Source of the DNA: Rufibacter sp. DG15C
GTDB taxonomy: Bacteria; Bacteroidota; Bacteroidia; Cytophagales; Hymenobacteraceae
Reading direction: 5' to 3'
DNA length: 64,000 nt
Assembly: GCF_001577755.1 (NCBI RefSeq)
Contig: NZ_CP010776.1
Location: 3,224,001 to 3,288,000 of the forward strand
In this document: piece after piece, positions 1 through 64,000 of the stretch
How the letters are laid out: every line of letters begins with the position of its first letter
Position numbering within the stretch: position 1 is the first letter of the stretch
Translations under genes and position numbers: made by a program
Notes under the pieces: model-generated
What the model was told of the DNA's origin: nothing
Seen by the model: the letters and a program-made list of their open reading frames with translations, nothing else
Databases searched by the model: none

Positions 1-3000
1 TGGTGTCAATCTGGGACAGCCAGTAGCTTAGCTGGTTAGAGAATAATTCGCCCACAGAAGAGCCAATGTCTGCGGTGCCAATCTGGAATTCATCCTTGGC
101 AGAGAGGCGCTTAAAGGCCAGCAGGGAGAACACCTGCCGGTTGAGTTCCTGCTCATCATTCCGTATGTCACTTAGATAGCCCGAAAGCAGCGTTTCCAGT
201 GTTCCCGGCAGGTTGTTGAACTCTAGGTTCAGACGGACCTGCGGGGTAGTGAGCGGGCCGTCCAGGTCCATCACCGCGGTCACCGGGTACCGGACGGTCT
301 GTTGGGCTTCCTGGCCCAGGATAGGTTGTAGGGACACGCGTTGGGTATAGGTGGCGGTGATATCCAGGATGCCTTCCAGCGGGTCTCCGTTCCAGGTCAC
401 GGTACCGCCCGGACGTACGTTAAATTCCTTGTTCACCAGGCCCAGCATGGTAAAGTTGTAGCGGCCCTGCACAATCTCATAGGACCCAAACATGGCAAAC
501 TCGCCGCGGGTGTCAATGGTCATTTTGATGTTGCCCCGGCCGCGGCCCCGGATGATGTCACCGGTACGCTCGTCAAAAATCAATTCCAAGTACGCGTTCT
601 CGGTGATGTCGAAGTCAAAGTTGAGGCGTATGCCAGACAAGTCTACTTTCTTCTGCACCAGCGGGATGGGCGTAGCCGTGCTGTCCGTTACGTTGCGGTT
701 TACAAACGTGATAAAATTCTGTTTCTGCAGGGCGGCTTGGTTGTCCAGCGGGATGGAGATGTTGGTGTTGTCCTCGCTTCGGGCAGTGATGTCTACGGTG
801 AGGTTGCTGGGGGCGCCAAACGCCGAGGCCGTGCCCGTGGCGAAGGCTGTCCCATAGTACATGGGGTTGTCGTTCTTGGTAGTGTTCAAGACCATGAACC
901 GGGTAAAGCGCGCCTTCAAGTCCAGGACCATGTTCTGAAAGCCATCGTGGAAGATGCCGCCGTTCAAGATGGCCACGTTGTTGTAAATATCGCGCAGCCT
1001 AATGTTCCGGAAGGAGATGTCGTTCTCACTGAAGAAGACGCGGTCTGCAAAGGTGTACCTGGTTTTAAGATAATTGAACACAAACGAGCCCTCTGAGACC
1101 AGCACGGAACCTTTGAGAATGGGCGCCGACAGTTTCCCCATGATCCTGACCCTACCGTCCATGGTACCTCCCAAATCTGACATGATGGTTTTCAGCAAGG
1201 GCTCCACCAACTTCAGTTGTGCGTCATCCATCACCGCCAAAAGATCCAGTTGGTTGGTCGCGGCACTAGGGGTGTAAGTACCGGTCAGGTTGAGCACTTT
1301 CTGGGCATCACGGCTAATGCCGGCGTCCACCTCCAAATACTTCTTGGCGTTGTCCCAGTTGGCCAGCCCGTCTATGTTGCCAATGTAGATGTCATCCATC
1401 ATGAAGGAGTCCACCTTGACCATAGAGGAGAGGCCCGGCTGGTTGTACACGTCCCGCAAGGTGAATTCACCGTTCAAGCGACCATCAATCTTAGTGGTGA
1501 GCAAGGGGTTCAGGTTCTCTAACCTGAATTCGGCAATTTTAATGTTGAGTTGGTCTTGCGGGTTTCTGGAAATCATCCCGAACAGGTTCACGCTTTGCGG
1601 ACCGTAGGATAGATTCACATTGTCAAACCGAATACCGTTTCTATTAAAGATAATGGTGTTGTTCGGCGAGATGGTCCATTCCTTGTTGAGCAGGTTGATG
1701 TTAGACCGGTTAAAGACCATCTTCACGTCGTTCCGCTCAAAGGCCACGTCCCCACTAATGTTGGCGCGGTTGGTGGTGCCGGTCTGCGCAATGTTGCTGG
1801 AGAAATTGATGCGGCGCTCGTTCCAAACGGCCTCTACGTACAGGTTGTCTGTGTCTCCGGCGCCTTGCAGGTTCTGGCGCTCAGAAGTAACTACGGCATT
1901 GGCCAGCACGTCTGGACTGTTCCAGAGTTTAGAAGACGTGAATTCTATGTCATTCTGGTAAAAAGCATTTTTACCCACCAGCACCGTATCTACCTGGCCT
2001 ACTAGTGAGAGGATGGCCGTGGCCCCATTCCGGAAGGTACCTTCTACCTTGGCAAAATCAGAAAGCGAAATGCTGGGTGCAAACGCATGCAAGACCGGGT
2101 TAATGTTTCTGAGCTGCACGTTCAGGTCAATGGCATAGGCAGTGGGCGGAACGGCTCTTTTCTGGCGGTAATAGTTGGCCAGTTCTACCGGGTTGTTCCG
2201 GAAGTTGAGCTCGTACTCGCGGTAAAGCGTCTTTAGGTCATTGAACAGGGTAGTGTAGTTGTAATTGCCGCCGGCCGTCAGCTTCATGACTTCAGAGTCA
2301 ATGTGCAATTCCCGTATGCCATCATGAAAATGGGACACAATAGCCACAGAATCTACCTTCACTTCTTTGCCGCTGTAGCGCAGCACAGAATTTCTTAACA
2401 CAGCAGAACCACTAAATTCATCTAGCTTAAGGCCGTTAAAGTTGACGTCTGCATCTGTGGTTAAGACCACATTTTGTTTTGTAAAACCTAGCGCGCGCAA
2501 GTCTATTCTGGCAATGTGGCTGTCCAGGTCAAAAATCTGCTGGTTGTTCTGCAAATTAATGGTGCCTGAGGCCGCAATAGTCAAATTAGGGTCTTTGATG
2601 GAAAAATCTCCTTTAAACAACTGCTTGCTCAAGGCTCCATCTACTACAATGTTCTGGTAGTTGTAATTGTTGATGTTGATGGACCGGATGGTGGCATCTA
2701 ATTGCAGCTTGGCCGTCTCCAGAGTAAAGCCGCTGCCTTGTACGCGGCCGTTCATGGCCACGGTCTTGATCACCTTTCTGTCGCCAATCAAACCGCCCAC
2801 GTCAAAACCACCCGTCTGCAGATACCCGCGGTAGGAGGCATTCTCAGCATCGGTTTTGTTGAACTTGAGGTTAATGTCCGTGACAAACTTACCCAGCGCG
2901 GTATTGAACGTGCCGTTGGCTACAAAGTCATTGTAGAACCCGGTAATCTCTCCAGCCAGCTTAATAGTCCCGGCCCTAGCAGCAATGTCATACGGCTTTT

Positions 3001-4201
3001 TAGGAATGTAGCGGCGTAAGTCGCGGGCATTGATGGAGCTGGGAGCCAGGTGCAAATCCACGAAGGCATTTTTAAAGTCGGGTAGGCCGTCTGCGCTGAT
3101 GTCTCCTCTAATGCGCGTGTTCTGGCCGTACTTGATGTCCACGTTCTTGGCCTGGAACTGCTTTACGTAGCCTTTCACCTGGCCAGATAGCAAGACTTCC
3201 TCTTTCCAGTCTTTAAGAACAGGCGCGAACAAGCCTATGTCATCGGTGTTTACATAAGTGCTGTCAAAATTGGCCGTTACCTTCACGCTGTCATTGAAGG
3301 AAGTGAAGTTTCCGAAGCGCTGGTAGTCAAACCGCACGTACTTGGCCAAATGACTGCCGTTCACCCGCAGATTGAGCTTGTCCCATTCCCAAAAGGTAGG
3401 GGCGTAGGTCATGCGAGTGTCCAGGTCTTTCAGATAAGTGCCCGACCGCCGGTCTTTGGTGGTGAGGCTGGTGACCAGGGTATGGATGGTGTCTCCCTTG
3501 ATCTGGATGTCTGAAAACGAGCCGTTGATGTCCTCCAGGTCCATGTGCTTGTAGTCCAAGCCATGCTCCGTGCGGTCCAGGTTGTAGTCATGGTAGGTGA
3601 ACAGACCGTTTTTTAAGACAATCTGGTCAATCTTAAAATCAAAAGGGGCAGACTTTTTGGCCGTGTCTGTCTTGATGAGGTTGCTCAAGGATCTGATAAA
3701 CGAACTCATGTTCAGGGAGTCAGAGCCCTTGTATTGAATGAGGTTGGCCTCTGGGTTGGTGAGCGTCAGCGAAGAGATGTACAGCCGGTTGGGCTGGGCG
3801 TCTTTGAACAGCACCAGCTTTTTCTGGCTGGGCCATAACCTGATCTCGCGGCGCTGGGGATTGAGGATGCTGAACATGCTGATGTCCGCGTCCAGGGTGC
3901 CCACGTAGAACAGTGTCTTCTTCTGCCGGTCTAAGACGCGCACGTCCTTAAGGATGAGCTTGTTGAAGAATTCAAGGTCTACGCTGCCTACGGTAACTTG
4001 GTGGTGGATGGTTTCAGAGAGAATAGAGGCGGCTTTCTGGGCCACTTTGGTTTGGACAGCCGGAAAACGCAAGGCAAGCATGAGCCCGCCTACCAGCAAC
4101 ACCACTAAGATAAACAGGCCCAGAATTATTTTAAGAAGGGCTTTTGCTATAACTTGCGGGTAGTTTTTACTCTTCTGCGTCTCTTGGTCTTGCGTTTCCA
4201 A
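1..4201 (-). CDS. TamB-like translocation/assembly module protein (AsmA superfamily), C-terminus beyond the window
   Basis: One reading frame stays open on the minus strand from about 4201 to the left edge, some 1,400 codons. It begins with a short basic cytoplasmic stretch and one membrane helix (about residues 25-42, rich in L, I, V and G). A very long beta-rich region of repeated amphipathic strands follows. The visible end (GELFSNQLSYWLSQIDT) matches the conserved C-terminal DUF490/TamB domain. TamB-family proteins span the periplasm from the inner membrane and are linked to outer-membrane protein insertion or lipid transport. No ATG precedes the membrane helix in this frame: an in-frame stop lies just upstream of 4201, so TTG at 4201 is the only plausible start I see. 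The gene is divergent from tsaD with only 6 bp between start codons. Family assignment is firm; the start is less certain. Confidence 0.85.
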   Translation of the reverse strand, partial: METQDQETQKSKNYPQVIAKALLKIILGLFILVVLLVGGLMLALRFPAVQTKVAQKAASILSETIHHQVTVGSVDLEFFNKLILKDVRVLDRQKKTLFYVGTLDADISMFSILNPQRREIRLWPSQKKLVLFKDAQPNRLYISSLTLTNPEANLIQYKGSDSLNMSSFIRSLSNLIKTDTAKKSAPFDFKIDQIVLKNGLFTYHDYNLDRTEHGLDYKHMDLEDINGSFSDIQIKGDTIHTLVTSLTTKDRRSGTYLKDLDTRMTYAPTFWEWDKLNLRVNGSHLAKYVRFDYQRFGNFTSFNDSVKVTANFDSTYVNTDDIGLFAPVLKDWKEEVLLSGQVKGYVKQFQAKNVDIKYGQNTRIRGDISADGLPDFKNAFVDLHLAPSSINARDLRRYIPKKPYDIAARAGTIKLAGEITGFYNDFVANGTFNTALGKFVTDINLKFNKTDAENASYRGYLQTGGFDVGGLIGDRKVIKTVAMNGRVQGSGFTLETAKLQLDATIRSININNYNYQNIVVDGALSKQLFKGDFSIKDPNLTIAASGTINLQNNQQIFDLDSHIARIDLRALGFTKQNVVLTTDADVNFNGLKLDEFSGSAVLRNSVLRYSGKEVKVDSVAIVSHFHDGIRELHIDSEVMKLTAGGNYNYTTLFNDLKTLYREYELNFRNNPVELANYYRQKRAVPPTAYAIDLNVQLRNINPVLHAFAPSISLSDFAKVEGTFRNGATAILSLVGQVDTVLVGKNAFYQNDIEFTSSKLWNSPDVLANAVVTSERQNLQGAGDTDNLYVEAVWNERRINFSSNIAQTGTTNRANISGDVAFERNDVKMVFNRSNINLLNKEWTISPNNTIIFNRNGIRFDNVNLSYGPQSVNLFGMISRNPQDQLNIKIAEFRLENLNPLLTTKIDGRLNGEFTLRDVYNQPGLSSMVKVDSFMMDDIYIGNIDGLANWDNAKKYLEVDAGISRDAQKVLNLTGTYTPSAATNQLDLLAVMDDAQLKLVEPLLKTIMSDLGGTMDGRVRIMGKLSAPILKGSVLVSEGSFVFNYLKTRYTFADRVFFSENDISFRNIRLRDIYNNVAILNGGIFHDGFQNMVLDLKARFTRFMVLNTTKNDNPMYYGTAFATGTASAFGAPSNLTVDITARSEDNTNISIPLDNQAALQKQNFITFVNRNVTDSTATPIPLVQKKVDLSGIRLNFDFDITENAYLELIFDERTGDIIRGRGRGNIKMTIDTRGEFAMFGSYEIVQGRYNFTMLGLVNKEFNVRPGGTVTWNGDPLEGILDITATYTQRVSLQPILGQEAQQTVRYPVTAVMDLDGPLTTPQVRLNLEFNNLPGTLETLLSGYLSDIRNDEQELNRQVFSLLAFKRLSAKDEFQIGTADIGSSVGELFSNQLSYWLSQIDT

Positions 4202-4207
4202 CGAAAT

Positions 4208-5218
4208 ATGAACCCTACGATATTAGCGATTGAATCGTCTTGTGATGAAACCTCGGCTTCTGTTATACGGAACGGCCAGGTGCTCTCTAACATTGTGGCC
4301 ACTCAGGCAATCCATGAGCAATACGGCGGGGTGGTTCCAGAGTTGGCATCCAGGGCGCATCAACAGAACATCATCCCGGTGGTGGCCCAGGCACTGCAAA
4401 AGGCAAATATAGAAAAATCTGAGTTGCATGCGGTGGCCTTTACGCGCGGCCCCGGTCTTTTAGGTGCTTTATTGGTGGGCTGCTCGTTTGCCAAGTCATT
4501 TGCATTGGGCTTGAACCTGCCTTTAATTGAGGTCAATCACATGCAGGCGCACATCCTGGCCCATTTCATAGACGATCCTCAGCCCAACTTCCCGTTCCTG
4601 TGTTTGACCGTGAGCGGTGGCCACACCCAGATTGTATTGGTGCGCAGCCACCTGGACATGGAAGTGCTAGGCCAGACCACCGATGATGCCGTGGGCGAGG
4701 CCTTTGACAAATCTGCCAAGCTCTTGGGCTTGCCCTACCCAGGCGGACCTATGCTGGACAAACTGGCCAGCACCGGCAACCCTGATCGTTTTACGTTCCC
4801 CATTGTGAACATGGACGGCTATGACTACTCTTTTAGCGGCATCAAGACCTCCATCCTCAACTTTGTCAAAAAGAACGCGGCTGCAGACCCAGACTTCGTA
4901 CAGAATAATTTGGCAGACATCTGTGCCAGCATCCAGAAGGCTCTCATCTTGACGCTCATGAAGAAGCTGGTGTTGGCCGCCAAGGACCTGGGCGTGAAGG
5001 AGATTGCCATTGCGGGCGGCGTGTCTGCCAACTCAGGCTTGCGGCAGACGCTGCAGGAATATGCCAAGCGCTACAGCTGGAACGTGTACCTGCCCGCCTT
5101 TGAGTACTGCACAGACAATGCCGCCATGATTGCCATGGCCGCGCACTACAAGTACCTAGCCGGCGACTTTACCTCGCAATATGCCAGCCCAGACCCAAGA
5201 CTCAAAATAACTGTCTAA
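4208..5218 (+). CDS. tsaD: tRNA N6-adenosine threonylcarbamoyltransferase TsaD
   Basis: This 336-residue protein transfers the threonylcarbamoyl group from TC-AMP to A37 of ANN-decoding tRNAs, working with TsaB and TsaE. It shows the ASKHA/Kae1 signatures: N-terminal ILAIESSCDET, GPGLLGALLVG (81-91), metal-binding NHMQAHILAH with His111 and His115, SGGHTQ (136-141) and a late CTDNAAMIA motif carrying the metal-binding Asp. The start is ATG 4208 because the family begins at MNPTILAIESSCDET; a longer in-frame start at 4154 would add an atypical leader lying inside the divergent TamB-like gene. Length is normal for the family. A palindromic repeat begins 15 bp after the stop. Confidence 0.97.
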   Translation: MNPTILAIESSCDETSASVIRNGQVLSNIVATQAIHEQYGGVVPELASRAHQQNIIPVVAQALQKANIEKSELHAVAFTRGPGLLGALLVGCSFAKSFALGLNLPLIEVNHMQAHILAHFIDDPQPNFPFLCLTVSGGHTQIVLVRSHLDMEVLGQTTDDAVGEAFDKSAKLLGLPYPGGPMLDKLASTGNPDRFTFPIVNMDGYDYSFSGIKTSILNFVKKNAAADPDFVQNNLADICASIQKALILTLMKKLVLAAKDLGVKEIAIAGGVSANSGLRQTLQEYAKRYSWNVYLPAFEYCTDNAAMIAMAAHYKYLAGDFTSQYASPDPRLKITV

Positions 5219-5233
5219 TATCCTCAAAGGAAA

Positions 5234-5277
5234 AGCTGTTTTTGGCCTGATTTTTAGAAATCAGGCCAAAAACAGCT
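5234..5277. repeat. palindromic intergenic repeat (GTTTTTGGCC family)
   Basis: A 44-bp near-perfect palindrome 15 bp after tsaD. The usual inner GTTTT/AAAAC pair is replaced in both arms by GATTT/AAATC, a compensatory change. The outer AGCTG/CAGCT pair is locus-specific. Confidence 0.9.
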
Positions 5278-5405
5278 ATTTGGAAAGTACCGTGCGGTTG
5301 AATTTTTAATCTACCCTAAACATTCCTACTTTCAACCTACTTTATTGTCTGTCGTTTATGTAATCCTAATAAGCTTTAACAGACACACCACCTAAGACTG
5401 TGGTT

Positions 5406-6887
5406 ATGCGAAACGTTCTCATCATCATCTTTACGTTCATGACTCTTATTCAAGCTCAATGTCAGACTGCCACCAATCATGTGCAACTTGCCAGAACGCT
5501 TTTTGAAGAATACAGCGGGTACCAGGAAGCCGCCATTCGGCACCGCCGCTTTAAACACAAGGACATTGTCCCGCTTCTAGAAAAACTAAAGCAGAACCCT
5601 CTGTTCCAAGTGCAGGTGGTAGGCAAGTCAGTGGAGCAGCGGGATATCTATTTAGTAAAAGTAGGCACCGGGCCGAACAAAATTATGCTTTGGTCCCAGA
5701 TGCACGGCGACGAGCCCACCGCCACCATGGCGCTGCTGGACATCTTCAACTTTTTGCAGGCCTCAGATGAGCTGGACCCTGTCAGGGAGGAAATCCTGAA
5801 GGAGAATACGCTCTACATCATGCCTATGCTCAACCCAGACGGGGCAGAGGTATACAAGCGCCGCAATGCGCTGGAGATTGATCTGAACCGCGACGCCCTG
5901 CGCCTGCAAAGCCCCGAGGCTCGCTTACTCAAGGCCCTGCGGGACAGCATCAAGCCGGCATTCGGGTTTAACTTGCATGATCAGAGCAGGTTGTACACGG
6001 TGGGCACTACGGCCAAACCAGCCACCATTTCTTTTCTGGCCCCCGCCTTTGACCATCAGCAGACCATCAACTCGGTGCGGGAGCGTGCCATGCGCACCAT
6101 TGTGGGCCTGAACCAGGCCGTGCAGCAGTTTATTCCGGGGCAGGTGGCTAAGTACTCAGATGAGCATGAGCCGCGCGCCTTCGGTGACAACATCCAGAAG
6201 TGGGGCACCAGCCTTATTTTGATAGAGTCGGGGGGCATGAAGGGCGATCCAGAGAAGCAGTACATCCGGCAGCTCAACTTCGCCACTATTCTCACGGCGC
6301 TCCACCTCATTGGCAAGAACGGTTACACCAAGTTTGACCGCGTAGACTATTACAAGATTCCAGAGAACCAGAAGAACCTGTATGACGTGGTGGTGCGCAA
6401 TGTGCGCTACAAAGAAAACGGCAAGAACTGCATTGTGGACTTCGGGGTGATCCAGGACGAAATAAGCGCCTCCATCCCGCAGCAGTTCTACCACAAGAGC
6501 ACCGTGGAGGAGATAGGGGACATGAGCGTCTTTTACGGCTACCAAGAGGTGGATGGCACGGGTCTAACGCTGGTGCCCGGCAAGGTGCTGGAGACCCCCA
6601 TCCAGGACTTGTCAGAGCTGACGCATGAGCGCCTCATCCAATTATTGTCTGAGGGGTACACCACCGTTAAGATGGAGACGCTGCCCCAGAGCGTTAACCC
6701 GGTAGAGCAGCTGCCTTTGAACGTGGTGCACGTGAGCGGAAAAGTGTCCCATGTACTGGCCCTAGACAGGATGGCGAATTTTGTCCTGAAGCAGGAGGAC
6801 GGCACCGTGCGCTATGCCATAGTGAACGGCTTTGTGTATGACTTGCAAGGCGAGCGCCCCAGGTTGTTTCATGGCTTGTTGCTGTAG
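5406..6887 (+). CDS. Secreted M14-family zinc carboxypeptidase
   Basis: The 493-residue protein has a cleavable signal peptide (residues 1-20, ending in AQCQT), so it is exported. The M14 metallo-carboxypeptidase fold is supported by the HxxE zinc motif in MHGDEPTATM (His100, Glu103), a distal ligand in FNLHDQ (His191), the substrate-binding Asn161-Arg162 in DLNRDA, and a catalytic Glu near 274 in LILIESGG. It should release C-terminal residues or cleave peptidoglycan-type peptides; the substrate cannot be told from sequence. An extra C-terminal region of about 170 residues follows the peptidase core and is unassigned. ATG 5406 gives the best signal peptide; an in-frame GTG at 5400 is the alternative. 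It is transcribed alone, with repeats on both sides. Confidence 0.9.
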   Translation: MRNVLIIIFTFMTLIQAQCQTATNHVQLARTLFEEYSGYQEAAIRHRRFKHKDIVPLLEKLKQNPLFQVQVVGKSVEQRDIYLVKVGTGPNKIMLWSQMHGDEPTATMALLDIFNFLQASDELDPVREEILKENTLYIMPMLNPDGAEVYKRRNALEIDLNRDALRLQSPEARLLKALRDSIKPAFGFNLHDQSRLYTVGTTAKPATISFLAPAFDHQQTINSVRERAMRTIVGLNQAVQQFIPGQVAKYSDEHEPRAFGDNIQKWGTSLILIESGGMKGDPEKQYIRQLNFATILTALHLIGKNGYTKFDRVDYYKIPENQKNLYDVVVRNVRYKENGKNCIVDFGVIQDEISASIPQQFYHKSTVEEIGDMSVFYGYQEVDGTGLTLVPGKVLETPIQDLSELTHERLIQLLSEGYTTVKMETLPQSVNPVEQLPLNVVHVSGKVSHVLALDRMANFVLKQEDGTVRYAIVNGFVYDLQGERPRLFHGLLL

Positions 6888-6891
6888 CCTC

Positions 6892-6929
6892 CGTTTTTGG
6901 CCTGTTTTCCAGAAAAGAGGCTAAAAACG
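6892..6929. repeat. palindromic intergenic repeat (GTTTTTGGCC family)
   Basis: A 38-bp copy starting 4 bp after the carboxypeptidase stop, with centre CCAG. The right arm has drifted (GAGGCTAAAAACG), leaving a few mismatches. Confidence 0.88.
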
Positions 6930-7019
6930 ACAATCAACGCTATTCTTAAACTCAGGTTATGGGATGCCCTTCCTGGTTTCAAAGCCTTAAAAAGGTAGAC
7001 ACCCACCCCCGAAATCCTA

Positions 7020-7058
7020 TAAACCGCTAGCCTTCTTTTTGGGGTTAGCGGTTTTTTT
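7020..7058 (+). terminator. Rho-independent terminator
   Basis: The stem AAACCGCTAGCC pairs with GGGTTAGCGGTTT and is followed by a run of seven T. It lies about 130 bp after the carboxypeptidase stop and before the SpmA-SpmB gene. Confidence 0.8.
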
Positions 7059-7111
7059 GTACCAGCTTTGTATCTTTCCGCTTCATTCCATTCTTTGATA
7101 ACCCTTTCTAC

Positions 7112-8344
7112 ATGGTTTTAAATTATCTGTGGGTGGCGTTCTTTCTGATCGCTTTCTGCATTGCCCTGGTCAAGCTTGTCTTCTTCCAAGATACCTCCGT
7201 TTTTCAATTGTTGGTGACCAGTACTTTTGACAGCGCCAAGACCGGCTTTGAATTGTCTCTGGGCTTGACCGGCGTCATGACGCTCTGGCTGGGCATCATG
7301 AAGATTGGGGAGCGTGGCGGGGTGGTGGCCATCCTGGCCAAAGTGGTGGGACCGTTCTTTAACCGCCTCTTTCCCGAAGTGCCTAAAAACCACCCGGTCT
7401 TTGGGTCTATCTTGATGAACTTCTCGGCTAACATGCTGGGGCTGGACAACGCGGCCACGCCTCTGGGATTAAAAGCCATGAAAGAACTGCAGGAACTGAA
7501 CCCCAGCGAGGACACGGCCTCTAACGCCCAAATCATGTTTCTGGTGCTCAACACGGCGGGTCTGACCCTGATTCCGGTTAGCGTGCTGGTATTCAGGTCG
7601 CAGATGGGGTCCACGGATCCCTCGGCGGTGTTCATTCCCATTCTGTTAGGCACGTTCTTCTCCTTGCTTGGCGGTTTGCTAGCCGTGGCTATTTACCAGC
7701 GCATTAATCTGTTTGACAAAGTGATAGCCCTTTATTTGGGCACTATGGGATTGGCCATTGGCGGATTAATCTATTACTTCAGCACCATCTCTCAAGAGCA
7801 GATCGCCACCATTTCTTCGGTGGTGAGCAACATCGTCCTTTTCTCCGTGATCATCTCCTTTATCACCCTGGCCTTGATTAGAAAAGTGAACGTATACGAG
7901 ACCTTTATTGAAGGCGCGAAAGAGGGGTTCGGCGTGGCCGTTTCCATCATCCCTTACCTGGTGGCCATGCTCGTGGCCATCGGCGTGTTCCGCGCCTCGG
8001 GCGCCTTGGACATTTTGGTGCAGGGCATCGGGAGTCTATTTGGCTGGTTAGGCTTCAACACAGACTTTGTACCAGCTTTGCCGGTAGCGCTCATGAAACC
8101 TCTAAGCGGCAGCGGCGCCCGCGGTCTGATGGTGGATGCTATGAAAACCTACGGGGTAGATTCATTTGTGGGCAACGTGGCGGCAGTGATCCAAGGATCA
8201 ACGGAGACCACGTTCTATATCCTGGCGGTGTACTTCGGATCTGTGGGTATTAAGAAAACCCGTTATGCGGTAGTATGCGGCTTGATTGCCGACCTGGTAG
8301 GTATTGTGGCTGCCATCTGGATGGCCTATTTGTTCTTCCATTAA
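7112..8344 (+). CDS. Fused SpmA-SpmB-type nucleoside-recognition (Gate) membrane protein
   Basis: This 410-residue polytopic membrane protein carries two tandem Gate/nucleoside-recognition domains. The N-terminal half corresponds to SpmA (the segment around MLGLDNAATPLGLKAM is typical) and the C-terminal half to SpmB (ALPVALMKPLSGSGARG, then QGSTETTFYILAVYFG). In Bacillus the two are separate spore-maturation proteins; in non-sporulating Bacteroidota the fused form is common and its function is unknown, with transport of a small solute the usual guess. About ten hydrophobic helices are visible. It is a single gene between terminators, convergent with the susCD operon. Confidence 0.88.
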   Translation: MVLNYLWVAFFLIAFCIALVKLVFFQDTSVFQLLVTSTFDSAKTGFELSLGLTGVMTLWLGIMKIGERGGVVAILAKVVGPFFNRLFPEVPKNHPVFGSILMNFSANMLGLDNAATPLGLKAMKELQELNPSEDTASNAQIMFLVLNTAGLTLIPVSVLVFRSQMGSTDPSAVFIPILLGTFFSLLGGLLAVAIYQRINLFDKVIALYLGTMGLAIGGLIYYFSTISQEQIATISSVVSNIVLFSVIISFITLALIRKVNVYETFIEGAKEGFGVAVSIIPYLVAMLVAIGVFRASGALDILVQGIGSLFGWLGFNTDFVPALPVALMKPLSGSGARGLMVDAMKTYGVDSFVGNVAAVIQGSTETTFYILAVYFGSVGIKKTRYAVVCGLIADLVGIVAAIWMAYLFFH

Positions 8345-8350
8345 CAGGTT

Positions 8351-8386
8351 GTTTTTGGCCTGTTTTCCAGGAATCAGGCCAAAAAC
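8351..8386. repeat. palindromic intergenic repeat (GTTTTTGGCC family)
   Basis: A 36-bp copy 6 bp after the SpmA-SpmB stop, with centre CCAG. It is followed directly by a terminator hairpin. Confidence 0.9.
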
Positions 8387-8397
8387 GGGTTAGAAAT

Positions 8398-8440
8398 AAA
8401 ACAGAAGAGGCTCCCATTTGGGAGCCTCTTCTGTTTTTAC
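8398..8440. terminator. Bidirectional terminator between convergent genes
   Basis: AAACAGAAGAGGCTCCCA pairs with TGGGAGCCTCTTCTGTTT, with A/T tracts on both sides. It can serve the SpmA-SpmB gene on the plus strand and the susCD operon on the minus strand. Confidence 0.88.
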
Positions 8441-8454
8441 CAAGAAAGTAGGTT

Positions 8455-9693
8455 CTATAAATATTTCACTGAGAAGGTCAAAGTTGCAGGGGCGCCGGTT
8501 CCGGCATTTTTGGTGATGCCGGTCACCGTGAAAATAGCGAAGCGGTTCTGGCCTCTTAGCTTGGCAATGTACACGTCACCCACGGCGGCGTTGGAAATGG
8601 TCGCGCTGGCCGTGGCACTACCCCGCAGGTATTGGTAACTGATAGAATTATGCGTGGCAGCGTTGAACACCCCGGCGGTGGTTTTAACAAAGCGCGTGTC
8701 ATTTTTGCTGGCAAGGCTGAAGGCGCTGGCCGTGACAGAAGTAACCACTAGGTCTTTGGTAGCGTCAGGGGCGGTGGCGGCCACGTTGGTCTGCGCCAAT
8801 AAATCGTAGGCGGCCATGTCAGGGCTGGCTGCATTCAATTCCACCATGCCGGTGACAGGACCCGTTAATGCTGAGGGTGCAGTCACTTGGATGGGAGCAG
8901 CAGAGGCGGAGGCGGTCAGTTTAGGTCGTCTGGAAACTACTTCAAAGCGATAGGTAATGGACTTGCCTACGGAACCTGCCGGAACCTTCACCCCGAAGTT
9001 TCTGGAAATCGCGCCGGTGCCTGTCACCGCTTCTCTTCTCAGGAAGCGCTCGGCCTCGCCTTCAATAGTGTAGTAAATCCTAACGGAATCCACGGGCCGG
9101 TACAACTCGGCGGTATTTTCATTGATGGCTACGTTAAAGACCACCGAATCACCTTCGGCTGTGACCCCATTAAACGGCACGTTCAAGATACTTTTCACCG
9201 AAATGGTAGGCTGGGCCATTCCCACCTGCACATAGAAAGTCCTGATCAGGTTCAAGCCGTTCTCGTTCAAAATCTCCGTTTCCAGCTTGATCACCGACTT
9301 GCTAGGCACCTGCGGAACGGTGTAGTTGACGATGAGCGTATCGGTGCGGTCTGTCTGCGAGAAGGCCGGTTTGTACGGATAGGTTTGCACCTTGGTCCTG
9401 GCGCCCGTCCCGATGGTCTCATACAGGTTAATCTCTTTGATGGGGCTGTCTGAGAAGAAGCCTAGCTCAAAGGAGATTTTCTCGCCGGCGGCATAACTGT
9501 TGGGCGCAGTGGCCGAAGTAGAAAGGGCGATCCTGCCGTTGGCCAAATCAATCAAGTCATTGCCGCTTACGGGAACAGATCCCTTGCCGGTGGGCGTGGT
9601 GTTGTCTTTTATGAAATCTGGCTCGTCATAGCAAGAGGTAAGCAAGGCGCTCCCCAAGACCAGGACGAAAAGGTAGTTTATGATTCGTTTCAT
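8455..9693 (-). CDS. Outer-surface lipoprotein, third gene of the susCD operon
   Basis: This 412-residue lipoprotein has a signal sequence ending LLTSC, with the lipidation Cys at residue 21. The rest is predicted beta-rich, with no enzymatic motif that I recognise. It begins about 16 bp after the SusD-like gene and is surely co-transcribed with it. By position it resembles SusE/SusF-type accessory surface lipoproteins, which bind substrate outside the cell, but the sequence itself does not prove that. The protein may carry two or three immunoglobulin-like modules (segments near 50-150, 160-270 and 290-412). The operon ends at the bidirectional terminator just downstream. Confidence 0.75.
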   Translation of the reverse strand: MKRIINYLFVLVLGSALLTSCYDEPDFIKDNTTPTGKGSVPVSGNDLIDLANGRIALSTSATAPNSYAAGEKISFELGFFSDSPIKEINLYETIGTGARTKVQTYPYKPAFSQTDRTDTLIVNYTVPQVPSKSVIKLETEILNENGLNLIRTFYVQVGMAQPTISVKSILNVPFNGVTAEGDSVVFNVAINENTAELYRPVDSVRIYYTIEGEAERFLRREAVTGTGAISRNFGVKVPAGSVGKSITYRFEVVSRRPKLTASASAAPIQVTAPSALTGPVTGMVELNAASPDMAAYDLLAQTNVAATAPDATKDLVVTSVTASAFSLASKNDTRFVKTTAGVFNAATHNSISYQYLRGSATASATISNAAVGDVYIAKLRGQNRFAIFTVTGITKNAGTGAPATLTFSVKYL

Positions 9694-9709
9694 GTCTTCT
9701 AGTTTAAGA

Positions 9710-11170
9710 TTATAAGTCCCAGAACATTTTCTCAGCTAGGCCTTTGGTGACTTTGGCCACTTCCTCGGCGTTTCTGGCGCCTTCAGACTCTGGGTACAAC
9801 ACGCGTCTGATGAACTGTCCGTTCAAGGCCGGGTTGTGGTTGGCCGGCAAGGCCATGCCCGGGTAGATGGCCGAAGAATAGTCATAGCGGCGCACGTCCA
9901 CCCAGGACTCTGGGTTTAAGTACAAGGCAATGAGCTTCTCCTTCATGATCAGGGACAGCGTTAGGTTTTCGGGCCCCACGGCTACCTGTGGATTGGTGAG
10001 GTATGCGTTTTTATCGGCTGTGGCAATTCCCAACTTGTCCATGTGGGCATTTATGCCGGCCAGGTAGGCGGCGTAGGCTTCTGGGGTGCTGCCGGTAGAA
10101 GTTCTAGTGCCGCCATTGGCGATAAAACGGGCTTCGGCTTCAATAAACTTCATCTCACTGTAGGTAACCATCAACAACGGTGAGGCGGGTTTGGCATAAA
10201 AGGTATTAGCGGTGATGTTGGTGTTTCCGCCGGTGCCTGCGCCGTTTCTAATGCCCGCGTAGTTGGCCGTGGAGGTTCCTTTGTCTGCCATGAACGGCAG
10301 GCGCGGATCAACCAGACCAGCGTAGGTCACGCCGTTCATCATGTTAATGAGCGTGGCCGAAGGGGCCGTGATAAAGTTGCCCGTGGTGGTACCAATGGCG
10401 ATGTTGCGGTTCCAGGGGTTCAGGTTCTTATCGTTGAAGATGAGCTGCAGGTCATCGGCATTGGAAGAGATGCCCTTGGCTAGAAGGTTCAGGGCATTGT
10501 TGGCCGCAGCCACGCCGTCTTTTTCTACCAAATGGATGGCGTATCTGGCTTTCAAGGAATTGGCCGCCTTGATCCATCTGGAAATGTTGCCTCCGTAAAT
10601 CAAATCATCGCCGCCAGGTCTTACGGTTGAAGTAGGCTTTTGCAACTCCACGATGGCCTCATCCAACAAGCGCTGAATGGTGGTGTAAATCTGTTCCTGG
10701 CTATCATAAGCCGGGGTCAGTTCCAAAGGACCTTGAAACGCCTGCGAGAAAGGAACGGCGCCCCAGGTATCGGTCATCAGGCCCAGGTTCAAAGCCTGCA
10801 AGACTTTGGTGATGCCCACGTAATGCGAAGAACCTTCGGCCGAGGCTTGCTTTACCAATACGTCTGCGTTGTTTAGGCTGTTCAGGTAAATGGTGTTGAA
10901 GGCTATGTTGGCACGCACGTCAATGTGCTGGTCTGCCTGCTGAAAGCCCGAGGTGTAGGCCGCCAACTGCTGGGCAAACATAGAGGTGTAAATGGCCAGA
11001 CTGTAATGGGCCTCGGCCGTGGAGACGATGATAGGGGACAGCAACGCGTCTGAGCTTACCGTTTTGGCGCGGTTAGGATCATCGTTCACGTCCAGGTAGG
11101 AGTCACAGCTCGCCAACGGGAGCAGGGCCATCAAACCAAGGTGTATATATTTCTTAGATAGCTGTAGCAT
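9710..11170 (-). CDS. SusD/RagB-family nutrient-binding outer-membrane lipoprotein
   Basis: This 486-residue lipoprotein has lipobox LASC (Cys22), so it is exported by the Sec/Lol route and anchored at the outer membrane. The opening CDSYLDVNDDPNRA is typical of the SusD family, as are the helical segments NIAFNTIYLNSLNNADVLV and AANSLKARYAIHL. It should act as the hinged lid over the partner SusC barrel and capture nutrients. Overall pattern resembles the SusD-like subgroup that is not restricted to glycans. ATG 11170 is preferred: it gives a proper lipobox and lies 10 bp after the susC stop, while the in-frame start at 11194 would overlap susC. No enzyme or regulator gene is adjacent, so the substrate is unknown. 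Confidence 0.93.
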   Translation of the reverse strand: MLQLSKKYIHLGLMALLPLASCDSYLDVNDDPNRAKTVSSDALLSPIIVSTAEAHYSLAIYTSMFAQQLAAYTSGFQQADQHIDVRANIAFNTIYLNSLNNADVLVKQASAEGSSHYVGITKVLQALNLGLMTDTWGAVPFSQAFQGPLELTPAYDSQEQIYTTIQRLLDEAIVELQKPTSTVRPGGDDLIYGGNISRWIKAANSLKARYAIHLVEKDGVAAANNALNLLAKGISSNADDLQLIFNDKNLNPWNRNIAIGTTTGNFITAPSATLINMMNGVTYAGLVDPRLPFMADKGTSTANYAGIRNGAGTGGNTNITANTFYAKPASPLLMVTYSEMKFIEAEARFIANGGTRTSTGSTPEAYAAYLAGINAHMDKLGIATADKNAYLTNPQVAVGPENLTLSLIMKEKLIALYLNPESWVDVRRYDYSSAIYPGMALPANHNPALNGQFIRRVLYPESEGARNAEEVAKVTKGLAEKMFWDL

Positions 11171-11180
11171 GGTCAAACAA

Positions 11181-14100
11181 TTAGAGGGTAACATTCAAAC
11201 CAAATGTGAAGCTGCGCACCGCCGGAATGCCGTACCCGGTGTACCCCAGGGCATTGCTGCCCGAGCCGTAGGTAGGCGTCTCTGGGTCAAAGCCTTCAAA
11301 AGGCGTAATCAGGAACAAGTTGCTGCCCGTTAAGCTAAACCGCACGCTCTTGAACGGAGTTCTACCAATTAAGCTGTTGGGCAGGGTATAGGCCAGTTGT
11401 GCGTTTCTCAGGCGCACCCAGGAGGCGTCTTGCAACAACACGTCTGCGGCGTCATTGAAACCACCCGAGTTGCGGTAATAGCCTTCCTCCAAAATAACGG
11501 GAATATTGTTGGGCTCGCCTGCGGCATTCACGCCATTGAAGACAATCTGCTGATAGCGGTTTTCGGTTCTAATGTCAATCCCGTTTCTGATGCGGTTCCG
11601 CATGGACACATCGTACACATCACCTCCTTGACGAATCTCCAATAAAGCCGATAAGCTCAAGCCTTTGTAAGAAATGGTGTTGGTAATGCCGCCTTGCCAG
11701 TCTGGCAGCGCGTTGCCCACTTTCACCAGAGCCGTGGCCGGCGTCAAGGTAGGGAAGCCGTTGGCGCCAATGATTAAGCGGCCTTGGCTATCGCGCTGAA
11801 AGACGCGGCCGTACAGGTCACCGGCTGAGCCACCCACCACCAGTTTATTCATGATGCGGTCATCCTGGAAGATAATCTCTGGGACGGCGGGAGTAATGGA
11901 CTTTACTTCGCTCTCGTTGGTAGACCAGTTTACCACCACTTCCCAGTTAAAGTCTGCGGTTTTCACCGGCGTGCCGGTCACCAATAATTCAACGCCCGTG
12001 TTCTGGATCTCGCCGGCGTTGGTGGTGTAATTGGTGATGCCTGATGTCACGCTGGAAGGCACTGGGATGATCTGGTCTTTGGAGTTGGAGCGGTAATACG
12101 TAGCGTCAACCACCAAGCGGCTTTGCAGGAAATGCAGCTCAGAACCAAACTCAATGGACGTAGTGGTTTCTGGCTTCAATTCTGGGTCTCCCAAGGTGGT
12201 GCTCACTACAAACCCGTTTCTATTCCCGAACGGGAAACCGCTGGCCGCGCCAAAGTACGTGCCCACGCGGTAGGGTTGGGTGTCTTTCCCTACCTCGGCC
12301 CAGGACGCCCTTACCTTCCCGAAGTTAAAGAACCGGTTACTTTCTAGGGCCAGGGGCTCTGAGAAGACAAAGCTGGTGCTCACAGATGGGTAGAAGAAGG
12401 AACGGTTCTTTTTAGGCAGGGTAGAGGTCCAGTCATTGCGGCCGGTCACGTTCAAAAACAAGTAGTTTTTATAGTCTGCCTTGGCGTCAAAGAAAGCACC
12501 AATCAAACGACGGTCACTGATGGCGTTAGTAGTGAACACATTAGCGGTGTTAGACAAATGATAAAACAAAGGTACCGTGAAGCGCTCGCCGCGAGTGTTT
12601 AAGATGTCTGAGAACTGCCCTTCTACAGAGTTACCAATCATGATGGAGGCGTTAATGTCCTCAGAGAAAGAATGCTCTGCGGTCAAAAAAGCATTAGAGG
12701 TCAGCTCGCGGTAGTTCACGCGTTCTTCCACCAAGAAGCCACCCGTGCCCGCGGCAATGTCCAGCGTGGGCGCACCTTGGAAGATAGGGCCCGGCACCAG
12801 GCGGTTGCGGTTGTCGCTGTACACGTCTGCGCCAATCTTATAGTTGAAACGCAACCATGGTTTGAAGTCATAGTTGAAGCCCACATTCCCGATGACGCGG
12901 TTCACGTCGTCTTTCAAGGTGCTCACCTCTGCTAGGTAGCGCGGGTTGTCAATCACGCCCGGCGAGTACACCTTCATGGTCCCGTCTGGATTCAGGTAGT
13001 CGTTCACGTCAAAGGTGGTGGTGTGGTAGTTGAGTGCCGACATGATGCCTTTGTCACCAGAGGCCGCTTTGTTCCCGCCCGACTGGCTGTAGCTCACGGT
13101 TCCGTTCACGGCAAACTTCTCTGAGAAATTAACGTTTCCGCCCAACTTTACCGTGGTACGCGCCCAGTCAGAATTAGGGGCGATGCCTTCTTGGTTGTAG
13201 TGCGAAAGGGACGTGTGGAAGGTGGCTTTCTCATTGCCGCCAGATATGCTTATGTTGTTGTCAAAACGCTTGCCGGTCTGGAAGAAGTCATAGAAGTTGT
13301 CATACACCTTGTCATCCCCGGCCACGGGCGGCCCGAAGGTCTGGAAACGGTTAGGCGCGCCCGTAGAGGTAAAGCGCAGCCTGCCGCTTAGGCCCTCGCG
13401 GTACCGGGTCTGCACCTCTGGCGTTTGGTTGATGTTGTCAATGCCAAAGTTAGAAGACAAAGTCACAGTAGTCGCCCCGGCTTTGCCTTTTTTGGTGGTG
13501 ATGATGATGGCGCCGTTGGCGGCGCGCAAGCCATACAAAGCGGTGGCGGCGGCTCCTTTCAGCACGGTCATGCTTTCCACGTCTTCGGGGTTGATGTCGG
13601 CGGCGCGGTTGGTGAAGGCAAACTGCTCGGCGCTGTTCACGGCGTTGGAACCGGCGCTGGGCAGTTGGTTGCCGGCAATGGTTTCATTGGAGATGGCAAT
13701 CCCGTCAATCACGAACAAAGGCTGGTTATTGGCCCCCGGCGATAGGGAGTTAATGCCCCTGATCTGGATTCTGGAACCGGCCCCTGGCGTACCGCCTGAG
13801 CCTAACACCTGCACCCCGGCCACGCGGCCTTGTAGAGAGTTCACCACGTTGGGGTTCTGGGTCTGGGCAATCTGGGCAGCGCCCACCTCCTGCACGGAGT
13901 ACCCCAAAGTCCGTTTCTCCTGCTCCCGTCCGAAGGCGGTGACCACCACTTCCTGCAGGGCCTGCACATCGGCTTGCAAAGACACGTTGATGGAGGTTCT
14001 GCCATTCACGGCCACTTCTTGGGTGGTAAAACCAATAAAGGAAATGACCAAGGTGGCGTTAGGGGAGGGAATAGACAGCGAGTAGTTGCCTTCTACGTCT

Positions 14101-14267
14101 GTGTTAGTGCCGTTGGTAGTGCCTTTCACCACCACGCTGGCGCCAATGACTGGGGTGCCGTCAGCAGCCGAGAGCACCCGCCCGCTGACTTTCTGGTCTT
14201 GTGCCGCCAAGTCTTCCATTCTGAACAGGGTACAGAGAAGAGCCAGCAAAAAGTAGATTTTCTTCAT
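11181..14267 (-). CDS. SusC/RagA-family TonB-linked outer-membrane transporter
   Basis: This 1,028-residue protein has a signal peptide (to about residue 22, ending in LAAQ), then a carboxypeptidase-regulatory-like beta-sandwich (about 28-108, starting VSGRVLSAADGTPVIGA). A TonB box (EVVVTAFG, near 107) precedes the plug domain, which contains NPNVVNSLQGRVAGVQV, SRIQIRGINSL and the terminal ALYGLRAANGAIIITTKKG. A long C-terminal beta-barrel ends RSFTFGLNVTL with a final hydrophobic residue. It imports nutrients across the outer membrane using TonB-ExbBD energy, working with the SusD-like lipoprotein downstream. It is the first gene of the operon. No regulator or sigma/anti-sigma pair is visible upstream. 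Confidence 0.96.
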   Translation of the reverse strand: MKKIYFLLALLCTLFRMEDLAAQDQKVSGRVLSAADGTPVIGASVVVKGTTNGTNTDVEGNYSLSIPSPNATLVISFIGFTTQEVAVNGRTSINVSLQADVQALQEVVVTAFGREQEKRTLGYSVQEVGAAQIAQTQNPNVVNSLQGRVAGVQVLGSGGTPGAGSRIQIRGINSLSPGANNQPLFVIDGIAISNETIAGNQLPSAGSNAVNSAEQFAFTNRAADINPEDVESMTVLKGAAATALYGLRAANGAIIITTKKGKAGATTVTLSSNFGIDNINQTPEVQTRYREGLSGRLRFTSTGAPNRFQTFGPPVAGDDKVYDNFYDFFQTGKRFDNNISISGGNEKATFHTSLSHYNQEGIAPNSDWARTTVKLGGNVNFSEKFAVNGTVSYSQSGGNKAASGDKGIMSALNYHTTTFDVNDYLNPDGTMKVYSPGVIDNPRYLAEVSTLKDDVNRVIGNVGFNYDFKPWLRFNYKIGADVYSDNRNRLVPGPIFQGAPTLDIAAGTGGFLVEERVNYRELTSNAFLTAEHSFSEDINASIMIGNSVEGQFSDILNTRGERFTVPLFYHLSNTANVFTTNAISDRRLIGAFFDAKADYKNYLFLNVTGRNDWTSTLPKKNRSFFYPSVSTSFVFSEPLALESNRFFNFGKVRASWAEVGKDTQPYRVGTYFGAASGFPFGNRNGFVVSTTLGDPELKPETTTSIEFGSELHFLQSRLVVDATYYRSNSKDQIIPVPSSVTSGITNYTTNAGEIQNTGVELLVTGTPVKTADFNWEVVVNWSTNESEVKSITPAVPEIIFQDDRIMNKLVVGGSAGDLYGRVFQRDSQGRLIIGANGFPTLTPATALVKVGNALPDWQGGITNTISYKGLSLSALLEIRQGGDVYDVSMRNRIRNGIDIRTENRYQQIVFNGVNAAGEPNNIPVILEEGYYRNSGGFNDAADVLLQDASWVRLRNAQLAYTLPNSLIGRTPFKSVRFSLTGSNLFLITPFEGFDPETPTYGSGSNALGYTGYGIPAVRSFTFGLNVTL

Positions 14268-14500
14268 GCAATTTTTGGTTAAGGGGAAAATAAAATTGGT
14301 CAGAAAGCAGATAGTTGATGGCTTTAATTTAAGGATTATTTGACCTTCTGCTACAGAAAAAGCGAATAAGAAAAATGAAAATTAAATGGAGGGTACATTC
14401 TAACTATCAGAGCCTTGACTTCGCTACGGTAGAGCAATCTTAAACCATATTCAACTTAGAAAAGGAAGCAGTACATTTACACCCCTTACATAGCTTATTT

Positions 14501-14540
14501 CTGTTTTTAACCTCATTTGGCCAAAACAGGCCAAAAACGA
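14501..14540. repeat. diverged palindromic repeat abutting a start codon
   Basis: The left arm CTGTTTTTAACCTCATTT is drifted and the right arm AAAACAGGCCAAAAACGA is canonical. Unlike the other copies it lies in a 5' leader, ending 4 bp before the ATG of the metallo-beta-lactamase-fold gene. The remaining 14268-14500 region is AT-rich and should hold the promoters for both divergent genes; no clear TAnnTTTG box was found. Confidence 0.8.
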
Positions 14541-14544
14541 TCTT

Positions 14545-15555
14545 ATGTCCGCGCAGCCAGAAAACCCTACCCCCGACCAATACCTACTCAACCCTTCTTT
14601 GCCAGTGATTAGGGAGAATTGGTCCGGCAACGCGCTGTACAAGGGCCGGTTCTTGAATGAGTTCAGGCCCGGAGACCATTCCTTGAAGAAGGTGTTCAAA
14701 TGGATGTTGCAGCCCAACCCCCAGAAGCAAGAGAAAAAGCGGGACACCTGGACGCCGGCCGTGCAGGACCCCAAAAGCTTTCTGCAAAGCAGTCAAGACG
14801 GAATAATTTGGCTGGGACACGCCACGTTCTTTATTAGGATGAATGGAGTAACGTTCATGACAGACCCCGTCTTCTATGGCGGACCCATGATGAAGCGCAA
14901 AACTGAACTGCCCGTACCCATAGAAGCCCTGCCCAAGGTAGATTACGTGCTGCTTTCCCATGGCCACTATGACCACTGTGATAAGAAAAGCCTGAAACTG
15001 CTCAGGAAGCACTCAGCCTTTGAGTTGTTGTGCCCCTTGCACCTGAGTAAAGTTGTCCAGAAGTGGCTGCCCGGCACCAAGATTCAAGAAGCGGGCTGGT
15101 ACCAGCAGTTTGATTTACCCGTCGCGCCTAAGGTATTTTTACTGTCGGCTTTTCATTGGCACAAGCGCGGGCTGCTGGATGAGGATACCTGTCTCTGGGG
15201 AAGCTTTATGGTGCAGGGGCCTTCACATACGCTCTACTTCGGGGCGGATTCAGGCTATGAGCGGCATTTCAAAGAAGTTCAGAAGCCGTTCCCTGGCATT
15301 GACACCGCCATTTTGGGCGTGGGCGCGTACAGTCCCAACTTTATGATGCGCGACAGCCACACCAACCCAGAGGAAGCCGTACAAGCCTTTCATGACCTGG
15401 GCGCCAAACAACTAGTTCCCATGCACTACGGCACCTTTGACCTCTCAGATGAGCCCAGCAGTGAGCCCGTCCAGAAACTGAAAGCCATGGAACAAGCGGG
15501 TGCTTTGCAAGGTAGACTTCGCATTCTGGGGATAGGGGAGCCGCTGTCGTTTTAA
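14545..15555 (+). CDS. Metallo-beta-lactamase-fold hydrolase (NAPE-PLD/UlaG-like)
   Basis: This 336-residue cytoplasmic protein has the HxHxDH metal motif LSHGHYDHCD (His139, His141, Asp143, His144). It also has upstream WLGHATFFIRMNG, TDPVF, a later AFHWHKRG segment with the GADSGY aspartate, and a terminal MHYGTFDL histidine. This arrangement is typical of the NAPE-PLD/UlaG-like branch, whose members cleave phosphodiester or lactone bonds; the true substrate is unknown. It stands alone, divergent from susC. The start codon sits only 4 bp after a diverged palindromic repeat, which could fold over the translation start. Confidence 0.88.
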   Translation: MSAQPENPTPDQYLLNPSLPVIRENWSGNALYKGRFLNEFRPGDHSLKKVFKWMLQPNPQKQEKKRDTWTPAVQDPKSFLQSSQDGIIWLGHATFFIRMNGVTFMTDPVFYGGPMMKRKTELPVPIEALPKVDYVLLSHGHYDHCDKKSLKLLRKHSAFELLCPLHLSKVVQKWLPGTKIQEAGWYQQFDLPVAPKVFLLSAFHWHKRGLLDEDTCLWGSFMVQGPSHTLYFGADSGYERHFKEVQKPFPGIDTAILGVGAYSPNFMMRDSHTNPEEAVQAFHDLGAKQLVPMHYGTFDLSDEPSSEPVQKLKAMEQAGALQGRLRILGIGEPLSF

Positions 15556-15569
15556 CCGTCCACTACCGT

Positions 15570-15607
15570 CGTTTTTGGCCCGTTTTCCAGGAAACAGGCC
15601 AAAAACG
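15570..15607. repeat. palindromic intergenic repeat (GTTTTTGGCC family)
   Basis: A 38-bp copy 14 bp after the hydrolase stop, with centre CCAG. Arms pair nearly perfectly apart from one central position. Confidence 0.9.
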
Positions 15608-15737
15608 GAATCCTATCCATAGCTGCTTTTACTTTGTCATGGATACTTGGCTTGTCTCATTGCCAAGTCAGTTTTCTGGACCCAAGTCCCTTCTTTTCCG
15701 TATGACCAGGTATCGTTTCACTTAAACCAATTGGATT

Positions 15738-15971
15738 ATGGCGAATGAATTGAATAAGAACCGCGATGACCGTAAGGATAAACTAGGCAACCCAAGTTCA
15801 GAAAATAAGGGCGACGCCATGAAAAATAGAGTAGTGTCACCAGATGCCTCTGCAGACGAGCGGCACACCAAAGACATGCCGGGCGTTCCTAACCAGGACA
15901 GCGGCAGCAGAGGTGCCAAAAGCGTAGAGGACGGTGGCCAGTCTTCCGGTAGTTCTGCCGGCGGTCATTAA
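15738..15971 (+). CDS. Small, highly hydrophilic, probably disordered protein
   Basis: This 77-residue protein consists almost wholly of charged and small residues (N, K, D, E, S, G) with no hydrophobic core, no Cys and no Trp. It begins MANELNKNRDDRKDKLGN and ends in a Ser/Gly-rich tail with terminal GGH. No family is recognised; the composition resembles stress-related hydrophilic proteins, which is only an analogy. Support for it being real: a clear ATG, a good terminator immediately downstream, and no competing gene in the other frames. The opposite strand also has an open frame of similar length, which I judge to be a shadow. Confidence 0.6.
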   Translation: MANELNKNRDDRKDKLGNPSSENKGDAMKNRVVSPDASADERHTKDMPGVPNQDSGSRGAKSVEDGGQSSGSSAGGH

Positions 15972-15986
15972 AGAAGGATTTCCCTT

Positions 15987-16033
15987 GTTCAAACGCCTCG
16001 TTTGCTCTTTGCAGGCGGGGCGTTTGGGTTTTA
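15987..16033 (+). terminator. Rho-independent terminator
   Basis: CAAACGCC pairs with GGGCGTTTG around a loop of about 20 nt and is followed by GGTTTT. It lies 20 bp after the small hydrophilic protein gene. Confidence 0.7.
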
Positions 16034-16118
16034 GGGGCTGCCCATAAGTTGTCGTGCTATAACGGTTGTAGCTTGGTAAGGGCCTTGTTTGTACTTTGCG
16101 ATGTAAACACCTTGACCC

Positions 16119-16514
16119 ATGCAGGACTTATTTACGCCAGGTGACCAAAAGACGTATAAGAAAACAGTGACTTCGGCAGATTTCGCCCAGTTTGAGGCAG
16201 GTTTGGTGCATTCGGTCTGCTCTACGTTTGCCTTGGGCCAAGCCATGGAATGGGCCAGCCGGCTGTTTGTGCTGGAGATGAAGGACGCAGACGAGGAAGG
16301 CATTGGCACCATGCTGCACATTGACCATCTGGGTCCGGCCTTTGCCGGCGAAACCTTGCACGTAGTGGCCACTTATAAAAGCCTGACCGGCAACGCGCTG
16401 CTCTGTGATATTTCCGTACACGCAGGAGAACGCCTAGTGGCTACCGGTCAAACAGGACAGAAGATTTTGAAAAAAGAGAAGATACACCGACTTTTGACGA
16501 ACAAACCCCAGTAG
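16119..16514 (+). CDS. Hotdog-fold thioesterase, FlK-like
   Basis: This 131-residue protein matches the fluoroacetyl-CoA-thioesterase-like (FlK) hotdog pattern. The segment SVCSTFALGQAMEWASRLF forms the central helix, followed by EEGIGTMLHIDHLGPAFAGE with the characteristic G-T-x-x-x-I-x-H-L-x-P-x-x-x-G-E, then beta strands to GERLVATGQTGQKIL. Such proteins hydrolyse small acyl-CoAs or act in detoxification; fluoroacetyl-CoA itself is not implied. The stop codon is immediately followed by the smpB start (TAGATG), so the two are one transcription unit. A TACTTTGC sequence about 25 bp upstream may be part of the promoter. Confidence 0.8.
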   Translation: MQDLFTPGDQKTYKKTVTSADFAQFEAGLVHSVCSTFALGQAMEWASRLFVLEMKDADEEGIGTMLHIDHLGPAFAGETLHVVATYKSLTGNALLCDISVHAGERLVATGQTGQKILKKEKIHRLLTNKPQ

Positions 16515-16988
16515 ATGGCGAAAGGAAAAGAGAAAGACAGATTGCAGAAAACGGTGAACATTGTCAACCGGAGGGCGAGCTATGAATATTCTTTCATAGT
16601 CAAATACACCGCCGGCATCATGCTCAAGGGCACTGAGATCAAATCCATACGCGAGGGCAACGTGAACCTGACAGACGGCTACTGCACCTTTCATGGCACG
16701 GAGCTTTTCCTGCACCAGGTCACCATTGCCAAATACACCGAAGGGACGCATTACAACCACGAGCCTACCCGGGACCGCAAACTGCTCCTCAACAAACGCG
16801 AAATCAAACAGCTCAAGGAGAAGGCGCAGGAGCAAGGCGTTACCATCATTCCCTTGCGCCTATTCATCAGTGAGCGGGGCTTTGCCAAAGTGGAGATTGC
16901 CTTGGCCAAAGGGAAGAAACTCTTTGACAAACGGGATGACATCAAAGAACGTGACATCAAGCGCGAAATGGCCCGCGAGCGCTTTTAG
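16515..16988 (+). CDS. smpB: SsrA-binding protein SmpB
   Basis: This 157-residue protein is the partner of tmRNA in rescuing ribosomes stalled on broken mRNAs. Diagnostic segments are NRRASYEYSF, GIMLKGTEIKSIREGNVNL, HQVTIAKYTEG, the HEPTRDRKLLLNKREI helix, the OB-fold strand GVTIIPLRLFISERGFAKVEIALAKGKK (split here over residues of about 105-132), and the basic tail DDIKERDIKREMARERF that enters the decoding centre. Length is normal. It starts directly after the stop of the FlK-like thioesterase and is translated from the same message. The ssrA gene itself is not in this window. Confidence 0.97.
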   Translation: MAKGKEKDRLQKTVNIVNRRASYEYSFIVKYTAGIMLKGTEIKSIREGNVNLTDGYCTFHGTELFLHQVTIAKYTEGTHYNHEPTRDRKLLLNKREIKQLKEKAQEQGVTIIPLRLFISERGFAKVEIALAKGKKLFDKRDDIKERDIKREMARERF

Positions 16989-17010
16989 CGCCAAAGGCGC
17001 CAAGTAAAAA

Positions 17011-17109
17011 TTAAGAATTAGAAATTAGAAATTGAAAATGTATCTAATAGTTCTAACTCTTACTGCGCACAGCCCCATTTCTAATTTCTAATTTTGAATT
17101 TCTAATTAA
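17011..17109. repeat. inverted low-complexity arms (AATTAGAAATTAGAAATT family)
   Basis: After smpB, a quasi-repetitive arm built of TTAGAAA units (17011-17039) is mirrored by ATTTCTAATTTCTAATTTTG at 17077-17096 with further units to 17109. Together they can form a long AT-rich hairpin. A small GGCGCC hairpin lies at 16989-17001. The right arm ends 5 bp before the next start codon. Confidence 0.7.
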
Positions 17110-17114
17110 CGTAA

Positions 17115-17891
17115 GTGAACGTCGGGATTTGTAAGCTGAGTTTGGTGCCGGTGAGAAGAGAGCCAGCCGATAGAAGTGAGCAGTTAACGCAGCTTATCTT
17201 TGGGGAATGCTATGAAGTGCTGCAGACCCAGGACAAGTGGCTACAGATTAGGACCGTGGCCGACGACTACCAGGGCTGGATAGATTTTAAACAGCACGCG
17301 CCCGTGTCAGATGCCTATTACCAGGAATGGGCCACTGTGGAGCATCCGCGGTCCATGGACATTGTGCAGACTGTGAGCGGCGCCGAGGTGGTCATTCCTA
17401 TCATGGTGGGCAGCCGGCTTCCGTTCTTTGACGGCATCAATATTAGAATTGGCGAGGAGAAGATGGTCTACAACGGCCGCGCTACCAATCCGTCTTTGCC
17501 CTACCGCGAGAACTTCCTGCAGAAGATGGCCCTGCTGTTTTTAAAGGCACCTTATGTCTGGGGGGGTAAATCGGTGTTCGGGCTGGACTGTTCCGGCTTT
17601 GTACAGCAGGTGTATGGCCTTTGTGGGCATTCTCTTTTGCGCGATGCCTACCAACAAGTGGTACACGGCCAGGAGGTGCACTTTGTCACACAAACCCGCC
17701 CCGGCGACGTGGCATTCTTTGATAACGAGGAAGGGCGCATTGTGCACGTGGGCATTGTGCTGGAAGACCAGCAGATCATCCATGCCTCTGGTGAGGTGCG
17801 CATAGACCAACTAGACCACCACGGCATTTATAACCGCGAGCTCAAGCGCTACACCCACAAACTGCGCATCATCAAGCGAATTCTTTCCTAA
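17115..17891 (+). CDS. NlpC/P60 (C40) cysteine peptidase with N-terminal SH3-like domain
   Basis: This 258-residue protein opens with a bacterial SH3-like domain (about 1-65, CKLSLVPVRREPADRSEQLT). The C-terminal C40 peptidase domain follows, with catalytic Cys159 in WGGKSVFGLDCSGFVQQ, His211 in GRIVHVGIVL and a third polar residue at His223 (IIHASGE). These enzymes cleave D-Glu-diaminopimelate bonds in peptidoglycan stem peptides. No signal peptide is visible from the chosen start, so a cytoplasmic role in recycling muropeptides is the best guess. The start is GTG at 17115, since the family begins N-x-G-I-C and no ATG fits. Confidence 0.9.
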   Translation: MNVGICKLSLVPVRREPADRSEQLTQLIFGECYEVLQTQDKWLQIRTVADDYQGWIDFKQHAPVSDAYYQEWATVEHPRSMDIVQTVSGAEVVIPIMVGSRLPFFDGINIRIGEEKMVYNGRATNPSLPYRENFLQKMALLFLKAPYVWGGKSVFGLDCSGFVQQVYGLCGHSLLRDAYQQVVHGQEVHFVTQTRPGDVAFFDNEEGRIVHVGIVLEDQQIIHASGEVRIDQLDHHGIYNRELKRYTHKLRIIKRILS

Positions 17892-17991
17892 GTTCAGGCC
17901 GTTATGTGTAACTCTAAATAAGTATATTCAGTTTTTAAGAATCTGGAAGTTTCTGTGTATCTTCCTGTTAGAATTTTTAGCTGGATGTCTT

Positions 17992-18501
17992 ATGAACGGA
18001 AAAGTCCTCTTGCTGAATCAAGATTATTCAGCCATTGCCGTGTGCAGTATCCCCAAAGCCTTTGTGCTGTTATGCCTGGAGAAGGCTGAAATGATTGCGC
18101 AAGACCAGCTAAACGGGTACCATACCGTGCGCACGTTTTACCCCTTGCCCCAGGTCATTAGGTTGCAGAACTATGTGCGCGTGCCGTACAAAGGCATCTC
18201 CCTTACGCGGCAGAACGTGATGCGCCGCGACCGGCACTGCTGCCAGTACTGCGGCGCTACCAGAAACCTCACCATTGACCACCTGGTGCCGCGCTCCCGG
18301 GGCGGCGAGACTTCTTGGTACAACTTGATCACCGCCTGCTCCCGTTGCAACTCCTACAAAGGCGATAGAACCCCGGAGGAAGTGTCCATGAAGCCCGCCA
18401 GCAAACCTCATAAGCCTTCCCTCGTTTCATTTCTGCGGGACAGCATTCAAGAGATGGACCATGTGTGGCTGCCGTATCTGGGAGAGCGGGTACGGGCGTA
18501 A
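17992..18501 (+). CDS. HNH endonuclease-family protein
   Basis: This 169-residue protein has a clear zinc-stabilised HNH fold: CQYCG (Cys84/Cys87), TIDHLVPRSRGG with the catalytic His97, WYNLITACSRCN with Asn111, and the second zinc pair Cys116/Cys119, then SYKGDRTPEE. The N-terminal part (VLLLNQDYSAIAVCSIPKAF) is the conserved extension of a chromosomal HNH group widespread in Bacteroidota and Cyanobacteria. Its biological role is unknown. It is not next to a methylase or phage gene, so a restriction role is not suggested. Confidence 0.88.
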   Translation: MNGKVLLLNQDYSAIAVCSIPKAFVLLCLEKAEMIAQDQLNGYHTVRTFYPLPQVIRLQNYVRVPYKGISLTRQNVMRRDRHCCQYCGATRNLTIDHLVPRSRGGETSWYNLITACSRCNSYKGDRTPEEVSMKPASKPHKPSLVSFLRDSIQEMDHVWLPYLGERVRA

Positions 18502-18542
18502 ATTAATAGTGTATCTTGGGCCTTCTATCCTTAATTGCCTTT

Positions 18543-18893
18543 ATGACAATGATGAGATTATTTTTGAGTGCCGCACTGGCTTTCCTTTCTATAACGGCCC
18601 AAGCCCAAGATGGCACTAATGCGTTGGTGTATCCTCTTCAAAAGTCGCAAGCGGCTGTTCCCATAGAAGCGAGACGATATTATGCGATTAAGCTAAAGGA
18701 CAGACTTATTGCAATTGAAAAAGAAAATGCAGACAAGTTAAATCCAGCCTGGATTGAAAATGTAGATGTCTTAAAAGGCAAAAGTGCCCTTGAGGCATAT
18801 GGCGACAAGGCTAAGGGTGGTGCCATCATTATTACCATCAAGAAAGAGAGCGAAGCAGACGTGCAGATGTATTTGAATAGTAAAAAGGACTAA
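18543..18893 (+). CDS. Small secreted protein with a TonB-receptor plug-like C-terminus
   Basis: This 116-residue protein has a signal peptide (MRLFLSAALAFLSITAQAQ). A short lysine-rich region follows, then a stretch closely resembling the end of a SusC plug domain: IENVDVLKGKSALEAYGDKA followed by KGGAIIITIKK. There is no beta-barrel, so it cannot be a receptor by itself. Similar short plug-like tails occur in some Bacteroidota envelope and BlaR1-type proteins; I cannot name a function. ATG 18543 is chosen over a TTG at 18516 because it sits right at the signal peptide; ATG 18549 is also possible. Codon use appears AT-richer than the neighbouring genes. Confidence 0.7.
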   Translation: MTMMRLFLSAALAFLSITAQAQDGTNALVYPLQKSQAAVPIEARRYYAIKLKDRLIAIEKENADKLNPAWIENVDVLKGKSALEAYGDKAKGGAIIITIKKESEADVQMYLNSKKD

Positions 18894-18922
18894 ACCTATA
18901 GCTGTTCAATAAAGTCATAAGA

Positions 18923-18968
18923 ACCCCGTTTTTAGTCTGTTTTTAATAAATCAGGTCAAAAACGGGGT
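18923..18968. repeat. palindromic intergenic repeat (GTTTTTGGCC family), variant
   Basis: A 46-bp copy with outer arms ACCCCG/CGGGGT and both core arms changed from GGCC to AGTC and GGTC. This G-to-A or C-to-T drift leaves only a small mismatch. It lies 29 bp after the plug-like gene. Confidence 0.82.
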
Positions 18969-19069
18969 CCTGCTTTATAGACCTTTACAGAAAACCGGTT
19001 ACCCTTTGAAAATCAACCCTTCAGAATAGAATATCAATGAGCCTTATCTAATTCTTTCTGGAAATTTTG

Positions 19070-19077
19070 TAACTTCG
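19070..19077 (+). promoter_or_regulatory. Probable -7 box of the rpsA promoter
   Basis: TAACTTCG differs by one base from the Bacteroidota -7 consensus TAnnTTTG. It is about 117 bp before the rpsA ATG, leaving a long leader, as expected if S1 autoregulates. No convincing TTG -33 element was seen at 19-20 nt spacing. Confidence 0.4.
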
Positions 19078-19193
19078 CGGCGCGTTCAAGGTGAATGCCG
19101 CAGTCTTTGAGTAAAGATTGTGTCTGTTTTAGAAACTACGCTTGGGCAAGTGGCTCATAGTTCAGGCGTTATATTCTGGGCCAATGCTTATCT

Positions 19194-21092
19194 ATGGCAA
19201 ATTTAGAAGATTTTGACTGGGGAAAATTTGATTCTCAGGGCTTCGGCGGTTCTTACTCAGCATCTGAGAGAGCCGAAATGGAGCAAATGTATGCCGACAC
19301 CCTGAACACCGTTCAGGAAGAGGAAGTGATTAAAGGTACCGTTGTTGGTATCACAGATCGCGACGTAATCTTGAACATCGGCTTTAAGTCTGATGGTCTG
19401 GTTCCGGTTTCTGAATTCCGTGACATGCCGGATTTGAAAATCGGTGACGAAGTTGAGGTATTCATTGAGGATCAGGAAGACCCGAACGGTCAGTTAATCC
19501 TGTCTCGTAAGAAAGCCAAAATTGTGAAAGCGTGGGAGATGATCTATGGCGCCTTGGAGAACGACACTGTACTGGAAGGTGTAGTGAAACGCAGAACCAA
19601 AGGTGGTTTGATCACAGACCTTTACGGTGTAGAGGCCTTCTTGCCAGGTTCACAAATTGACGTGAAACCAATCCGCGATTTCGACATTTATGTTGGTCGT
19701 AAGATGGAAGTAAAAGTGGTGAAAATCAACGCCGCTTTTGATAACGTAGTGGTATCGCACAAAGTGTTGATCGAGAAAGACCTTGAGCAGCAGCGTGCCG
19801 CCATCTTGAACAACCTTGAAAAAGGCCAAGTTCTGGAAGGTGTGATCAAAAACATGACCAACTTCGGTGTGTTCATCGACTTGGGTGGTGTAGACGGTCT
19901 ACTACACATCACAGATATTTCATGGGGACGCATCAACCACCCACAAGAGGTGTTGGAGCTAGACCAGAAGGTAAACGTGGTAGTGTTGGATTTCGACGAC
20001 GACAAGAAGCGTATTTCTTTGGGCATGAAGCAATTGACGGCTCACCCTTGGGATGCTCTTCCGGCAGAAGTAGAAGTTGGCTCACGCGTGAAAGGCAGAA
20101 TAGTGAACGTAGCCGATTACGGTGCGTTCTTAGAATTGATGCCAGGCGTAGAAGGCTTGATCCACGTGTCGGAAATGTCTTGGTCTCAGCACCTGCGCAA
20201 CCCGCAAGACTTCATCAAGCAAAATGATGAGATTGAAGCAGTTGTGTTGACCTTGGATAGAGATGAGCGCAAAATGTCATTGGGCATTAAGCAATTGTCT
20301 GAAGATCCTTGGACTAAGCAAGATGTATTGACTAAATACGCAGTAGGTACTAAGCACACAGGTGTGGTTCGTAACCTAACTAACTTCGGCTTGTTCATTG
20401 AGCTAGAAGAAGGCGTAGATGGTCTAGTACACGTGTCTGACCTTTCTTGGACTAAGAAAATCAAGCACCCTTCTGAGTTTGTAAAAGTTGGTGAGAACTT
20501 GGATGTAATCGTTCTTGAATTGGACGCTACTTCTAGACGTCTGGCCCTTGGTCACAAACAACTAGAAGAAAATCCTTGGGATACGTTCGCCACTGTATTT
20601 ACAGTAGGTTCTAGCCACAAAGCCACTGTGTTGGAGAAATCTGACAGAGGTGCTACGCTAGAGTTGCCTTACGGTATTGAAGGTTTCGCGTTCCCTAAAG
20701 GCTTGGCCAAAGAAGACGGTTCTGCCGTTGAAGCTGGTGAGCAATTGGATTTCAAAGTGACTGAGTTCTCTAAAGAAGATCGTAAGATCATCTTGTCTCA
20801 TACTGCTAGCCACACGGCTCAGCCAGAAGATGCTAAGAGAAAGAAATTTGAGAAGAAAGACGCTCCGGCCGCCGGTACAGCAAAAGCTGCTGCCCCTGCT
20901 GCTCCTAAGAAAGAAGAAGTACGTGCTACTTTGGGCGACTTAGATGCACTTTCTGCCTTGAAAGACCAAATGATGTCAACTGAGAAAGAAGCTGGTGAGA
21001 AGAAATTAGCTGCTGCTGCCAAAGCACGCACTGAAAAAGCTCCAGAAGCTGACGCTCCTGAGTCTACTGAAGCAACTGAGTCTGCTGAGTAA
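19194..21092 (+). CDS. rpsA: 30S ribosomal protein S1
   Basis: This 632-residue protein contains consecutive S1 RNA-binding motifs starting near residues 40, 120, 210, 295, 380 and 465. The best ones contain GVIKNMTNFGVFIDLGGVDG, ADYGAFLELMPGVEGLIHVS and NLTNFGLFIELEEGVDGLVH. The C-terminal tail (about 550-632) is rich in A, K and E and probably disordered. S1 binds mRNA on the 30S platform; in Bacteroidota, where Shine-Dalgarno pairing is weak, it is thought to be especially important for initiation. Codon usage differs visibly from the neighbours (more T-ending codons), consistent with high expression. A strong terminator lies 28 bp after the stop. Confidence 0.97.
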   Translation: MANLEDFDWGKFDSQGFGGSYSASERAEMEQMYADTLNTVQEEEVIKGTVVGITDRDVILNIGFKSDGLVPVSEFRDMPDLKIGDEVEVFIEDQEDPNGQLILSRKKAKIVKAWEMIYGALENDTVLEGVVKRRTKGGLITDLYGVEAFLPGSQIDVKPIRDFDIYVGRKMEVKVVKINAAFDNVVVSHKVLIEKDLEQQRAAILNNLEKGQVLEGVIKNMTNFGVFIDLGGVDGLLHITDISWGRINHPQEVLELDQKVNVVVLDFDDDKKRISLGMKQLTAHPWDALPAEVEVGSRVKGRIVNVADYGAFLELMPGVEGLIHVSEMSWSQHLRNPQDFIKQNDEIEAVVLTLDRDERKMSLGIKQLSEDPWTKQDVLTKYAVGTKHTGVVRNLTNFGLFIELEEGVDGLVHVSDLSWTKKIKHPSEFVKVGENLDVIVLELDATSRRLALGHKQLEENPWDTFATVFTVGSSHKATVLEKSDRGATLELPYGIEGFAFPKGLAKEDGSAVEAGEQLDFKVTEFSKEDRKIILSHTASHTAQPEDAKRKKFEKKDAPAAGTAKAAAPAAPKKEEVRATLGDLDALSALKDQMMSTEKEAGEKKLAAAAKARTEKAPEADAPESTEATESAE

Positions 21093-21120
21093 TCTCAAAG
21101 TTTATATCAAATGTATTGAG

Positions 21121-21152
21121 AAGAGCCCCAAGCAGTTGGGGCTCTTTTTTTA
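21121..21152 (+). terminator. Rho-independent terminator of rpsA
   Basis: AAGAGCCCCA pairs with TGGGGCTCTT and is followed by a run of T. Confidence 0.92.
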
Positions 21153-21180
21153 TGCGTGTAATGATTTTTTGCAGATAAAA

Positions 21181-21211
21181 TTGGCCTCATATTAAAATGG
21201 GTGTATATTTG
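21181..21211 (+). promoter_or_regulatory. Bacteroidota-type promoter of tRNA-Cys
   Basis: TTGG at 21181 and TATATTTG at 21204-21211 match the -33 (TTG) and -7 (TAnnTTTG) consensus at about 20 nt spacing. The mature tRNA begins 13 bp downstream. Confidence 0.85.
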
Positions 21212-21224
21212 CACTCCCTAACAC

Positions 21225-21295
21225 GGTAACGTGGCCGAGTGGCTAGGCAGAGCTCTGCAAAAGCTCGTACAGCGGTTCGAATCCGCTCGTTACCT
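21225..21295 (+). tRNA. tRNA-Cys (anticodon GCA)
   Basis: This 71-nt cloverleaf has acceptor GGTAACG/CGTTACC with discriminator T, a D-arm around GGCCGAGTGGCTAGGC, an anticodon stem GAGCT/AGCTC with loop CTGCAAA (anticodon GCA), and a T-arm GCGGTTCGAATCCGC. U73 is the expected cysteine discriminator base. CCA is not encoded. Confidence 0.96.
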
Positions 21296-21310
21296 CAACT
21301 GGAAACAAAG

Positions 21311-21345
21311 ACCCGCTCAGATTCAACTCTGGGTGGGTTTTTTGC
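21311..21345 (+). terminator. Rho-independent terminator of tRNA-Cys
   Basis: ACCCGCTCAG pairs with CTGGGTGGGT, followed by TTTTTT, 16 bp after the tRNA. The next 310 bp (21346-21656) are AT-rich and hold no gene that I can see; they should contain the promoter of the cyanophycin genes, but no TAnnTTTG box with a -33 partner was found. Confidence 0.85.
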
Positions 21346-21656
21346 TTTTAGGGCAATTCCTTTAGGTAGGTTAGCCCTCATTTCCTGCCGATGCCTTCTT
21401 CCTATCTTTTAGGCAAAGTATTCTCCTCAAGACTTCTAAAAACAAAAGCTTTTTAAAGGAGTAAAAACGCGTCTCAGTAATTGCCGCAAGCATTTTTGGT
21501 GTTTAGCCGCAAATATTAAGAATCTTTAATCTTTTTGTTTTTTTCTGCGTACGCCCAACGTCTGTATTTGGGAAAGCCTCAACAAATGCACGCAAAGCTC
21601 AGTGTTTTTGCCAGACAAGAAAACCGGAGTCATCAACTGCTAAAAGAGGAAAGGTT

Positions 21657-22535
21657 ATGACTGTGAAAACAGTAGACAGGAAGGTAGTGGTAAAATCACC
21701 GATAGAATATAAAGTGCCCAATGGGGTTTTGATAGCCATAGGCGGCGCTGAAAGCAAGGGCTCAGAAGATGAACACGCGGAGGTAGAAAACCACAACTAC
21801 GTAAAGTATGAGATTCTATAGCGCTTTGTAGATGAACTGAAAGGAGACAACCCATGGATGGTAGTGATTCCAACTGCCTCAGAAATGCCAGAGGCAGCGG
21901 GCCAGGTCTATGTGCGCGTCTTCAAGAAACTGAAGGTGACCAATGTCAAGGTATTGAACATCTCGTCTAGAGAAGAATCTTGTTTAGAAGATCATCTGGA
22001 GGTAATTAAGAAAGCCAAGGGCATCATGTTTACCGGTGGTGACCAACTGCGTCTAACAGCCATTTTTGGTGGCACAGAGATCATGCGTTTGATTAAATAC
22101 CGGTACTATAAAGAAGGATTGGTGATAGCTGGAACCAGCGCCGGGGCCGCGGCCATGTCCACGCAAATGATTTACCAGGGTCCTAGTGATGGTTTTATAA
22201 AAGGCGCCGCCAGCTTTACCGCTGGGTTAGAATTATTAAATGATGCCGCCATTGACACACACTTTATTGCCAGGGGCCGTATTGTAAGAATGGTCCAGAT
22301 GATTGCCACCAATCCCACCTTTATTGGCATTGGCTTAGAGGAAGATACCGGCGTGGTCATCAAGAAGGGCCAGGAATTAGAAGTGATAGGCAGCGGCTTG
22401 GTCACCATTGTGGACGGCCGCACCAGCACCTATACCAATATTTATGAGATTGAAGAGGGAGCTCCAGTGACCATGCGTGACCTAAGGGTTCACTTATTGG
22501 GCAAAGGTGATACCTACACCTTAGAAATTTTCTAA
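21657..22535 (+). pseudogene. cphB: Cyanophycinase interrupted by an in-frame TAG codon
   Basis: Read through, this frame encodes a full-length cyanophycinase (292 codons, peptidase family S51), which splits cyanophycin into beta-Asp-Arg dipeptides. The N-terminal part has VLIAIGGAESKG, an essential core strand and loop. After TAG at 21819-21821 the same frame continues as RFVDELKGDNPWMVVIPTASEMPEAAG, then FTGGDQLRLT and the nucleophile motif GTSAGAAAMS. One base change (CAG to TAG, Gln to stop) would explain it. SD-like AGGAAAGG precedes ATG 21657. A second SD-like AAAGGAG precedes in-frame ATG 21858, so a 225-residue fragment lacking the first strand could be made by reinitiation. The synthetase gene follows 36 bp downstream. 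Possible explanations: recent inactivation, sequencing error or suppression. Confidence 0.85.
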
Positions 22536-22571
22536 CACCTATACACATAAGATCCATACAGGACTGATTCA

Positions 22572-25202
22572 ATGAAAATTGCAGAAATACGCATTATGCG
22601 TGGACCAAATTTCTGGTCTGTTAAGCACCCAAAGATTGTAGTACTGAAGTTGGACATGGAGGACTTGGACGGAGTTCTCACTACGCACATTGAAGGTTTT
22701 GCCCAACGGCTAGAGCAGATGTTCCCGGGCATGATAGAGCACCGTAGCACTGAGGGCCAGGAAGGCGGCTACCTGAGAAGAGTGCATGAAGAGGGCGTTC
22801 CGCTTAGCAATGTTGTAGAGCATGTTGCCCTGGAGCTGCAAACCATGGGCGGTATGAACTCGGGCTTTGGTAGAACCTATCCGGCCCCGCAACCCGGCTT
22901 TGAGTATGTAGTCTTTTCTTACCAAGAGGAGAAAGCAGGGGAGTACGCAGCCCATGCCGCCCTACGAGTGGTCAACGCCTTGGCCAGAAAGGAGTCATAT
23001 GACATTGGCCCAGACGTGCATGAACTGCATGAGATCCGGGAAGATGAGCATATAGGGCCCAGTACCTATGCTATCGTCTCAGAGGCCGTAGCCAGAGGCA
23101 TTCCCTACATTAGGTTAAACAAGAACTCTCTTATCCAATTAGGGTACGGCGTTAATCAAAAGCGCATTCAGGCGACCATGACGTGCCGCACGGCCTCTTT
23201 TGCCGTGGAGATTGCCGGTGATAAAAACGCCACCAAAGACATGCTGCGTGAAGCAGGTGTGCCGGTGCCTGAGGGTGAGATTGTCTATGATTTAAATCAA
23301 CTGAAAGAGGCCATCAAGTTTGTAGGCTATCCTATTGTCACCAAGCCCTTGGACGGTAACCACGGCAAGGGAGCGGGCATCAACCTGCGTACCTGGGACG
23401 AGGCCGTCCGTGGATTTGAAGCGGCCCAGCAGTACTCTGAGGCGGTGATTGTAGAGCAGTTCATTGAAGGCTATGACTTCAGGCTGTTGGTGGTGAACCG
23501 AAAGTTTGTGGCCGCCGCCAAACGTACGCCCGCCATGGTCATTGGAGATGGCCAGTCCACTATCCAACAGCTCATTGACCAGGTGAACAGTGATCCACGC
23601 CGCGGCGTGGGCCATGAGAAAGTGCTCACCAAGATATCCATTGATAAAGACACCCAGGGAATCCTTCACAAGAAAGGCTATACTTTAGAGACGGTCATAG
23701 CTGACGGCGAAGAGCTCCAGTTGAAAAGTACGGCCAACCTCTCTACCGGTGGAACGGCTACTGACGTTACGGACCTTATTGACCCGTATAACGTGTTGAT
23801 GGCCGAGCGGATAGCCGGAACCATTGGCCTAGATATTTGTGGGATTGACGTGGTCACCTCAGACATTGCCATTCCCCTGCCAGAGGCCCGCGGTGCCGTG
23901 ATTGAAGTGAACGCCGCCCCCGGCTTTAGAATGCACACCTCACCAACAGACGGATTGCCGCGCAACGTGGCAGACCCAGTCATTGAGATGTTGTTCCCGG
24001 GCAATTGTCCATCTCGTATTCCTATCATTGCCATTACCGGTACCAACGGAAAAACCACCACAACGCGCTTGATTGCGCACATGGTGAAATCTACTGGCTA
24101 CCAGGTGGGCTTTACCACCACAGACGGTATTTACATCCAAGACAAGCTGCTGGAGAAAGGCGACACGACGGGTTCTAAGAGCGCTGAGTTTGTTTTACGG
24201 GACCCTACCATCAACTTTGCGGTGCTGGAGTGTGCGCGGGGTGGTATGCTGCGTTCGGGGCTTGGTTTTCAGCAGTGTGACATAGGCATTGTGACCAACG
24301 TAGCCGAAGACCACATGGGTTTACGGGACATCTACACCCTGGAGGACATGGCCCGCGTGAAAGCAGTTGTACCTAAGAGCGTCAGCAAAGATGGGTACTC
24401 AATCCTCAATGCAGATGATGACCACGTCTACAACATGGCCCAAGAAGTTGAGTCCAAGGTGGCGCTCTTCTCAATGGATGAGAACAACCCTAGAATCTTA
24501 AAGCATGTGGCCCAAGGCGGGTTAGCGGCGGTGTTTGAAAACGGCTACATTTCCATCTTCAAGAACACGTACAAAATACGGGTAGACCGTGTGGCAGATA
24601 TACCCTTGACGTTTGGCGGAAGGGCGAGGTTCAACATTGAAAACGTGTTGGCAGCCACCTTGGCAGGCTATATCTCGCACTTTGACATCTCTGAAATAAA
24701 GACAGCCTTGCGCACCTTTGTACCATCTGCCAGTAAGACGCCGGGCCGCATGAACCTGTTCAAGTTCCCTACTTTTGAGGTGCTGGTAGACTATGCCCAC
24801 AATCCCGCAGGAATGAAAGGCATCGCGGACTTTTTAAAGAACACAGATGCCCGTAAGCGCGTGGGTATTTTGGCCGGCGTAGGAGACAGGCGTGACGAGG
24901 ACATGGTAGAATTAGGCAAAATGGCCGCCGACATGTTTGACGAGGTCATTGTGCGCCAAGACAAAGACTCCAGAGGCCGTAACCCAGAAGACATCAATAA
25001 ATTGGTCATTCAGGGGATTCTGGAAGCAGATCCTAACAAGTCGTTTAAAGTTATTCCGCAGGAGATGGTGGCCATTGCGTACGCGCTAGAGCATGCAGAG
25101 CGCAACTCGTTCATAACCATTTTCTCTGAAGATATAACAGAGGCCATCAAGTTGGTAGAGAACTTTAAAACGATCCAAGATAGAAGGGTGATGGTAGACT
25201 AG
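22572..25202 (+). CDS. cphA: Cyanophycin synthetase
   Basis: This 876-residue enzyme polymerises Asp and Arg into cyanophycin, an ATP-dependent nitrogen and carbon store. An N-terminal domain (1-160) precedes the ATP-grasp module (about 210-480, with DKNATKDMLREAGVPVPEGE and EVNAAPGFRMH), which adds Asp to the backbone. A Mur-ligase-like module follows (P-loop AITGTNGKTTTTRLIAHMVK near 487-506, then VTNVAEDHMGL and VDYAHNPAG), which adds Arg. Length is normal for CphA1. It is downstream of the interrupted cyanophycinase gene in the same orientation. A strong terminator follows at 25333. Confidence 0.96.
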   Translation: MKIAEIRIMRGPNFWSVKHPKIVVLKLDMEDLDGVLTTHIEGFAQRLEQMFPGMIEHRSTEGQEGGYLRRVHEEGVPLSNVVEHVALELQTMGGMNSGFGRTYPAPQPGFEYVVFSYQEEKAGEYAAHAALRVVNALARKESYDIGPDVHELHEIREDEHIGPSTYAIVSEAVARGIPYIRLNKNSLIQLGYGVNQKRIQATMTCRTASFAVEIAGDKNATKDMLREAGVPVPEGEIVYDLNQLKEAIKFVGYPIVTKPLDGNHGKGAGINLRTWDEAVRGFEAAQQYSEAVIVEQFIEGYDFRLLVVNRKFVAAAKRTPAMVIGDGQSTIQQLIDQVNSDPRRGVGHEKVLTKISIDKDTQGILHKKGYTLETVIADGEELQLKSTANLSTGGTATDVTDLIDPYNVLMAERIAGTIGLDICGIDVVTSDIAIPLPEARGAVIEVNAAPGFRMHTSPTDGLPRNVADPVIEMLFPGNCPSRIPIIAITGTNGKTTTTRLIAHMVKSTGYQVGFTTTDGIYIQDKLLEKGDTTGSKSAEFVLRDPTINFAVLECARGGMLRSGLGFQQCDIGIVTNVAEDHMGLRDIYTLEDMARVKAVVPKSVSKDGYSILNADDDHVYNMAQEVESKVALFSMDENNPRILKHVAQGGLAAVFENGYISIFKNTYKIRVDRVADIPLTFGGRARFNIENVLAATLAGYISHFDISEIKTALRTFVPSASKTPGRMNLFKFPTFEVLVDYAHNPAGMKGIADFLKNTDARKRVGILAGVGDRRDEDMVELGKMAADMFDEVIVRQDKDSRGRNPEDINKLVIQGILEADPNKSFKVIPQEMVAIAYALEHAERNSFITIFSEDITEAIKLVENFKTIQDRRVMVD

Positions 25203-25215
25203 CAAAGGCAGACCT

Positions 25216-25317
25216 TAATGCAGGAGGGAGGGGAAGCATAACAGAAAGGAGGTAAGCGCTGGTGCCGTTGGAATCACCTAGCACACAGCCTATTTTCTGT
25301 TCACCTCCCCCGCATTA
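25216..25317. repeat. Imperfect large inverted repeat after cphA
   Basis: TAATGC (25216) with a purine-rich stretch and ACAGAAA (25241) are mirrored by TTTCTGT (25294), a pyrimidine-rich stretch and GCATTA (25312-25317). Complementarity is interrupted, so a structured 3' region is possible but not firm. Confidence 0.4.
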
Positions 25318-25332
25318 TACCTCACGTTTAAT

Positions 25333-25381
25333 CCATAAAAAGAGCCCCAAAACGATAATCGTTTTGGGGCTCTTTTTATGG
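25333..25381. terminator. Strong bidirectional terminator between convergent genes
   Basis: A 49-bp palindrome: CCATAAAAAGAGCCCCAAAA pairs with its complement around GATAATC, with A/T tracts on both sides. It can end cphA (plus) and the coiled-coil gene (minus). Confidence 0.93.
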
Positions 25382-25397
25382 AAACAGGCTAAAAACG
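25380..25397. repeat. Half copy (one arm) of the palindromic repeat
   Basis: GGAAACAGGCTAAAAACG is the right arm of the dispersed repeat, fused directly to the end of the terminator hairpin. The left arm is absent. Confidence 0.7.
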
Positions 25398-25401
25398 CAG
25401 C

Positions 25402-26343
25402 CTATTTTAACGTGAAGCTGGCCGTGCCAATTAAGTAGCCACCAGAGTATAATTCAATGGTGTGCTTGCCGGTTTTGTAGGCAGCTCCTTTAGAGTACAA
25501 AAAAGTCACCTGCTGTTGTGAATTGTCAAACACGATGTCCCTCTTAGAAGTATAGAAAACTTCTTTGCCTTCGTGCTCAAACGTGCCTGATCCCATGGCC
25601 AAGTTGTAAAGCGGAGAACCATCTGGTTCAATCAAACGCATCTGAATCTCTTTGCTTTCTTTAGGAGCTACCTCGTTCTTGCCCAAGTTGAACATGATTT
25701 TGATTTTGTCTACTTGGCGCGCCTTAAACTCCATGTCATCGTCATCCTTCTCTTTGCCTTTGTCATTTAAGATGGTGACGCGTACGTTCTGGGCTTCTAG
25801 TTTAGAGGCGAGGTTCACTTTATCCACTAATGCTTGGTTGTCCGTGGCCAGGGTGGTGATGGAGTCAGAAAGTTTATTCTGGGTGGTTCTAAGGTCGGTG
25901 TTTTGTACGTGCAGCTCTTCGTTGGCTACCTGCAGTTTGGCAATTTCTTCGTCTTTGCGTTTAAGTGCGGTTTCTAGTCCTGCCGCGCGGTCTTTGAAAC
26001 GCTTCTGGTCTGCCAAAGAAAAGCTGCCATTCCTAAAAGAGCGCAACTGCGCCAAATCTGCGTTGATCGCGGCAATACGGGTTTCTAGTGAGTCATTGGT
26101 CAGGCCCATGGCTTTTAGTTCGCTGTTCTGGCGCTCAAAGTCGGCTTTAAGGGTTTCATAGACCTTTATCTGATTTTCAAGCTCAGTGCTTTTGACCTCT
26201 ATGATCTCTTTCTGCTCTTCGTTCTCTTGCGTCTTCTGCTGCTGCATGTAAATCAAGATGCCGTTGATGCTGAGGAGTACAATGATTAAGCCTACTACTA
26301 ACAGTTTACGGTTGCTATCCTTTTCAGGGGTCTCAGTGGCCAT
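25402..26343 (-). CDS. Membrane-anchored coiled-coil protein of unknown function
   Basis: This 313-residue protein has a short charged N-terminus, one transmembrane helix (about 14-33, LLVVGLIIVLLSINGILIYM), and a long heptad-rich coiled coil (about 35-190, rich in E, K, Q, L). A compact beta-rich C-terminal domain (about 195-313) ends GGYLIGTASFTLK. The coiled coil and C-terminal domain are predicted to be periplasmic. I do not recognise a named family. The arrangement (anchor, rod, beta domain) suggests a scaffold or spacer in the envelope. It is monocistronic. Confidence 0.75.
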   Translation of the reverse strand: MATETPEKDSNRKLLVVGLIIVLLSINGILIYMQQQKTQENEEQKEIIEVKSTELENQIKVYETLKADFERQNSELKAMGLTNDSLETRIAAINADLAQLRSFRNGSFSLADQKRFKDRAAGLETALKRKDEEIAKLQVANEELHVQNTDLRTTQNKLSDSITTLATDNQALVDKVNLASKLEAQNVRVTILNDKGKEKDDDDMEFKARQVDKIKIMFNLGKNEVAPKESKEIQMRLIEPDGSPLYNLAMGSGTFEHEGKEVFYTSKRDIVFDNSQQQVTFLYSKGAAYKTGKHTIELYSGGYLIGTASFTLK

Positions 26344-26454
26344 AGGATGGGTATATGGGTTGGTAAAAACTAATGCACGGTGCGTCGTATCCTTACAAAA
26401 ATACGGTTCTCTCTATCCTTTGCAAATCTCGGTAGAAAATACTTCCTTACAACT

Positions 26455-27072
26455 ATGCAAACAGAACCAGAATTGAACGCCGACTATTGGTCTAACCGGT
26501 ACCAGCAAAAGGAGACAGGTTGGGATGCAGGGTTTATCACTACGCCATTAGAGACGTACATAAACCAACTTACCAATAAAGACATTTCCATATTGATACC
26601 AGGCTGCGGCCATGGGCACGAGGCAGAATACCTGCACCAGAAAGGCTTCCCAAAGGTCTACATCATGGATTTTGCGCCAGAACCCCTGGAACGGTTCCAG
26701 AAGCGAAATCCAGATTTCCCTGAGGATCATTTGCTGCAACAGGACTTCTTTTCTGAAACCGGCCAAACCTTTGATTTAGTGCTGGAACAGACCTTTTTCT
26801 GTGCCCTTCTTAAAGAGCAAAGACCTGCCTACGCCAGAAAGATGTTTGATCTTTTAAAACCCAAGGGTAAGCTGGTGGGCGTTTTATTCTCTGAAGAGTT
26901 TGAGTCCCAAGGCCCTCCGTTTGGCGGCACGCCCTTAGAGTACCAAGCCTACTTTGAGCCTTATTTTACCTTTAAGGTGTTTGAGCCTTGTCATAACTCC
27001 ATCCCGCCACGCGCCGGCAGAGAATGGTTCATGGTGCTGGAACGTAGAGAGAAACCACAGTTTATCGCGTAG
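26455..27072 (+). CDS. TPMT-family SAM-dependent methyltransferase
   Basis: This 205-residue protein has the SAM-binding motif ILIPGCGHGHEAEYL (about 47-61), the acidic strand end VYIMDFAP, and LVLEQTFFCAL followed by PKGKLVGVLF. The opening DYWSNRYQQKETGWDAG is typical of the thiopurine S-methyltransferase (TPMT)/thiol methyltransferase group. Members methylate thiols, thiopurines, or tellurite and selenite in bacteria; the substrate is not determinable here. ATG 26455 is chosen because the family starts close to the WxxRY motif; a longer in-frame start at 26380 would add an unrelated leader. Confidence 0.88.
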   Translation: MQTEPELNADYWSNRYQQKETGWDAGFITTPLETYINQLTNKDISILIPGCGHGHEAEYLHQKGFPKVYIMDFAPEPLERFQKRNPDFPEDHLLQQDFFSETGQTFDLVLEQTFFCALLKEQRPAYARKMFDLLKPKGKLVGVLFSEEFESQGPPFGGTPLEYQAYFEPYFTFKVFEPCHNSIPPRAGREWFMVLERREKPQFIA

Positions 27073-27115
27073 ATTATGTACTTTTGGCTTTTGGATCAGC
27101 TAGATGACTAGGCTT

Positions 27116-27153
27116 CGTTTTTGGCTTGTTTTTGAGGAAACAAGCCAAAAATG
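27116..27153. repeat. palindromic intergenic repeat (GTTTTTGGCC family)
   Basis: A 38-bp copy 43 bp after the methyltransferase stop. Both arms carry GGCTTG/CAAGCC in place of GGCCTG/CAGGCC, a matched change. Confidence 0.9.
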
Positions 27154-27220
27154 ACGAAATTTACAAGATTGACTACCTGTGGCTTTTTCCTGATGTACTG
27201 CTCACTGATAACTGTTTCTC

Positions 27221-28033
27221 ATGACTATCTCCATTCCTAAATTACAACATACAGACTCTGACAACTTCTTTTTGATGGCTGGTCCATGCGCCATTGAAGG
27301 CGAAGAAATGGCCCTGCAGATTGCCGAGGAGCTGGTGCGCATCACTAACCGCTTACGCATTCCGCTTATCTTCAAGGGCTCTTACCGCAAAGCCAACCGC
27401 TCTCGTTTAGACTCCTTCACAGGGATTGGTGATGAGAAAGCGCTTAAAATCCTGGCCAAGGTGAGCGCGACTTTTGGCATCCCAACCGTAACGGACATTC
27501 ATGAAAGCCATGAGGCTGCCATGGCTGCTGCTTACGTAGACGTGTTGCAGATTCCGGCGTTCCTTTGCCGCCAAACAGATTTATTGGTGGCCGCTGCCCA
27601 AACCGGGAAAGTGGTCAACATCAAGAAAGGACAATTCTTGTCTGGTGAGTCCATGCGCTTTGCCGTGGACAAGGTGAAAGAATCCGGTAACCCGAACGTC
27701 ATCTTGACGGACCGTGGCAATACATTCGGGTACTCAGACATGGTAGTGGACTTCAGAAACATACCCGCCATGCAAGACAACCAAGTGCCAGTGGTGATGG
27801 ACGTGACGCACTCGTTGCAACAGCCTAACCAAGCCTCTGGCGTAACTGGCGGCAAGCCTGCCTTAATAGAGACCATTGCCAAGGCGGCCATTGCCGTAGG
27901 CGCAGACGGCCTCTTCATTGAAACCCACCCAACACCCGCCACCGCAAAGTCAGACGGCGCTAACATGCTTCAATTGTCCAATCTAGAAGGGCTATTAGAG
28001 AAGCTGGTGAGAATTAGAGAAGCGGTGAGGTAA
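27221..28033 (+). CDS. kdsA: 3-deoxy-8-phosphooctulonate synthase
   Basis: This 270-residue enzyme condenses arabinose 5-phosphate with phosphoenolpyruvate to give KDO 8-phosphate for lipopolysaccharide. Signatures include FFLMAGPCAIEGEEMAL, LIFKGSYRKANRSRLDSFTG, TDIHES, VLQIPAFLCRQTDLL, NVILTDRGNTFGY, VVMDVTHSLQQP and GLFIETHP. Length and motif order are normal. It is a single gene. Its stop codon is the first triplet of a stop-to-stop inverted repeat that fills the space to the next, convergent gene. Confidence 0.97.
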   Translation: MTISIPKLQHTDSDNFFLMAGPCAIEGEEMALQIAEELVRITNRLRIPLIFKGSYRKANRSRLDSFTGIGDEKALKILAKVSATFGIPTVTDIHESHEAAMAAAYVDVLQIPAFLCRQTDLLVAAAQTGKVVNIKKGQFLSGESMRFAVDKVKESGNPNVILTDRGNTFGYSDMVVDFRNIPAMQDNQVPVVMDVTHSLQQPNQASGVTGGKPALIETIAKAAIAVGADGLFIETHPTPATAKSDGANMLQLSNLEGLLEKLVRIREAVR

Positions 28034-28208
28034 TGATCAATGAATAGTGATTGATGACTTTTAAACCAAAATTGGTTTAAAAGTTAATTGCCAATTTAAA
28101 AGAGAAGTCCGTTTTTGGCCTGTTTTATGTAAAACAGGCCAAAAACGGACTTCTCTTTTAAAGACCAAGACTAATCATTAGTCATTAATCACTGGTCATT
28201 GATCATTA
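28031..28208. repeat. Stop-codon-to-stop-codon inverted repeat containing two inner palindromes
   Basis: TAATGATCAATGA...AGTGATT (28031-28058) is complementary at about 25 of 28 positions to 28181-28208. The left arm starts with the kdsA TAA and the right arm ends with the TTA that is the stop of the convergent methyltransferase. Inside lie an exact 28-bp palindrome (28057-28084) and a 68-bp one (28095-28162). Confidence 0.85.
28095..28162. repeat. palindromic repeat with long locus-specific arms
   Basis: A 68-bp palindrome with arms of about 33 bp. The conserved core (28111-28146) is embedded in TTTAAAAGAGAAGTCC and its complement, sequences not shared with other copies. It may also terminate both convergent genes. 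Confidence 0.93.
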
Positions 28209-29027
28209 GAAGCGTAAGGTGAAATTCTGCTTGGGCTGGTTTTTTCTAAAGAAGACGAGGCCCATGTAAAAGAGGTCCACCGTGATCATGACCTGCGGAT
28301 GGGCTTTGATTTGTTTCCAGGCTTGGGCCATTTCACTGGACCAATAAATGTCGTCAAAAATAAAGACGCTGTCTTCATGGGCTTTCTGCAGACACTGCTC
28401 AAAATAGGCTAGGGTAGGAGCCAGGCGGTGGTTTCCATCAAAGAAGACAAAGTCCAGCCTTTCTATCTTTTCCAGCGTCTTCGGAAGGGTAATATCCATG
28501 TTGCCTTCTACCAAGTGCACATTCTGCAAACCAAGTTGCTTGAAGTTTTTACGGGCCTGCGCCGCAATGGCTGGACACCCTTCCAGGGTATACAATTTGG
28601 CAGACTGTCTGGCTAACCCTAGATAGGAGGTAGTTAAACCCAAAGACGTGCCTAGTTCTAGAATGGTATCTGGTTTGAAATGGTTGGCTAGCCTGAACAA
28701 CAGTTGCCCAAGCCTTGCGGGTTTGGCAGCGGTTCTGGCAATATCTGAGATTCGTTTCTGGTTGGTTTTGCCGGTATGCGAACCAGCACCAAAGTCGGTG
28801 ACCTTCAGAACAGTATCATTTGCCAACAGGTCATCACGCAGGCTTTCTACCTGGTCATACGCAGCGTAGTGGCCTGTGTGGTGAATGATGAAACAGTACA
28901 GATTGAATACAAACGGGGAGTGCAATCCATGCGCATTCCCTGAACGCCACCAGAAAGCGGCGTATCGTAAAACCATGCCAGCGTGCTGCAAGAAAGAGGA
29001 GCGATTAGTTGAGCTTATACGGAACAA
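28206..29027 (-). CDS. Class I SAM-dependent methyltransferase (O-methyltransferase-like)
   Basis: This 273-residue protein has a Rossmann-type SAM site ILELGTSLGLTTSYLGLA (near 119-136), an acidic TLEGCP turn, and FVFFDGNH with FIFDDIYWS at the position of the metal or catalytic Asp in O-methyltransferases. The N-terminal RSGNAHGLHSPFVF motif is typical of a Bacteroidota family with unknown substrate. ATG 29027 overlaps the apaG end by 23 bp; ATG 28979 would leave 25 bp and keep all conserved motifs, so the start is uncertain. It is co-directional with apaG and ends in a large inverted repeat. Confidence 0.82.
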   Translation of the reverse strand: MFRISSTNRSSFLQHAGMVLRYAAFWWRSGNAHGLHSPFVFNLYCFIIHHTGHYAAYDQVESLRDDLLANDTVLKVTDFGAGSHTGKTNQKRISDIARTAAKPARLGQLLFRLANHFKPDTILELGTSLGLTTSYLGLARQSAKLYTLEGCPAIAAQARKNFKQLGLQNVHLVEGNMDITLPKTLEKIERLDFVFFDGNHRLAPTLAYFEQCLQKAHEDSVFIFDDIYWSSEMAQAWKQIKAHPQVMITVDLFYMGLVFFRKNQPKQNFTLRF

Positions 29028-29391
29028 TCAAGGTGAATTCTGGGATGGTGGCGTAGAACTGTCTTCCATCTACCAGGCGCTCCATCAGGAAAGTGCCTGC
29101 CATTTTGCCGATGCCCGTCTTTAGGTTGCAGCCAGACACATACTGGTGCGTCTCGCCGGGCTCTAAGACTGGTTGTTGGCCTACCACACCTTCGCCCTCT
29201 ACTTCCCGTACTTCATTGTTAGAATCAAAGATATGCCAGTGGCGGCGTAATAACTTTACCGTAAATTCGCTGTTGTTCTCAATGGTGATCTTGTACGCGA
29301 AAACAAAATGCTGCTGTGCCGGACTAGAATAGTCTGGCAGGTAATTGGTAGTGACTACTACGTTTACTCCTTGGTTTGTTTTCGTATCCAT
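29005..29391 (-). CDS. apaG: ApaG domain protein
   Basis: This 128-residue single-domain protein has the fibronectin-III-like ApaG fold. Typical segments are QQHFVFAYKITIENNSEFTV, LLRRHWHIFDSNNEV, VEGEGVVGQQPVLEPGE (conserved GxGxxG) and YVSGCNLKTGIGKMAGTF. Its molecular function is unsettled: it is linked to Co/Mg phenotypes in enterobacteria, and the domain also occurs in F-box proteins. It is the first gene of a two-gene unit with the methyltransferase. Confidence 0.94.
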   Translation of the reverse strand: MDTKTNQGVNVVVTTNYLPDYSSPAQQHFVFAYKITIENNSEFTVKLLRRHWHIFDSNNEVREVEGEGVVGQQPVLEPGETHQYVSGCNLKTGIGKMAGTFLMERLVDGRQFYATIPEFTLIVPYKLN

Positions 29392-29499
29392 GCGTGCCGT
29401 TGATTGGTAAGAAAGAAACAGCTATCCTGGTGGATTAGTTTAGCCAGCCGGATTCATACCCTAAAAATACGTGAAAATCCTTTAAAGATATAGAAATCT

Positions 29500-30162
29500 A
29501 TGCAGGTAAAGATTGAACCTAGTTGGCAAGCAGTTTTACAGGACGAGTTTGCGAAGCCGTACTTCAAAAATGTGACGCAGTTTGTAAAGGAAGAATACGC
29601 CCGCACCGAGGTATACCCACCGGGCAAACTCATCTTCCACGCCTTTGAAGAATGCCCCTTTGACCAAGTGCGCGTGGTGATTTTAGGGCAAGACCCGTAT
29701 CATGGCAAAGGACAAGCCAATGGATTAGCCTTCTCGGTGGCAGACGGCATGCGCACACCACCCTCGCTGCAAAACATCTTCAAAGAAATTCAGGCTGATT
29801 TAGGCAAACCGATTCCAAACTCTGGCAACTTAGAGCGCTGGGCCGAGCAAGGGGTTTTGTTGTTGAATGCCACGCTGACCGTAAGAGCGCATGAGGCTGG
29901 TTCTCATCAGAAGAAAGGCTGGGAAGAGTTTACGGATGCCGTCATCAAAAAAGTCTCTGACGAAAAGGAACACGTGGTGTTCATGCTCTGGGGAGCATAT
30001 GCCCAGAAGAAAGGCATGATCATAGACGAACGAAAACACCTGGTCTTAAAGGCCGCGCACCCATCTCCCTTCGCTGCGGATAAAGGCTTCTTTGGCACCC
30101 ACCACTTCAGCAAGGCGAACGCGTATTTGAAAGCGCACGGTCTGCCTGAGATTGATTGGTAA
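29500..30162 (+). CDS. ung: Uracil-DNA glycosylase, family 1
   Basis: This 220-residue enzyme removes uracil from DNA at the start of base-excision repair. Diagnostic motifs are VVILGQDPYHGKGQANGLAFSV (catalytic Asp65 and the water-activating loop), PPSLQNIFKEI, VLLLNATLTV, VFMLWGAYAQKKG and AAHPSPFAADKGFFG with catalytic His187. Length is normal. It is transcribed alone and is followed by a strong hairpin terminator. Confidence 0.98.
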   Translation: MQVKIEPSWQAVLQDEFAKPYFKNVTQFVKEEYARTEVYPPGKLIFHAFEECPFDQVRVVILGQDPYHGKGQANGLAFSVADGMRTPPSLQNIFKEIQADLGKPIPNSGNLERWAEQGVLLLNATLTVRAHEAGSHQKKGWEEFTDAVIKKVSDEKEHVVFMLWGAYAQKKGMIIDERKHLVLKAAHPSPFAADKGFFGTHHFSKANAYLKAHGLPEIDW

Positions 30163-30176
30163 TGCAGGTAATGAAT

Positions 30177-30221
30177 ATAAAAGCGAAGGCCACCTTAAGA
30201 TAAGGTGGCCTTCGCTTTTAT
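30177..30221. terminator. Bidirectional terminator
   Basis: ATAAAAGCGAAGGCCACCTT pairs with its full complement around a 3-nt loop, with A/T at the ends. It serves ung (plus) and probably the lepB operon (minus). Confidence 0.92.
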
Positions 30222-30230
30222 AAATGAATT

Positions 30231-30268
30231 CGTTTTTGGCCTTTATTCTGGAAATCAGGCCAAAAATG
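30231..30268. repeat. palindromic intergenic repeat (GTTTTTGGCC family)
   Basis: A 38-bp copy ending 8 bp before the lepB stop codon. Centre CTGG, inner arms partly mismatched. Confidence 0.86.
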
Positions 30269-30276
30269 AAAGGGTT

Positions 30277-31377
30277 TTATTCTATGCCCATGAAGATGCG
30301 GCTCCAGCGTATCTTGTTGAGTAGCCCTTCGTTGGGATCCGCTGACATCCATACCAGAACCGCTTTTCCAACCACGTGGTCTTCCGGGACAAAGCCCCAG
30401 TACCGCGAGTCTAAGGAGTCATGGCGGTTGTCGCCCATCATCCAGTAGTAGTTCTGCTTGAAGGTGTACGTCTTGATGTCTTTACCGTCAATCAGGATGT
30501 TGTCAGAATTAACTATCACGTTCTTGTTGCCTTCATACCTTCTGATGATCATCTCATACAATGGAATGGTCTGGGCGTTGATCTGTACCGTCATGCCTTC
30601 CTTTGGTACTACAAAAGGTCCGAAGTTGTCTTTGTTGTACGGGTACATGGACGGCTTGAAGGGGAATACCTTGGCGTCTACCATTCCGGCAGTGTCACTC
30701 TGCAACTGGATGCGCTGAATGAAATCATAGGTGGCCAATTTCTTAGCCGTCTCAGCCGAGGTGTTGATTTGATACCCTTGCACCCCGTAGGTAGGGTAGA
30801 TGTCCGTGATGTTGTGGTCTTTGAAGAACTTCGGGTTGATGGGGTTCTGGCTCAGCAAGAGGTAGGAGTACTGCGTTTGCGCCGGTTCTGGTTGCAATTT
30901 GCCGTTGATGTACACTTGCATGTTGCGCATCTCAATCTTGTCACCGGCAATGGCTATACAACGCTTAATATAGTTGGTACGCAAGTCTGCTGGGTGCTGC
31001 TCCTCTGGCGGATAGTTAAACACCACCACATCATTGTTCTTCACAGACGTAAAGCCAGGCAAGCGGTGTGAATTCAACTGGATGGCGCTGGAGTAAGAGG
31101 GAATGTCAGTGCCCCAGATGGTTTGGTGTGTAAGCGGCACTTGCAAGGGCGTCATGGGGGTACGCGGACCGTAATGCAATTTGCTCACAAACAGGTAATC
31201 CCCCACCAGCAAAGACTTCTCCATAGAAGGGGTTGGGATGGTGTAGGCCTCAAAAGTGGCCCATCTGATGAGGGTGGCTGCAACCACGGCAAAGAGAATA
31301 GCATCTCCCCATTCGCGCAAAAATCCTTTGCGTTGCTTTGGCTTTGATTCTTTCTTAGTCCAGAAACGGGTGCTCAT
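30277..31377 (-). CDS. lepB: Signal peptidase I
   Basis: This 366-residue inner-membrane serine protease removes signal peptides from exported proteins. An N-terminal basic segment and a transmembrane helix (about 24-42) precede TIPTPSMEKSLLVGDYLFV with nucleophile Ser51. The general base Lys138 is in NYIKRCIAIAGDKIEM, and box E is MMGDNRHDSLDSRYWGFVP. It is longer than E. coli LepB (324) because of an insert at about 165-270, common in Bacteroidota. It is the last gene of the six-gene unit UPF0173-parA-parB-DUF5683-dapB-lepB, with 10 bp between dapB and lepB. Confidence 0.96.
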   Translation of the reverse strand: MSTRFWTKKESKPKQRKGFLREWGDAILFAVVAATLIRWATFEAYTIPTPSMEKSLLVGDYLFVSKLHYGPRTPMTPLQVPLTHQTIWGTDIPSYSSAIQLNSHRLPGFTSVKNNDVVVFNYPPEEQHPADLRTNYIKRCIAIAGDKIEMRNMQVYINGKLQPEPAQTQYSYLLLSQNPINPKFFKDHNITDIYPTYGVQGYQINTSAETAKKLATYDFIQRIQLQSDTAGMVDAKVFPFKPSMYPYNKDNFGPFVVPKEGMTVQINAQTIPLYEMIIRRYEGNKNVIVNSDNILIDGKDIKTYTFKQNYYWMMGDNRHDSLDSRYWGFVPEDHVVGKAVLVWMSADPNEGLLNKIRWSRIFMGIE

Positions 31378-31387
31378 GTATTCTTAT

Positions 31388-32104
31388 TTAAAGTTGCAAC
31401 AAATCATTCATGCCAAATACGCCTTGCTTGCCTGGCAACCATTCAGCGGCCAAAATAGCCCCAGAGGCAAAGCCTTCTCTGCTGTGCGCAATATGGTGTA
31501 ATTCTAGGGTATCATTGCTAGAAGTGTACTGCACAATATGCGTCCCCACTACTTCTCCTTCGCGCTCAGACTCTATCCCTAGCAAGTCTTGTGAAGCGGT
31601 TTTGTCATTGACCCATCCTTGCTTGCCTGGATACTGGTTTAGGATGCCTTCGGCAATGGAAAGGGCCGTGCCGCTGGGCTGGTCTAGTTTGTGTACGTGG
31701 TGGATTTCCTTTACCTGCACAGCGTACTCTGGGTATTGCTGCATCTTTTTGGCCACGTACTCATTAAAATGGAAGAACAGGTTCACGCCCACGCTAAAGT
31801 TAGAAGCATATAGCAAAGCGCCGTTCAATTCCTGGCATTTGACCTCTACCTGGGGCAGGTGTTGTAACCAGCCGGTGGTACCACAGATAACCGGAATGCC
31901 TTTCTCAAAACAGGTAATGATGTTATTTACTGCCGCGTCTGGGCTGGTGAATTCAATAGCCACATCTACCTCTTGGGTTGAGTAAGAAGAGAGTTTATGA
32001 GCATCCTCTACCGTCAGGGCGCCTACAATTTGATGTCCTTTGGCTAGGGCAAGGCGTTCAATGGTGTGACCCATTTTTCCGTAGCCAATAAGCAGAATGC
32101 GCAT
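31388..32104 (-). CDS. dapB: 4-hydroxy-tetrahydrodipicolinate reductase
   Basis: This 238-residue NAD(P)H-dependent enzyme acts in the diaminopimelate/lysine pathway. It has a Rossmann opening MRILLIGYGKMGHTIE, VICGTTGW, YASNFSVGVNLFF and the catalytic signature EIHHVHKLDQPSGTAL (His135/His136, Lys139). It is slightly shorter than the E. coli enzyme (273), as usual in this phylum. It sits 3 bp from the DUF5683 gene and 10 bp from lepB. DUF5683-dapB-lepB next to parAB is a recurring arrangement in Bacteroidota, which suggests co-expression of wall-precursor synthesis with chromosome segregation. Confidence 0.96.
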   Translation of the reverse strand: MRILLIGYGKMGHTIERLALAKGHQIVGALTVEDAHKLSSYSTQEVDVAIEFTSPDAAVNNIITCFEKGIPVICGTTGWLQHLPQVEVKCQELNGALLYASNFSVGVNLFFHFNEYVAKKMQQYPEYAVQVKEIHHVHKLDQPSGTALSIAEGILNQYPGKQGWVNDKTASQDLLGIESEREGEVVGTHIVQYTSSNDTLELHHIAHSREGFASGAILAAEWLPGKQGVFGMNDLLQL

Positions 32105-32107
32105 TTG

Positions 32108-32755
32108 TTACTTTTTAAGATTGAGTTGTAAGGTGAACATGGGAGCATATTGCGTGTTGGCCACTCTTTGCAGACCCGGCGTAAGCTGCAATGACAAATC
32201 ATCGCTTACATCAAATCCTTTTAAATGGGCATCTACGTGGGCTTCCATTACATTCAAACCATACGCTACCACTGCCAAGATAATATCTAAATCTCTATAT
32301 TTCCTGAAAAAGTCTCTGGACCTGCGTAAGTTGTTGGTGCCTTGATTGTTAGGGAGGGTGGGGCTGTAGTTGTATACATTTACATACGCATCTTCTGTGG
32401 TTGGGTCATTATCCAACCGAATCCGGTAGGCCGTGGCAAAATCCTGGTACTTGCGGTTGTTGTCGTAAATAAAATACCCGATCACCGCGCCGGTGGCATA
32501 TACCAACGGAATCTTCCAGTAGCTTTTGTTGTACGCCTGTCCCAAACCAGGTAGCACGGCAGAATAGAAGGCGGCCTTGGCGGGTTTGCTCCAGTCTACC
32601 AAGAACCGTTTCTTAGCCGCAGTCGTGTCCACAGCAGGGGTGGTGGGCACCACTACAGAGTCAGGGGTTGCTGTAATGACTTGTGCCTTTGCCTCTGGTA
32701 GATTCCCAAAAGCAAAGGCACAGAATAAGATGAATACGGCTATACTAGACCGCAT
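32108..32755 (-). CDS. DUF5683-family membrane protein
   Basis: This 215-residue protein has a signal peptide or N-terminal anchor (MRSSIAVFILFCAFAFGNLPEAKA). A P/T-rich linker follows, then the conserved DUF5683 core: KAAFYSAVLPGLGQAYNKSYWKIPLVYA and GAVIGYFIYDN form the hydrophobic hairpin, and YRDLDIILAVVAYGLNVMEAHVDAHLK is the second conserved block. The function is unknown. One base separates its start from the parB stop. Conserved linkage with parB and dapB is the only functional hint. Confidence 0.85.
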   Translation of the reverse strand: MRSSIAVFILFCAFAFGNLPEAKAQVITATPDSVVVPTTPAVDTTAAKKRFLVDWSKPAKAAFYSAVLPGLGQAYNKSYWKIPLVYATGAVIGYFIYDNNRKYQDFATAYRIRLDNDPTTEDAYVNVYNYSPTLPNNQGTNNLRRSRDFFRKYRDLDIILAVVAYGLNVMEAHVDAHLKGFDVSDDLSLQLTPGLQRVANTQYAPMFTLQLNLKK

Positions 32756-32756
32756 A

Positions 32757-33668
32757 TTAGGCGTAGTTTAAGATTTCTAAAATGCGGTTTAGATCATCTA
32801 CAGACACAAACGGGATTTTGATCTCTCCTTTGCCTTCTGCCGTTGACTTTACCTGAATGCGGGTACCAAAATAGGTTGACAATCTGGATTCTACCCGCTT
32901 TACTTCATTTTCTAACGGATGCAAATTGAGTTTGGTCTGCGGATCTGGCTTTTTGTTTTCCTGGTTGATCTTGCGCACCAGCTCTTCTACCTTCCGGACA
33001 GAAAGCTCCTCGTTCACAATCTTGCGGTACACCTCCAATTGCATCTCCACGTCTTCCATGTTGATGATGGCACGGGCGTGGCCCATGGAGATGAGGTTGT
33101 CCCTGATGCCAATCTGGATGTCTGGCGGAAGCTTTAACAAACGCAGGTAATTGGTCACCGTGGTGCGCTTCTTGCCTACGCGGTCGCCTAGCTCTTCTTG
33201 CTTTAAGCTACACTCCGTCAAGAGGCGTTGGTAGCTGAGGGCAATTTCTATGGCGTTGAGGTTTTCACGTTGGATGTTCTCAATCAGGGCCATCTCCAGC
33301 ATCTGCTGGTCATCTGCCTTTCTGATGTACGCCGGAATTGCCTCCAGACCCGCCAGTTTAGCAGCCTGAAAACGACGCTCCCCCGATATCAACTGATACG
33401 CCTCTGCGCTCAACTGACGGACGGTGATAGGCTGGATGATGCCTTGTACTCTAATAGACTCTGCCAATTCCTCTAACGCGGCTTGGTCAAAATGCGTGCG
33501 GGGCTGAAACGGGTTGGTTTCAATCTGGGTTAAAGCTATATCCGCGATGGTATTGACGGCGTTAAGGGTGGAGGGAGCACTTTCCTTGCGGTCATAACTC
33601 CCCGATATTAGGGCATTTAGGCCTCTTCCAAGGCCTCCTGGTTTTTTCTTGGCTGAATTATCAGTCAT
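32757..33668 (-). CDS. parB: Chromosome-partitioning protein ParB
   Basis: This 303-residue CTP-dependent DNA clamp loads at parS and spreads. It begins with the ParA-stimulating basic motif KKPGGLGRGLNALI, then the ParB/Srx CTPase fold with TNPFQPR and box II ISGERRFQAAKLAGLE (95-110). A helix-turn-helix domain follows (AIEIALSYQRLLTECSLKQEELGDRVGKKRTTVTNYLRLL, split around residues 140-180). The C-terminal dimerisation domain ends FVSVDDLNRILEILNYA. It lies 18 bp after parA. I found no clear parS site in the window. Confidence 0.96.
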   Translation of the reverse strand: MTDNSAKKKPGGLGRGLNALISGSYDRKESAPSTLNAVNTIADIALTQIETNPFQPRTHFDQAALEELAESIRVQGIIQPITVRQLSAEAYQLISGERRFQAAKLAGLEAIPAYIRKADDQQMLEMALIENIQRENLNAIEIALSYQRLLTECSLKQEELGDRVGKKRTTVTNYLRLLKLPPDIQIGIRDNLISMGHARAIINMEDVEMQLEVYRKIVNEELSVRKVEELVRKINQENKKPDPQTKLNLHPLENEVKRVESRLSTYFGTRIQVKSTAEGKGEIKIPFVSVDDLNRILEILNYA

Positions 33669-33686
33669 GTAAGTTCTCTTCTAAAA

Positions 33687-34466
33687 TTATTGGGCCACGG
33701 CCACGCCGTTTTTCTCCACAATCTCTTTGGCCAGGTTCAGGTAACTGATGGCGCCTTTGCTTTCTGCGTCATGCAAAATGGCTGGCACCCCAAAAGAAGG
33801 GGATTCACTCAATTTCACGTTTCTAGGGATGATGGTGTCAAACACCATCTGCTGGAAGTGCATCTTTACTTCTTCTACCACTTGGTTAGACAAACGCAGA
33901 CGAACGTCATACATGGTCAACAACAAGCCTTCAATCTCCAAGTCTGGGTTCAGGCGCGACTGGATGATCTTGATGGTGTTGAGCAATTTACCAAGACCTT
34001 CCAATGCGAAGTACTCGCACTGCACCGGAATAATCACTGAATCTGCGGCCGTCAAAGAGTTCACCGTGATGAGACCCAGAGAAGGGGAGCAGTCAATGAT
34101 GATGAAGTCATACTTGTCCTTGAACGGCACCAGCACTTCCTTCATCTTTTCCTCGCGGTTAGGCAGGTTAATCATCTCAACCTCAGCGCCTACTAGATCT
34201 ATATGTGATGGAATCAAATCCAAGAAATCTATTGGCGAGGTCATGATGATGCTGCTGGCGTCAATGCCATCTACCATGCACTCATAGATGCTGTTCTCAA
34301 TGTCCTTCGGGTCGAAACCGATCCCTGAGGTGGCATTTGCCTGCGGGTCTGCATCTACCAGCAAGGTCTTAAATTCTAAAGCGGCTAAGCTTGCTGCCAG
34401 GTTAATGGCCGAAGTGGTTTTTCCTACTCCGCCTTTCTGGTTGGCAACGGCAATTATTTTTCCCAT
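33687..34466 (-). CDS. parA: Chromosome-partitioning ATPase ParA (Soj)
   Basis: This 259-residue deviant Walker A ATPase drives origin segregation with ParB. It has [20 protein letters not shown] (P-loop with signature Lys, residues 9-28), [32 protein letters not shown] and [15 protein letters not shown]. Short length without an N-terminal HTH indicates a chromosomal type rather than a large plasmid ParA. It is 8 bp downstream of the UPF0173 hydrolase gene and immediately upstream of parB. Confidence 0.97.
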
Positions 34467-34474
34467 TCTAAAGA

Positions 34475-35155
34475 TTACAGTTCTATGGTTTGACCAATCT
34501 CCATCAATATCAACTCCTTCTGCTGGCGTCTGGCTAGTTCCAGTGAAGCCACATGATCAATTTCTATGTAAGGGAAGGTGTCATAATGCATCCCTATTAT
34601 TTTTTTAGTGTTCACGTAATTGGCAGCTACCAGAGCGTCTTCCACGTCCATGGTGAAGTTGTCCCCAATTGGCAGCATGGCAAAATCTACTTTATAGCGC
34701 TCGCCAATCAATTTCATGTCTAAGGTAAGCGCAGTGTCCCCGGCAAAGTAGAACGTCTTCTCAGCGCCTTCTACAACAAAACCTGCGGCGGTACCGGCGT
34801 AGGTCCCATCTGGCAAAGAGCTGGAGTGAATGGCGTTCACCATTTTCACCGTGCCAAACGGTAAATGCACCTTGCCGCCAATGTTCATGGGGTGTACCTT
34901 CTCAATGCCTTTGTTCTGGTACCAGCTCACTATCTCATAGATGGCCACCAAGGTGGCATCTGTTTTCTTAAGCAGGTACTCGGCGTCTGCCACATGGTCT
35001 GCGTGCCCATGAGACAGCAAAATGTAATCACACTCAATCTGGTCCAGCTTAACCTCAGAAGCCAACGGATTGCCCGAGATAAAGGGATCAAATAGTACTT
35101 TGGTGCCGCCTACCTCTAGCAAGAAACAGGATTGGCCGTAGTAGGTGATGTTCAT
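34475..35155 (-). CDS. UPF0173-family metallo-beta-lactamase-fold hydrolase
   Basis: This 226-residue protein has an HxHxDH motif in [12 protein letters not shown] (His49, His51, Asp53, His54), preceded by [13 protein letters not shown] and followed by [17 protein letters not shown] and [11 protein letters not shown]. This matches the UPF0173/YtkL family of metal-dependent hydrolases with unknown substrate. It heads the parAB-dapB-lepB operon. A minus-strand TATCTTTG box about 50 bp upstream (35205-35212) is the likely operon promoter. Confidence 0.9.
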
Positions 35156-35204
35156 AAGCGATGGAATTCTAATCTCGTGCTATACTAAACATTTCAAGCT
35201 TTCA

Positions 35205-35212
35205 CAAAGATA
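35205..35212 (-). promoter_or_regulatory. Probable -7 box of the UPF0173-parAB-dapB-lepB operon
   Basis: On the minus strand TATCTTTG fits TAnnTTTG exactly, about 50 bp before the first start codon. The nearest TTG upstream is 26 nt away, longer than the usual spacing. Confidence 0.55.
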
Positions 35213-35520
35213 CGGGAAATAAAAGATACTTTTTACCGCAACTTATTAACACTTAGCGGGTATTTATCCCCATTTTCAACAAGCGTCCACTTGAAGCTGA
35301 ACCTCTTATAGGATTTGGTAAAGGATTGACCGTTAGAAGGTAAAGAGTGGAATTGCCTTGAATGGCCAGTGAAAGTATCCCTTGAGTAACGGCTGGGTTA
35401 AAGACGGGCTGTTCTTGTACTATTCTCTAACTGATTCTATGCGAGGATTAGTGTTTTTAGCACATGACCGTCGCCTTCTAATTGCACTTCAAGTAGCAAG
35501 GTGGGCTTTTAGAATCCTCG
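35213..35520. other. Gene-free region between the parAB operon and yidC
   Basis: No coding frame was accepted here. TTATTAACA (35243-35251) and TTATCCCCA (35264-35272) each resemble the DnaA box TTATCCACA, with two and one mismatches. The region is AT-rich only at its left end. The rest shows nothing that I recognise. Confidence 0.4.
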
Positions 35521-35556
35521 GTTTTTGGCTTCTTTTCTAGAAAACAGGCCAAAAAT
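35521..35556. repeat. palindromic intergenic repeat (GTTTTTGGCC family)
   Basis: A 36-bp copy with self-complementary centre CTAG and a few arm mismatches. Confidence 0.86.
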
Positions 35557-35587
35557 GGCAAATCAAATGATAGACCTAATGTTTAAC

Positions 35588-35630
35588 AAAAAAAGAGCCC
35601 AACCATTGGGGCCGGGCTCTTTTAGCGAAA
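35588..35630 (-). terminator. Rho-independent terminator of yidC
   Basis: Read on the minus strand, AGAGCCCGGCCCC pairs with GGTTGGGCTCT, followed by a run of seven T, 17 bp after the yidC stop. Confidence 0.9.
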
Positions 35631-35646
35631 ATGGAAGCCGTATGGC

Positions 35647-37470
35647 TTATTTAGTCTTTTTACGCTGAGCTTCTTTCTCTGCGGCCGCTTTCATGGCGTC
35701 TTGGATCTTCTTCTGGAAACCGCCTTTCGGCTCTTTACCTTTGTTCTTGGCTTGGTAATCTTCCAGGTTTTGACGGATCTTGGCATCATCTACAAAGCGT
35801 CTGATCAAGGCCTGCTGCCCGAAGGTTACAATGTTAGACACGAAGTAATAGAAGCTCAAACCAGCTGGGAAGCTGTTCAACACAAACATGAAGATAACTG
35901 GCATCAAGTAAGAGTAGAACTTCATGGGTCCTTGCACTGAGCTTACCTGGTTGTTGGACCACGTATACAAAATGGTAGAAGCAGTCATCAACAAGGTGAA
36001 CATACTCACGTGGTTGCCATAGAACGGGATGGTGAACGGTAGTTTGGCGAACACGTCATACGTACTCAAATCATGTGCCCACAAAAACGGCTCCTGGCGC
36101 AACTCAATTGAGTTAGGGAAGAAATTGTACATGGCAAACAGGATAGGAATCTGCAAGAGCATGGGAATACAACCACTCATAGGGTTCACACCCATCTTAG
36201 AGTAAAGCTGCATGGTCTCAGCCTGCGTCTTCTGCATATCACCTTCGTGCTTTTCTTTGATGGCGTCCACCTCAGGCTTTAACACCTTCATTTTGGCCAT
36301 AGAGATGTAGGACTTGTAAGTAAGCGGGCTCAAGATCAGCTTGATGTACAACACCAGCAAGATGATGATGATACCATAGTTGCCAATAAAGTCCTCTAAG
36401 AAGTCAAAGGCCGGCAAAATCAGGAATTTGTTGACATACTTGAAAATACCCCAGCCTAGCTCAATGTTCTCATCAAAGCCCTCAGTGGTGTTCTCTAAGA
36501 TGTCATGGTCATTCGGCCCGAAGTAGTAGGTGAAGTGTGCTTTGTTGGACAAGGCATCTTGCACTGGAATGCCCAAGGTAGAACGCAGGGTCTTAATGCC
36601 CACGGTATCAGTCTCTGGGAGCACTTCTACGCGCATCTCGGCGCTTTCAAAGGAATTCTGGGCAATGATACCGGCCGTGAAGAAGTTCTGCTTGTTGGCC
36701 ACCCATTTCACAGGCTCCTCAAGTTTTACCGTCTCATTCTCAGTGGCGCTGGCAGAAATCTTGTCAAAGTCACCCTCAGTGGTGTAGTAGTTAACAGTAG
36801 AGTGGGCGCGGTTCTGTTTTACGTCTTTCTCCAGGCGCTTTAGATTGTCGGTCCAGGTGAGCATGATGGGTTTTTGGGCCACCATTTGCTCCATGCCTCT
36901 AAAGTTCAACTGGTAACCAACTTCATATGACTGGTCCACCAAGGTATATACTTGCTCAATGGTCTGGCCCGGCGCTACCTGTGCCGTAAACGTAATCACC
37001 TTGGCGGGCAAATTGTTGACGGTAGTGGTTTTAACGGCAGAAGGCTGGAAGAACAAGTCGTTCAACCGAATGGTGCGGCCCGTAGCGGTCTGGAAAGCAA
37101 ATACCTGCTCACTGCTTTCTTTGTCAAACAGCAACAACGCTTTCTGATTCCAGGTTTTGTAGTCTTTTAACTCCACCTGCTCCACTGTACCACCCTGGCT
37201 GCCCAAAGTAAGGCGTAGCACCTGGTTCTCTAAAGTAATGGCTTGGTTTTGACCGGTGGCCAAGGCGCTAAATTCGCCTAGCTGTGCCACGCGCTGCGCC
37301 GCCACCAGAGAGTCATTTACTTGAGGTGCAGTAGAAGGAGCGGCTGCCGCCGATGTTTCAGTCTTTTTTGGGGCAGGGGTGGCCGGCTTCGGCTCCTGCA
37401 TGAAGAAGATACTGTACACCAGCATCAACACGGCAATCAGGCCCAAGCCTATTGCTTGATTTCTATCCAT
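35647..37470 (-). CDS. yidC: Membrane protein insertase YidC
   Basis: This 607-residue Oxa1/Alb3-family insertase has an N-terminal helix (about 5-23), a P/A/T-rich linker and a large periplasmic beta-sandwich (about 60-330). The C-terminal core of five helices (about 350-560) includes GIIIILLVLYIKLILSPLT, GVNPMSGCIPMLLQIPILFA and LPVIFMFVLNSFPAGLSFYYFVSN (split). A basic tail follows (EPKGGFQKKIQDAMK), which contacts ribosomes. It inserts inner-membrane proteins with or without SecYEG. It lies 17 bp after pyrG in the same orientation and ends in a good terminator. Confidence 0.97.
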   Translation of the reverse strand: MDRNQAIGLGLIAVLMLVYSIFFMQEPKPATPAPKKTETSAAAAPSTAPQVNDSLVAAQRVAQLGEFSALATGQNQAITLENQVLRLTLGSQGGTVEQVELKDYKTWNQKALLLFDKESSEQVFAFQTATGRTIRLNDLFFQPSAVKTTTVNNLPAKVITFTAQVAPGQTIEQVYTLVDQSYEVGYQLNFRGMEQMVAQKPIMLTWTDNLKRLEKDVKQNRAHSTVNYYTTEGDFDKISASATENETVKLEEPVKWVANKQNFFTAGIIAQNSFESAEMRVEVLPETDTVGIKTLRSTLGIPVQDALSNKAHFTYYFGPNDHDILENTTEGFDENIELGWGIFKYVNKFLILPAFDFLEDFIGNYGIIIILLVLYIKLILSPLTYKSYISMAKMKVLKPEVDAIKEKHEGDMQKTQAETMQLYSKMGVNPMSGCIPMLLQIPILFAMYNFFPNSIELRQEPFLWAHDLSTYDVFAKLPFTIPFYGNHVSMFTLLMTASTILYTWSNNQVSSVQGPMKFYSYLMPVIFMFVLNSFPAGLSFYYFVSNIVTFGQQALIRRFVDDAKIRQNLEDYQAKNKGKEPKGGFQKKIQDAMKAAAEKEAQRKKTK

Positions 37471-37487
37471 AAGAATTTAAAAGTGGG

Positions 37488-39110
37488 TTATTTGTTTTTG
37501 TTTTTTGTGTAGGTGATAGCGGCTTTGATAAAGCGCACAAACAAAGGATGCGGGGTAAGCACCGTGCTTTTCAGTTCTGGGTGGTACTGGGCACCCACAA
37601 ACCACGGATGGTTCTGTAATTCAATGACTTCCACTAATCCTGTATCTGGGTTTATGCCCGAAGCAGACATGCCCGCCTCTTCAAACGCGGCAAGATACTG
37701 ATTATTGAACTCATAACGATGTCTATGACGCTCTTGAATGTGCGCACGGCCGTAGGCTTGGAACGCTTTAGAGCCTTTCTTGAGGTCACAGGCGTAAGAA
37801 CCCAGGCGCATGGTGCCGCCTTTCTGGGTTATTTTTTTCTGCTCTTCCATCATGTCAATGATGGGATGCGGCGTGGCCAAGTCCATTTCTGTGGAGTTGG
37901 CGCCTGGCAGGTTAAGCACGTTGCGGGCAAACTCTACAGACGCACATTGCATGCCCAAACAAATCCCGAAGAAAGGAATATTGTTCTCCCGCACGTATCT
38001 AATAGCCTCAATCTTTCCTTCAAAACCACGTTCGCCAAAGCCGGGGGCCACCAACACGCCGTCAACGCCGTGCAAATGATGGTCTACATTCTCAAAAGAG
38101 ATAAATTCAGACTGGATGGTTTTCAAATGCACCTTACATTCATTGAACGCACCCGCATGGATGAACGACTCAATGATGGATTTGTAAGCATCCGGCAACT
38201 CCACGTATTTACCAACCAAGGCAATGGTCACTTCTTCAGTAGGGTTTTTAAGTCGGCCCAGGAATTCTTTCCAAGAGTCCAGGTTGGGCTCATGACCGCC
38301 AGAAAGACGAAGTTTCTTCATCACGCGCTCATCCAGCTTCTCCTTTTTCATGTGCAAAGGCACATCATAGATGGTTTCAGCATCTAGAGACTCAATGACT
38401 GAATTGGTGGCCACGTTACAGAAAAGGGCAATCTTCTTGCGCATCTCTGCCGGGATAGGGTACTCAGAGCGACACACCAAGATGTCTGGCTGTACGCCAG
38501 CCTCAGAAAGGGCCTTTACTGAGTGCTGGGTAGGCTTTGTCTTCAACTCACCAGCTGCTTTCAAATATGGCAACAAAGTCAAATGAATCACAACTGAGTC
38601 ATTCGGGTTCAAGTCCCAGCGCAACTGGCGCACGGCCTCAATGAAGGGCAAAGACTCAATATCACCTACGCAACCACCAATCTCCGTAATGACCACGTCA
38701 AATTCCCCAGACTGCCCTAACAGCATCATGCGGCGCTTGATTTCATCTGTGATATGGGGTACTACTTGCACCGTCTTGCCTAAATAAGCACCTTGGCGCT
38801 CTTGCGTGATGACGTGGTTGTAGATGCGGCCCGTGGTAACGTTGTTGGCTTGCGAGGTGGGCGTGTCTAAGAAACGCTCGTAGTGGCCCAGGTCCAAGTC
38901 GGTTTCGGCGCCGTCTTCGGTGACAAAGCATTCACCGTGCTCATAGGGGTTGAGCGTACCGGGGTCAATATTGATGTAGGGGTCAAATTTTTGGATTGTT
39001 ACCCTAAATCCTCTGGCCTGTAAGAGCTTAGCCAGTGAAGCAGAGATGATGCCTTTTCCAAGAGAGGAGGTGACACCCCCGGTAACAAAAACGTATTTCG
39101 CAGAAGCCAT
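37488..39110 (-). CDS. pyrG: CTP synthase
   Basis: This 540-residue enzyme aminates UTP to CTP with glutamine and ATP. The N-terminal amidoligase has [39 protein letters not shown] and [11 protein letters not shown]. The C-terminal class I glutamine amidotransferase has FFGICLGMQ with nucleophile Cys384 and the AQYHPEL histidine. The start is ATG 39110 (MASAKYVF); an in-frame extension to 39239 is only read-through of the upstream palindromic repeat. It forms an apparent two-gene unit with yidC. Confidence 0.97.
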
Positions 39111-39198
39111 AAGTAGTGGTTGTCTTATGGACTGCAAAGTTACTTGAAATTCTAAGACCCACCTGATAAATGTTGAGATTGGCCGTAGAAATACGGAG

Positions 39199-39252
39199 CA
39201 GTCCTTCGTTTTTGGCCTTATTTCTGGAAAACAGGCCAAAAACGAAGGACTG
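39199..39252. repeat. palindromic intergenic repeat with locus-specific arms
   Basis: A 54-bp palindrome, core plus CAGTCCTTC/GAAGGACTG outer arms. It lies between the NTF2-like gene end and the pyrG promoter region. Confidence 0.92.
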
Positions 39253-39260
39253 GTAAAGTT

Positions 39261-40121
39261 TTAGGTGCTGGGTACTTCGTTGGTAATATCCAGGATGATT
39301 TGCCAGGTGCCGGCTTTGTCTTTTTGCCAAATGCGGGCATAGCTGAATTTTCTTACCGGCTGGCCTTCTACCTGGAGGTTTTGCGTGCCATACGTATACC
39401 CGAAATCCTGGCTGGCGACCACCTCTGCAGCCATAGGGGAAACCTCCAACTCTTCAGACTTCTTTACATGTTTAAGAATGGCATCCTTGCCTTGGATGGG
39501 AGCTACTCCCGGCAGATAGTACCTAGCCTCGGGCGCCATAAATGCCTCCAAAGCCTTTTGTAAGGAATGCTGACGTACAAATTGCCCAAAGGCCTTCTCT
39601 CTGGCTAACAAATCCAGTGCGTTTGGTTGAATTGCTTTGGTTTTGGAAGGAGGTAAGTCCTTTGCTCTGGTGAAGTCAAACAAAGGTGCCGGCGATACAG
39701 GTGCGTGTTGCGTGCCTATATCCAGCATCAGTTTCCAAGTGCCTTGCGGGTTCTTCTTCCAGACAGACACAAAATGACCGGTAGAGATGGGCTTTGCGTC
39801 TTCGGGGTTCTTCCTAAACTCAAAAGGCCCGGTGGTAAAACCCATGTCGCCTGAGGTGGCGGTTAAGGCATATTCTGGATGCCAAGACAGCAAACCCCCG
39901 TCCGGACCTTTTTCTGTAGCGGCAATGCCGGGCACGGGCAAGGGCCTGAACAAGATGCTCTTTTCATCCAGCACGGCTAAGAAGGCCGCCTTGGTACCGT
40001 TCACCGCTGAGGCCGCAAACGCGCGTTCTGCCTGCACCAGCGTAGGTACTTTTTCATTCTTCTGGGCAAATCCCAATTGAGCGGCAGCTAACATTGACAA
40101 GAGGAGTAGTTCTTTTTTCAA
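39261..40121 (-). CDS. Secreted protein with two NTF2/SnoaL-like domains
   Basis: This 286-residue protein has a signal peptide (MKKELLLLSMLAAAQLGFAQ). Two tandem cone-like folds follow, each starting with a helical LVQAERAFAASAV or LLAREKAFGQFV segment and ending in W-K-x-x-L-D-I-G or W-x-I-I-L-D-I-T, typical of DUF4440/NTF2-like domains. No catalytic residues can be named. The start codon overlaps the stop of the ABC ATPase gene (ATGA), so translation is probably coupled. Confidence 0.8.
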   Translation of the reverse strand: MKKELLLLSMLAAAQLGFAQKNEKVPTLVQAERAFAASAVNGTKAAFLAVLDEKSILFRPLPVPGIAATEKGPDGGLLSWHPEYALTATSGDMGFTTGPFEFRKNPEDAKPISTGHFVSVWKKNPQGTWKLMLDIGTQHAPVSPAPLFDFTRAKDLPPSKTKAIQPNALDLLAREKAFGQFVRQHSLQKALEAFMAPEARYYLPGVAPIQGKDAILKHVKKSEELEVSPMAAEVVASQDFGYTYGTQNLQVEGQPVRKFSYARIWQKDKAGTWQIILDITNEVPST

Positions 40122-41080
40122 AGGGATAGGATGGTGACGGCATCGCCTGATAGAAAAGGCACTTCTGGATTTTTAACGAGGAGGGTTCCACCTTCAGTAT
40201 GCACTAGGATTTCATAGAAGCTGCCGTAATACACCACCTCTTTTACAGTGCCGTTTAACCCTTGCTTGGAGGGGGCAGCAAGCACTAACTGCTCTGGCCT
40301 CACAATAGATGGAAGGTCCGACGAACCTTGAGTTTTGCCCTGGTTCAGTTCCAAAAGTTGATTGGCTGACAACAGGTTATACTCCCCGAATAAGCCAGCC
40401 ACGTATTCATTTACCGGTTGCTGGTAGATTTGCTCTGGCGTCCCGGTCTGCACCAATTGACCATCCTTCAAAACTAGAATTTGTTCAGCCCAAGAAAGCG
40501 TGTCCAGCGGGTCATGCGAAACCAAGATGCAGGTAATGTCCAGTTCCTGGCTTATGTCCTGAATGACGGTCTTGAGGGTGTGCTTGTGGATTTTATCCAG
40601 GTTAGAAAAGGGCTCATCCAGTAACAGCAGGCTAGGAGAGGAGGTTAGCAAACGGGCCAGGGCAATGCGTTGACGCTCCCCACCCGAGAGCTCATCTGTG
40701 CGGCGGGCAAGCAAATGCTCAATCTGGCAGATTTCATACAGCGTGCGGGCCTCCTCGTCACCAATCACATTCGCATACTTGAGTACTTGTTCCACCCTTA
40801 GAAAAGCTGGTAACTCATATTGCTGCGACAGGTACGCAATACCCTCATGCCCCGGCACCAGTTTCTCATGAGGGCCCAGCACACGGTCCCCTTCAAAATG
40901 GACCGTGCCAGCGTCTGGTTGGATGAGCCCTGCTATGATTTTGAGCAGCGTGCTCTTGCCCGCACCCGTCTCGCCGGCAATTGCTATCTTCTGCTTGGGC
41001 TGTTGAGAAAAGCTGATGTCCTGCAACACCGTACCCCGCGCATCCAGTTTGCCTATGCCGGTTACTTTTAAAAAAGTCAT
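40118..41080 (-). CDS. ABC transporter ATP-binding protein (PotA/FbpC-like, with C-terminal TOBE-like region)
   Basis: This 320-residue ATPase has Walker A AGETGAGKSTLL, Q-loop YLSQQYELPAFLRVEQ, signature LSGGERQRIALARLL, Walker B LLLLDEPFSNLD and the switch HD in LVSHDPLD. After residue 220 there is a beta-rich regulatory part resembling TOBE/MOP domains of importer ATPases (IVRPEQLVLA, GTVKEVVYYGSFYEILV), as in polyamine, iron and molybdate systems. No permease or binding protein is nearby, so its partner must be encoded elsewhere. It is translationally coupled to the secreted NTF2-like gene. Confidence 0.88.
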   Translation of the reverse strand: MTFLKVTGIGKLDARGTVLQDISFSQQPKQKIAIAGETGAGKSTLLKIIAGLIQPDAGTVHFEGDRVLGPHEKLVPGHEGIAYLSQQYELPAFLRVEQVLKYANVIGDEEARTLYEICQIEHLLARRTDELSGGERQRIALARLLTSSPSLLLLDEPFSNLDKIHKHTLKTVIQDISQELDITCILVSHDPLDTLSWAEQILVLKDGQLVQTGTPEQIYQQPVNEYVAGLFGEYNLLSANQLLELNQGKTQGSSDLPSIVRPEQLVLAAPSKQGLNGTVKEVVYYGSFYEILVHTEGGTLLVKNPEVPFLSGDAVTILSL

Positions 41081-41151
41081 GTAGTAGTTTTAGAAGGCGC
41101 CTGTAACGGCAAAAGGAAATATAACTAGGTCTATAAACAGGCTGTTCTTAT

Positions 41152-41191
41152 CCATTTTCGGCGTCTTTTCTGGAAAAGAGGCCGAAAACGG
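41152..41191. repeat. palindromic repeat, co-varied variant
   Basis: A 40-bp copy in which TTTTTGG becomes TTTTCGG and the other arm CCAAAAA becomes CCGAAAA. The inner GTTTTC pair likewise becomes CTTTTC/GAAAAG. Changes in both arms match. Confidence 0.9.
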
Positions 41192-41202
41192 AAAGTTAGT
41201 TT

Positions 41203-42228
41203 CTAGGCCTGAAAACCGTCTAACACCTCAAATAGCGTCTGCATCATGTCCTCGGTGATGTCCAAGTGGGTCACAAAACGAATCAACTGCGGCCCAAAGG
41301 AGGTGGCCAGCACGCCATTGTCTTTCAAGTAAGTTAGGTACCCGTCCATGTCTACCTCATCAATCAGCCGGAAGATGACGATGTTGGTCTCCACGGGAAT
41401 CACTTCGGCCACGTAGCTAGAGAGGGCTAGTTCCTGGGCTATCTGTCTGGCGCGGTCATGATCTTCCTGTAAGCGCTCAAGGTTGTTCTGTAGGGCATAC
41501 AATCCGGCGGCAGCCACATACCCCGCCTGGCGCCAGCCGCCACCTAAAGCCTTTCGCACGCGTTTGGCCTTTTCAATAAAGTTTCTTTTGCCCAACAACA
41601 CTGACCCGACTGGCGCGCCTAATCCCTTAGACAGACAAACCGAGATGGAGTCAAAGTACTTGCCGTACTCCAAGGCGCTGTCACCAGAAGCGGCAAGGGC
41701 ATTGAATACGCGGGCTCCGTCTAGGTGCAGGGGAATCCCGTTTTGCTGACAAACCTCAGCAATGGCCGCAATCTCTGCCAGTGTATAATAAGAACCGCCG
41801 CCTTTGTTGCAGGTATTCTCTAAAGAAACCAGACTAGTGACCGGATAGTGCACGTTGTCTGGGTTAATGCCGGCTGCTATTTGCTGGGGTGTAATTTTGC
41901 CGCGTACGCCGTCCACCAGATGCACCGAGGCTGCCGAGTGAAAGGCAATGCCGCCCACTTCATAGAGGTAGATGTGGCTGGTTTTCTCGCAGATGACCTC
42001 AGACAAAGGCTGGGTATGCATCTTGATGGCAATCTGGTTGGTCATGGTACCAGTGGGGCAGAAGAGGCCCGCCTCCATGCCAAACAGGCTGGCGCAGTAG
42101 TCCTGCAGTTCGTTGACGGTAGGGTCTTCATTGTACACGTCATCGCCTACGGGGGCGCTGAACATGGCTTGTAACATGCCGGAAGAAGGCTTGGTGACCG
42201 TGTCGCTTCTTAGGTCTATGGGGTTCAT
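41203..42228 (-). CDS. ltaE: Threonine aldolase, GntG-type PLP enzyme
   Basis: This 341-residue fold-type I PLP enzyme splits threonine or allo-threonine into glycine and acetaldehyde. Motifs are [44 protein letters not shown], the aspartate in [13 protein letters not shown] and the cofactor lysine Lys201 in [16 protein letters not shown]. Length is normal. Closely related enzymes may prefer other beta-hydroxy amino acids, so substrate range is inferred. It stands alone, with a palindromic repeat 11 bp after its stop. Confidence 0.94.
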
Positions 42229-42249
42229 GTGTTTTTATTCAAGTAAGTA

Positions 42250-42280
42250 TTGAGAATGTAAAATTAATGACTTACTTTTG
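42250..42280 (+). promoter_or_regulatory. Bacteroidota-type promoter
   Basis: TTG at 42250-42252 and TACTTTTG at 42273-42280 match the -33/-7 consensus with 20 nt spacing. The ATG of the 56-residue gene is 25 bp downstream. Confidence 0.85.
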
Positions 42281-42304
42281 CGATTCAATTTTAAATATTG
42301 ACCG

Positions 42305-42475
42305 ATGGCAGTTACTAGATTAAAAAGAAAAGACCGTAAGAATAAGGCAAGACAAAACAACAAGCAACGCGTGATCAAGCAGTTGTTGATGGTCCCTGTA
42401 ATTAAGAATGTTGATATTGAGGAGCTGAAGTCTCGCTTTACCAACGCTCCAGCCCAAACGGCTGCTGCTGAGTAA
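42305..42475 (+). CDS. Small, very basic protein (56 aa)
   Basis: The gene encodes MAVTRLKRKDRKNKARQNNK followed by QRVIKQLLMVPVIKNVDIEE and a short A/T-rich tail. The first 22 residues carry ten K/R, suggesting nucleic-acid or ribosome contact; the rest could form two helices. No family is recognised with certainty. Support for it being a real gene: a consensus promoter 25 bp upstream, a conventional ATG, and a clear terminator 75 bp downstream, with nothing on the other strand. Strong promoter and small basic product suggest high expression, perhaps ribosome-associated; that is inference. Confidence 0.78.
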   Translation: MAVTRLKRKDRKNKARQNNKQRVIKQLLMVPVIKNVDIEELKSRFTNAPAQTAAAE

Positions 42476-42548
42476 TTTCGCGTTTTTTCGTTCGCCTGCT
42501 GCCTTTCGGCAAACACCATAAACAACGCGATTTCTCTATTCAAGAGAT

Positions 42549-42583
42549 ATAAAGTGTAACCTACCCGGTTACACTTTTTTTAT
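42549..42583. terminator. Rho-independent terminator
   Basis: AAAGTGTAACC pairs with GGTTACACTTT, followed by TTTT. It ends the small basic protein gene and overlaps the last codon of the convergent phosphoesterase gene. Confidence 0.88.
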
Positions 42584-43077
42584 GCCCGCTTGCCCAACTC
42601 AATGGCCTGCAACTTCTGCACCTTGCTGCCTTCCACCTCAAACCGAAGCATGGTCCTGATCTTATGAAAGCCATGTTTGCCTGCCGCGCCAGGATTCAAA
42701 TGCAACAGGTTGCCGTGCTTGGGGTCATGCATGACTTTAAGAATGTGCGAATGGCCGCAGATAAACAATCCCGGCGGATCAGTTTGGATCATGGCCCTGA
42801 CCTCTGGCGCGTACCTTCCCGGATAGCCGCCAATATGGGTCATGAGCACGTCTATTCCATTACAGTCAAAGCGTAAGTTCTTGGGATGCAGGTGCCTGAT
42901 GTTTGCATCATCAATGTTCCCGTAGACGCCGCGCAAGGGCGCTACCTGGGCCAACCGCTCCGAAACCTCGACACTTCCAAAATCGCCAGCGTGCCAAATT
43001 TCATCACAACCGTCCAGCAAGGCCAGGATGCGGTCATCCAGGTAACTGTGCGTGTCTGAAAGCAGGCCTATTTTCAT
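42580..43077 (-). CDS. YfcE/MJ0936-type metallophosphoesterase
   Basis: This 165-residue protein has the calcineurin-like metal motifs in order: KIGLLSDTHSYLDD (Asp8, His10), IWHAGDFGS, VYGNIDD, LMTHIGG and FICGHSHI, ending LHLNPGAAG. The compact size matches the YfcE family, whose members hydrolyse phosphodiesters in vitro; the physiological substrate is unknown. It is a single gene, followed by a terminator shared with the convergent small basic protein gene. Confidence 0.92.
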   Translation of the reverse strand: MKIGLLSDTHSYLDDRILALLDGCDEIWHAGDFGSVEVSERLAQVAPLRGVYGNIDDANIRHLHPKNLRFDCNGIDVLMTHIGGYPGRYAPEVRAMIQTDPPGLFICGHSHILKVMHDPKHGNLLHLNPGAAGKHGFHKIRTMLRFEVEGSKVQKLQAIELGKRA

Positions 43078-43080
43078 TGA

Positions 43081-43242
43081 TTGAATGAGTGATTGAGTGA
43101 ATGATTGAATTTTAAATTAAACCTCAGTACGAATAGTATGAATATTAAAATGGCGTTTTTGGGCCAATTTCTAAGAAACAGCCCAAAAACGCCACTTTAA
43201 TATTCATCTTTCTCTCATTCAGTCTATCTCTCCATCCATCAT
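43081..43242. repeat. Low-complexity arms around a 66-bp palindromic repeat
   Basis: TGAATGAGTGATTGAGTGAA-type sequence at 43081-43110 is loosely mirrored by CTCATTCAGTCTATCTCTCC-type sequence at 43212-43240. The core palindrome is 43140-43205. Confidence 0.6.
43140..43205. repeat. palindromic repeat with locus-specific arms
   Basis: A 66-bp copy. The core is GTTTTTGGGCC/AGCCCAAAAAC and the outer arms are GAATATTAAAATGGC and GCCACTTTAATATTC (one mismatch). Confidence 0.88.
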
Positions 43243-43884
43243 TTACTTCCCCCAAACCTCTGGGGCCTGGCGCCATTTAGAGAGGGCTTCAATGGAATCT
43301 GAGGAGATGTAGTCATGCTCGGCGGCAATTTTCACCAAGGTATTATAGTCGCTCAGGCAGAGGGTAGGGATGTTGGCTTGTGTAAAATTCTGTTCGGCTT
43401 GCGGGAAACCGTAGGTGAAGATGGCAGCCATGCCAATCACCTCGCCACCGGCGGCCTGAACGGCTTTGGCGGCTTTCAGGGAGCTTCCGCCGGTAGAAAT
43501 CAAGTCTTCAATGAGCACTATTTTTTGGCCGGGCTCTAATTTTCCTTCAATTTGATTGCCCATGCCATGGCTTTTTGGCTCGGGGCGTACGTATAAGTAC
43601 GGCAACTCCAGAAGGTCTGCCACCAGAGCGCCCTGCGCAATGCCTGCCGTAGCAACGCCGGCAATGGCCTGTACTTCTGGGAAACGCTGCTGAATGGCTT
43701 GCGCCAAGGCATTTTTTATATAGCTGCGTATATGCGGAAAGGAGAGCGTGACGCGATTGTCGCAGTAAATTGGCGAGTTCCACCCGGAGCTCCATTGGAA
43801 CGGTTGCTCGGGGCGCAGGCGAACGGCTTGGGTTTCTAAGAGATAGGCAGCTATCTGGGCGGCGGTGTCGGTATGTTGTGGCAT
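43243..43884 (-). CDS. pyrE: Orotate phosphoribosyltransferase
   Basis: This 213-residue enzyme converts orotate and PRPP to OMP in pyrimidine synthesis. It has FQWSSGWNSPIYCDNR, the substrate loop YVRPEPKSHGMGNQIEG and the PRPP-binding motif IVLIEDLISTGGSSLKA (about 122-138). ATG 43884 is preferred because the family starts close to the conserved AxxLLxxxAV helix; an in-frame start at 43938 adds an unlikely leader. It is divergent from the Nudix gene, with 111 bp between starts. Confidence 0.96.
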   Translation of the reverse strand: MPQHTDTAAQIAAYLLETQAVRLRPEQPFQWSSGWNSPIYCDNRVTLSFPHIRSYIKNALAQAIQQRFPEVQAIAGVATAGIAQGALVADLLELPYLYVRPEPKSHGMGNQIEGKLEPGQKIVLIEDLISTGGSSLKAAKAVQAAGGEVIGMAAIFTYGFPQAEQNFTQANIPTLCLSDYNTLVKIAAEHDYISSDSIEALSKWRQAPEVWGK

Positions 43885-43995
43885 GGGCGAAAATAAGCAA
43901 AAGGCTTCAGCTTTTCCGCGCGAATGTGCCTTGTACAATGCAAATTTTCTTTCTTATTTTGTGAGCTATCACGCTCTGTCTATAAGCGAACTTAC

Positions 43996-44679
43996 ATGAA
44001 TGTCTTTATCAACGACATCCCACTGATTATTAAAAAGACCAGTGAAAAGATCTTTAAGCACCAGTATGACTTGGTGTTAGATAAGGACGATCAATTTACC
44101 TCCAAGGACCTGGTGGGTGACGTGCTCTTTAGAGAAGTGGACGCCGTGCTCATTGACCGCCTGGTGCGCCTCATGGAGGTAAAGAAGCTCAAGAAGCTGG
44201 ACTCCATCACCCTAGTGACGGATAAAAAGAAGAAGCTGATTGAGCACCTCAAGGATCAGTTCAAAATCATCAAAGCCGCAGGTGGCCTGGTGGTGAAGGA
44301 CGGCAAAATCCTCATGATCCACCGCCTGGGCGTGTGGGATCTGCCAAAGGGCAAGCTGGACAAAGGCGAAGAGGTACAGCTGGGCGCCCTGCGCGAAGTG
44401 GAGGAGGAGTGCAACATCAAGGTAGCCATCACCGGTGAATTGCCCAACACCTGGCACTCCTATGCCTTCAAAGGCAAGAAAATCCTGAAGAAGACCAGCT
44501 GGTTTACCATGCAGTGCCTGGACGACACGCTTATGCGCCCACAAGCCGAGGAGTCCATAGAAGAAGTGCGTTTTATGAGCCCAGAGGAAGTGGTGGCCTT
44601 ACTGCCAGAAGCTTATACCTCTGTAGAGTTTGTAATCAGGCATTATTTGGCTTCAATGAAGAAAGCTGGAAAGGAATAA
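43996..44679 (+). CDS. Nudix hydrolase
   Basis: This 228-residue protein has an N-terminal extension (1-94) of unknown fold, then a Nudix domain with the box GKLDKGEEVQLGALREVEEE (119-138, ending CNI), preceded by AAGGLVVKDGKILMIHR. Nudix enzymes hydrolyse nucleoside diphosphates linked to another moiety; the substrate is unknown. ATG 43996 (MNVFINDIP) starts the conserved extension. The last 44 bp overlap the 3' end of convergent coaD, so the two transcripts are antisense at their ends. Confidence 0.9.
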   Translation: MNVFINDIPLIIKKTSEKIFKHQYDLVLDKDDQFTSKDLVGDVLFREVDAVLIDRLVRLMEVKKLKKLDSITLVTDKKKKLIEHLKDQFKIIKAAGGLVVKDGKILMIHRLGVWDLPKGKLDKGEEVQLGALREVEEECNIKVAITGELPNTWHSYAFKGKKILKKTSWFTMQCLDDTLMRPQAEESIEEVRFMSPEEVVALLPEAYTSVEFVIRHYLASMKKAGKE

Positions 44680-45112
44680 AGTCCTGTACGTTGCCGCCAA
44701 ACCGGTGAATCTCTCTAATGATAGAAGAATTGATGGCCGCCAGGCTAGGCGAGGTGATTAAAAACACCGTCTCCAGTTCTGGGTTTACGTGCCGGTTGGC
44801 CTGCGCAATGGTGTTTTCATATTCAAAGTCCGTCGTATTTCTTAGTCCCCTTAGCAGGAATTTGGCACCTACCTCTTTGGCGAAATCTGCCGTCAAACCT
44901 TTGTAGGCTTGTACCCACACCTTCGGGTTGTCTTTGAAGACGTCCTCAATGATCTGCACCATGTCTTCTACCGGAAAATAGCGGCTCTTGCTGCTATTGT
45001 TGCCAATGGAGATGATGATGTTGTCAAACAACTCACAACCCCGCTGCACTACATCATAATGTCCGTTGGTGAAAGGGTCAAATGAGCCAGGGAAGAGGGC
45101 AATGCGTTTCAT
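44636..45112 (-). CDS. coaD: Phosphopantetheine adenylyltransferase
   Basis: This 158-residue enzyme carries out the fourth step of coenzyme A synthesis. It has the nucleotidyltransferase motif RIALFPGSFDPFTNGHYDVV (HxGH variant TNGH, His18), FLLRGLRNTTDFEYE, and SPSLAAINSSIIREIHRFGG, close to the C-terminal ISSTxxR-type motif. Length is normal. Its 3' end overlaps the convergent Nudix gene by 44 bp. Confidence 0.97.
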   Translation of the reverse strand: MKRIALFPGSFDPFTNGHYDVVQRGCELFDNIIISIGNNSSKSRYFPVEDMVQIIEDVFKDNPKVWVQAYKGLTADFAKEVGAKFLLRGLRNTTDFEYENTIAQANRHVNPELETVFLITSPSLAAINSSIIREIHRFGGNVQDFIPFQLSSLKPNNA

Positions 45113-45170
45113 AGAGGATGGCTGGTTGTACTATTGACGATTTAAGAACGGCTTAATAAAAACATAAAAG

Positions 45171-45210
45171 CCATTTTTTGCTTATTTTCCAGAAAATAGG
45201 CTAAAAACGG
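45171..45210. repeat. palindromic intergenic repeat (GTTTTTGGCC family)
   Basis: A 40-bp copy with centre CCAG. Inner arms TATTTTCC/GAAAATA are co-varied relative to the consensus. It lies 9 bp after the DUF3822 stop (minus strand). Confidence 0.88.
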
Positions 45211-45219
45211 AGGGTGAAC

Positions 45220-46107
45220 CTATTCACAAAAATGCAGGCTGTACATGTCAAAGTTGCGATGCTCAAAGAGGGCGTCAAAACGGTAGCTGTAACCCACGCC
45301 TGTTGGTTTCTTCCCGAACTGTACATTCCGAATGTACTTGCGCAACACTTCAAATAGTTCTGAGTGCACCATCAGCTCACCCCACACGTGGACCTGATCC
45401 TGGTCTGGGTTCATCTTCTTCTCCTGCAACACAAACAAGATAAAGTAGATGAAATCCTCTTGGGAGGAGAAGTAGAAGGAATTGCAAAACTCCAATCGGG
45501 TTTCATGCAACACTACCAGCGTGACGTAGTTCTTGTCCACGTACACATACAACTGCGGACGGGCACTGCGCTCAGCAGCGTGCAGGAAACCTTCCATGAG
45601 GCTGGAGGTCTGGTGCACAAACTCCAGTTCTGGGGTCTCAAAATGCCCTTCGGCCCAGGCCTGTAGTTTGGTGGGCACGGTGAACACGTTGATGAGTTCC
45701 AGGCGGGGATGCGCGTAGTCATGAACCAGTTCTGATGCACCGTCTAATTCTGCATTCAACTGCAGGTATTCTTCGCGGGCGTTCACATCAAACAAAGTGG
45801 CCGGAATGAGCGTGAACTGCTGGCTTTTAATGGCGATGCGCACCGTTTTCCAGCGCTTCTGCTGCAAGATGGGGCTGGTGGTGGTCAAAGACTCTAGATA
45901 GGATATGGCACCGTCTACGCTCACAGGTCTGTTGGACTCATAGTCTTCCATGGCCACAAACTTATTGCGCTCTGTGTCCAGGACGCCTAAACGCAGTCTG
46001 TGCGCGCCAAAGCAAAAATAAAGATGAGCGTTGGCAGAGGCAGACACGTCAAAGGCGTCATCTACCACGCGTTGCGATTGCTTAAAAGCTGCGGTGAAGC
46101 TATCCAA
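45220..46107 (-). CDS. DUF3822-family protein
   Basis: This 295-residue protein matches the DUF3822 pattern of Bacteroidota: an actin-like fold in two halves, with LYFCFGAHRLRLGVLD at the start and YVYVDKNYVTLVVLHETRLEFCNSF in the middle, then YFILFVLQEKKM and VHVWGEL. The function is unknown. In related genomes this gene commonly lies next to coaD and rsmD; here coaD is adjacent but rsmD is not seen. No ATG fits the N-terminus, so TTG 46107 is taken as the start. Confidence 0.8.
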   Translation of the reverse strand: MDSFTAAFKQSQRVVDDAFDVSASANAHLYFCFGAHRLRLGVLDTERNKFVAMEDYESNRPVSVDGAISYLESLTTTSPILQQKRWKTVRIAIKSQQFTLIPATLFDVNAREEYLQLNAELDGASELVHDYAHPRLELINVFTVPTKLQAWAEGHFETPELEFVHQTSSLMEGFLHAAERSARPQLYVYVDKNYVTLVVLHETRLEFCNSFYFSSQEDFIYFILFVLQEKKMNPDQDQVHVWGELMVHSELFEVLRKYIRNVQFGKKPTGVGYSYRFDALFEHRNFDMYSLHFCE

Positions 46108-46279
46108 AAGAAAGGGTGTAGAGGTAATACATGCAAGGCAACAACCACTGGCTGCCCAAGAGCTACAATTATACAGATTTTACCGCAACCGTGCACGCTC
46201 CCCTGATCATGCCCGCAGAATTATCAATAGCTATAAAACCCTAATCAGTTGAAAAACAGCAAGAAATTGAAAAGTGAAG

Positions 46280-46765
46280 CTAACTGGCAAATTCAAACCG
46301 AGGGATGAAAAGATCATCCATGTTCACCAGGCCGTGCAGGACGGGGTGCAGCTCTTCGCGGTGCAGGGCAAACATATCCTTGACGCTTAAAAAACGAACC
46401 TCCTCCAGCAACTGGGCCTCCAGGCTATGCTCAGGATCAGAGCCCATCTGCAACTCGCCAGACACCAGCTTTACTTCAAAGAACAACTCAATGGCGTGAA
46501 GCGGTGGGCGCAAGAATTCATGCAGGTACAGAAACCTGCCCACTTCCACCGTGAGGCCGGTCTCTTCCTGGAACTCCCGTTTAAGGCAGTCTTTTACTTT
46601 TTCGCCGTACTCCAAGCCACCGCCCGGCGGAATCCAGAAGGAGCCGTCAGTAAAGGCGGCCTTGTGGCGGGCCAGCAGTAACGTGTTGTTATGTATTAAT
46701 AGTCCGCAGACTCTCACGCGAGTTTTAAAGCTATATGGTTCCGCAAGCGGATGAATATTCTCCAT
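46280..46765 (-). CDS. Nudix hydrolase (ADP-ribose pyrophosphatase-like)
   Basis: This 161-residue single-domain Nudix protein has RVCGLLIHNNTLLLARH, then the box GGGLEYGEKVKDCLKREFQE (48-67, ending ETGL), and FLYLHEFLRPPLHAIELFF. The substrate is not evident. It is divergent from the PaaI thioesterase gene with 38 bp between start codons. The 172-bp region between this gene's end and the DUF3822 start holds nothing that I accept as a gene. Confidence 0.92.
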   Translation of the reverse strand: MENIHPLAEPYSFKTRVRVCGLLIHNNTLLLARHKAAFTDGSFWIPPGGGLEYGEKVKDCLKREFQEETGLTVEVGRFLYLHEFLRPPLHAIELFFEVKLVSGELQMGSDPEHSLEAQLLEEVRFLSVKDMFALHREELHPVLHGLVNMDDLFIPRFEFAS

Positions 46766-46768
46766 AGG

Positions 46769-46799
46769 TTGTAGGGCAGATCCTTAGGCCGTACTTTTG
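46769..46799 (+). promoter_or_regulatory. Bacteroidota-type promoter close to the start codon
   Basis: TTG at 46769-46771 and TACTTTTG at 46792-46799 are 20 nt apart. The ATG follows only 4 bp after the -7 box, so the transcript is probably leaderless or nearly so. Confidence 0.8.
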
Positions 46800-46803
46800 C
46801 CAA

Positions 46804-47265
46804 ATGATGCAGACGTATAATCCTCAGTACAGAGATACGGTAAAAGAAAAACTTCAGCGGCAATTTTACATGCATTTGTTGGGTTTTGAAATAGATACCA
46901 TAGAAATAGGAAGAGTAGAGGGCACCCTGGCCCTGGAGGAGAAACACAAGCAGCACAAGGGCTATGCCCACGGCGGCGTCACGGCCACGCTGGCAGATAT
47001 TGTCATGGGTTTTGCTGCGGTGACACTGGTACCCGCAGACCACCATGTGGTGACCGTTGACCTGCGCGTATCTTATTTAAACCCGGGTTTGGGTACCAAA
47101 TTAATAGCCAAGGGATGGGTGATTAAACAAGGTCGTAAATTGAACTTTTGTGAGGCCGAAATCTTTTCAGAAGGGGAACAGGGCCAGCAGGTTTTAATTG
47201 CCAAAGCGTCGGCCACCATGGCTACCTTGCACCCCGAAGATACCAAACCACAAAACCCCGCATGA
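46804..47265 (+). CDS. PaaI-family hotdog thioesterase
   Basis: This 153-residue protein has the PaaI/YbgC-like hotdog core KGYAHGGVTATLADIVMGFA, in which H56-G-G and the downstream Asp65 form the usual active-site helix, then VTVDLRVSYLNPG. It should cleave acyl-CoA thioesters; the acyl group is unknown. ATG 46804 and ATG 46807 are adjacent; the promoter position argues for a very short leader. Its last codons overlap the helicase start (ATGA), so the two genes are coupled. Confidence 0.9.
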   Translation: MMQTYNPQYRDTVKEKLQRQFYMHLLGFEIDTIEIGRVEGTLALEEKHKQHKGYAHGGVTATLADIVMGFAAVTLVPADHHVVTVDLRVSYLNPGLGTKLIAKGWVIKQGRKLNFCEAEIFSEGEQGQQVLIAKASATMATLHPEDTKPQNPA

Positions 47266-48689
47266 CCCCCGCAGAGGCCTTACGCAAGAGCTTTCCTTTT
47301 GAACCCACCGCTGACCAGGCGGCCCTTTTCCAGAAGCTGGAGCAGTTCATTCTGCGCAAAACCGGCCTAAAGGAAGTGTTCATGCTCAAAGGGTTTGCGG
47401 GTACCGGTAAAACCACGGTGGTAAGCGCCCTGGTCAAAATCCTGAACAAGTTTGGCTACAAGTACGTGCTGTTGGCGCCCACCGGTAGGGCCGCCAAAGT
47501 GATGGCCACCTACACGGGCAAGCAGGCCTCTACCATTCATAAGAAAATCTACAAGCAGACGGCCAACGCCTACTCAGATGGGTTGGCCTTCACGCGCCAG
47601 CCCAACAAGCAGGAGCATGTGCTCTACATAGTGGATGAGGCCTCCATGATCTCAGATGAGAAAGCCTTTGGGGATAACGGTCTTCTGCAGGACTTGATGG
47701 CCTACATCTTTGAGCACACCAACAACAAGCTGCTCTTGATAGGAGACACCGCCCAGCTGCCACCGGTGAACCAGACCATCAGCCCGTCACTAGACCCTGC
47801 GTACTTGCAGAACAATTTCCAGGTACACGTGCACCAGATGGAAATGCGGCAAGTGATGCGCCAGGCCGAGGAATCCGGCATCTTGATGAACGCCACTCGC
47901 ATGCGGAACGAGCTCATCAAAGAACAGCCCGAACTCAGCTTTAGGACCAAAGGCTACCACGATATTTTTGCCATGACTGGTGAGAAACTGGAGGATGGCT
48001 TGCGCTACGCCTATGAGAAGTTCGGGATTGACAACACCACCGTTATCTGCCGTTCCAACAAAACCGCCAACCTCTACAACCAGCACATCAGGCGCCAGAT
48101 TTTCTTCCATGAAGACGAGATAAGCGCCGGCGATTACCTCATGATTGTGCGCAACAACTACGGTTGGCTGCCCAAAGACTCCAGCATAGGCTTCATGGCC
48201 AACGGTGACTTCGTGGAAATCACCAAAATCATCCGCTATGAGGAGATGTATAACATGCGCTTCGCGGATGTGCAGATAAAGTTTGTGGACTATCCACAGG
48301 AAGAGGAGCTGGAAATCAAGATCATGCTGGACACGCTGCATTCAGAGACGCCCGCCCTGCCCGCTGACAAAAACAAGCAACTCTACGCCGAGGTCCTGCA
48401 AGACTACCAGCACCTCAAAAGCAAGCGACAACGGACCCTAGAGATGAAGCAAGACAAGTACTTGAATGCCCTGCAAGTGAAGTTTGCCTACGCCTTAACC
48501 TGCCACAAGGCGCAGGGTGGCCAATGGCAGGCGGTGTTTGTGGACTATGGGTACCTGAAGGAGGACTTGGTGAACCAGGAATTCGCACGTTGGCTATACA
48601 CGGCCACCACGCGGGCCTCAGAGCAGTTGTTTCTGGTCAACTTTAACTCTAAATTGCTGGAAGGTGCGCCTATTGAGATAGAAGAATAA
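47262..48689 (+). CDS. RecD/Pif1-like superfamily 1 DNA helicase
   Basis: This 475-residue ATPase has Walker A FMLKGFAGTGKTTVVSALV, motif Ia LLAPTGRAAKVMA, Walker B YIVDEASMI (Asp-Glu), motif III LLLIGDTAQLPPV, and C-terminal UvrD-like motifs YALTCHKAQGGQW and YTATTRASEQLFLV. This is the compact RecD2/Dda-like layout. It would unwind DNA 5' to 3' in repair or replication restart. It overlaps the thioesterase stop by 4 bp. Confidence 0.93.
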   Translation: MTPAEALRKSFPFEPTADQAALFQKLEQFILRKTGLKEVFMLKGFAGTGKTTVVSALVKILNKFGYKYVLLAPTGRAAKVMATYTGKQASTIHKKIYKQTANAYSDGLAFTRQPNKQEHVLYIVDEASMISDEKAFGDNGLLQDLMAYIFEHTNNKLLLIGDTAQLPPVNQTISPSLDPAYLQNNFQVHVHQMEMRQVMRQAEESGILMNATRMRNELIKEQPELSFRTKGYHDIFAMTGEKLEDGLRYAYEKFGIDNTTVICRSNKTANLYNQHIRRQIFFHEDEISAGDYLMIVRNNYGWLPKDSSIGFMANGDFVEITKIIRYEEMYNMRFADVQIKFVDYPQEEELEIKIMLDTLHSETPALPADKNKQLYAEVLQDYQHLKSKRQRTLEMKQDKYLNALQVKFAYALTCHKAQGGQWQAVFVDYGYLKEDLVNQEFARWLYTATTRASEQLFLVNFNSKLLEGAPIEIEE

Positions 48690-48732
48690 TATAGGTATTG
48701 AGAAGATAGTTACTAGTTTGAAACCTAACAAT

Positions 48733-49173
48733 ATGAAGAAGATTTTACTTTGGGGGCTGTTCCTGTTTTTGGGAAGCACCGCGGCCATGGCCCAAACCAC
48801 GCAAGACAGTACGTTAACGGCCGTGGTACCGGTAGTGGCTCCGCCAGTACCAGCCGGACCGTCCATTGTGTTTGAGGAGCCCAAGCATGACTTTGGCACC
48901 ATCAAGCAGGGCGAAGTGGTGGAATACACCTTTAAATTCACCAACAACGGGTCTAAGCCTTTGGTGATTTCCAACGTACGCACCACCTGCGGTTGTACCG
49001 TGCCCACCTGGCCGAAGACGCCCATTCAGCCCGGACAATCAGCGGACATCACGGCCCATTTTAACAGCGCTGGCAAACTAGGAAAGCAGAACAAAGTCAT
49101 TACCATAGACTCCAACGCCCTACAAGGCACCACCCAGGTAATGATTGCTACTACCATAGTGGCTGCTCAATAA
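48733..49173 (+). CDS. DUF1573-family secreted protein
   Basis: This 146-residue protein has a signal peptide (MKKILLWGLFLFLGSTAAMA), a short Thr/Val/Pro-rich spacer and one immunoglobulin-like DUF1573 domain (about 48-143). The domain shows KHDFGTIKQGEVVEYTFKFT, PLVISNVRTTCGCTVPTWPK and PGQSADITAHFNSAGKLGKQ. The paired cysteines of TTCGCT are characteristic. The role is unknown. ATG 48733 is preferred over a TTG at 48718. Confidence 0.92.
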   Translation: MKKILLWGLFLFLGSTAAMAQTTQDSTLTAVVPVVAPPVPAGPSIVFEEPKHDFGTIKQGEVVEYTFKFTNNGSKPLVISNVRTTCGCTVPTWPKTPIQPGQSADITAHFNSAGKLGKQNKVITIDSNALQGTTQVMIATTIVAAQ

Positions 49174-49176
49174 TCT

Positions 49177-49254
49177 GTTTTTGGCCTATTTTCCAGAAAG
49201 CAACGCAAAAACGCCTCTCTAGCTTTTAAGCTAGAGAGGCGTTTTTGCGTTGCT
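49177..49254. repeat. Chimeric element: palindromic repeat merged with a second, perfect hairpin
   Basis: A repeat copy (49177-49212) has a normal left arm, but its right arm reads GAAAGCAACGCAAAAACG. That altered arm is the left arm of a second 56-bp palindrome (49199-49254) ending GCGTTTTTGCGTTGCT, in which pairing is exact. The second hairpin may terminate the DUF1573 gene. The following 49255-49424 holds no gene that I can see. Confidence 0.85.
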
Positions 49255-49424
49255 GATTGTCAATTGAATCTATTTAGTGTATTCATTCTTTATGCAGCAA
49301 GCGTCCCAATGTATGTCAGAATAAAAAGCGTAAGAACACAAGCGGAGACTTGCGCCATGATATCCAGCTTTTTAAAGTTTAGGAGAATCTAGGGTTAAGG
49401 TATTGTTACATAAGATTCGTTAGG

Positions 49425-49484
49425 AGAAAGAAATTCATTTTTGGCTTGTTTTCTGGAAAACAAGCCAAAAATGAATTTCTTTCT
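49425..49484. repeat. palindromic repeat with long locus-specific arms
   Basis: A 60-bp palindrome, nearly perfect: AGAAAGAAATTCAT outer arms around GGCTTGTTTTCT/GGAAAACAAGCC. Confidence 0.93.
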
Positions 49485-49520
49485 AAGCACAACAACCAAC
49501 AATTGACAATAAACAATCTA

Positions 49521-49901
49521 TTACAGATTCTTTGCCAGTACCCAGACCAAATTCAACCATCCGGCAATCAGGAACAGGCCGCCAATGGGCGTGATGGCAC
49601 CCAGCCAGGTAATGCCGGTCACGCTCAGAATGTATAGGCTGCCCGAGAAAATCAGAATCCCGATCAAGAAGCAGATACCCGTAATTTTCATGCCCGTAAT
49701 AGCAGGGAAATGGGTGATGAGAATGCCCACTAGCAGAAGGCCTAGGGCATGGTACATCTGGTATTTGACGGCGGTTTCAAAGGTCTCAGTGCGGTTGGTG
49801 ACCGCTAGGATGTCTTTAAGGCCGTGTGCCCCGAAGGCGCCAATCATCACGCCCAGGCCACTGATCAAAGCGCCGAGTATCAAAATCGTTTTAGGTGACA
49901 T
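49521..49901 (-). CDS. DUF423-family membrane protein
   Basis: This 126-residue protein has four hydrophobic segments and the DUF423 (YgdD-like) signatures GALISGLGVMIGAFGAHGLK, TFETAVKYQMYHALGLLLVG and FSGSLYILSVTGITWLGAITPIGG (split). The function is unknown. It begins 4 bp after the YggS-family gene and is probably co-transcribed with it. Confidence 0.92.
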   Translation of the reverse strand: MSPKTILILGALISGLGVMIGAFGAHGLKDILAVTNRTETFETAVKYQMYHALGLLLVGILITHFPAITGMKITGICFLIGILIFSGSLYILSVTGITWLGAITPIGGLFLIAGWLNLVWVLAKNL

Positions 49902-49905
49902 GCGT

Positions 49906-50595
49906 TTATTGGTTTGAAGGAAGGTTGTAGTTTCTATGCCCGAAGATGGCGCTGCCCACCCGGATCATGGTGCTGCCTTCGGCGATGGCTAATTGGTAGT
50001 CTGAGCTCATGCCCATGGAGATTTCCTTGAAGGATTCGGCACCCGCGAAAAACTCTTGTTTTAGAGTGTCAAAGATAGCGCGGAGGGCCCTGAATTCCTT
50101 TTGCAGTTCTTCGTCAGACTCGGTGTTGGTGGCCACGCCCATCACGCCGCAAATGCGCACATTCTGCAATTCTTTAAACGCCTCAGACCGAAGCAGCTGT
50201 TGGGCTTCTTCCAGGGACAGACCGTATTTGGTTTCCTCCTCGGCAATGTAAAACTGCAGCAAAACATCAATCACGCGGTCATACTTAAGCGCCTGTTTGT
50301 TGATTTCCTGGAGCAGCTTTAAACTATCCACGGACTGAATCAAATGCACATAGGGCGCTATGTACTTTACCTTGTTGGTCTGCAAGTGGCCAATCATGTG
50401 CCATTGTACATCCTCGGGGAGCGAAGGTTGCTTCTCCATCATCTCCTGTACCTTATTCTCCCCGAAAGCCCGTTGGCCGGCGGCATAGGCTTCCCTGATC
50501 AGCTCCACGGGGTGGGTTTTAGAAACCGCTATCAACTGGCAGTTGGAGCCTTGCAGCCTTTTGTTAAACTCCTGTATGCTTTCTTGGATGGACAT
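49906..50595 (-). CDS. YggS-family PLP homeostasis protein
   Basis: This 229-residue fold-type III PLP-binding protein (PLPBP/YggS) has the cofactor lysine in LIAVSKTHPVELIREAYAAG, then FGENKVQEMMEK, WHMIGHLQTNKVKYI, ICGVMGVATNT and SMGMSSDYQLAIAEGSTMIRVG. It balances vitamin B6 and amino-acid pools rather than catalysing a known reaction. ATG 50595 is preferred over the in-frame 50631, whose extra residues come from the adjoining repeat. It forms a pair with the DUF423 gene. Confidence 0.95.
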   Translation of the reverse strand: MSIQESIQEFNKRLQGSNCQLIAVSKTHPVELIREAYAAGQRAFGENKVQEMMEKQPSLPEDVQWHMIGHLQTNKVKYIAPYVHLIQSVDSLKLLQEINKQALKYDRVIDVLLQFYIAEEETKYGLSLEEAQQLLRSEAFKELQNVRICGVMGVATNTESDEELQKEFRALRAIFDTLKQEFFAGAESFKEISMGMSSDYQLAIAEGSTMIRVGSAIFGHRNYNLPSNQ

Positions 50596-50604
50596 TTCTT
50601 TGGG

Positions 50605-50704
50605 ATTTAAGACGCAAGATATAAGACACAAGATTTCTTTTTAAATCACCAATTATATATGACTGAAGGAGTCTTGAATCTTATGTCTTACGTCTTGTGT
50701 CTAT
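50605..50704. repeat. inverted low-complexity arms (AGACACAAGACGCAAGA family)
   Basis: AAGACGCAAGATATAAGACA at 50610-50629 is mirrored by TCTTATGTCTTACGTCTTGTG at 50679-50699 (shown in part). Arms of about 25 nt can pair across a 45-nt loop. The unit AAGACRYAAGA repeats quasi-tandemly. Confidence 0.7.
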
Positions 50705-50708
50705 TATT

Positions 50709-51758
50709 CTAATCTTCTAACGCGTTGGTGAAAAAGGTGTTTTTGAGCAGGAGCCAGAACAGAAAGAGAAGAATGGCCCAGCGCAAATATACCTGGTAGT
50801 AGTCTTTGGTGTCGCGGTAGCGGGTTTCTTTTACCTCGGTTTTCTCTAGGGCGTTGATTTTCTTGAAGATGCTTATGAGTGTATTGGCATCCTGGGCGCG
50901 GTAGAATTGGCCCTCAGCTAGAGAGGCCAGCTGCCGCAGAGTCTTTTCTTCCAGGCCAGTCTGCACCGTGACTACTTGACCCGTAGAGTCTGCCGGAAGT
51001 TGGACCGTGCCGTCTTTCCCGATGCCCACCGTGTAGAGCTTCACCTGGAAGGCGTGGGCCAATTGGGCCGCCAGCTCTGGGTCCAGGCTACCGGCAGTAT
51101 TCTCGCCGTCACTAATCAAAATGCATACTTTAGACTTGGCAGTGGATTCCCGCAGGCGGTTGAGGGCCACGGCCAGGGCGCTGCCAATGGCCGTTCCGTC
51201 TTCAGGGATCATGTTAAGCTCTATGCCTTCAATGCTTTCGCGTACCAAAGAATAGTCAGTGGTGAGCGGGACCAAAGAGAAAGCCTGACCAGCAAAGACT
51301 ACTACGCCAATGCGGTCCTGCACGCGGCCGTTCACAAACTGCAAGGCTACTTTTTTAGCGGCCTCCAAACGGTTGGGTTTAAAGTCGGTGAGTTCCATGG
51401 AGCCAGACACGTCCATGACCAGCACAATGTCAATGCCTTCGGCAAATTGCTCAATGGTCTCGTCGGTTTTCTGGGGACGGGCCAATGCCACCAAGACCAG
51501 CATCAAAAACAGCCCGAACACCAAGTCTGGCACGTAGCGCAGGGTGCTGGTCCAATGCCACTTGGCTTTGCCTTCAAACAAGGCCACGTCCAGCTTCTTC
51601 CGGAACCTGAGGTGCAAGAGCCAGCGCAGCAGAAACAGCAGCGGCACCGCCAGCAAAGCGTACAGAAAGCCCGGGTTCTCCCAGTCAAAGGACTGCCAGG
51701 TGCGCCAGCTAAACCAGTGCACGTTGAGCCAGGTATAATCAGAGGGTGTTTGCCACAT
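50709..51758 (-). CDS. BatA-like VWA-domain membrane protein
   Basis: This 349-residue protein has two N-terminal hydrophobic segments, a von Willebrand A domain (about 108-290) and a terminal helix (about 328-343). The MIDAS motif DxSxS is VMDVSGSMEL, with the later threonine in PEDGTAIGSAL and aspartate in LISDGENTAG. It matches BatA of the Bacteroidota aerotolerance cluster. Its start lies inside the previous gene's last codons (20-bp overlap). No batB follows: the next feature is a low-complexity inverted repeat and then the YggS-family gene. Confidence 0.9.
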   Translation of the reverse strand: MWQTPSDYTWLNVHWFSWRTWQSFDWENPGFLYALLAVPLLFLLRWLLHLRFRKKLDVALFEGKAKWHWTSTLRYVPDLVFGLFLMLVLVALARPQKTDETIEQFAEGIDIVLVMDVSGSMELTDFKPNRLEAAKKVALQFVNGRVQDRIGVVVFAGQAFSLVPLTTDYSLVRESIEGIELNMIPEDGTAIGSALAVALNRLRESTAKSKVCILISDGENTAGSLDPELAAQLAHAFQVKLYTVGIGKDGTVQLPADSTGQVVTVQTGLEEKTLRQLASLAEGQFYRAQDANTLISIFKKINALEKTEVKETRYRDTKDYYQVYLRWAILLFLFWLLLKNTFFTNALED

Positions 51759-52656
51759 TGCGCAGAGAGTCTCTAATGATTACAAACCGCAGCGCGGCAA
51801 ACTGGGAAAGCTGGGTGAGGGCGTCGGTCACTTCAGAGATGTCATCAGAGATGATGTTGCCGTAAATGGCCCGGTCGCATACTTTCAAGGCGTTGCCCAC
51901 CTGCTCATCCTCCTCATAAAAGTTGGTGATTTCCTTGGTGGTAAAGGAGCTAATCTCTTTCTCTTCCAGCTTTGTAAGGTAGTTTTTCCAGAGGGTAATG
52001 CCGCGCTCCAACTGCTCCAGGGTTCGGGTGCGTTTAAAGCGCTCCGTCGTGCTTTGAAACCGACTCTGGAACTGGTTTTGGTATTTCTGAAGCACATACA
52101 GCTTGTACCTATTGATGATGCGCTTGCCAAACAACCCCCAGATGCCGCCAATCAAGACCAAGCCGGCAATGCCCCCCAAACCCCAGTACAAATAGTTGAA
52201 CATCTCGGGCACGGGTTGCAGCTGGGTGGTAGACCGCAAGGGCAGAGGGTCCTCTACGGTAGTGACCAGCTGTCTTAAAAACAGCGAGTCTGGCAGGGTA
52301 TTCAACTGTAGGGTGTCTCCTTGCAGGAAGAGCTGCGCGTGCACCTGTAGTTTCTGTACCGGGCTCAGGCTGAAGGTGCGCAGCAGGTAAATGGTGCTGT
52401 CCACGCTTTTGGAGACTTGAGTGCGGGTAGGGTAGAACTCCTTCCTGACCAACTCAAATGGCGCGAATTTAAAGGAGCTGTCCGGGAAGACCAGCTCGGC
52501 TTCTGGGGCATGTACAGAGAGCAGCACATACCGCACGGTTTGGCCTACTTCAACAGTGTCTTTAAGAAAATAACCCTTGAGCTGGACAGTAGGAATCTGG
52601 GCTAACCCCGTGAAGGGAAGCAACCAAAACAACACCCACCAGCCTTTTTTACTCAT
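51739..52656 (-). CDS. BatD-like membrane protein of the Bat locus
   Basis: This 305-residue protein has a signal peptide (to about residue 20, FTGLAQ), a periplasmic beta-rich domain (about 21-150) and one transmembrane helix (about 157-176). A basic helical cytoplasmic tail follows, rich in Q/R/E (YKLYVLQKYQNQFQSRFQS). In Bat loci a short protein of this layout sits between the DUF58 and VWA genes. No enzymatic motif is visible. It overlaps the BatA-like gene by 20 bp, so they are coupled. Confidence 0.75.
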   Translation of the reverse strand: MSKKGWWVLFWLLPFTGLAQIPTVQLKGYFLKDTVEVGQTVRYVLLSVHAPEAELVFPDSSFKFAPFELVRKEFYPTRTQVSKSVDSTIYLLRTFSLSPVQKLQVHAQLFLQGDTLQLNTLPDSLFLRQLVTTVEDPLPLRSTTQLQPVPEMFNYLYWGLGGIAGLVLIGGIWGLFGKRIINRYKLYVLQKYQNQFQSRFQSTTERFKRTRTLEQLERGITLWKNYLTKLEEKEISSFTTKEITNFYEEDEQVGNALKVCDRAIYGNIISDDISEVTDALTQLSQFAALRFVIIRDSLRNVANTL

Positions 52657-52664
52657 GATGATTT

Positions 52665-52695
52665 TTAGACACAGAACGCAAGATACAAGACCGCC
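52665..52695. repeat. single AGACACAAGACGCAAGA-type low-complexity arm
   Basis: TTTTTAGACACAGAACGCAA followed by GATACAAGACC belongs to the same family as 50605-50704 and the right window edge. Confidence 0.6.
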
Positions 52696-52706
52696 GCCTT
52701 TTTTAA

Positions 52707-52746
52707 CCGTTTTTGGCCTACTTTCCAGAAAACAGCCTAAAAACGG
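52707..52746. repeat. palindromic intergenic repeat (GTTTTTGGCC family)
   Basis: A 40-bp copy with centre CCAG and a few mismatches. It lies inside the Bat locus, between the DUF58 gene and the BatD-like gene. Confidence 0.87.
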
Positions 52747-52807
52747 CCAGTGCTTGCGTGTAGTATTTCGCTATTCTTATTTAAGCTGAAGCCAGCACAC
52801 CGTTACC

Positions 52808-53689
52808 TTAAGAACTTCTTTTCATGATTTTGTTGCGGGCCCTGAAGAGGTTGACCAGTTGGGGTGCGTAGTCTTGGTCCACGTAGATGGGCAGGAAATC
52901 GGCTTGGTACTTGCGGCAGATCTTGGTGAGTTTCTCTTGGTTTTCGGCGTAGGGGAGTAGGTACCGTTCCTTAAAGGCCTTGGAAGAAGTGTTGATCCAG
53001 ATGGTTTTACCGGACTCCTTGTCCAGGAGTGGGACAATGCCCAAACTGGGGAAGGCGGTCTCGCGCTTGTCCATGAGCTGCAACACCACCAAGTCATGTT
53101 TTTTGGCCAGCATGATTAGCTCGCGCTCGTAACTCAGGTCAATGAAATCTGAGATAAGGATGATGATGCTCTTGCGCTTGACCACGTTCAAGGCCAGCCG
53201 TATGCCTTCACCTATGTTGGTCTTTTTGGAGGAGGGCTGCAGCTGCACCAGGGTCTTGATGAGGGAGTAAGCGTGCTCGGTACCTTTGCCGGGCTTCAGG
53301 TATTTTTCCTTGGTGTCACTAAAGCAGATCATGCCCAGCTGGCTTCCCTGTTTGATGGCGGCCAGAGCCAAAATGCCGCTAATCTCCTTCCCGATGTCCA
53401 TTTTCTGCAGGCCGGGCACGCCCAGCGATTGCGACCCAGACACATCCAGGAGAATGAACACGTTCTGCTCTTTTTCTTCGCGGTAAGTCTTCACAAACGT
53501 ACCATGGCCCTTGGCGCTTACGTTCCAGTCTATGGAGCGCACGTCATCGCCGTACTGGTAGGCCCGCACGTCGTCAAATTCGAGCCCAGAACTTTTGAAC
53601 ACAGATTTGAAGTCGCCCTGGAGTTGAGCGTCAATTGCCTTTCTTATCTGTATCTCGTACTTTCGTAGCTTCCTGACCAAGTCTTTCAT
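52808..53689 (-). CDS. DUF58 (VWA-like) protein of the Bat locus
   Basis: This 293-residue protein has the DUF58 signature GLEFDDVRAYQYGDDVRSIDWNVSAKG (split near residues 36-62), then TYREEKEQNVFILLDVSGSQSLG with a DxSxS metal-binding motif. DUF58 proteins normally work with a MoxR-type AAA ATPase and Bat VWA proteins in envelope stress functions. No moxR is found upstream: the next gene is a divergent DUF4296 lipoprotein. Confidence 0.92.
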   Translation of the reverse strand: MKDLVRKLRKYEIQIRKAIDAQLQGDFKSVFKSSGLEFDDVRAYQYGDDVRSIDWNVSAKGHGTFVKTYREEKEQNVFILLDVSGSQSLGVPGLQKMDIGKEISGILALAAIKQGSQLGMICFSDTKEKYLKPGKGTEHAYSLIKTLVQLQPSSKKTNIGEGIRLALNVVKRKSIIILISDFIDLSYERELIMLAKKHDLVVLQLMDKRETAFPSLGIVPLLDKESGKTIWINTSSKAFKERYLLPYAENQEKLTKICRKYQADFLPIYVDQDYAPQLVNLFRARNKIMKRSS

Positions 53690-53743
53690 GCCTAAGAAGG
53701 TTTGTGCAGCGTCCTAAATTTACCGAATCTTACCGACAACCGC

Positions 53744-54172
53744 GTGAAAAAACGTCTGTACCTCTTTATGCTCTGCCTGGGAATGCTGGCCTGTGAACCC
53801 AAAACCAACGCGCCTGTAGACTTGGTTTCTGAAGACAAGATGACCAGCGTACTGTTGGACATTCACCTAGCCGAGGCCCGCATTGGCAGAACCATCATGC
53901 AATATGACACCTCGCGCATGGTATTTAAGAACGTGCAAAAGGACATCCTCAAAAAGCATTCGCTTACAGACAGCTCCTTCCGGCATAGCTATGATTATTA
54001 CCTGCAGAACCCTGCACTGTTGGACAAGATCTATGAGAAAATCCTGGACAGCCTAAGCTTGCGCGAAGCCAAATTAACCCCAAAACCCGGCCAAGTGGTC
54101 AAAGAGGCAACTCCTCCCGTTGTGCCAATACCAGCAGATAGCGGAAAACCTGCCCCCGTAGAGGTAGAATAG
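53744..54172 (+). CDS. DUF4296-family lipoprotein
   Basis: This 142-residue lipoprotein has a lipobox at LGMLAC, then the DUF4296 core KMTSVLLDIHLAEARI and YDTSRMVFKNVQKDILKKHS, and a Pro/Val-rich tail. The function is unknown; the family is restricted mainly to Bacteroidota. No ATG fits, so GTG 53744 (VKKRLYLFML) is taken as the start because it gives a proper signal sequence; the longer TTG frame at 53702 is unlikely. It is convergent with csaA. Confidence 0.85.
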   Translation: MKKRLYLFMLCLGMLACEPKTNAPVDLVSEDKMTSVLLDIHLAEARIGRTIMQYDTSRMVFKNVQKDILKKHSLTDSSFRHSYDYYLQNPALLDKIYEKILDSLSLREAKLTPKPGQVVKEATPPVVPIPADSGKPAPVEVE

Positions 54173-54179
54173 CTTTCCT

Positions 54180-54219
54180 CCGTTTTTAGCCTGATTTCCG
54201 GAAAATAAGCTAAAAACGG
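54180..54219. repeat. palindromic intergenic repeat (GTTTTTGGCC family)
   Basis: A 40-bp copy filling the 47-bp space between convergent DUF4296 and csaA. The centre is self-complementary CCGG; GTTTTTAGC/GCTAAAAAC is a co-varied pair. Confidence 0.9.
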
Positions 54220-54558
54220 TTACAACAACCTCTTGCCGTTGGGCACCGGCTGCTGCGGTTGGGCCAGTACTATGTGCTTGTTAGCATCTTCAAAACCGGT
54301 CACCAGCACCTCAGACATCCAGGGGCCAATCTGCTTAGGCGGGAAATTGGTCACGCACAACACCTGTCTTCCTACCAGCTCTTCTAATGAGTAATGGTGC
54401 GTAATCTGCGCGCTTGATTTTTTGATGCCCAGGTCGCCTAGGTCTACCCAAAGGCGGTAAGCGGGTTTGCGGGCTTCGGGGAAAGGCTCTGCCTGAATGA
54501 TCGTTCCCACTCGCAGGTCCACGGCCATGAATTGATCCCAGGTGATGTGTTGATCCAT
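54220..54558 (-). CDS. csaA: CsaA-type tRNA-binding protein
   Basis: This 112-residue protein is a single OB-fold tRNA-binding domain. Signatures are FMAVDLRVGTIIQAEPFPEARKPAYRLWVDLGD (split near 10-42), SSAQITHHYSLEELVGRQVLCVTNFPPKQIGP and SEVLVTGF. It binds tRNA and is described as having export-related chaperone activity in Bacillus. ATG 54558 gives the exact family length; an in-frame start at 54690 would add 44 foreign residues. Confidence 0.95.
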   Translation of the reverse strand: MDQHITWDQFMAVDLRVGTIIQAEPFPEARKPAYRLWVDLGDLGIKKSSAQITHHYSLEELVGRQVLCVTNFPPKQIGPWMSEVLVTGFEDANKHIVLAQPQQPVPNGKRLL

Positions 54559-54692
54559 CGCTGTATTTTTTTCTTGCAAGATAAGGGCTCTGGGCAAGTA
54601 GGCAAAGGGGTAAGAACTCTCTTTGTATGGACTTCGTACGTTAAAAAAGCTTTGCCAGAAGGCCTTAGCGTATTCACTCCATTCCTGCAACT

Positions 54693-56231
54693 ATGAAAAA
54701 TAATACGGGTACCACTTTGTCTGTTTGGCAACCGGGCGTCACCATGCCGGCCACCTCATCCCTTTCTGAAAACCTCACCACCGATGTCTGTGTAGTAGGA
54801 GCCGGTATTGCTGGCCTCACCACTGCCTACCTGCTGGCCAAGGCCGGTAAAAAAGTAATCGTGCTGGACGCTGGCGACATCTGCGGCGGCGAGACCAGCC
54901 GTACCACGGCGCATTTGTCCTGGGCCTTGGACGACCGCTTTAGTAAAATCAAAAGCGTTTTGGGTGATGCCAACGCCAAACTGGCCTATGAAAGCCATCG
55001 CGACGCCATCAACAAGATTGAACAGATCATCAAAGACGAAAAAATAGACTGCGACTTCACCCGCTTACCTGGCTATCTGTTTTTGGGCGCTAAAGACACC
55101 GAAGACCAGCTGGACGAGGAACTGCAAGCCTGTCACCAATTGGGCATCAAAGAAGTGGTCAAGCTCAAGCGCTGCCCGGTGCAAAGCGTGAGCGAGGGCC
55201 CGTGTCTGGAGTTCCCCAACCAAGGGCAGTTCCACCCCATCAAATATCTCTGGAAGCTGGCGCAGTTCATCATTGACCATGACGGCCTCATTTTCACGCA
55301 CAGCCACGTCAAGCAGTTTGAAAGCGGCAACGTCACCAGAGTCACTACAGACGCAGGTTATTCTGTAGCGGCGAATCACCTGGTAGTCTGCACCAATACC
55401 CCGGTCAATGACTTTGTAACCATGCACACCAAGCAGGCACCATACCGTACCTACGTAGTGGGCATGCGCGTACCTAAAAACAGCGTGCCCCTGGCCCTAT
55501 ACTGGGACGATTCAGACCCTTACCACTATGTGCGCCTGGGTTCTGTGGCCGGCGAAGAAAAAGAAGCGCATGACGTCTTGATTGTAGGCGGCGAAGACCA
55601 TAAAACCGGACAATCCAACACCGATGAAAACGAACGCTTTGCCTGCCTGGAAGACTGGACCCGCAAAAAATTCCCGATGGTGACGGACACGGTGTTCAGA
55701 TGGTCTGGCCAGGTGATGGAACCGGTAGACTTCATGGCCTTTATCGGCCGCAATCCCGGCGATACCAAGAATGTGTATATTGCCACCGGCGACTCGGGCC
55801 ACGGCATGACGCACGGCACCATTGCAGGTATGCTCATTTCAGACTTAATCCAGGGCAAGGCCAACCCATGGGAGAAACTCTACGACCCAAGCCGCGTGAC
55901 CTTATCTATGGAAACCGCCAAGGAGTTCTTGAAGGAGAACTTGAACGTGGCGGCCCAATACGTTGACTGGGTGAAGCCCGGCGCCAAAGACGAGGAGGAG
56001 ATTGCCCCAGGCACCGGCAAAGTGGTGCAGCGCGGCGTAAGCAAAGTAGCCGTGTATTGTGACGAGAACGGTCACCGCACCGAATGTTCAGCAGTCTGCA
56101 CCCACTTGGGCTGTATTGTGGATTGGAACCATTCAGAAATGTCCTGGGACTGCCCTTGCCACGGCTCCAGATTTGACCCGCATGGTAAAGTGATTGCCGG
56201 ACCAGCCGTGAGAGACTTAGATAAGCCATAG
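54693..56231 (+). CDS. FAD-dependent oxidoreductase with C-terminal Rieske domain
   Basis: This 512-residue protein has a DAO-type FAD-binding motif [20 protein letters not shown] (31-50), then [20 protein letters not shown] Rieske [2Fe-2S] domain in the last 75 residues has ligands Cys469 and His471 (CTHLGC) and Cys487 and His490 (CPCHGS). Such fusions are widespread and use a dissolved NAD(P)H or amine donor; the substrate is unknown. The domain ends abruptly after AVRDLDKP, near the usual limit. It is monocistronic, ending at a shared terminator. Confidence 0.93.
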
Positions 56232-56243
56232 GCTGATCAAATA

Positions 56244-56285
56244 TGATAAAAAAAGCCTGCTACACACGTAGCAGGCTTTTTTTAT
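56244..56285. terminator. Bidirectional terminator
   Basis: AAAAAAAGCCTGCTAC pairs with GTAGCAGGCTTTTTTT. The T-tract overlaps the stop codon of the convergent DUF922 gene. Confidence 0.93.
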
Positions 56286-56830
56286 TTGTAGGCTTCCAGG
56301 GCCTTCAATCGTTCTTCTACAGAGTCTTGCCAGGCCTGTTGTTGGGCTTTGTCCAAACCATGGCGGCTTTCCTTGTCATACTGGTCTTCTTCCTTGTGCC
56401 AGGCCTCAAAGGCCAGGTTGGCGTACTTGTTCAGGTCGGCGGCGCCTCTGGTGCAGGGGTTGGGCAGAGAGGCCAGGCGTTTGCGCAATTGGCGGGCGTG
56501 CAGCTCGGTGATGTCAAAATGCAGCTGCTCATGGGCCAACAGGGCATGCGACTCGCGGTTGCGGGTCCAGGACTCCTTCGGGTTGAAAACGGCGTCTACC
56601 TTAAACTTAAGCTGGTTGTTCTCGCACTTCACCTTCATCTCCATGTTGGTAGAGGTGAGGGCGTGGTGGCTGTTGTTGGGCGCGGGTTCACCGGCAAAAT
56701 CATCCCAGGAAAGGCGCTTTTGCATCGCCCATGGAATGTCTGAGTCGGTTTTAATTACTTTGGGTTTAGTATCTGCGGAAGGACCTAAAAACAGGGCGCT
56801 TAACCACAGCGATAGTATAGATATTGGCAT
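56282..56830 (-). CDS. DUF922-family putative secreted zinc protease
   Basis: This 182-residue protein has an N-terminal hydrophobic segment (signal or anchor), SWDDFAGEP and a HExxH motif in LLAHEQLHFDITELHAR (His100, Glu101, His104), typical of DUF922 (Zn-dependent protease-like). The motif supports metal binding, but activity has not been shown for most of the family. It is one of three minus-strand genes here and is convergent with the FAD-Rieske gene. Confidence 0.87.
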   Translation of the reverse strand: MPISILSLWLSALFLGPSADTKPKVIKTDSDIPWAMQKRLSWDDFAGEPAPNNSHHALTSTNMEMKVKCENNQLKFKVDAVFNPKESWTRNRESHALLAHEQLHFDITELHARQLRKRLASLPNPCTRGAADLNKYANLAFEAWHKEEDQYDKESRHGLDKAQQQAWQDSVEERLKALEAYK

Positions 56831-56886
56831 AGATGAGACCGTAACAAGAACCGTACCGCCGCAAGTTTCAATTTTGGAGAAGAAAC

Positions 56887-58221
56887 TTACGCCGGACTGA
56901 ATTTACGGAATCTAAAGAACAAAAGTACCGCGGCAATAGACAAACCTGTCAACAACCCGGTCCAGACGCCCATGGCCCCCATCTCAAACACAAAACTTAA
57001 CGTGTAGCCTACTGGTAGGGCAATTAGCCAATACGAGAAAAGAGAGATCATGCTAGGCACTTTCACATCCTCCAGCCCGCGCAAGGCGCCCAAGGCCACC
57101 ACCTGTACCCCATCCGAAATCTGGAACAGCGCCGCCACAATCAACAGCTTAGAGGCCAAGGCCTGCACGGCCACGTCCTTCACATAGAAAGCTGGAATCA
57201 ATTCTTTGGCGAAGATGATCAACAAACCGGTGCCCGCCATGAACAAGGCGCCCATGACCATGCTGCTGTAGCCCGCCGTGTGCACCCCATGCCCGTCCCC
57301 GTACCCGCGCAGATTTCCCACCCGGATGGTAGCCGCCGCCGAGATGCCGCTGGCCATCATGTACGTCACCGAAGCCACGTTTAAGGCAATCTGATGCGCG
57401 GCCAACTGCGTGGCACCTACCCAGCCAATCATGACCGCCGAGAAACTAAATGCTCCCATTTCAAAAATCATCTGCAAAGAGATAGGAAATCCAATCTTGA
57501 GCATGGTGAGCATGTGCGCCCAAGAGAGGTGCTGTCTTTTCAAGTACTTCCGGTAAATCTCAAACCTAGGGAAAAGCATCACGTAGCCACCCATCATCAC
57601 CGCCATCACCACCCTGGAGATAAGCGTGGCCCAGGCCGCCCCGTTCAAACCCAAGACTGGCATTCCCAGCTTTCCATAGATCAGAATGTAGTTTAGGACC
57701 ACGTTCAACACATTCGCGAAGATAGAGATGTACATGGACTGCCGGGTGAGCGAAAGTCCTTCGGCAAACTGCTTGAACCCCTGAAACACCATCAACGGCA
57801 CCATGGACAGAAACAGGATATTGACGTACGGAATGGTCAAGCGCACCACGTCCAAAGGCTGCTGCAGGTAATGGATGAGCGGGGAGAGGCCGTAAAAGAT
57901 GAGGAACAGGAACACGCCAATCAAGGTGTTCAACACCAGTCCGTTCAACAAGATTAAAGCAATTCGCAAATGATTTTTACGCCCATTGGCGCGGGCAATC
58001 AAAGGCGTGATGCTGTACGAGATACCCAGGCCAAACACCAGCACAATGGTGAAAATGCTGTTGCCCAAAGAGGCAGCGGCCAATTGTTTCGTGCCGATGC
58101 GGCCGGCCATGATGCTGTCCACCACCGTCACCATGATGTGGCCCAGTTGGCTAAGAACTACCGGAAACGCTAATAAAAATGTGGCTTTGTAATGTTGCCT
58201 ATAAACAGGAGAAAAAATCAC
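56887..58221 (-). CDS. MATE-family multidrug/toxin efflux transporter
   Basis: This protein (444 residues from GTG 58221) has twelve hydrophobic helices and MATE landmarks: YKATFLLAFPVVLSQLGHIM, VVDSIMAGRIGTKQLAAASL and ALGNSIFTIVLVFG. Later come VNILFLSMVPLMVFQGFKQF and the symmetric second half beginning PISLQMIFEMGAFSFSAVMI. It should expel cationic drugs with Na or H exchange. An ATG at 58272 is in frame, but a TAGTTTTG promoter-like box lies inside that extension (58246-58253, minus strand), so GTG 58221 is favoured. A (TGAG)12 tract lies just upstream of that promoter. Confidence 0.9.
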   Translation of the reverse strand: MIFSPVYRQHYKATFLLAFPVVLSQLGHIMVTVVDSIMAGRIGTKQLAAASLGNSIFTIVLVFGLGISYSITPLIARANGRKNHLRIALILLNGLVLNTLIGVFLFLIFYGLSPLIHYLQQPLDVVRLTIPYVNILFLSMVPLMVFQGFKQFAEGLSLTRQSMYISIFANVLNVVLNYILIYGKLGMPVLGLNGAAWATLISRVVMAVMMGGYVMLFPRFEIYRKYLKRQHLSWAHMLTMLKIGFPISLQMIFEMGAFSFSAVMIGWVGATQLAAHQIALNVASVTYMMASGISAAATIRVGNLRGYGDGHGVHTAGYSSMVMGALFMAGTGLLIIFAKELIPAFYVKDVAVQALASKLLIVAALFQISDGVQVVALGALRGLEDVKVPSMISLFSYWLIALPVGYTLSFVFEMGAMGVWTGLLTGLSIAAVLLFFRFRKFSPA

Positions 58222-58245
58222 GATGGCTGTAAACTGAATAGACTG

Positions 58246-58253
58246 CAAAACTA
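58246..58253 (-). promoter_or_regulatory. Probable -7 box of the MATE gene
   Basis: On the minus strand TAGTTTTG fits TAnnTTTG. Upstream TTG candidates lie 16 and 26 nt away, so the -33 element is not ideal. The microsatellite begins about 36 bp further upstream. Confidence 0.5.
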
Positions 58254-58288
58254 CAGCTATTTCAGGAAGCAACCGCAGCCAATTATCT

Positions 58289-58338
58289 TGAGTGAGTGAG
58301 TGAGTGAGTGAGTGAGTGAGTGAGTGAGTGAGTGAGTG
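58289..58338. repeat. (TGAG)12 tetranucleotide microsatellite
   Basis: Twelve exact TGAG units (58289-58336) plus TG, bounded on the right by a palindromic repeat at 58340. It is outside coding sequence. Confidence 0.97.
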
Positions 58339-58339
58339 C

Positions 58340-58377
58340 CGTTTTTGGCCAGATTCCCAGAAAGCAGGCCAAAAACG
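58340..58377. repeat. palindromic intergenic repeat (GTTTTTGGCC family)
   Basis: A 38-bp copy between the microsatellite and the aminotransferase stop, with centre CCAG and two or three mismatches. Confidence 0.88.
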
Positions 58378-58385
58378 AGGGCGAC

Positions 58386-59483
58386 TTATTGCTCCAGAAA
58401 GGCCTTAAGACGAAGCAGGGCACTTTCTAAGATGTGATCCGGCAAGGCGAAGGACATGCGTACGGCGGTAGGCATGCCCATGTTGGTGCCCGGCAAAACC
58501 TCCAGACCAACCTGCTCCTTCATGGCGGCAGCCCAGGCTTCGGCGGTTTGGTAAGAAGCGGCCGGGTTGGCGGCGCGCAGGTAATTGTGTACATCCAGGG
58601 TATAGTAATAGCTCGCCTCTGGCACAAAATACTGAAGGCCAGTTATAGTTTCAAGGACCTCCTGCACGCGTGCTTTTTTAGGCTTCAATTCTTCCTTAAA
58701 TGATTTCCAAATTTCCTGGCGGTGGGTCATGGCTTGGGTAGTCGCGGCTTGGTTCAAGGGAGACACGCCCGAAATGGTCTTGAGCTGCAAATCACCTGCT
58801 TTCTCTAAAATTTCAAAAGGAGCAATCAAATACCCCACGCGCCAGCCCGACATGGCAAATGATTTAGAGAACCCGTTCACTACGGCCACGCGGCCGCGCA
58901 AATGCTCAAACCGCAGAAAACTGTAAGGCGCCCTTTCATACTGCAGGCCGTCGTAAATCTCATCTGACAGCACATGAATGTTTGGGTGCGCTTCAATTAG
59001 GTCTGCTACCACGCGCAGCTCCTCAGGAGAGTAGACTTTGCCCGTCGGGTTGCCGGGGTTGGAGAGGATAACAAGCCTGGTCTTGGGCGTGATGGCTTGT
59101 TGCAGGGCTTCTACGGGCAGTGCGTACTCCGCCTCGGGATTGGCCGGGATAGAAACTAACTCGCCGCCGTTCAAACGCACTAGGTCTGGGAACGCAAACC
59201 AGTACGGCGCCAAAATGACTACCTCGTCACCGGGCTGTAACAGGCTTTGCAAATACAGATGGATGGCGTGCTTCGCCCCGTGCGTGATGAGCACCTGGCT
59301 TTCGGGCAGCGGGATGCCGTCTTCCTCTAAATACCGCTTGGCAATGGCCTGCCGCAGACTGAGGATTCCTTCATTTGGGCCGTAGTAGGTGTCATTCTGT
59401 AGGAGCGCCTCCTGCAAGCCCTCCACTGCCACCTTAGGCGTTGTAAAGTGCGAAACGCCCAAATGCATAGGAATTAAGTCCAT
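58386..59483 (-). CDS. PLP-dependent aminotransferase, class I/II
   Basis: This 365-residue fold-type I enzyme has LITHGAKHAIHLYLQSLLQPGDEVVIL (substrate and phosphate-binding loop near 66-92), SNPGNPTGKVYSPEEL, VLSDEIYDGLQYE (Asp174) and the cofactor lysine Lys207 in NGFSKSFAMSGWRVGYLIAP. This is the aspartate/aromatic aminotransferase branch; the amino acid used is not evident. It lies upstream of the MATE gene and 212 bp downstream of egtD, in the same orientation. The intervening region contains a palindromic repeat. Confidence 0.92.
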   Translation of the reverse strand: MDLIPMHLGVSHFTTPKVAVEGLQEALLQNDTYYGPNEGILSLRQAIAKRYLEEDGIPLPESQVLITHGAKHAIHLYLQSLLQPGDEVVILAPYWFAFPDLVRLNGGELVSIPANPEAEYALPVEALQQAITPKTRLVILSNPGNPTGKVYSPEELRVVADLIEAHPNIHVLSDEIYDGLQYERAPYSFLRFEHLRGRVAVVNGFSKSFAMSGWRVGYLIAPFEILEKAGDLQLKTISGVSPLNQAATTQAMTHRQEIWKSFKEELKPKKARVQEVLETITGLQYFVPEASYYYTLDVHNYLRAANPAASYQTAEAWAAAMKEQVGLEVLPGTNMGMPTAVRMSFALPDHILESALLRLKAFLEQ

Positions 59484-59695
59484 CTATTTATTTGCTGGTT
59501 ATTGATTGCTGATTGTTGAATGATGAACGAGAGCAAGTAAATCCTTCCGTTTTAAATCGATGGCAAAGTACAAGAGACCATTTACATTTCCTCCTAAAAA
59601 TAAGAATCCGTTTTTGGCTTGCTTTCTGGAAAACAGGCCAAAAACGGATCTTGGGTAGCATCATTAATCAGCAACTAACAATCAACAATCAGCAA
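59484..59695. repeat. Low-complexity inverted arms around a palindromic repeat
   Basis: ATTGCTGATTGTTGA (near 59503-59518) is complementary to TCAACAATCAGCAAT (near 59682-59696), and the right arm reaches the egtD stop codon. The core repeat sits at 59606-59649. Confidence 0.75.
59606..59649. repeat. palindromic intergenic repeat (GTTTTTGGCC family)
   Basis: A 44-bp copy with centre CTGG and outer arms AATCCG/CGGATC (last base mismatched). Confidence 0.9.
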
Positions 59696-60703
59696 TTAAA
59701 CTGGCCGTAACAGAACGTTTGCGAAGCCGTGGCTAGCGTCGGTGAAGATGTCGTCAATGGCCAAGCCGCAACTTAAGGCCATTTCTTTTAGTTGCCGCAA
59801 AGAATATTTGTAAGAGTTCTCGGTGTGGATGGTCTCCCAGGCTTCAAAGCTGAAGGTTTGATTCAAAGCGCCCACTGTTACTTCCTGGGCTTGCTTACTG
59901 ATGAGGTAACTACGCATGGTACCTTCCACGGGGTCATACTCGGCAAAGTGTTGGAACTGGTCCACGTCAAAATCGGCTTGCAATTCTTTGTTGATCCGGT
60001 GCAACAGGTTGAGGTTAAAAGCGGCGGTCACGCCCGCGGCATCGTCATAGGCCTGGCGTATCTTCTCCGGGTCTTTCTTAAGGTCAATGCCCAGTAAGAA
60101 ACGGTCCTTTGGCTGCAGGTTTTTTCTAATCTGGCAAAGAAACTCCTGTGCGTCTTTCTGGTTGAAATTCCCAAGATTAGAACCCAAGAACAGAATGAGT
60201 TTGCGTTCACTGTGGTTCTGCTGGAGCCACTGCAGGCCCGGGAAATACTCGGCTGCCAAAGCGGTCACCGGTAACTCCGGAAAACGGAGAGACAAGTCCT
60301 CCAGCAACTCTTTCAACTGCTCCGGCGAAATGTCCAGGGGCACAAACGTGAAATCCGTTTTCTGGCACACCAATTCCTGCAGCAGAAGCTTGGTCTTGTA
60401 GGCATCTCCCGCGCCCAGATCCACCAGCTGGAACGGCTCCTGCGTCCCGAAGGCGTATAGAATCTCCTTGCGCTGCTGCTTTAAAATCTGGAACTCCAGC
60501 TTGGTCAAATAATACTCTGGCAACTTCATGATCTGCTGGAACAGCTGGCTGCCCTTGGCATCATAGAAAAACCGCGAAGAAAGGTGCTTAGGATGCTCGG
60601 CCAAACCCAGGGCAACATCCTGACCCAGCCCGGTGTCTGAAGAAACGGCTTCGGGGAGCAGGTTGATGAGCTGCGAGGTGGTGTTGGAGAAAATCTGTGT
60701 CAT
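59696..60703 (-). CDS. egtD: L-histidine N-alpha-methyltransferase EgtD
   Basis: This 335-residue SAM-dependent enzyme trimethylates histidine to hercynine, the first step of ergothioneine synthesis. Motifs are SSRFFYDAKGSQLFQQIMKLPEYYLTKLE (split near 42-70), LVDLGAGDAYKTKLLL (SAM site) and LILFLGSNLGNF. Length is normal (about 320-335). ATG 60703 is preferred; the in-frame 60811 would run back into egtB. It lies 8 bp after the egtB stop, so the pair is one operon. Confidence 0.95.
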   Translation of the reverse strand: MTQIFSNTTSQLINLLPEAVSSDTGLGQDVALGLAEHPKHLSSRFFYDAKGSQLFQQIMKLPEYYLTKLEFQILKQQRKEILYAFGTQEPFQLVDLGAGDAYKTKLLLQELVCQKTDFTFVPLDISPEQLKELLEDLSLRFPELPVTALAAEYFPGLQWLQQNHSERKLILFLGSNLGNFNQKDAQEFLCQIRKNLQPKDRFLLGIDLKKDPEKIRQAYDDAAGVTAAFNLNLLHRINKELQADFDVDQFQHFAEYDPVEGTMRSYLISKQAQEVTVGALNQTFSFEAWETIHTENSYKYSLRQLKEMALSCGLAIDDIFTDASHGFANVLLRPV

Positions 60704-60711
60704 AGTTTTGT

Positions 60712-62004
60712 CTATTTCTGGGCCAGACGTATGCCGGTGAATTGCCAGCGTTTGTCGGGGTGAAAGAAATTGCGGTAGGTGATTCTTATATGGCTTTGCG
60801 GCGTGGCGCAAGACCCGCCGCGCAACACCATTTGGTTAATCATGAACTTGCCATTGTATTCGCCAATGGCGCCGGGTGCGGTTTCAAAACCCGGGTAAGG
60901 CAGGTAGGCGCTGTACGTCCATTCCCAGGCATCGCCTAAGAGTTGAACTACAAGTACATTCTCATCTGCTTGAAAGGCTTGCTGTGGTTGTAATTTTTGG
61001 GACTCCAGGAAGTTTCCAGCGGCGGGGCTTCCGGCGTGCAACTGTGCCAGAGCTTCCCACTCAAATTCGGTGAGGAGCCGGTTGCTGCTCCAATTGGCAT
61101 AGGCCTGGGCCTCATAAAAACTGATGTGCGTGACGGGCGCCTGCAGGTCTAGTTTCTGTAAACCGTGCAGAGTGTACTGGAACCATTCATCGTCTTGCTT
61201 GAGCCAGTACAAAGGCGCCTCCCATTGCTGCAGCTGCACCAAATCCCAGCCTTCGCCCAGCCAGTACACAAAGTTCTGGTAGCCGCCAGCCTCTATGAAT
61301 CTCAGGTACTCCTGGTTGGTCACCAGCCAGGCGCGGGCCTTGAATTCTGCCAGGTACACTTGGTGTTGGTTCAACTCATTGTCAAAGCAGAAGCCGTCAC
61401 CCTGATGGCCAATCTGGTAGAGTCCGGCGGGTACGGTGACCCATTCATTTTTGGGCTGTTTTCCAGGTTTCAGGCCAAAATCAGGGTTAGATTCTGGCAG
61501 ATACGCGGGCAGCATGGGGTTGCAGGAGAGAATGTATTTGATGTCGGTGACCAGGAGTTCTTGGTGCTGTTGCTCATGCTGCAGTCCCAGTTCAAATAGC
61601 GGGGTTTTGTCTTCGTTCTCAGGTAGGAAATCACTTTGCAGCAGCGTCTCCATGGCTTTGTTTACATGCCGGCGGTAGGCCAGAATATCTGCCAGGGGAG
61701 GTCTAGACAAAGTGCCCCGCTCGGCGCGGTTCACGCGGCTGCCCAGGGTGTTGTAGTAGGAGTTGAACAGAAAACCGTACTGCGGGTGAAACTCTTGGTA
61801 ATTTGGCGCATGCGGTTTTAAGATGAAGGTCTCAAAAAACCACGTGGTGTGCCCCAGGTGCCATTTAGGCGGACTCACATCCACCATGGGCTGCATGACC
61901 GTATCCTCTGGCGTGAGTGGGGCGCATAGGTCTTCTGTTTGCTTTCTGATGCTCTGGAAACGGGCCAAGAGGGTGGCAGATATACCTTGATCGGGCGTAG
62001 ACAT
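60712..62004 (-). CDS. egtB: Ergothioneine biosynthesis protein EgtB (iron-dependent sulfoxide synthase)
   Basis: This 430-residue two-domain protein couples hercynine to a thiol donor with oxygen. The N-terminal DinB-type bundle carries the iron ligands His52 (WHLGHTTWFFETF), His143 and His147 (LQHEQQHQELLVTDI). The C-terminal part (about 188-430) is the formylglycine-generating-enzyme-like fold ending GGSCATPQSHIRITYRNFF. The linker (about 174-187, DFGLKPGKQPKN) is encoded by a diverged copy of the palindromic repeat. No egtC or egtE homologue is adjacent, so cysteine rather than gamma-Glu-Cys may be the donor; that is inference. Confidence 0.93.
   Translation of the reverse strand: MSTPDQGISATLLARFQSIRKQTEDLCAPLTPEDTVMQPMVDVSPPKWHLGHTTWFFETFILKPHAPNYQEFHPQYGFLFNSYYNTLGSRVNRAERGTLSRPPLADILAYRRHVNKAMETLLQSDFLPENEDKTPLFELGLQHEQQHQELLVTDIKYILSCNPMLPAYLPESNPDFGLKPGKQPKNEWVTVPAGLYQIGHQGDGFCFDNELNQHQVYLAEFKARAWLVTNQEYLRFIEAGGYQNFVYWLGEGWDLVQLQQWEAPLYWLKQDDEWFQYTLHGLQKLDLQAPVTHISFYEAQAYANWSSNRLLTEFEWEALAQLHAGSPAAGNFLESQKLQPQQAFQADENVLVVQLLGDAWEWTYSAYLPYPGFETAPGAIGEYNGKFMINQMVLRGGSCATPQSHIRITYRNFFHPDKRWQFTGIRLAQK
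61446..61485. repeat. diverged palindromic repeat inside the egtB coding sequence
   Basis: TTTTTGGGCTGTTTTCCAG on the left and CAGGCCAAAATCAG on the right match the dispersed repeat around the CCAG centre, with mismatches near the loop. The copy lies in the EgtB interdomain linker and keeps the reading frame. Confidence 0.75.
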
Positions 62005-62088
62005 GGTTTTTTAATGTTCTAGTCTTCTCTAAACTAGAATTCGCCCGAAAGGTTATACCTTCATGTTCCAAATCCGTTCCTCTGTCAC

Positions 62089-63165
62089 ATGCCCTTCGTC
62101 CTGACCCCCTTTCAGAGAGCCCTACAGTTCAAGTTTGACGCCCGCACCTCGCGCGGGGCTATGCAGACGCACCAGGCCCATTTTATACGGGTGCACCACA
62201 CGGATAATCCAGCTAAGCAGGGGTGGGGAGAATGCTCGCCGCTGCCAGGTCTCAGTCCAGATTATTCCGCAGATTTTTTTGAATTGCTGCAAACGCTTTG
62301 CCAGCAGTACAATGCCCTGGAAAGTGATTCTTATGAGGATGAAAAAGGGTTTGCCTTCTGGAAGAGTCTAGAGCAGTGGCCTTCTGTGAACTTCGGGTTT
62401 GAGACGGCTTTTGTGGACTACATGCGCGGCGGCGATTTTCAGTTGTACCCCAGCGCCTTCGCCCGGTCTGAACAGGGCATCAAAATAAACGGGTTGGTGT
62501 GGATGGGCGACCCAGCGTTCATGCGGGAGCAGATTAAGAAGAAGCTGGCGCAAGGATTTACTTGTCTAAAACTAAAGATTGGTGGCTTGGACTTTGCGCA
62601 GGAGCTGAGTATTCTGGAAGAAATAAGAAGAGTTGCCAGCCCCGAAGCAATGGAGCTGCGGCTAGACGCCAATGGAGCTTTTGACCCAACTGAAGCACTT
62701 TTTAAGTTAGACCAACTGGCCAGGTTTTCCATCCATTCCATTGAACAGCCCATCAGACAAGGACAAGGGAAAGAGATGCGCGAGGTTTGCCAGCACTCGC
62801 CCATTCCTGTGGCGCTGGATGAGGAGTTGATTGGCGTGGTAGGCAAGGAGAATCGTTGGGAACTGCTAAAAGCCCTGGAGCCTGCCTACATCATCATCAA
62901 ACCTACCTTGGTGGGCGGCCTTACCGCCAGCCGAGAATGGATACAGGTGGCGCAATCCATGCAAGTGGATTGGTGGATGACCTCGGCGCTGGAGTCTAAC
63001 ATTGGGCTCAACGCCATTGCGCAATTTGCCGCCAGCTTCCAAAACCCCTTGCCGCAAGGACTGGGCACGGGACAATTGTACCATAACAACCTGGCTTCAC
63101 CATTAGAAATAAGAGGCGAGGAACTCTGGTACGCCAAAGACAAAGCATGGGAACTGCCTACCTAG
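62089..63165 (+). CDS. menC: Enolase-superfamily o-succinylbenzoate synthase (MenC-like)
   Basis: This 358-residue protein has the muconate-lactonising/MenC set of catalytic residues: KLKIGG (Lys161, Lys163), metal ligands Asp193 (LRLDANGAF), Glu219 (SIEQP) and Asp244 (ALDEE), and Lys271 in IIIKPTLVGG. MenC dehydrates SHCHC to o-succinylbenzoate in menaquinone synthesis. Some relatives are dipeptide epimerases or N-acyl amino-acid racemases, so the call depends on other men genes in the genome; none are in this window. The motif set itself is clear. It is convergent with the sirtuin gene. Confidence 0.86.
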   Translation: MPFVLTPFQRALQFKFDARTSRGAMQTHQAHFIRVHHTDNPAKQGWGECSPLPGLSPDYSADFFELLQTLCQQYNALESDSYEDEKGFAFWKSLEQWPSVNFGFETAFVDYMRGGDFQLYPSAFARSEQGIKINGLVWMGDPAFMREQIKKKLAQGFTCLKLKIGGLDFAQELSILEEIRRVASPEAMELRLDANGAFDPTEALFKLDQLARFSIHSIEQPIRQGQGKEMREVCQHSPIPVALDEELIGVVGKENRWELLKALEPAYIIIKPTLVGGLTASREWIQVAQSMQVDWWMTSALESNIGLNAIAQFAASFQNPLPQGLGTGQLYHNNLASPLEIRGEELWYAKDKAWELPT

Positions 63166-63172
63166 AGATTTC

Positions 63173-63210
63173 CGGTTTTGGCCTGTTTTCCAGAAATTGG
63201 GGTAAAAACG
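63173..63210. repeat. diverged palindromic repeat
   Basis: The left arm CGGTTTTGGCCTGTTTTCC is canonical and the right arm AGAAATTGGGGTAAAAACG is drifted. It lies 7 bp after the menC stop. Confidence 0.8.
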
Positions 63211-63255
63211 CTAAAGCATTGCTTGCTGCATGAATTTTATAATGGCGGTTTTCGC

Positions 63256-63954
63256 CTAAAATTCTAGCAACTGCTGAACCACTTTGGGCACGCCCTCGGT
63301 GGCTTTTTCTTTGAGGATGGTGAGGTTTCTTCTGTGGGACACGGCGGGGGTGTTAGGATCTACCAAGTAAATGGGCGTGTCATGTGGGGCGTAGGAGAGG
63401 AGTCCGGCCGCCGGATACACTTGTAACGAAGTGCCAATCACCAGCAGGTAATCAGCAGTCATGGTTTCTTCTATGGCTTGTTCAATCAAGGGCACCGGCT
63501 CCCCGAACCAGACAATGTTGGGCCGTAACTGGGACCCTTTCTCGCAAAGGTCGCCCAGCTTCAACTCCCAGCCTTCTACCGGATAAATGAGCGATGGGTC
63601 CTGCGTACTACGGTTTTCAAAAAGCTTTCCGTGGAGGTGTAGAATATTTGTGGAGCCGGCGCGCTCGTGCAGATCATCCACGTTCTGGGTGATTATCTGC
63701 ACGTCAAACTTTTCTTCCAGTTTTACCAGAGCCAAGTGGGCGGCGTTGGGTTTTACATCTAAGGCGCTTTTGCGGCGTTGGTTGTAGAAGTCCAGCACCA
63801 GCTCCGGGTTTTTGCGCCACCCTTCCGGTGAGGCCACTTCCATCACGTCATGTCCTTCCCAAAGCCCATCTGCATCCCGGAAGGTGGCCAAACCGCTTTC
63901 GGCGCTGATTCCGGCCCCGGTTAAGACTACTACCTTTTGTTTTTTTAGTGACAT
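63256..63954 (-). CDS. cobB: Sir2-family NAD-dependent protein deacylase
   Basis: This 232-residue protein has the sirtuin motifs VVVLTGAGISAESGLATFRD, IITQNVDDLHERAG with the catalytic HLHGK histidine, NIVWFGEPVP and VIGTSLQVYPAAGLL. It removes acetyl or longer acyl groups from lysines with NAD. The usual structural-zinc cysteines are missing: only one Cys (GDLCEKGSQ) is seen between HGK and WFGE. The start is ATG 63954 (MSLKKQ); the in-frame 63984 adds residues from the adjacent low-complexity arm. Confidence 0.93.
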   Translation of the reverse strand: MSLKKQKVVVLTGAGISAESGLATFRDADGLWEGHDVMEVASPEGWRKNPELVLDFYNQRRKSALDVKPNAAHLALVKLEEKFDVQIITQNVDDLHERAGSTNILHLHGKLFENRSTQDPSLIYPVEGWELKLGDLCEKGSQLRPNIVWFGEPVPLIEQAIEETMTADYLLVIGTSLQVYPAAGLLSYAPHDTPIYLVDPNTPAVSHRRNLTILKEKATEGVPKVVQQLLEF

Positions 63955-63956
63955 AA

Positions 63957-64000
63957 GACGCATTTTTTTAGACACATGACACAAGGTTCAAGACATAAGA
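63957..64000. repeat. AGACACAAGACGCAAGA-type low-complexity arm at the window edge
   Basis: AAGACGCATTTTTTTAGACA followed by CATGACACAAGGTTCAAGACATAAGA-type units belongs to the family seen at 50605 and 52665. It continues past the window. Confidence 0.55.

What the first reader, a model, noticed from the sequence alone, without database searches (positions are those of the whole stretch)
5234..63210. Dense family of short palindromes placed just after stop codons
Seen: about 21 intergenic copies plus one intragenic and one half copy in 64 kb, with conserved arms GTTTTTGGCCTGTTTTC and a CCAG or CTGG centre. Most start 4-45 bp after a stop codon, and convergent gene pairs share one copy. The stem is not followed by a T-tract (its flanks are A5 and T5 that pair with each other), so it is not a typical intrinsic terminator; many loci have a separate classical terminator beside it. 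Known analogues are REP/BIME elements spread by RAYT transposases and mRNA 3'-stabilising hairpins. I do not know of a published description for this lineage.
Basis: partly seen in the sequence, partly recalled or inferred. Interest (0 to 1): 0.75.

Follow-up and report, generated by a model that had tools for sequence, protein, structure and literature searches.

The report
Genome-wide 42-bp DNA palindromes in Rufibacter
Roughly 1,500 copies of a 42-letter DNA palindrome sit mostly between the genes of this bacterium; they look like a sequence-specific mark kept in place copy by copy, not like jumping DNA, and what reads the mark is unknown.

Summary
23 copies lie in the window. A 464 kb sample of the genome holds 173, against 0 in shuffled sequence: about 1,540 per genome by extrapolation. 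All 16 genomes of the genus (Rufibacter, inferred) match; 23 genomes of other genera do not.

It does not look like RAYT-driven REP DNA. The own genome has no Y1 transposase, and 12 RAYT neighbourhoods read in congeners carry other repeats. Against one congener, 22 of 23 positions are kept. T-tracts differ at 7% of sites although fourfold sites differ at 43%. Orthologous copies are no more alike than unrelated ones.

In 165 copies the inner arms do not covary; the arms look alike whichever way the gene runs. Species have 'dialects'. Copies inside two genes persist or improve by point changes.

I read it as a DNA dyad bound by an unidentified protein and kept like an uptake sequence: tolerated mostly after stop codons, rare after low-GC genes and on the part read of a Rufibacter plasmid. 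A 3'-end role remains a serious rival: some copies' T5 doubles as a terminator U-tract. The mechanism is untested.

The parts
5235..5276 (.). dyad copy, 16 nt after stop of the + gene ending 5218
6890..6931 (.). dyad copy, 2 nt after stop of the + gene ending 6887
8348..8389 (.). dyad copy shared by convergent genes ending 8344 (+) and 8455 (-)
14500..14541 (.). weaker dyad copy just before the + ORF at 14545, divergent gap
15568..15609 (.). dyad copy, 12 nt after stop
18925..18966 (.). dyad copy, 31 nt after stop
25358..25399 (.). dyad copy whose left half is also the 3' arm and T-tract of a classical terminator; the only window copy without a full counterpart in G013
27114..27155 (.). dyad copy, 41 nt after stop of the TPMT-like gene
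28108..28149 (.). dyad copy inside a longer palindrome (outer run of 16 pairs counted from column 3), convergent gap after the gene 27221-28033 (kdsA by recall)
30229..30270 (.). dyad copy, convergent UDG / signal-peptidase gap, after a classical terminator at about 30180-30219
35518..35559 (.). dyad copy, 87 nt after a - strand stop, behind a classical terminator
39205..39246 (.). dyad copy, 14 nt after a - strand stop, outer run of 9 pairs
41151..41192 (.). dyad copy, 10 nt after a - strand stop
43152..43193 (.). dyad copy, 49 nt after a - strand stop, outer run of 14 pairs
45170..45211 (.). dyad copy, 8 nt after a - strand stop
49174..49215 (.). dyad copy directly after the stop of the DUF1573 gene; its right arm is also the 5' arm of the terminator at 49200-49253
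49434..49475 (.). dyad copy, 45 nt after a - strand stop, outer run of 12 pairs
52706..52747 (.). dyad copy, 60 nt after a - strand stop (DUF58 gene)
54179..54220 (.). dyad copy in a short convergent gap
58338..58379 (.). dyad copy, 6 nt after a - strand stop
59607..59648 (.). dyad copy, 47 nt after a - strand stop
61444..61485 (.). intragenic dyad copy in the linker between the DinB_2 and FGE-sulfatase domains of the - strand ORF 60712-62004; the same codons reach own-matrix score 12 in 12 of 15 readable genes of the genus (own counted)
63171..63212 (.). degraded dyad copy in a convergent gap

Best explanation
Each copy is one 36-42 bp sequence-specific DNA dyad (half-site about CGTTTTTGGCCTGTTTTC, two T-tracts one helical turn apart) that a still unidentified, probably dimeric DNA-binding protein reads. 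Copies are kept one by one through point mutation and selection or biased replacement, not through transposition. They lie wherever they do least harm: mostly just after stop codons and beside terminators, now and then in an inter-domain linker. I think it most likely works like the DNA uptake sequences of Neisseriaceae and Pasteurellaceae: a genome-wide self mark, kept by biased uptake and recombination, that drifts into species dialects. SHOWN by computation: genome-wide dyads, restriction to the genus among the genomes searched, positional conservation, per-column constraint, lack of inner covariation, strand symmetry, dialects, change without insertion in two genes, rarity after low-GC genes and on the part read of one plasmid. 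INFERRED: a protein reader, the biased-uptake drive, and that placement after stops is tolerance rather than function.
For: About 1,540 copies per genome by extrapolation. Own versus G013: 22 of 23 positions kept; in 21 paired copies the T-tract and edge columns differ 7%, middle columns 36%, outermost columns 69%, and fourfold-degenerate sites of 50 gene pairs 43%, which fits constraint on letters better than re-insertion or blanket homogenisation. Orthologous copies are no more alike than random ones (22 pairs, 31.1 v 30.9 of 42, permutation p = 0.30). No covariation in inner pairs of 165 copies. No clear arm asymmetry relative to transcription in 105 copies (two of 20 testable columns at p = 0.03). 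Isolated half-sites at chance level, so the unit is the whole dyad. Species consensus differs (TTTTTGGCC, TTTTCGGGC, TTTAGGGGC, TTTTGGGCC) while GTTT and the inner TTT stay. Intragenic copies: DinB/FGE-sulfatase linker, own-matrix score 12 or more in 12 of 15 readable genes, G008 at 11.97, no indel there except one extra residue in G012 and a gap in G011, which lacks the dyad. In the GT2 gene, 12 of 16 have KRQKK; own has NRLKK, G013 KRLKK, G012 MSRKK. Compared with the common codons in the same place, the actual codons raise the score under the species' own matrix by 8.2, 6.2 and 4.7 bits; under the matrix of own, those of G012 lower it by 5.1, so G012's change fits its own dialect only. Gene ends with a copy: 2 of 15 for genes under 42% GC, 98 of 147 above 50%. 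A Rufibacter plasmid has 2 copies in the 95 kb read of its 235 kb, against about 35 at the own chromosomal density. Sequence information is about 50 bits, against about 11 needed to find 1,540 sites (my arithmetic); that uptake sequences show a similar excess is recalled. ComEC is in 16 of 16 genomes of the genus; this is permissive only.
Against: No uptake sequence known to me is a 42-bp dyad; DUS and USS work as single units (recalled), but here single halves are absent. Copies lie nearer to stops than uniform placement predicts (36 of 86 within 15 nt against 23 +/- 3.3), although a wider promoter-avoidance zone could do this. In 9 of 25 co-directional copies 36-70 nt from the stop, a hairpin abuts the T5 so that T5 can serve as a U-tract (antisense control 2 of 104), which suggests a transcriptional use. 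Outer flanks pair more than chance (runs of 9 or more in 11 of 165, null 0.2%), columns 1, 3, 8, 9, 11 and 20 covary at z 2.8-5.2 (Watson-Crick), and in the 21 window copies the covariation score is reached by only 2 of 500 shuffles. At the level of whole stretches, density does not follow GC (Spearman 0.18, p = 0.43, 21 stretches). In dialect-poor species the trained matrices also hit shuffled DNA (13 against 52 real in G008, 6 against 47 in G015), so those dialects are unreliable. In the GT2 gene most congeners score 14-35 bits, probably from the protein motif alone, G007 reaches 46 with KRQKK, and no outgroup shows which motif is ancestral. G003 and G011 lack the linker dyad. The plasmid may be poor in copies simply because it is foreign. 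No reader protein, competence phenotype or uptake bias has been shown. ComEC rings in 10 of 14 control genomes, E. coli among them.
Confidence: 0.4

Rival explanations
1. Chromosome-structure site: the dyads bind an abundant chromosomal protein (nucleoid, topology or segregation) and are kept by weak selection at each site; no uptake is involved.
For: Everything that shows a DNA-level dyad fits equally; copies are spread round the chromosome; T-tracts about one helical turn apart (column centres 7 and 18, 25 and 36) suggest a bent or narrow-groove target.
Against: Change of a motif shared by most congeners in a GT2 domain, for one of about 1,500 redundant sites, would need appreciable per-site selection; 50 bits of sequence is far more than binding needs; no candidate protein was found or sought.
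Confidence: 0.25
2. 3'-end element: the dyad ends, pauses or protects transcripts from both sides, as a protein roadblock, a T-tract pause or a 3' hairpin that stops exonucleases after Rho termination.
For: Bias to stops; co-directional ends whose copy lies close to the stop rarely have a separate terminator; T5 usable as U-tract in a subset; mean folding energy -14.5 against -5.2 kcal/mol for shuffled copies, and long outer stems in 11 of 165; conserved after the same genes, e.g. the UDG gene in 14 of 15 readable genomes.
Against: A copy in the middle of a gene in most congeners and copies in 12 of 41 divergent gaps; no inner covariation; no clear polarity relative to the gene; with T5 unmasked, classical terminators are if anything commoner with a copy than without (0.40 v 0.28 in own).
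Confidence: 0.25
3. REP- or MITE-like mobile palindrome, spread by a transposase now lost and held by homogenisation.
For: REP-like size, extragenic bias, genus restriction; RAYT-type genes exist in 15 of 15 other congeners; a few symmetric double changes between the arms; Bacteroidetes RAYT subclass 2.6 goes with atypical REPs without the GT[AG]G foot (PMC6006769, passages).
Against: No Y1 transposase match in the own genome; the 12 RAYT neighbourhoods read carry other REPs; orthologous positions kept 22 of 23; column-specific constraint; two intragenic copies without insertion. Transposases of other kinds were not searched for.
Confidence: 0.07

Closest known systems
DNA uptake sequences (DUS of Neisseriaceae, USS of Pasteurellaceae)
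   Same: Thousands of dispersed copies, species dialects, inverted pairs associated with terminators in intergenic DNA (PMC3630211, passages read); no transposase (recalled); rare in likely foreign DNA here.
   Different: Here the unit is an obligatory symmetric dyad of 36-42 bp, single halves are at chance, nearly all copies are outside genes, the host is a Bacteroidota genus, and uptake is untested.
REP / BIME elements with RAYT (TnpA_REP) transposases
   Same: Short extragenic palindromes, hundreds to thousands of copies, often next to stop codons.
   Different: No GT[AG]G foot (although one Bacteroidetes RAYT subclass also lacks it), no RAYT match in this genome, not the flanking repeats of the congeneric RAYTs read, kept in place with per-column constraint. 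Features of REPs from PMC6006769 and PMC3733652 (passages).
CGTC-tagged REPs (Di Nocera et al. 2013)
   Same: Palindromes without a dedicated transposase, reported in five phyla including Bacteroidetes (PMC3733652, passages).
   Different: Those carry CGTC at one end; this dyad is symmetric with CGTT/AACG at both ends.
Bidirectional intrinsic terminators
   Same: Palindromes between convergent genes; some copies share arms or T-tract with one.
   Different: Polarity is reversed (T...A instead of A...T), so no U-tract of its own follows the hairpin.

Membership tests
REP element of the RAYT type | GT[AG]G tetranucleotide at the foot of an imperfect hairpin (canonical types) | tested here: not met
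   Column composition of 165 copies: both ends read YCG-T5 ... A5-CGR. Not decisive alone: subclasses 2.6 (Bacteroidetes) and 3 have REPs without this foot (PMC6006769, passages)
REP element of the RAYT type | Association with a RAYT gene in the genome | tested here: not met
   0 Y1_Tnp matches in the own genome, 5 of 14 control genomes ring; of 20 congeneric RAYT neighbourhoods fetched, the flanks of 12 were read and all 12 carry other hairpin repeats by eye
REP element of the RAYT type | Moves as an inserted unit (empty sites without it) | tested here: inconclusive
   22 of 23 positions shared with G013; two intragenic copies without insertion; G013-only copies exist, but intergenic empty sites are too diverged to judge
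DNA uptake sequence | Hundreds to thousands of copies with species dialects | tested here: met
   (extrapolated)
DNA uptake sequence | Single units occur and suffice | tested here: not met
   Isolated half-sites 2 at threshold 14, shuffles 5, 3, 9
DNA uptake sequence | Rare in recently acquired DNA | tested here: met
   2 of 15 low-GC gene ends; 2 copies in 95 kb of plasmid; but no density-GC correlation across 21 stretches
DNA uptake sequence | Competence machinery (ComEC channel) | tested here: met
   16 of 16 genomes of the genus, not specific evidence; an uptake receptor or pilus was not searched for
DNA uptake sequence | Raises uptake or transformation of DNA that carries it | not testable with these tools
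   Needs experiment
Intrinsic terminator | GC-rich hairpin followed by a U-tract | tested here: not met
   T5 is inside the 5' arm, A5 inside the 3' arm; a subset uses T5 with another hairpin upstream
RNA hairpin element | Compensatory change across the stem | tested here: inconclusive
   None in columns 12-19 with 24-31 (Watson-Crick z -1.8 to 1.2), modest at columns 1, 3, 8, 9, 11, 20 and in the flanks; 21 window copies: 10 of 19 pairs with double changes against 6.0 in shuffles
Rfam families | Match at gathering score | tested here: not met
   Only a tRNA in the window

The most novel reading that the evidence does not exclude
Rufibacter carries a genus-wide chromosomal self mark of a new kind: an obligatory 42-bp dyad in about 1,500 copies, written into any tolerant DNA including codons, rewritten into species dialects by biased replacement, and read by an unknown protein. 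It would be the first uptake- or identity-type sequence known to me in the Bacteroidota.
Probability: 0.3. Interest if true: 0.9.

Novelty: new variant of a known kind. Interest (0 to 1): 0.72.

Why it matters
That would make two open questions testable in an environmental bacterium: how repeated genome marks change dialect across thousands of sites, and whether sequence-specific DNA uptake exists in the Bacteroidota. If the 3'-end rival holds instead, it would be a general way to bound transcription units. I found no description in print: five searches of the held library aimed at this element gave nothing relevant (Bacteroidetes with palindromic, intergenic and 'downstream of stop codon', 0; Hymenobacteraceae with 'REP elements', 0; Rufibacter with palindromic, 2 papers with off-topic titles, listing seen; uptake sequence with Bacteroidetes, natural transformation and overrepresented, 0; Rufibacter with genome, intergenic, repeats, 0). 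Most subscription journals are not held.

Tried and rejected
RAYT origin: rejected as unlikely. Rfam: no family. Single half-sites as the unit (plain DUS or USS): rejected. Relic of dead insertions: rejected because the copies stay near consensus while fourfold sites differ by 43%. Phage origin: a degenerate exact pattern finds nothing in viral contigs (one scan). Same family in sister genera under the same consensus: none at 11 bits or more in 400 kb of 9 genomes, two weak hits of 9.0 and 10.7; the palindromes seen there are mostly terminator-type, with no T...A family. Order-wide: of 148 genomes, own plus one weak place in G090 (stricter filters, best 43 candidates per genome scored). Centre CCAG or CTGG relative to the gene: 28 against 18, not used as evidence.

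Led nowhere: a stricter 28-nt pattern in the own genome (0 hits at 2 mismatches); literature searches on REP with stop codons (2 papers listed, not read), REPIN with RAYT (0) and bidirectional terminators (0). One search used an option that tblastn lacks and returned no alignments; one search repeats it correctly. The background figure for coding 75-mers (2 of 1,967 at 10 bits or more) comes. Limits: genes are longest ORFs; the weak dialects rest on few copies; the intragenic argument rests on 2 of the 7 calls that lie deep in an ORF; the other 5 were not followed across the genus; no search for the reader protein or for non-Y1 transposases was made.
Full report
WHAT IS THERE. One family of 42-bp palindromes, consensus TCCGTTTTTGGCCTGTTTTC-YR-GAAAACAGGCCAAAAACGGA, in 23 places of the window. 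A symmetric matrix finds 173 copies at 10 bits or more in 464 kb of this genome, 0 in one Markov-shuffled copy; extrapolated, about 1,540 in 4.14 Mb. The covariance model R1, built from 21 window copies, matches all 16 genomes of the genus and none of 23 genomes of other genera at E 0.001 (the best 150 candidates per genome were scored). In a wider draw of 148 genomes of the order it finds own and one weak place in a 1-Mb genome. The consensus core with a YR centre occurs exactly in one named contig, of Rufibacter ruber, from which I infer the genus.

WHERE IT LIES. Of 173 copies, 91 are between co-directional genes, 35 between convergent, 14 between divergent, 28 overlap a longest-ORF call and 5 are at edges. 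Of gene ends followed by a gap of 60 bp or more, 133 of 232 have a copy: 2 of 15 for genes below 42% GC, 98 of 147 above 50%. Across whole stretches, density does not correlate with GC (rho 0.18, p 0.43), though the low-GC parts of L018 and L036 are empty. Co-directional copies crowd the stop: 36 of 86 within 15 nt, 23 expected if uniform up to 30 nt before the next ORF. Several divergent cases lie between two long ORFs.

TERMINATORS. With the element masked, 12 of 86 element-bearing co-directional gaps have a separate classical terminator, against 17 of 73 without an element. Unmasked, the figure for all own gene ends is 0.40 with an element against 0.28 without, because the T5 of the element can serve as a U-tract. 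A strong hairpin abuts that T5 in 9 of 25 co-directional copies at 36-70 nt and in 4 of 22 convergent sides, against 2 of 104 on the antisense side. The palindromes of sister genera are mostly ordinary A...T terminators.

NOT RAYT-REP. The own genome has no Y1_Tnp match, while 5 of 14 control genomes ring. All 15 other genomes of the genus have such genes. I fetched 20 neighbourhoods and read the flanks of 12. By eye, each carries other hairpin repeats; the palindrome studied here lies near some of them at no constant distance.

CONSTRAINT. G013 shares 22 of 23 positions. Over 50 orthologous pairs (89% amino-acid identity) fourfold sites differ 43%. In 21 paired copies (the coding copy and 25358 left out), T-tract and edge columns differ 7%, middle columns 36%, the outermost four 69%. 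Orthologous copies match at 31.1 of 42 positions, non-orthologous at 30.9, permutation p 0.30 (22 pairs). Old insertions without function would have decayed; copy-paste homogenisation would not spare some columns and free others. So each copy seems constrained on certain letters.

DNA OR RNA. In 165 copies the inner pairs (columns 12-19 with 24-31) pair no more often than shuffled partners; columns 1, 3, 8, 9, 11, 20 and some flank positions do. In the 21 window copies alone, 10 of 19 pairs have double changes (shuffles 6.0) and the covariation score is reached by 2 of 500 shuffles. Outer runs of 9 or more pairs occur in 11 of 165 (null 0.2%), some of them terminator-like; mean folding energy is -14.5 kcal/mol against -5.2 for shuffled copies. 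In 105 copies oriented by their gene, the 5' and 3' arms have nearly the same composition; the lowest of 20 column p-values is 0.03. Half-sites without a partner are at chance. I conclude that a strand-symmetric dyad is read as DNA, with some copies also built into terminators. The flank pairing is unexplained and speaks for the rival.

DIALECTS. Own, G013 and G001 (97% and 91% identical in the protein of 27221-28033, kdsA by recall) use TTTTTGGCC, G012 TTTTCGGGC-TCATTTC, G005 TTTAGGGGC, G006 TTTTGGGCC; GTTT and the inner TTT stay. Matrices of G008 and G015 also hit shuffled DNA and are unreliable. Gene ends keep the element across the genus: after the UDG gene in 14 of 15 readable genomes (absent in G008; G001 not readable), after the kdsA-like gene in 12 of 16, at own-matrix score 12 or more, some of them weak. 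At these two ends and at the DUF58 gene most congeners have it within about 30 nt of the stop; own and G013 have it 60-103 nt away.

INSIDE GENES. The window copy at 61444 lies in the linker between DinB_2 and FGE-sulfatase domains. At the same codons, 12 of 15 readable genes (own included) score 12 bits or more with the own matrix; G008 has 11.97, G003 5.1, and G011 has a gap there; the G001 gene is broken and was not scored. Background: 2 of 1,967 coding 75-mers reach 10 bits. In the GT2 gene at L036:16712, 15 of 16 genes reach 12 bits, but most of them (14 to 35 bits) probably owe this to the protein motif LLFLSxFPGKRQKKAA. Own, G013, G007 and G012 reach 40-52. Twelve of 16 have KRQKK, G001 VRQKK, own NRLKK, G013 KRLKK and G012 MSRKK. 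The actual codons of own, G013 and G012 raise the score over the common codons by 8.2, 6.2 and 4.7 bits under each species' own matrix; under the matrix of own, G012's codons lower it. No insertion is involved. I infer that dyads can improve in place by point change, even in a motif that most congeners share; that KRQKK is ancestral rests on majority, not on an outgroup.

MOBILE DNA. On a 235-kb Rufibacter tibetensis plasmid, the 95 kb that I read (50% GC) hold 2 copies; about 35 would be expected at the own chromosomal density. The viral collection has no exact match to a degenerate pattern.

READING. The pattern (copy number, dialects, in-place change, kept positions without locus memory, tolerant sites, rarity in likely foreign DNA, about 50 bits of sequence) is what biased uptake and recombination produce for DUS and USS. 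PMC3630211 (passages) describes thousands of copies, dialects and terminator-associated inverted pairs; the molecular-drive argument and the information comparison are from my own knowledge. It is not a member of that family: single halves are absent and uptake is untested. ComEC is present in 16 of 16, which only fails to refute. A structural chromosome protein and a 3'-end factor are the serious rivals.

Noticed in passing
L102-L121 (congeneric RAYT neighbourhoods): Congeners carry several RAYT-like genes, mostly about 180 aa, with REP types of their own (for example GGCGCGAGCTTGCAGCTCGTGTC-like, AAGTTTATAAACTT, GCGGATTTGCAATCCGC); the own genome has no match.
   Followed up: partly
49200-49253: Behind the DUF1573 gene the right arm of the palindrome is also the 5' arm of a 24-bp terminator stem, so the two hairpins exclude each other; many congeners show the same layout.
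   Followed up: partly
25332-25399: A classical terminator's 3' arm and T-tract double as the left half of a palindrome in own; G013 has the terminator without the full dyad: a possible case of birth in place, or of loss in G013.
   Followed up: partly
8455-14267: A block of three - strand genes (one SusD-like, one TonB receptor, one without Pfam match) lies here in own between two palindromes that are 235 bp apart in G013.
   Followed up: no
58317-58337; 50595-50633; 63941-64000: Simple repeats: TGAG tandem repeats, and degenerate TAAGACGCAAGA-type repeats next to gene ends.
   Followed up: no
L156: The DinB/FGE-sulfatase gene of congener G001 is broken (one in-frame stop, two pieces).
   Followed up: no
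L018:5001-20000: Low-GC stretch (35-41% GC per 5 kb) without palindromes.
   Followed up: partly
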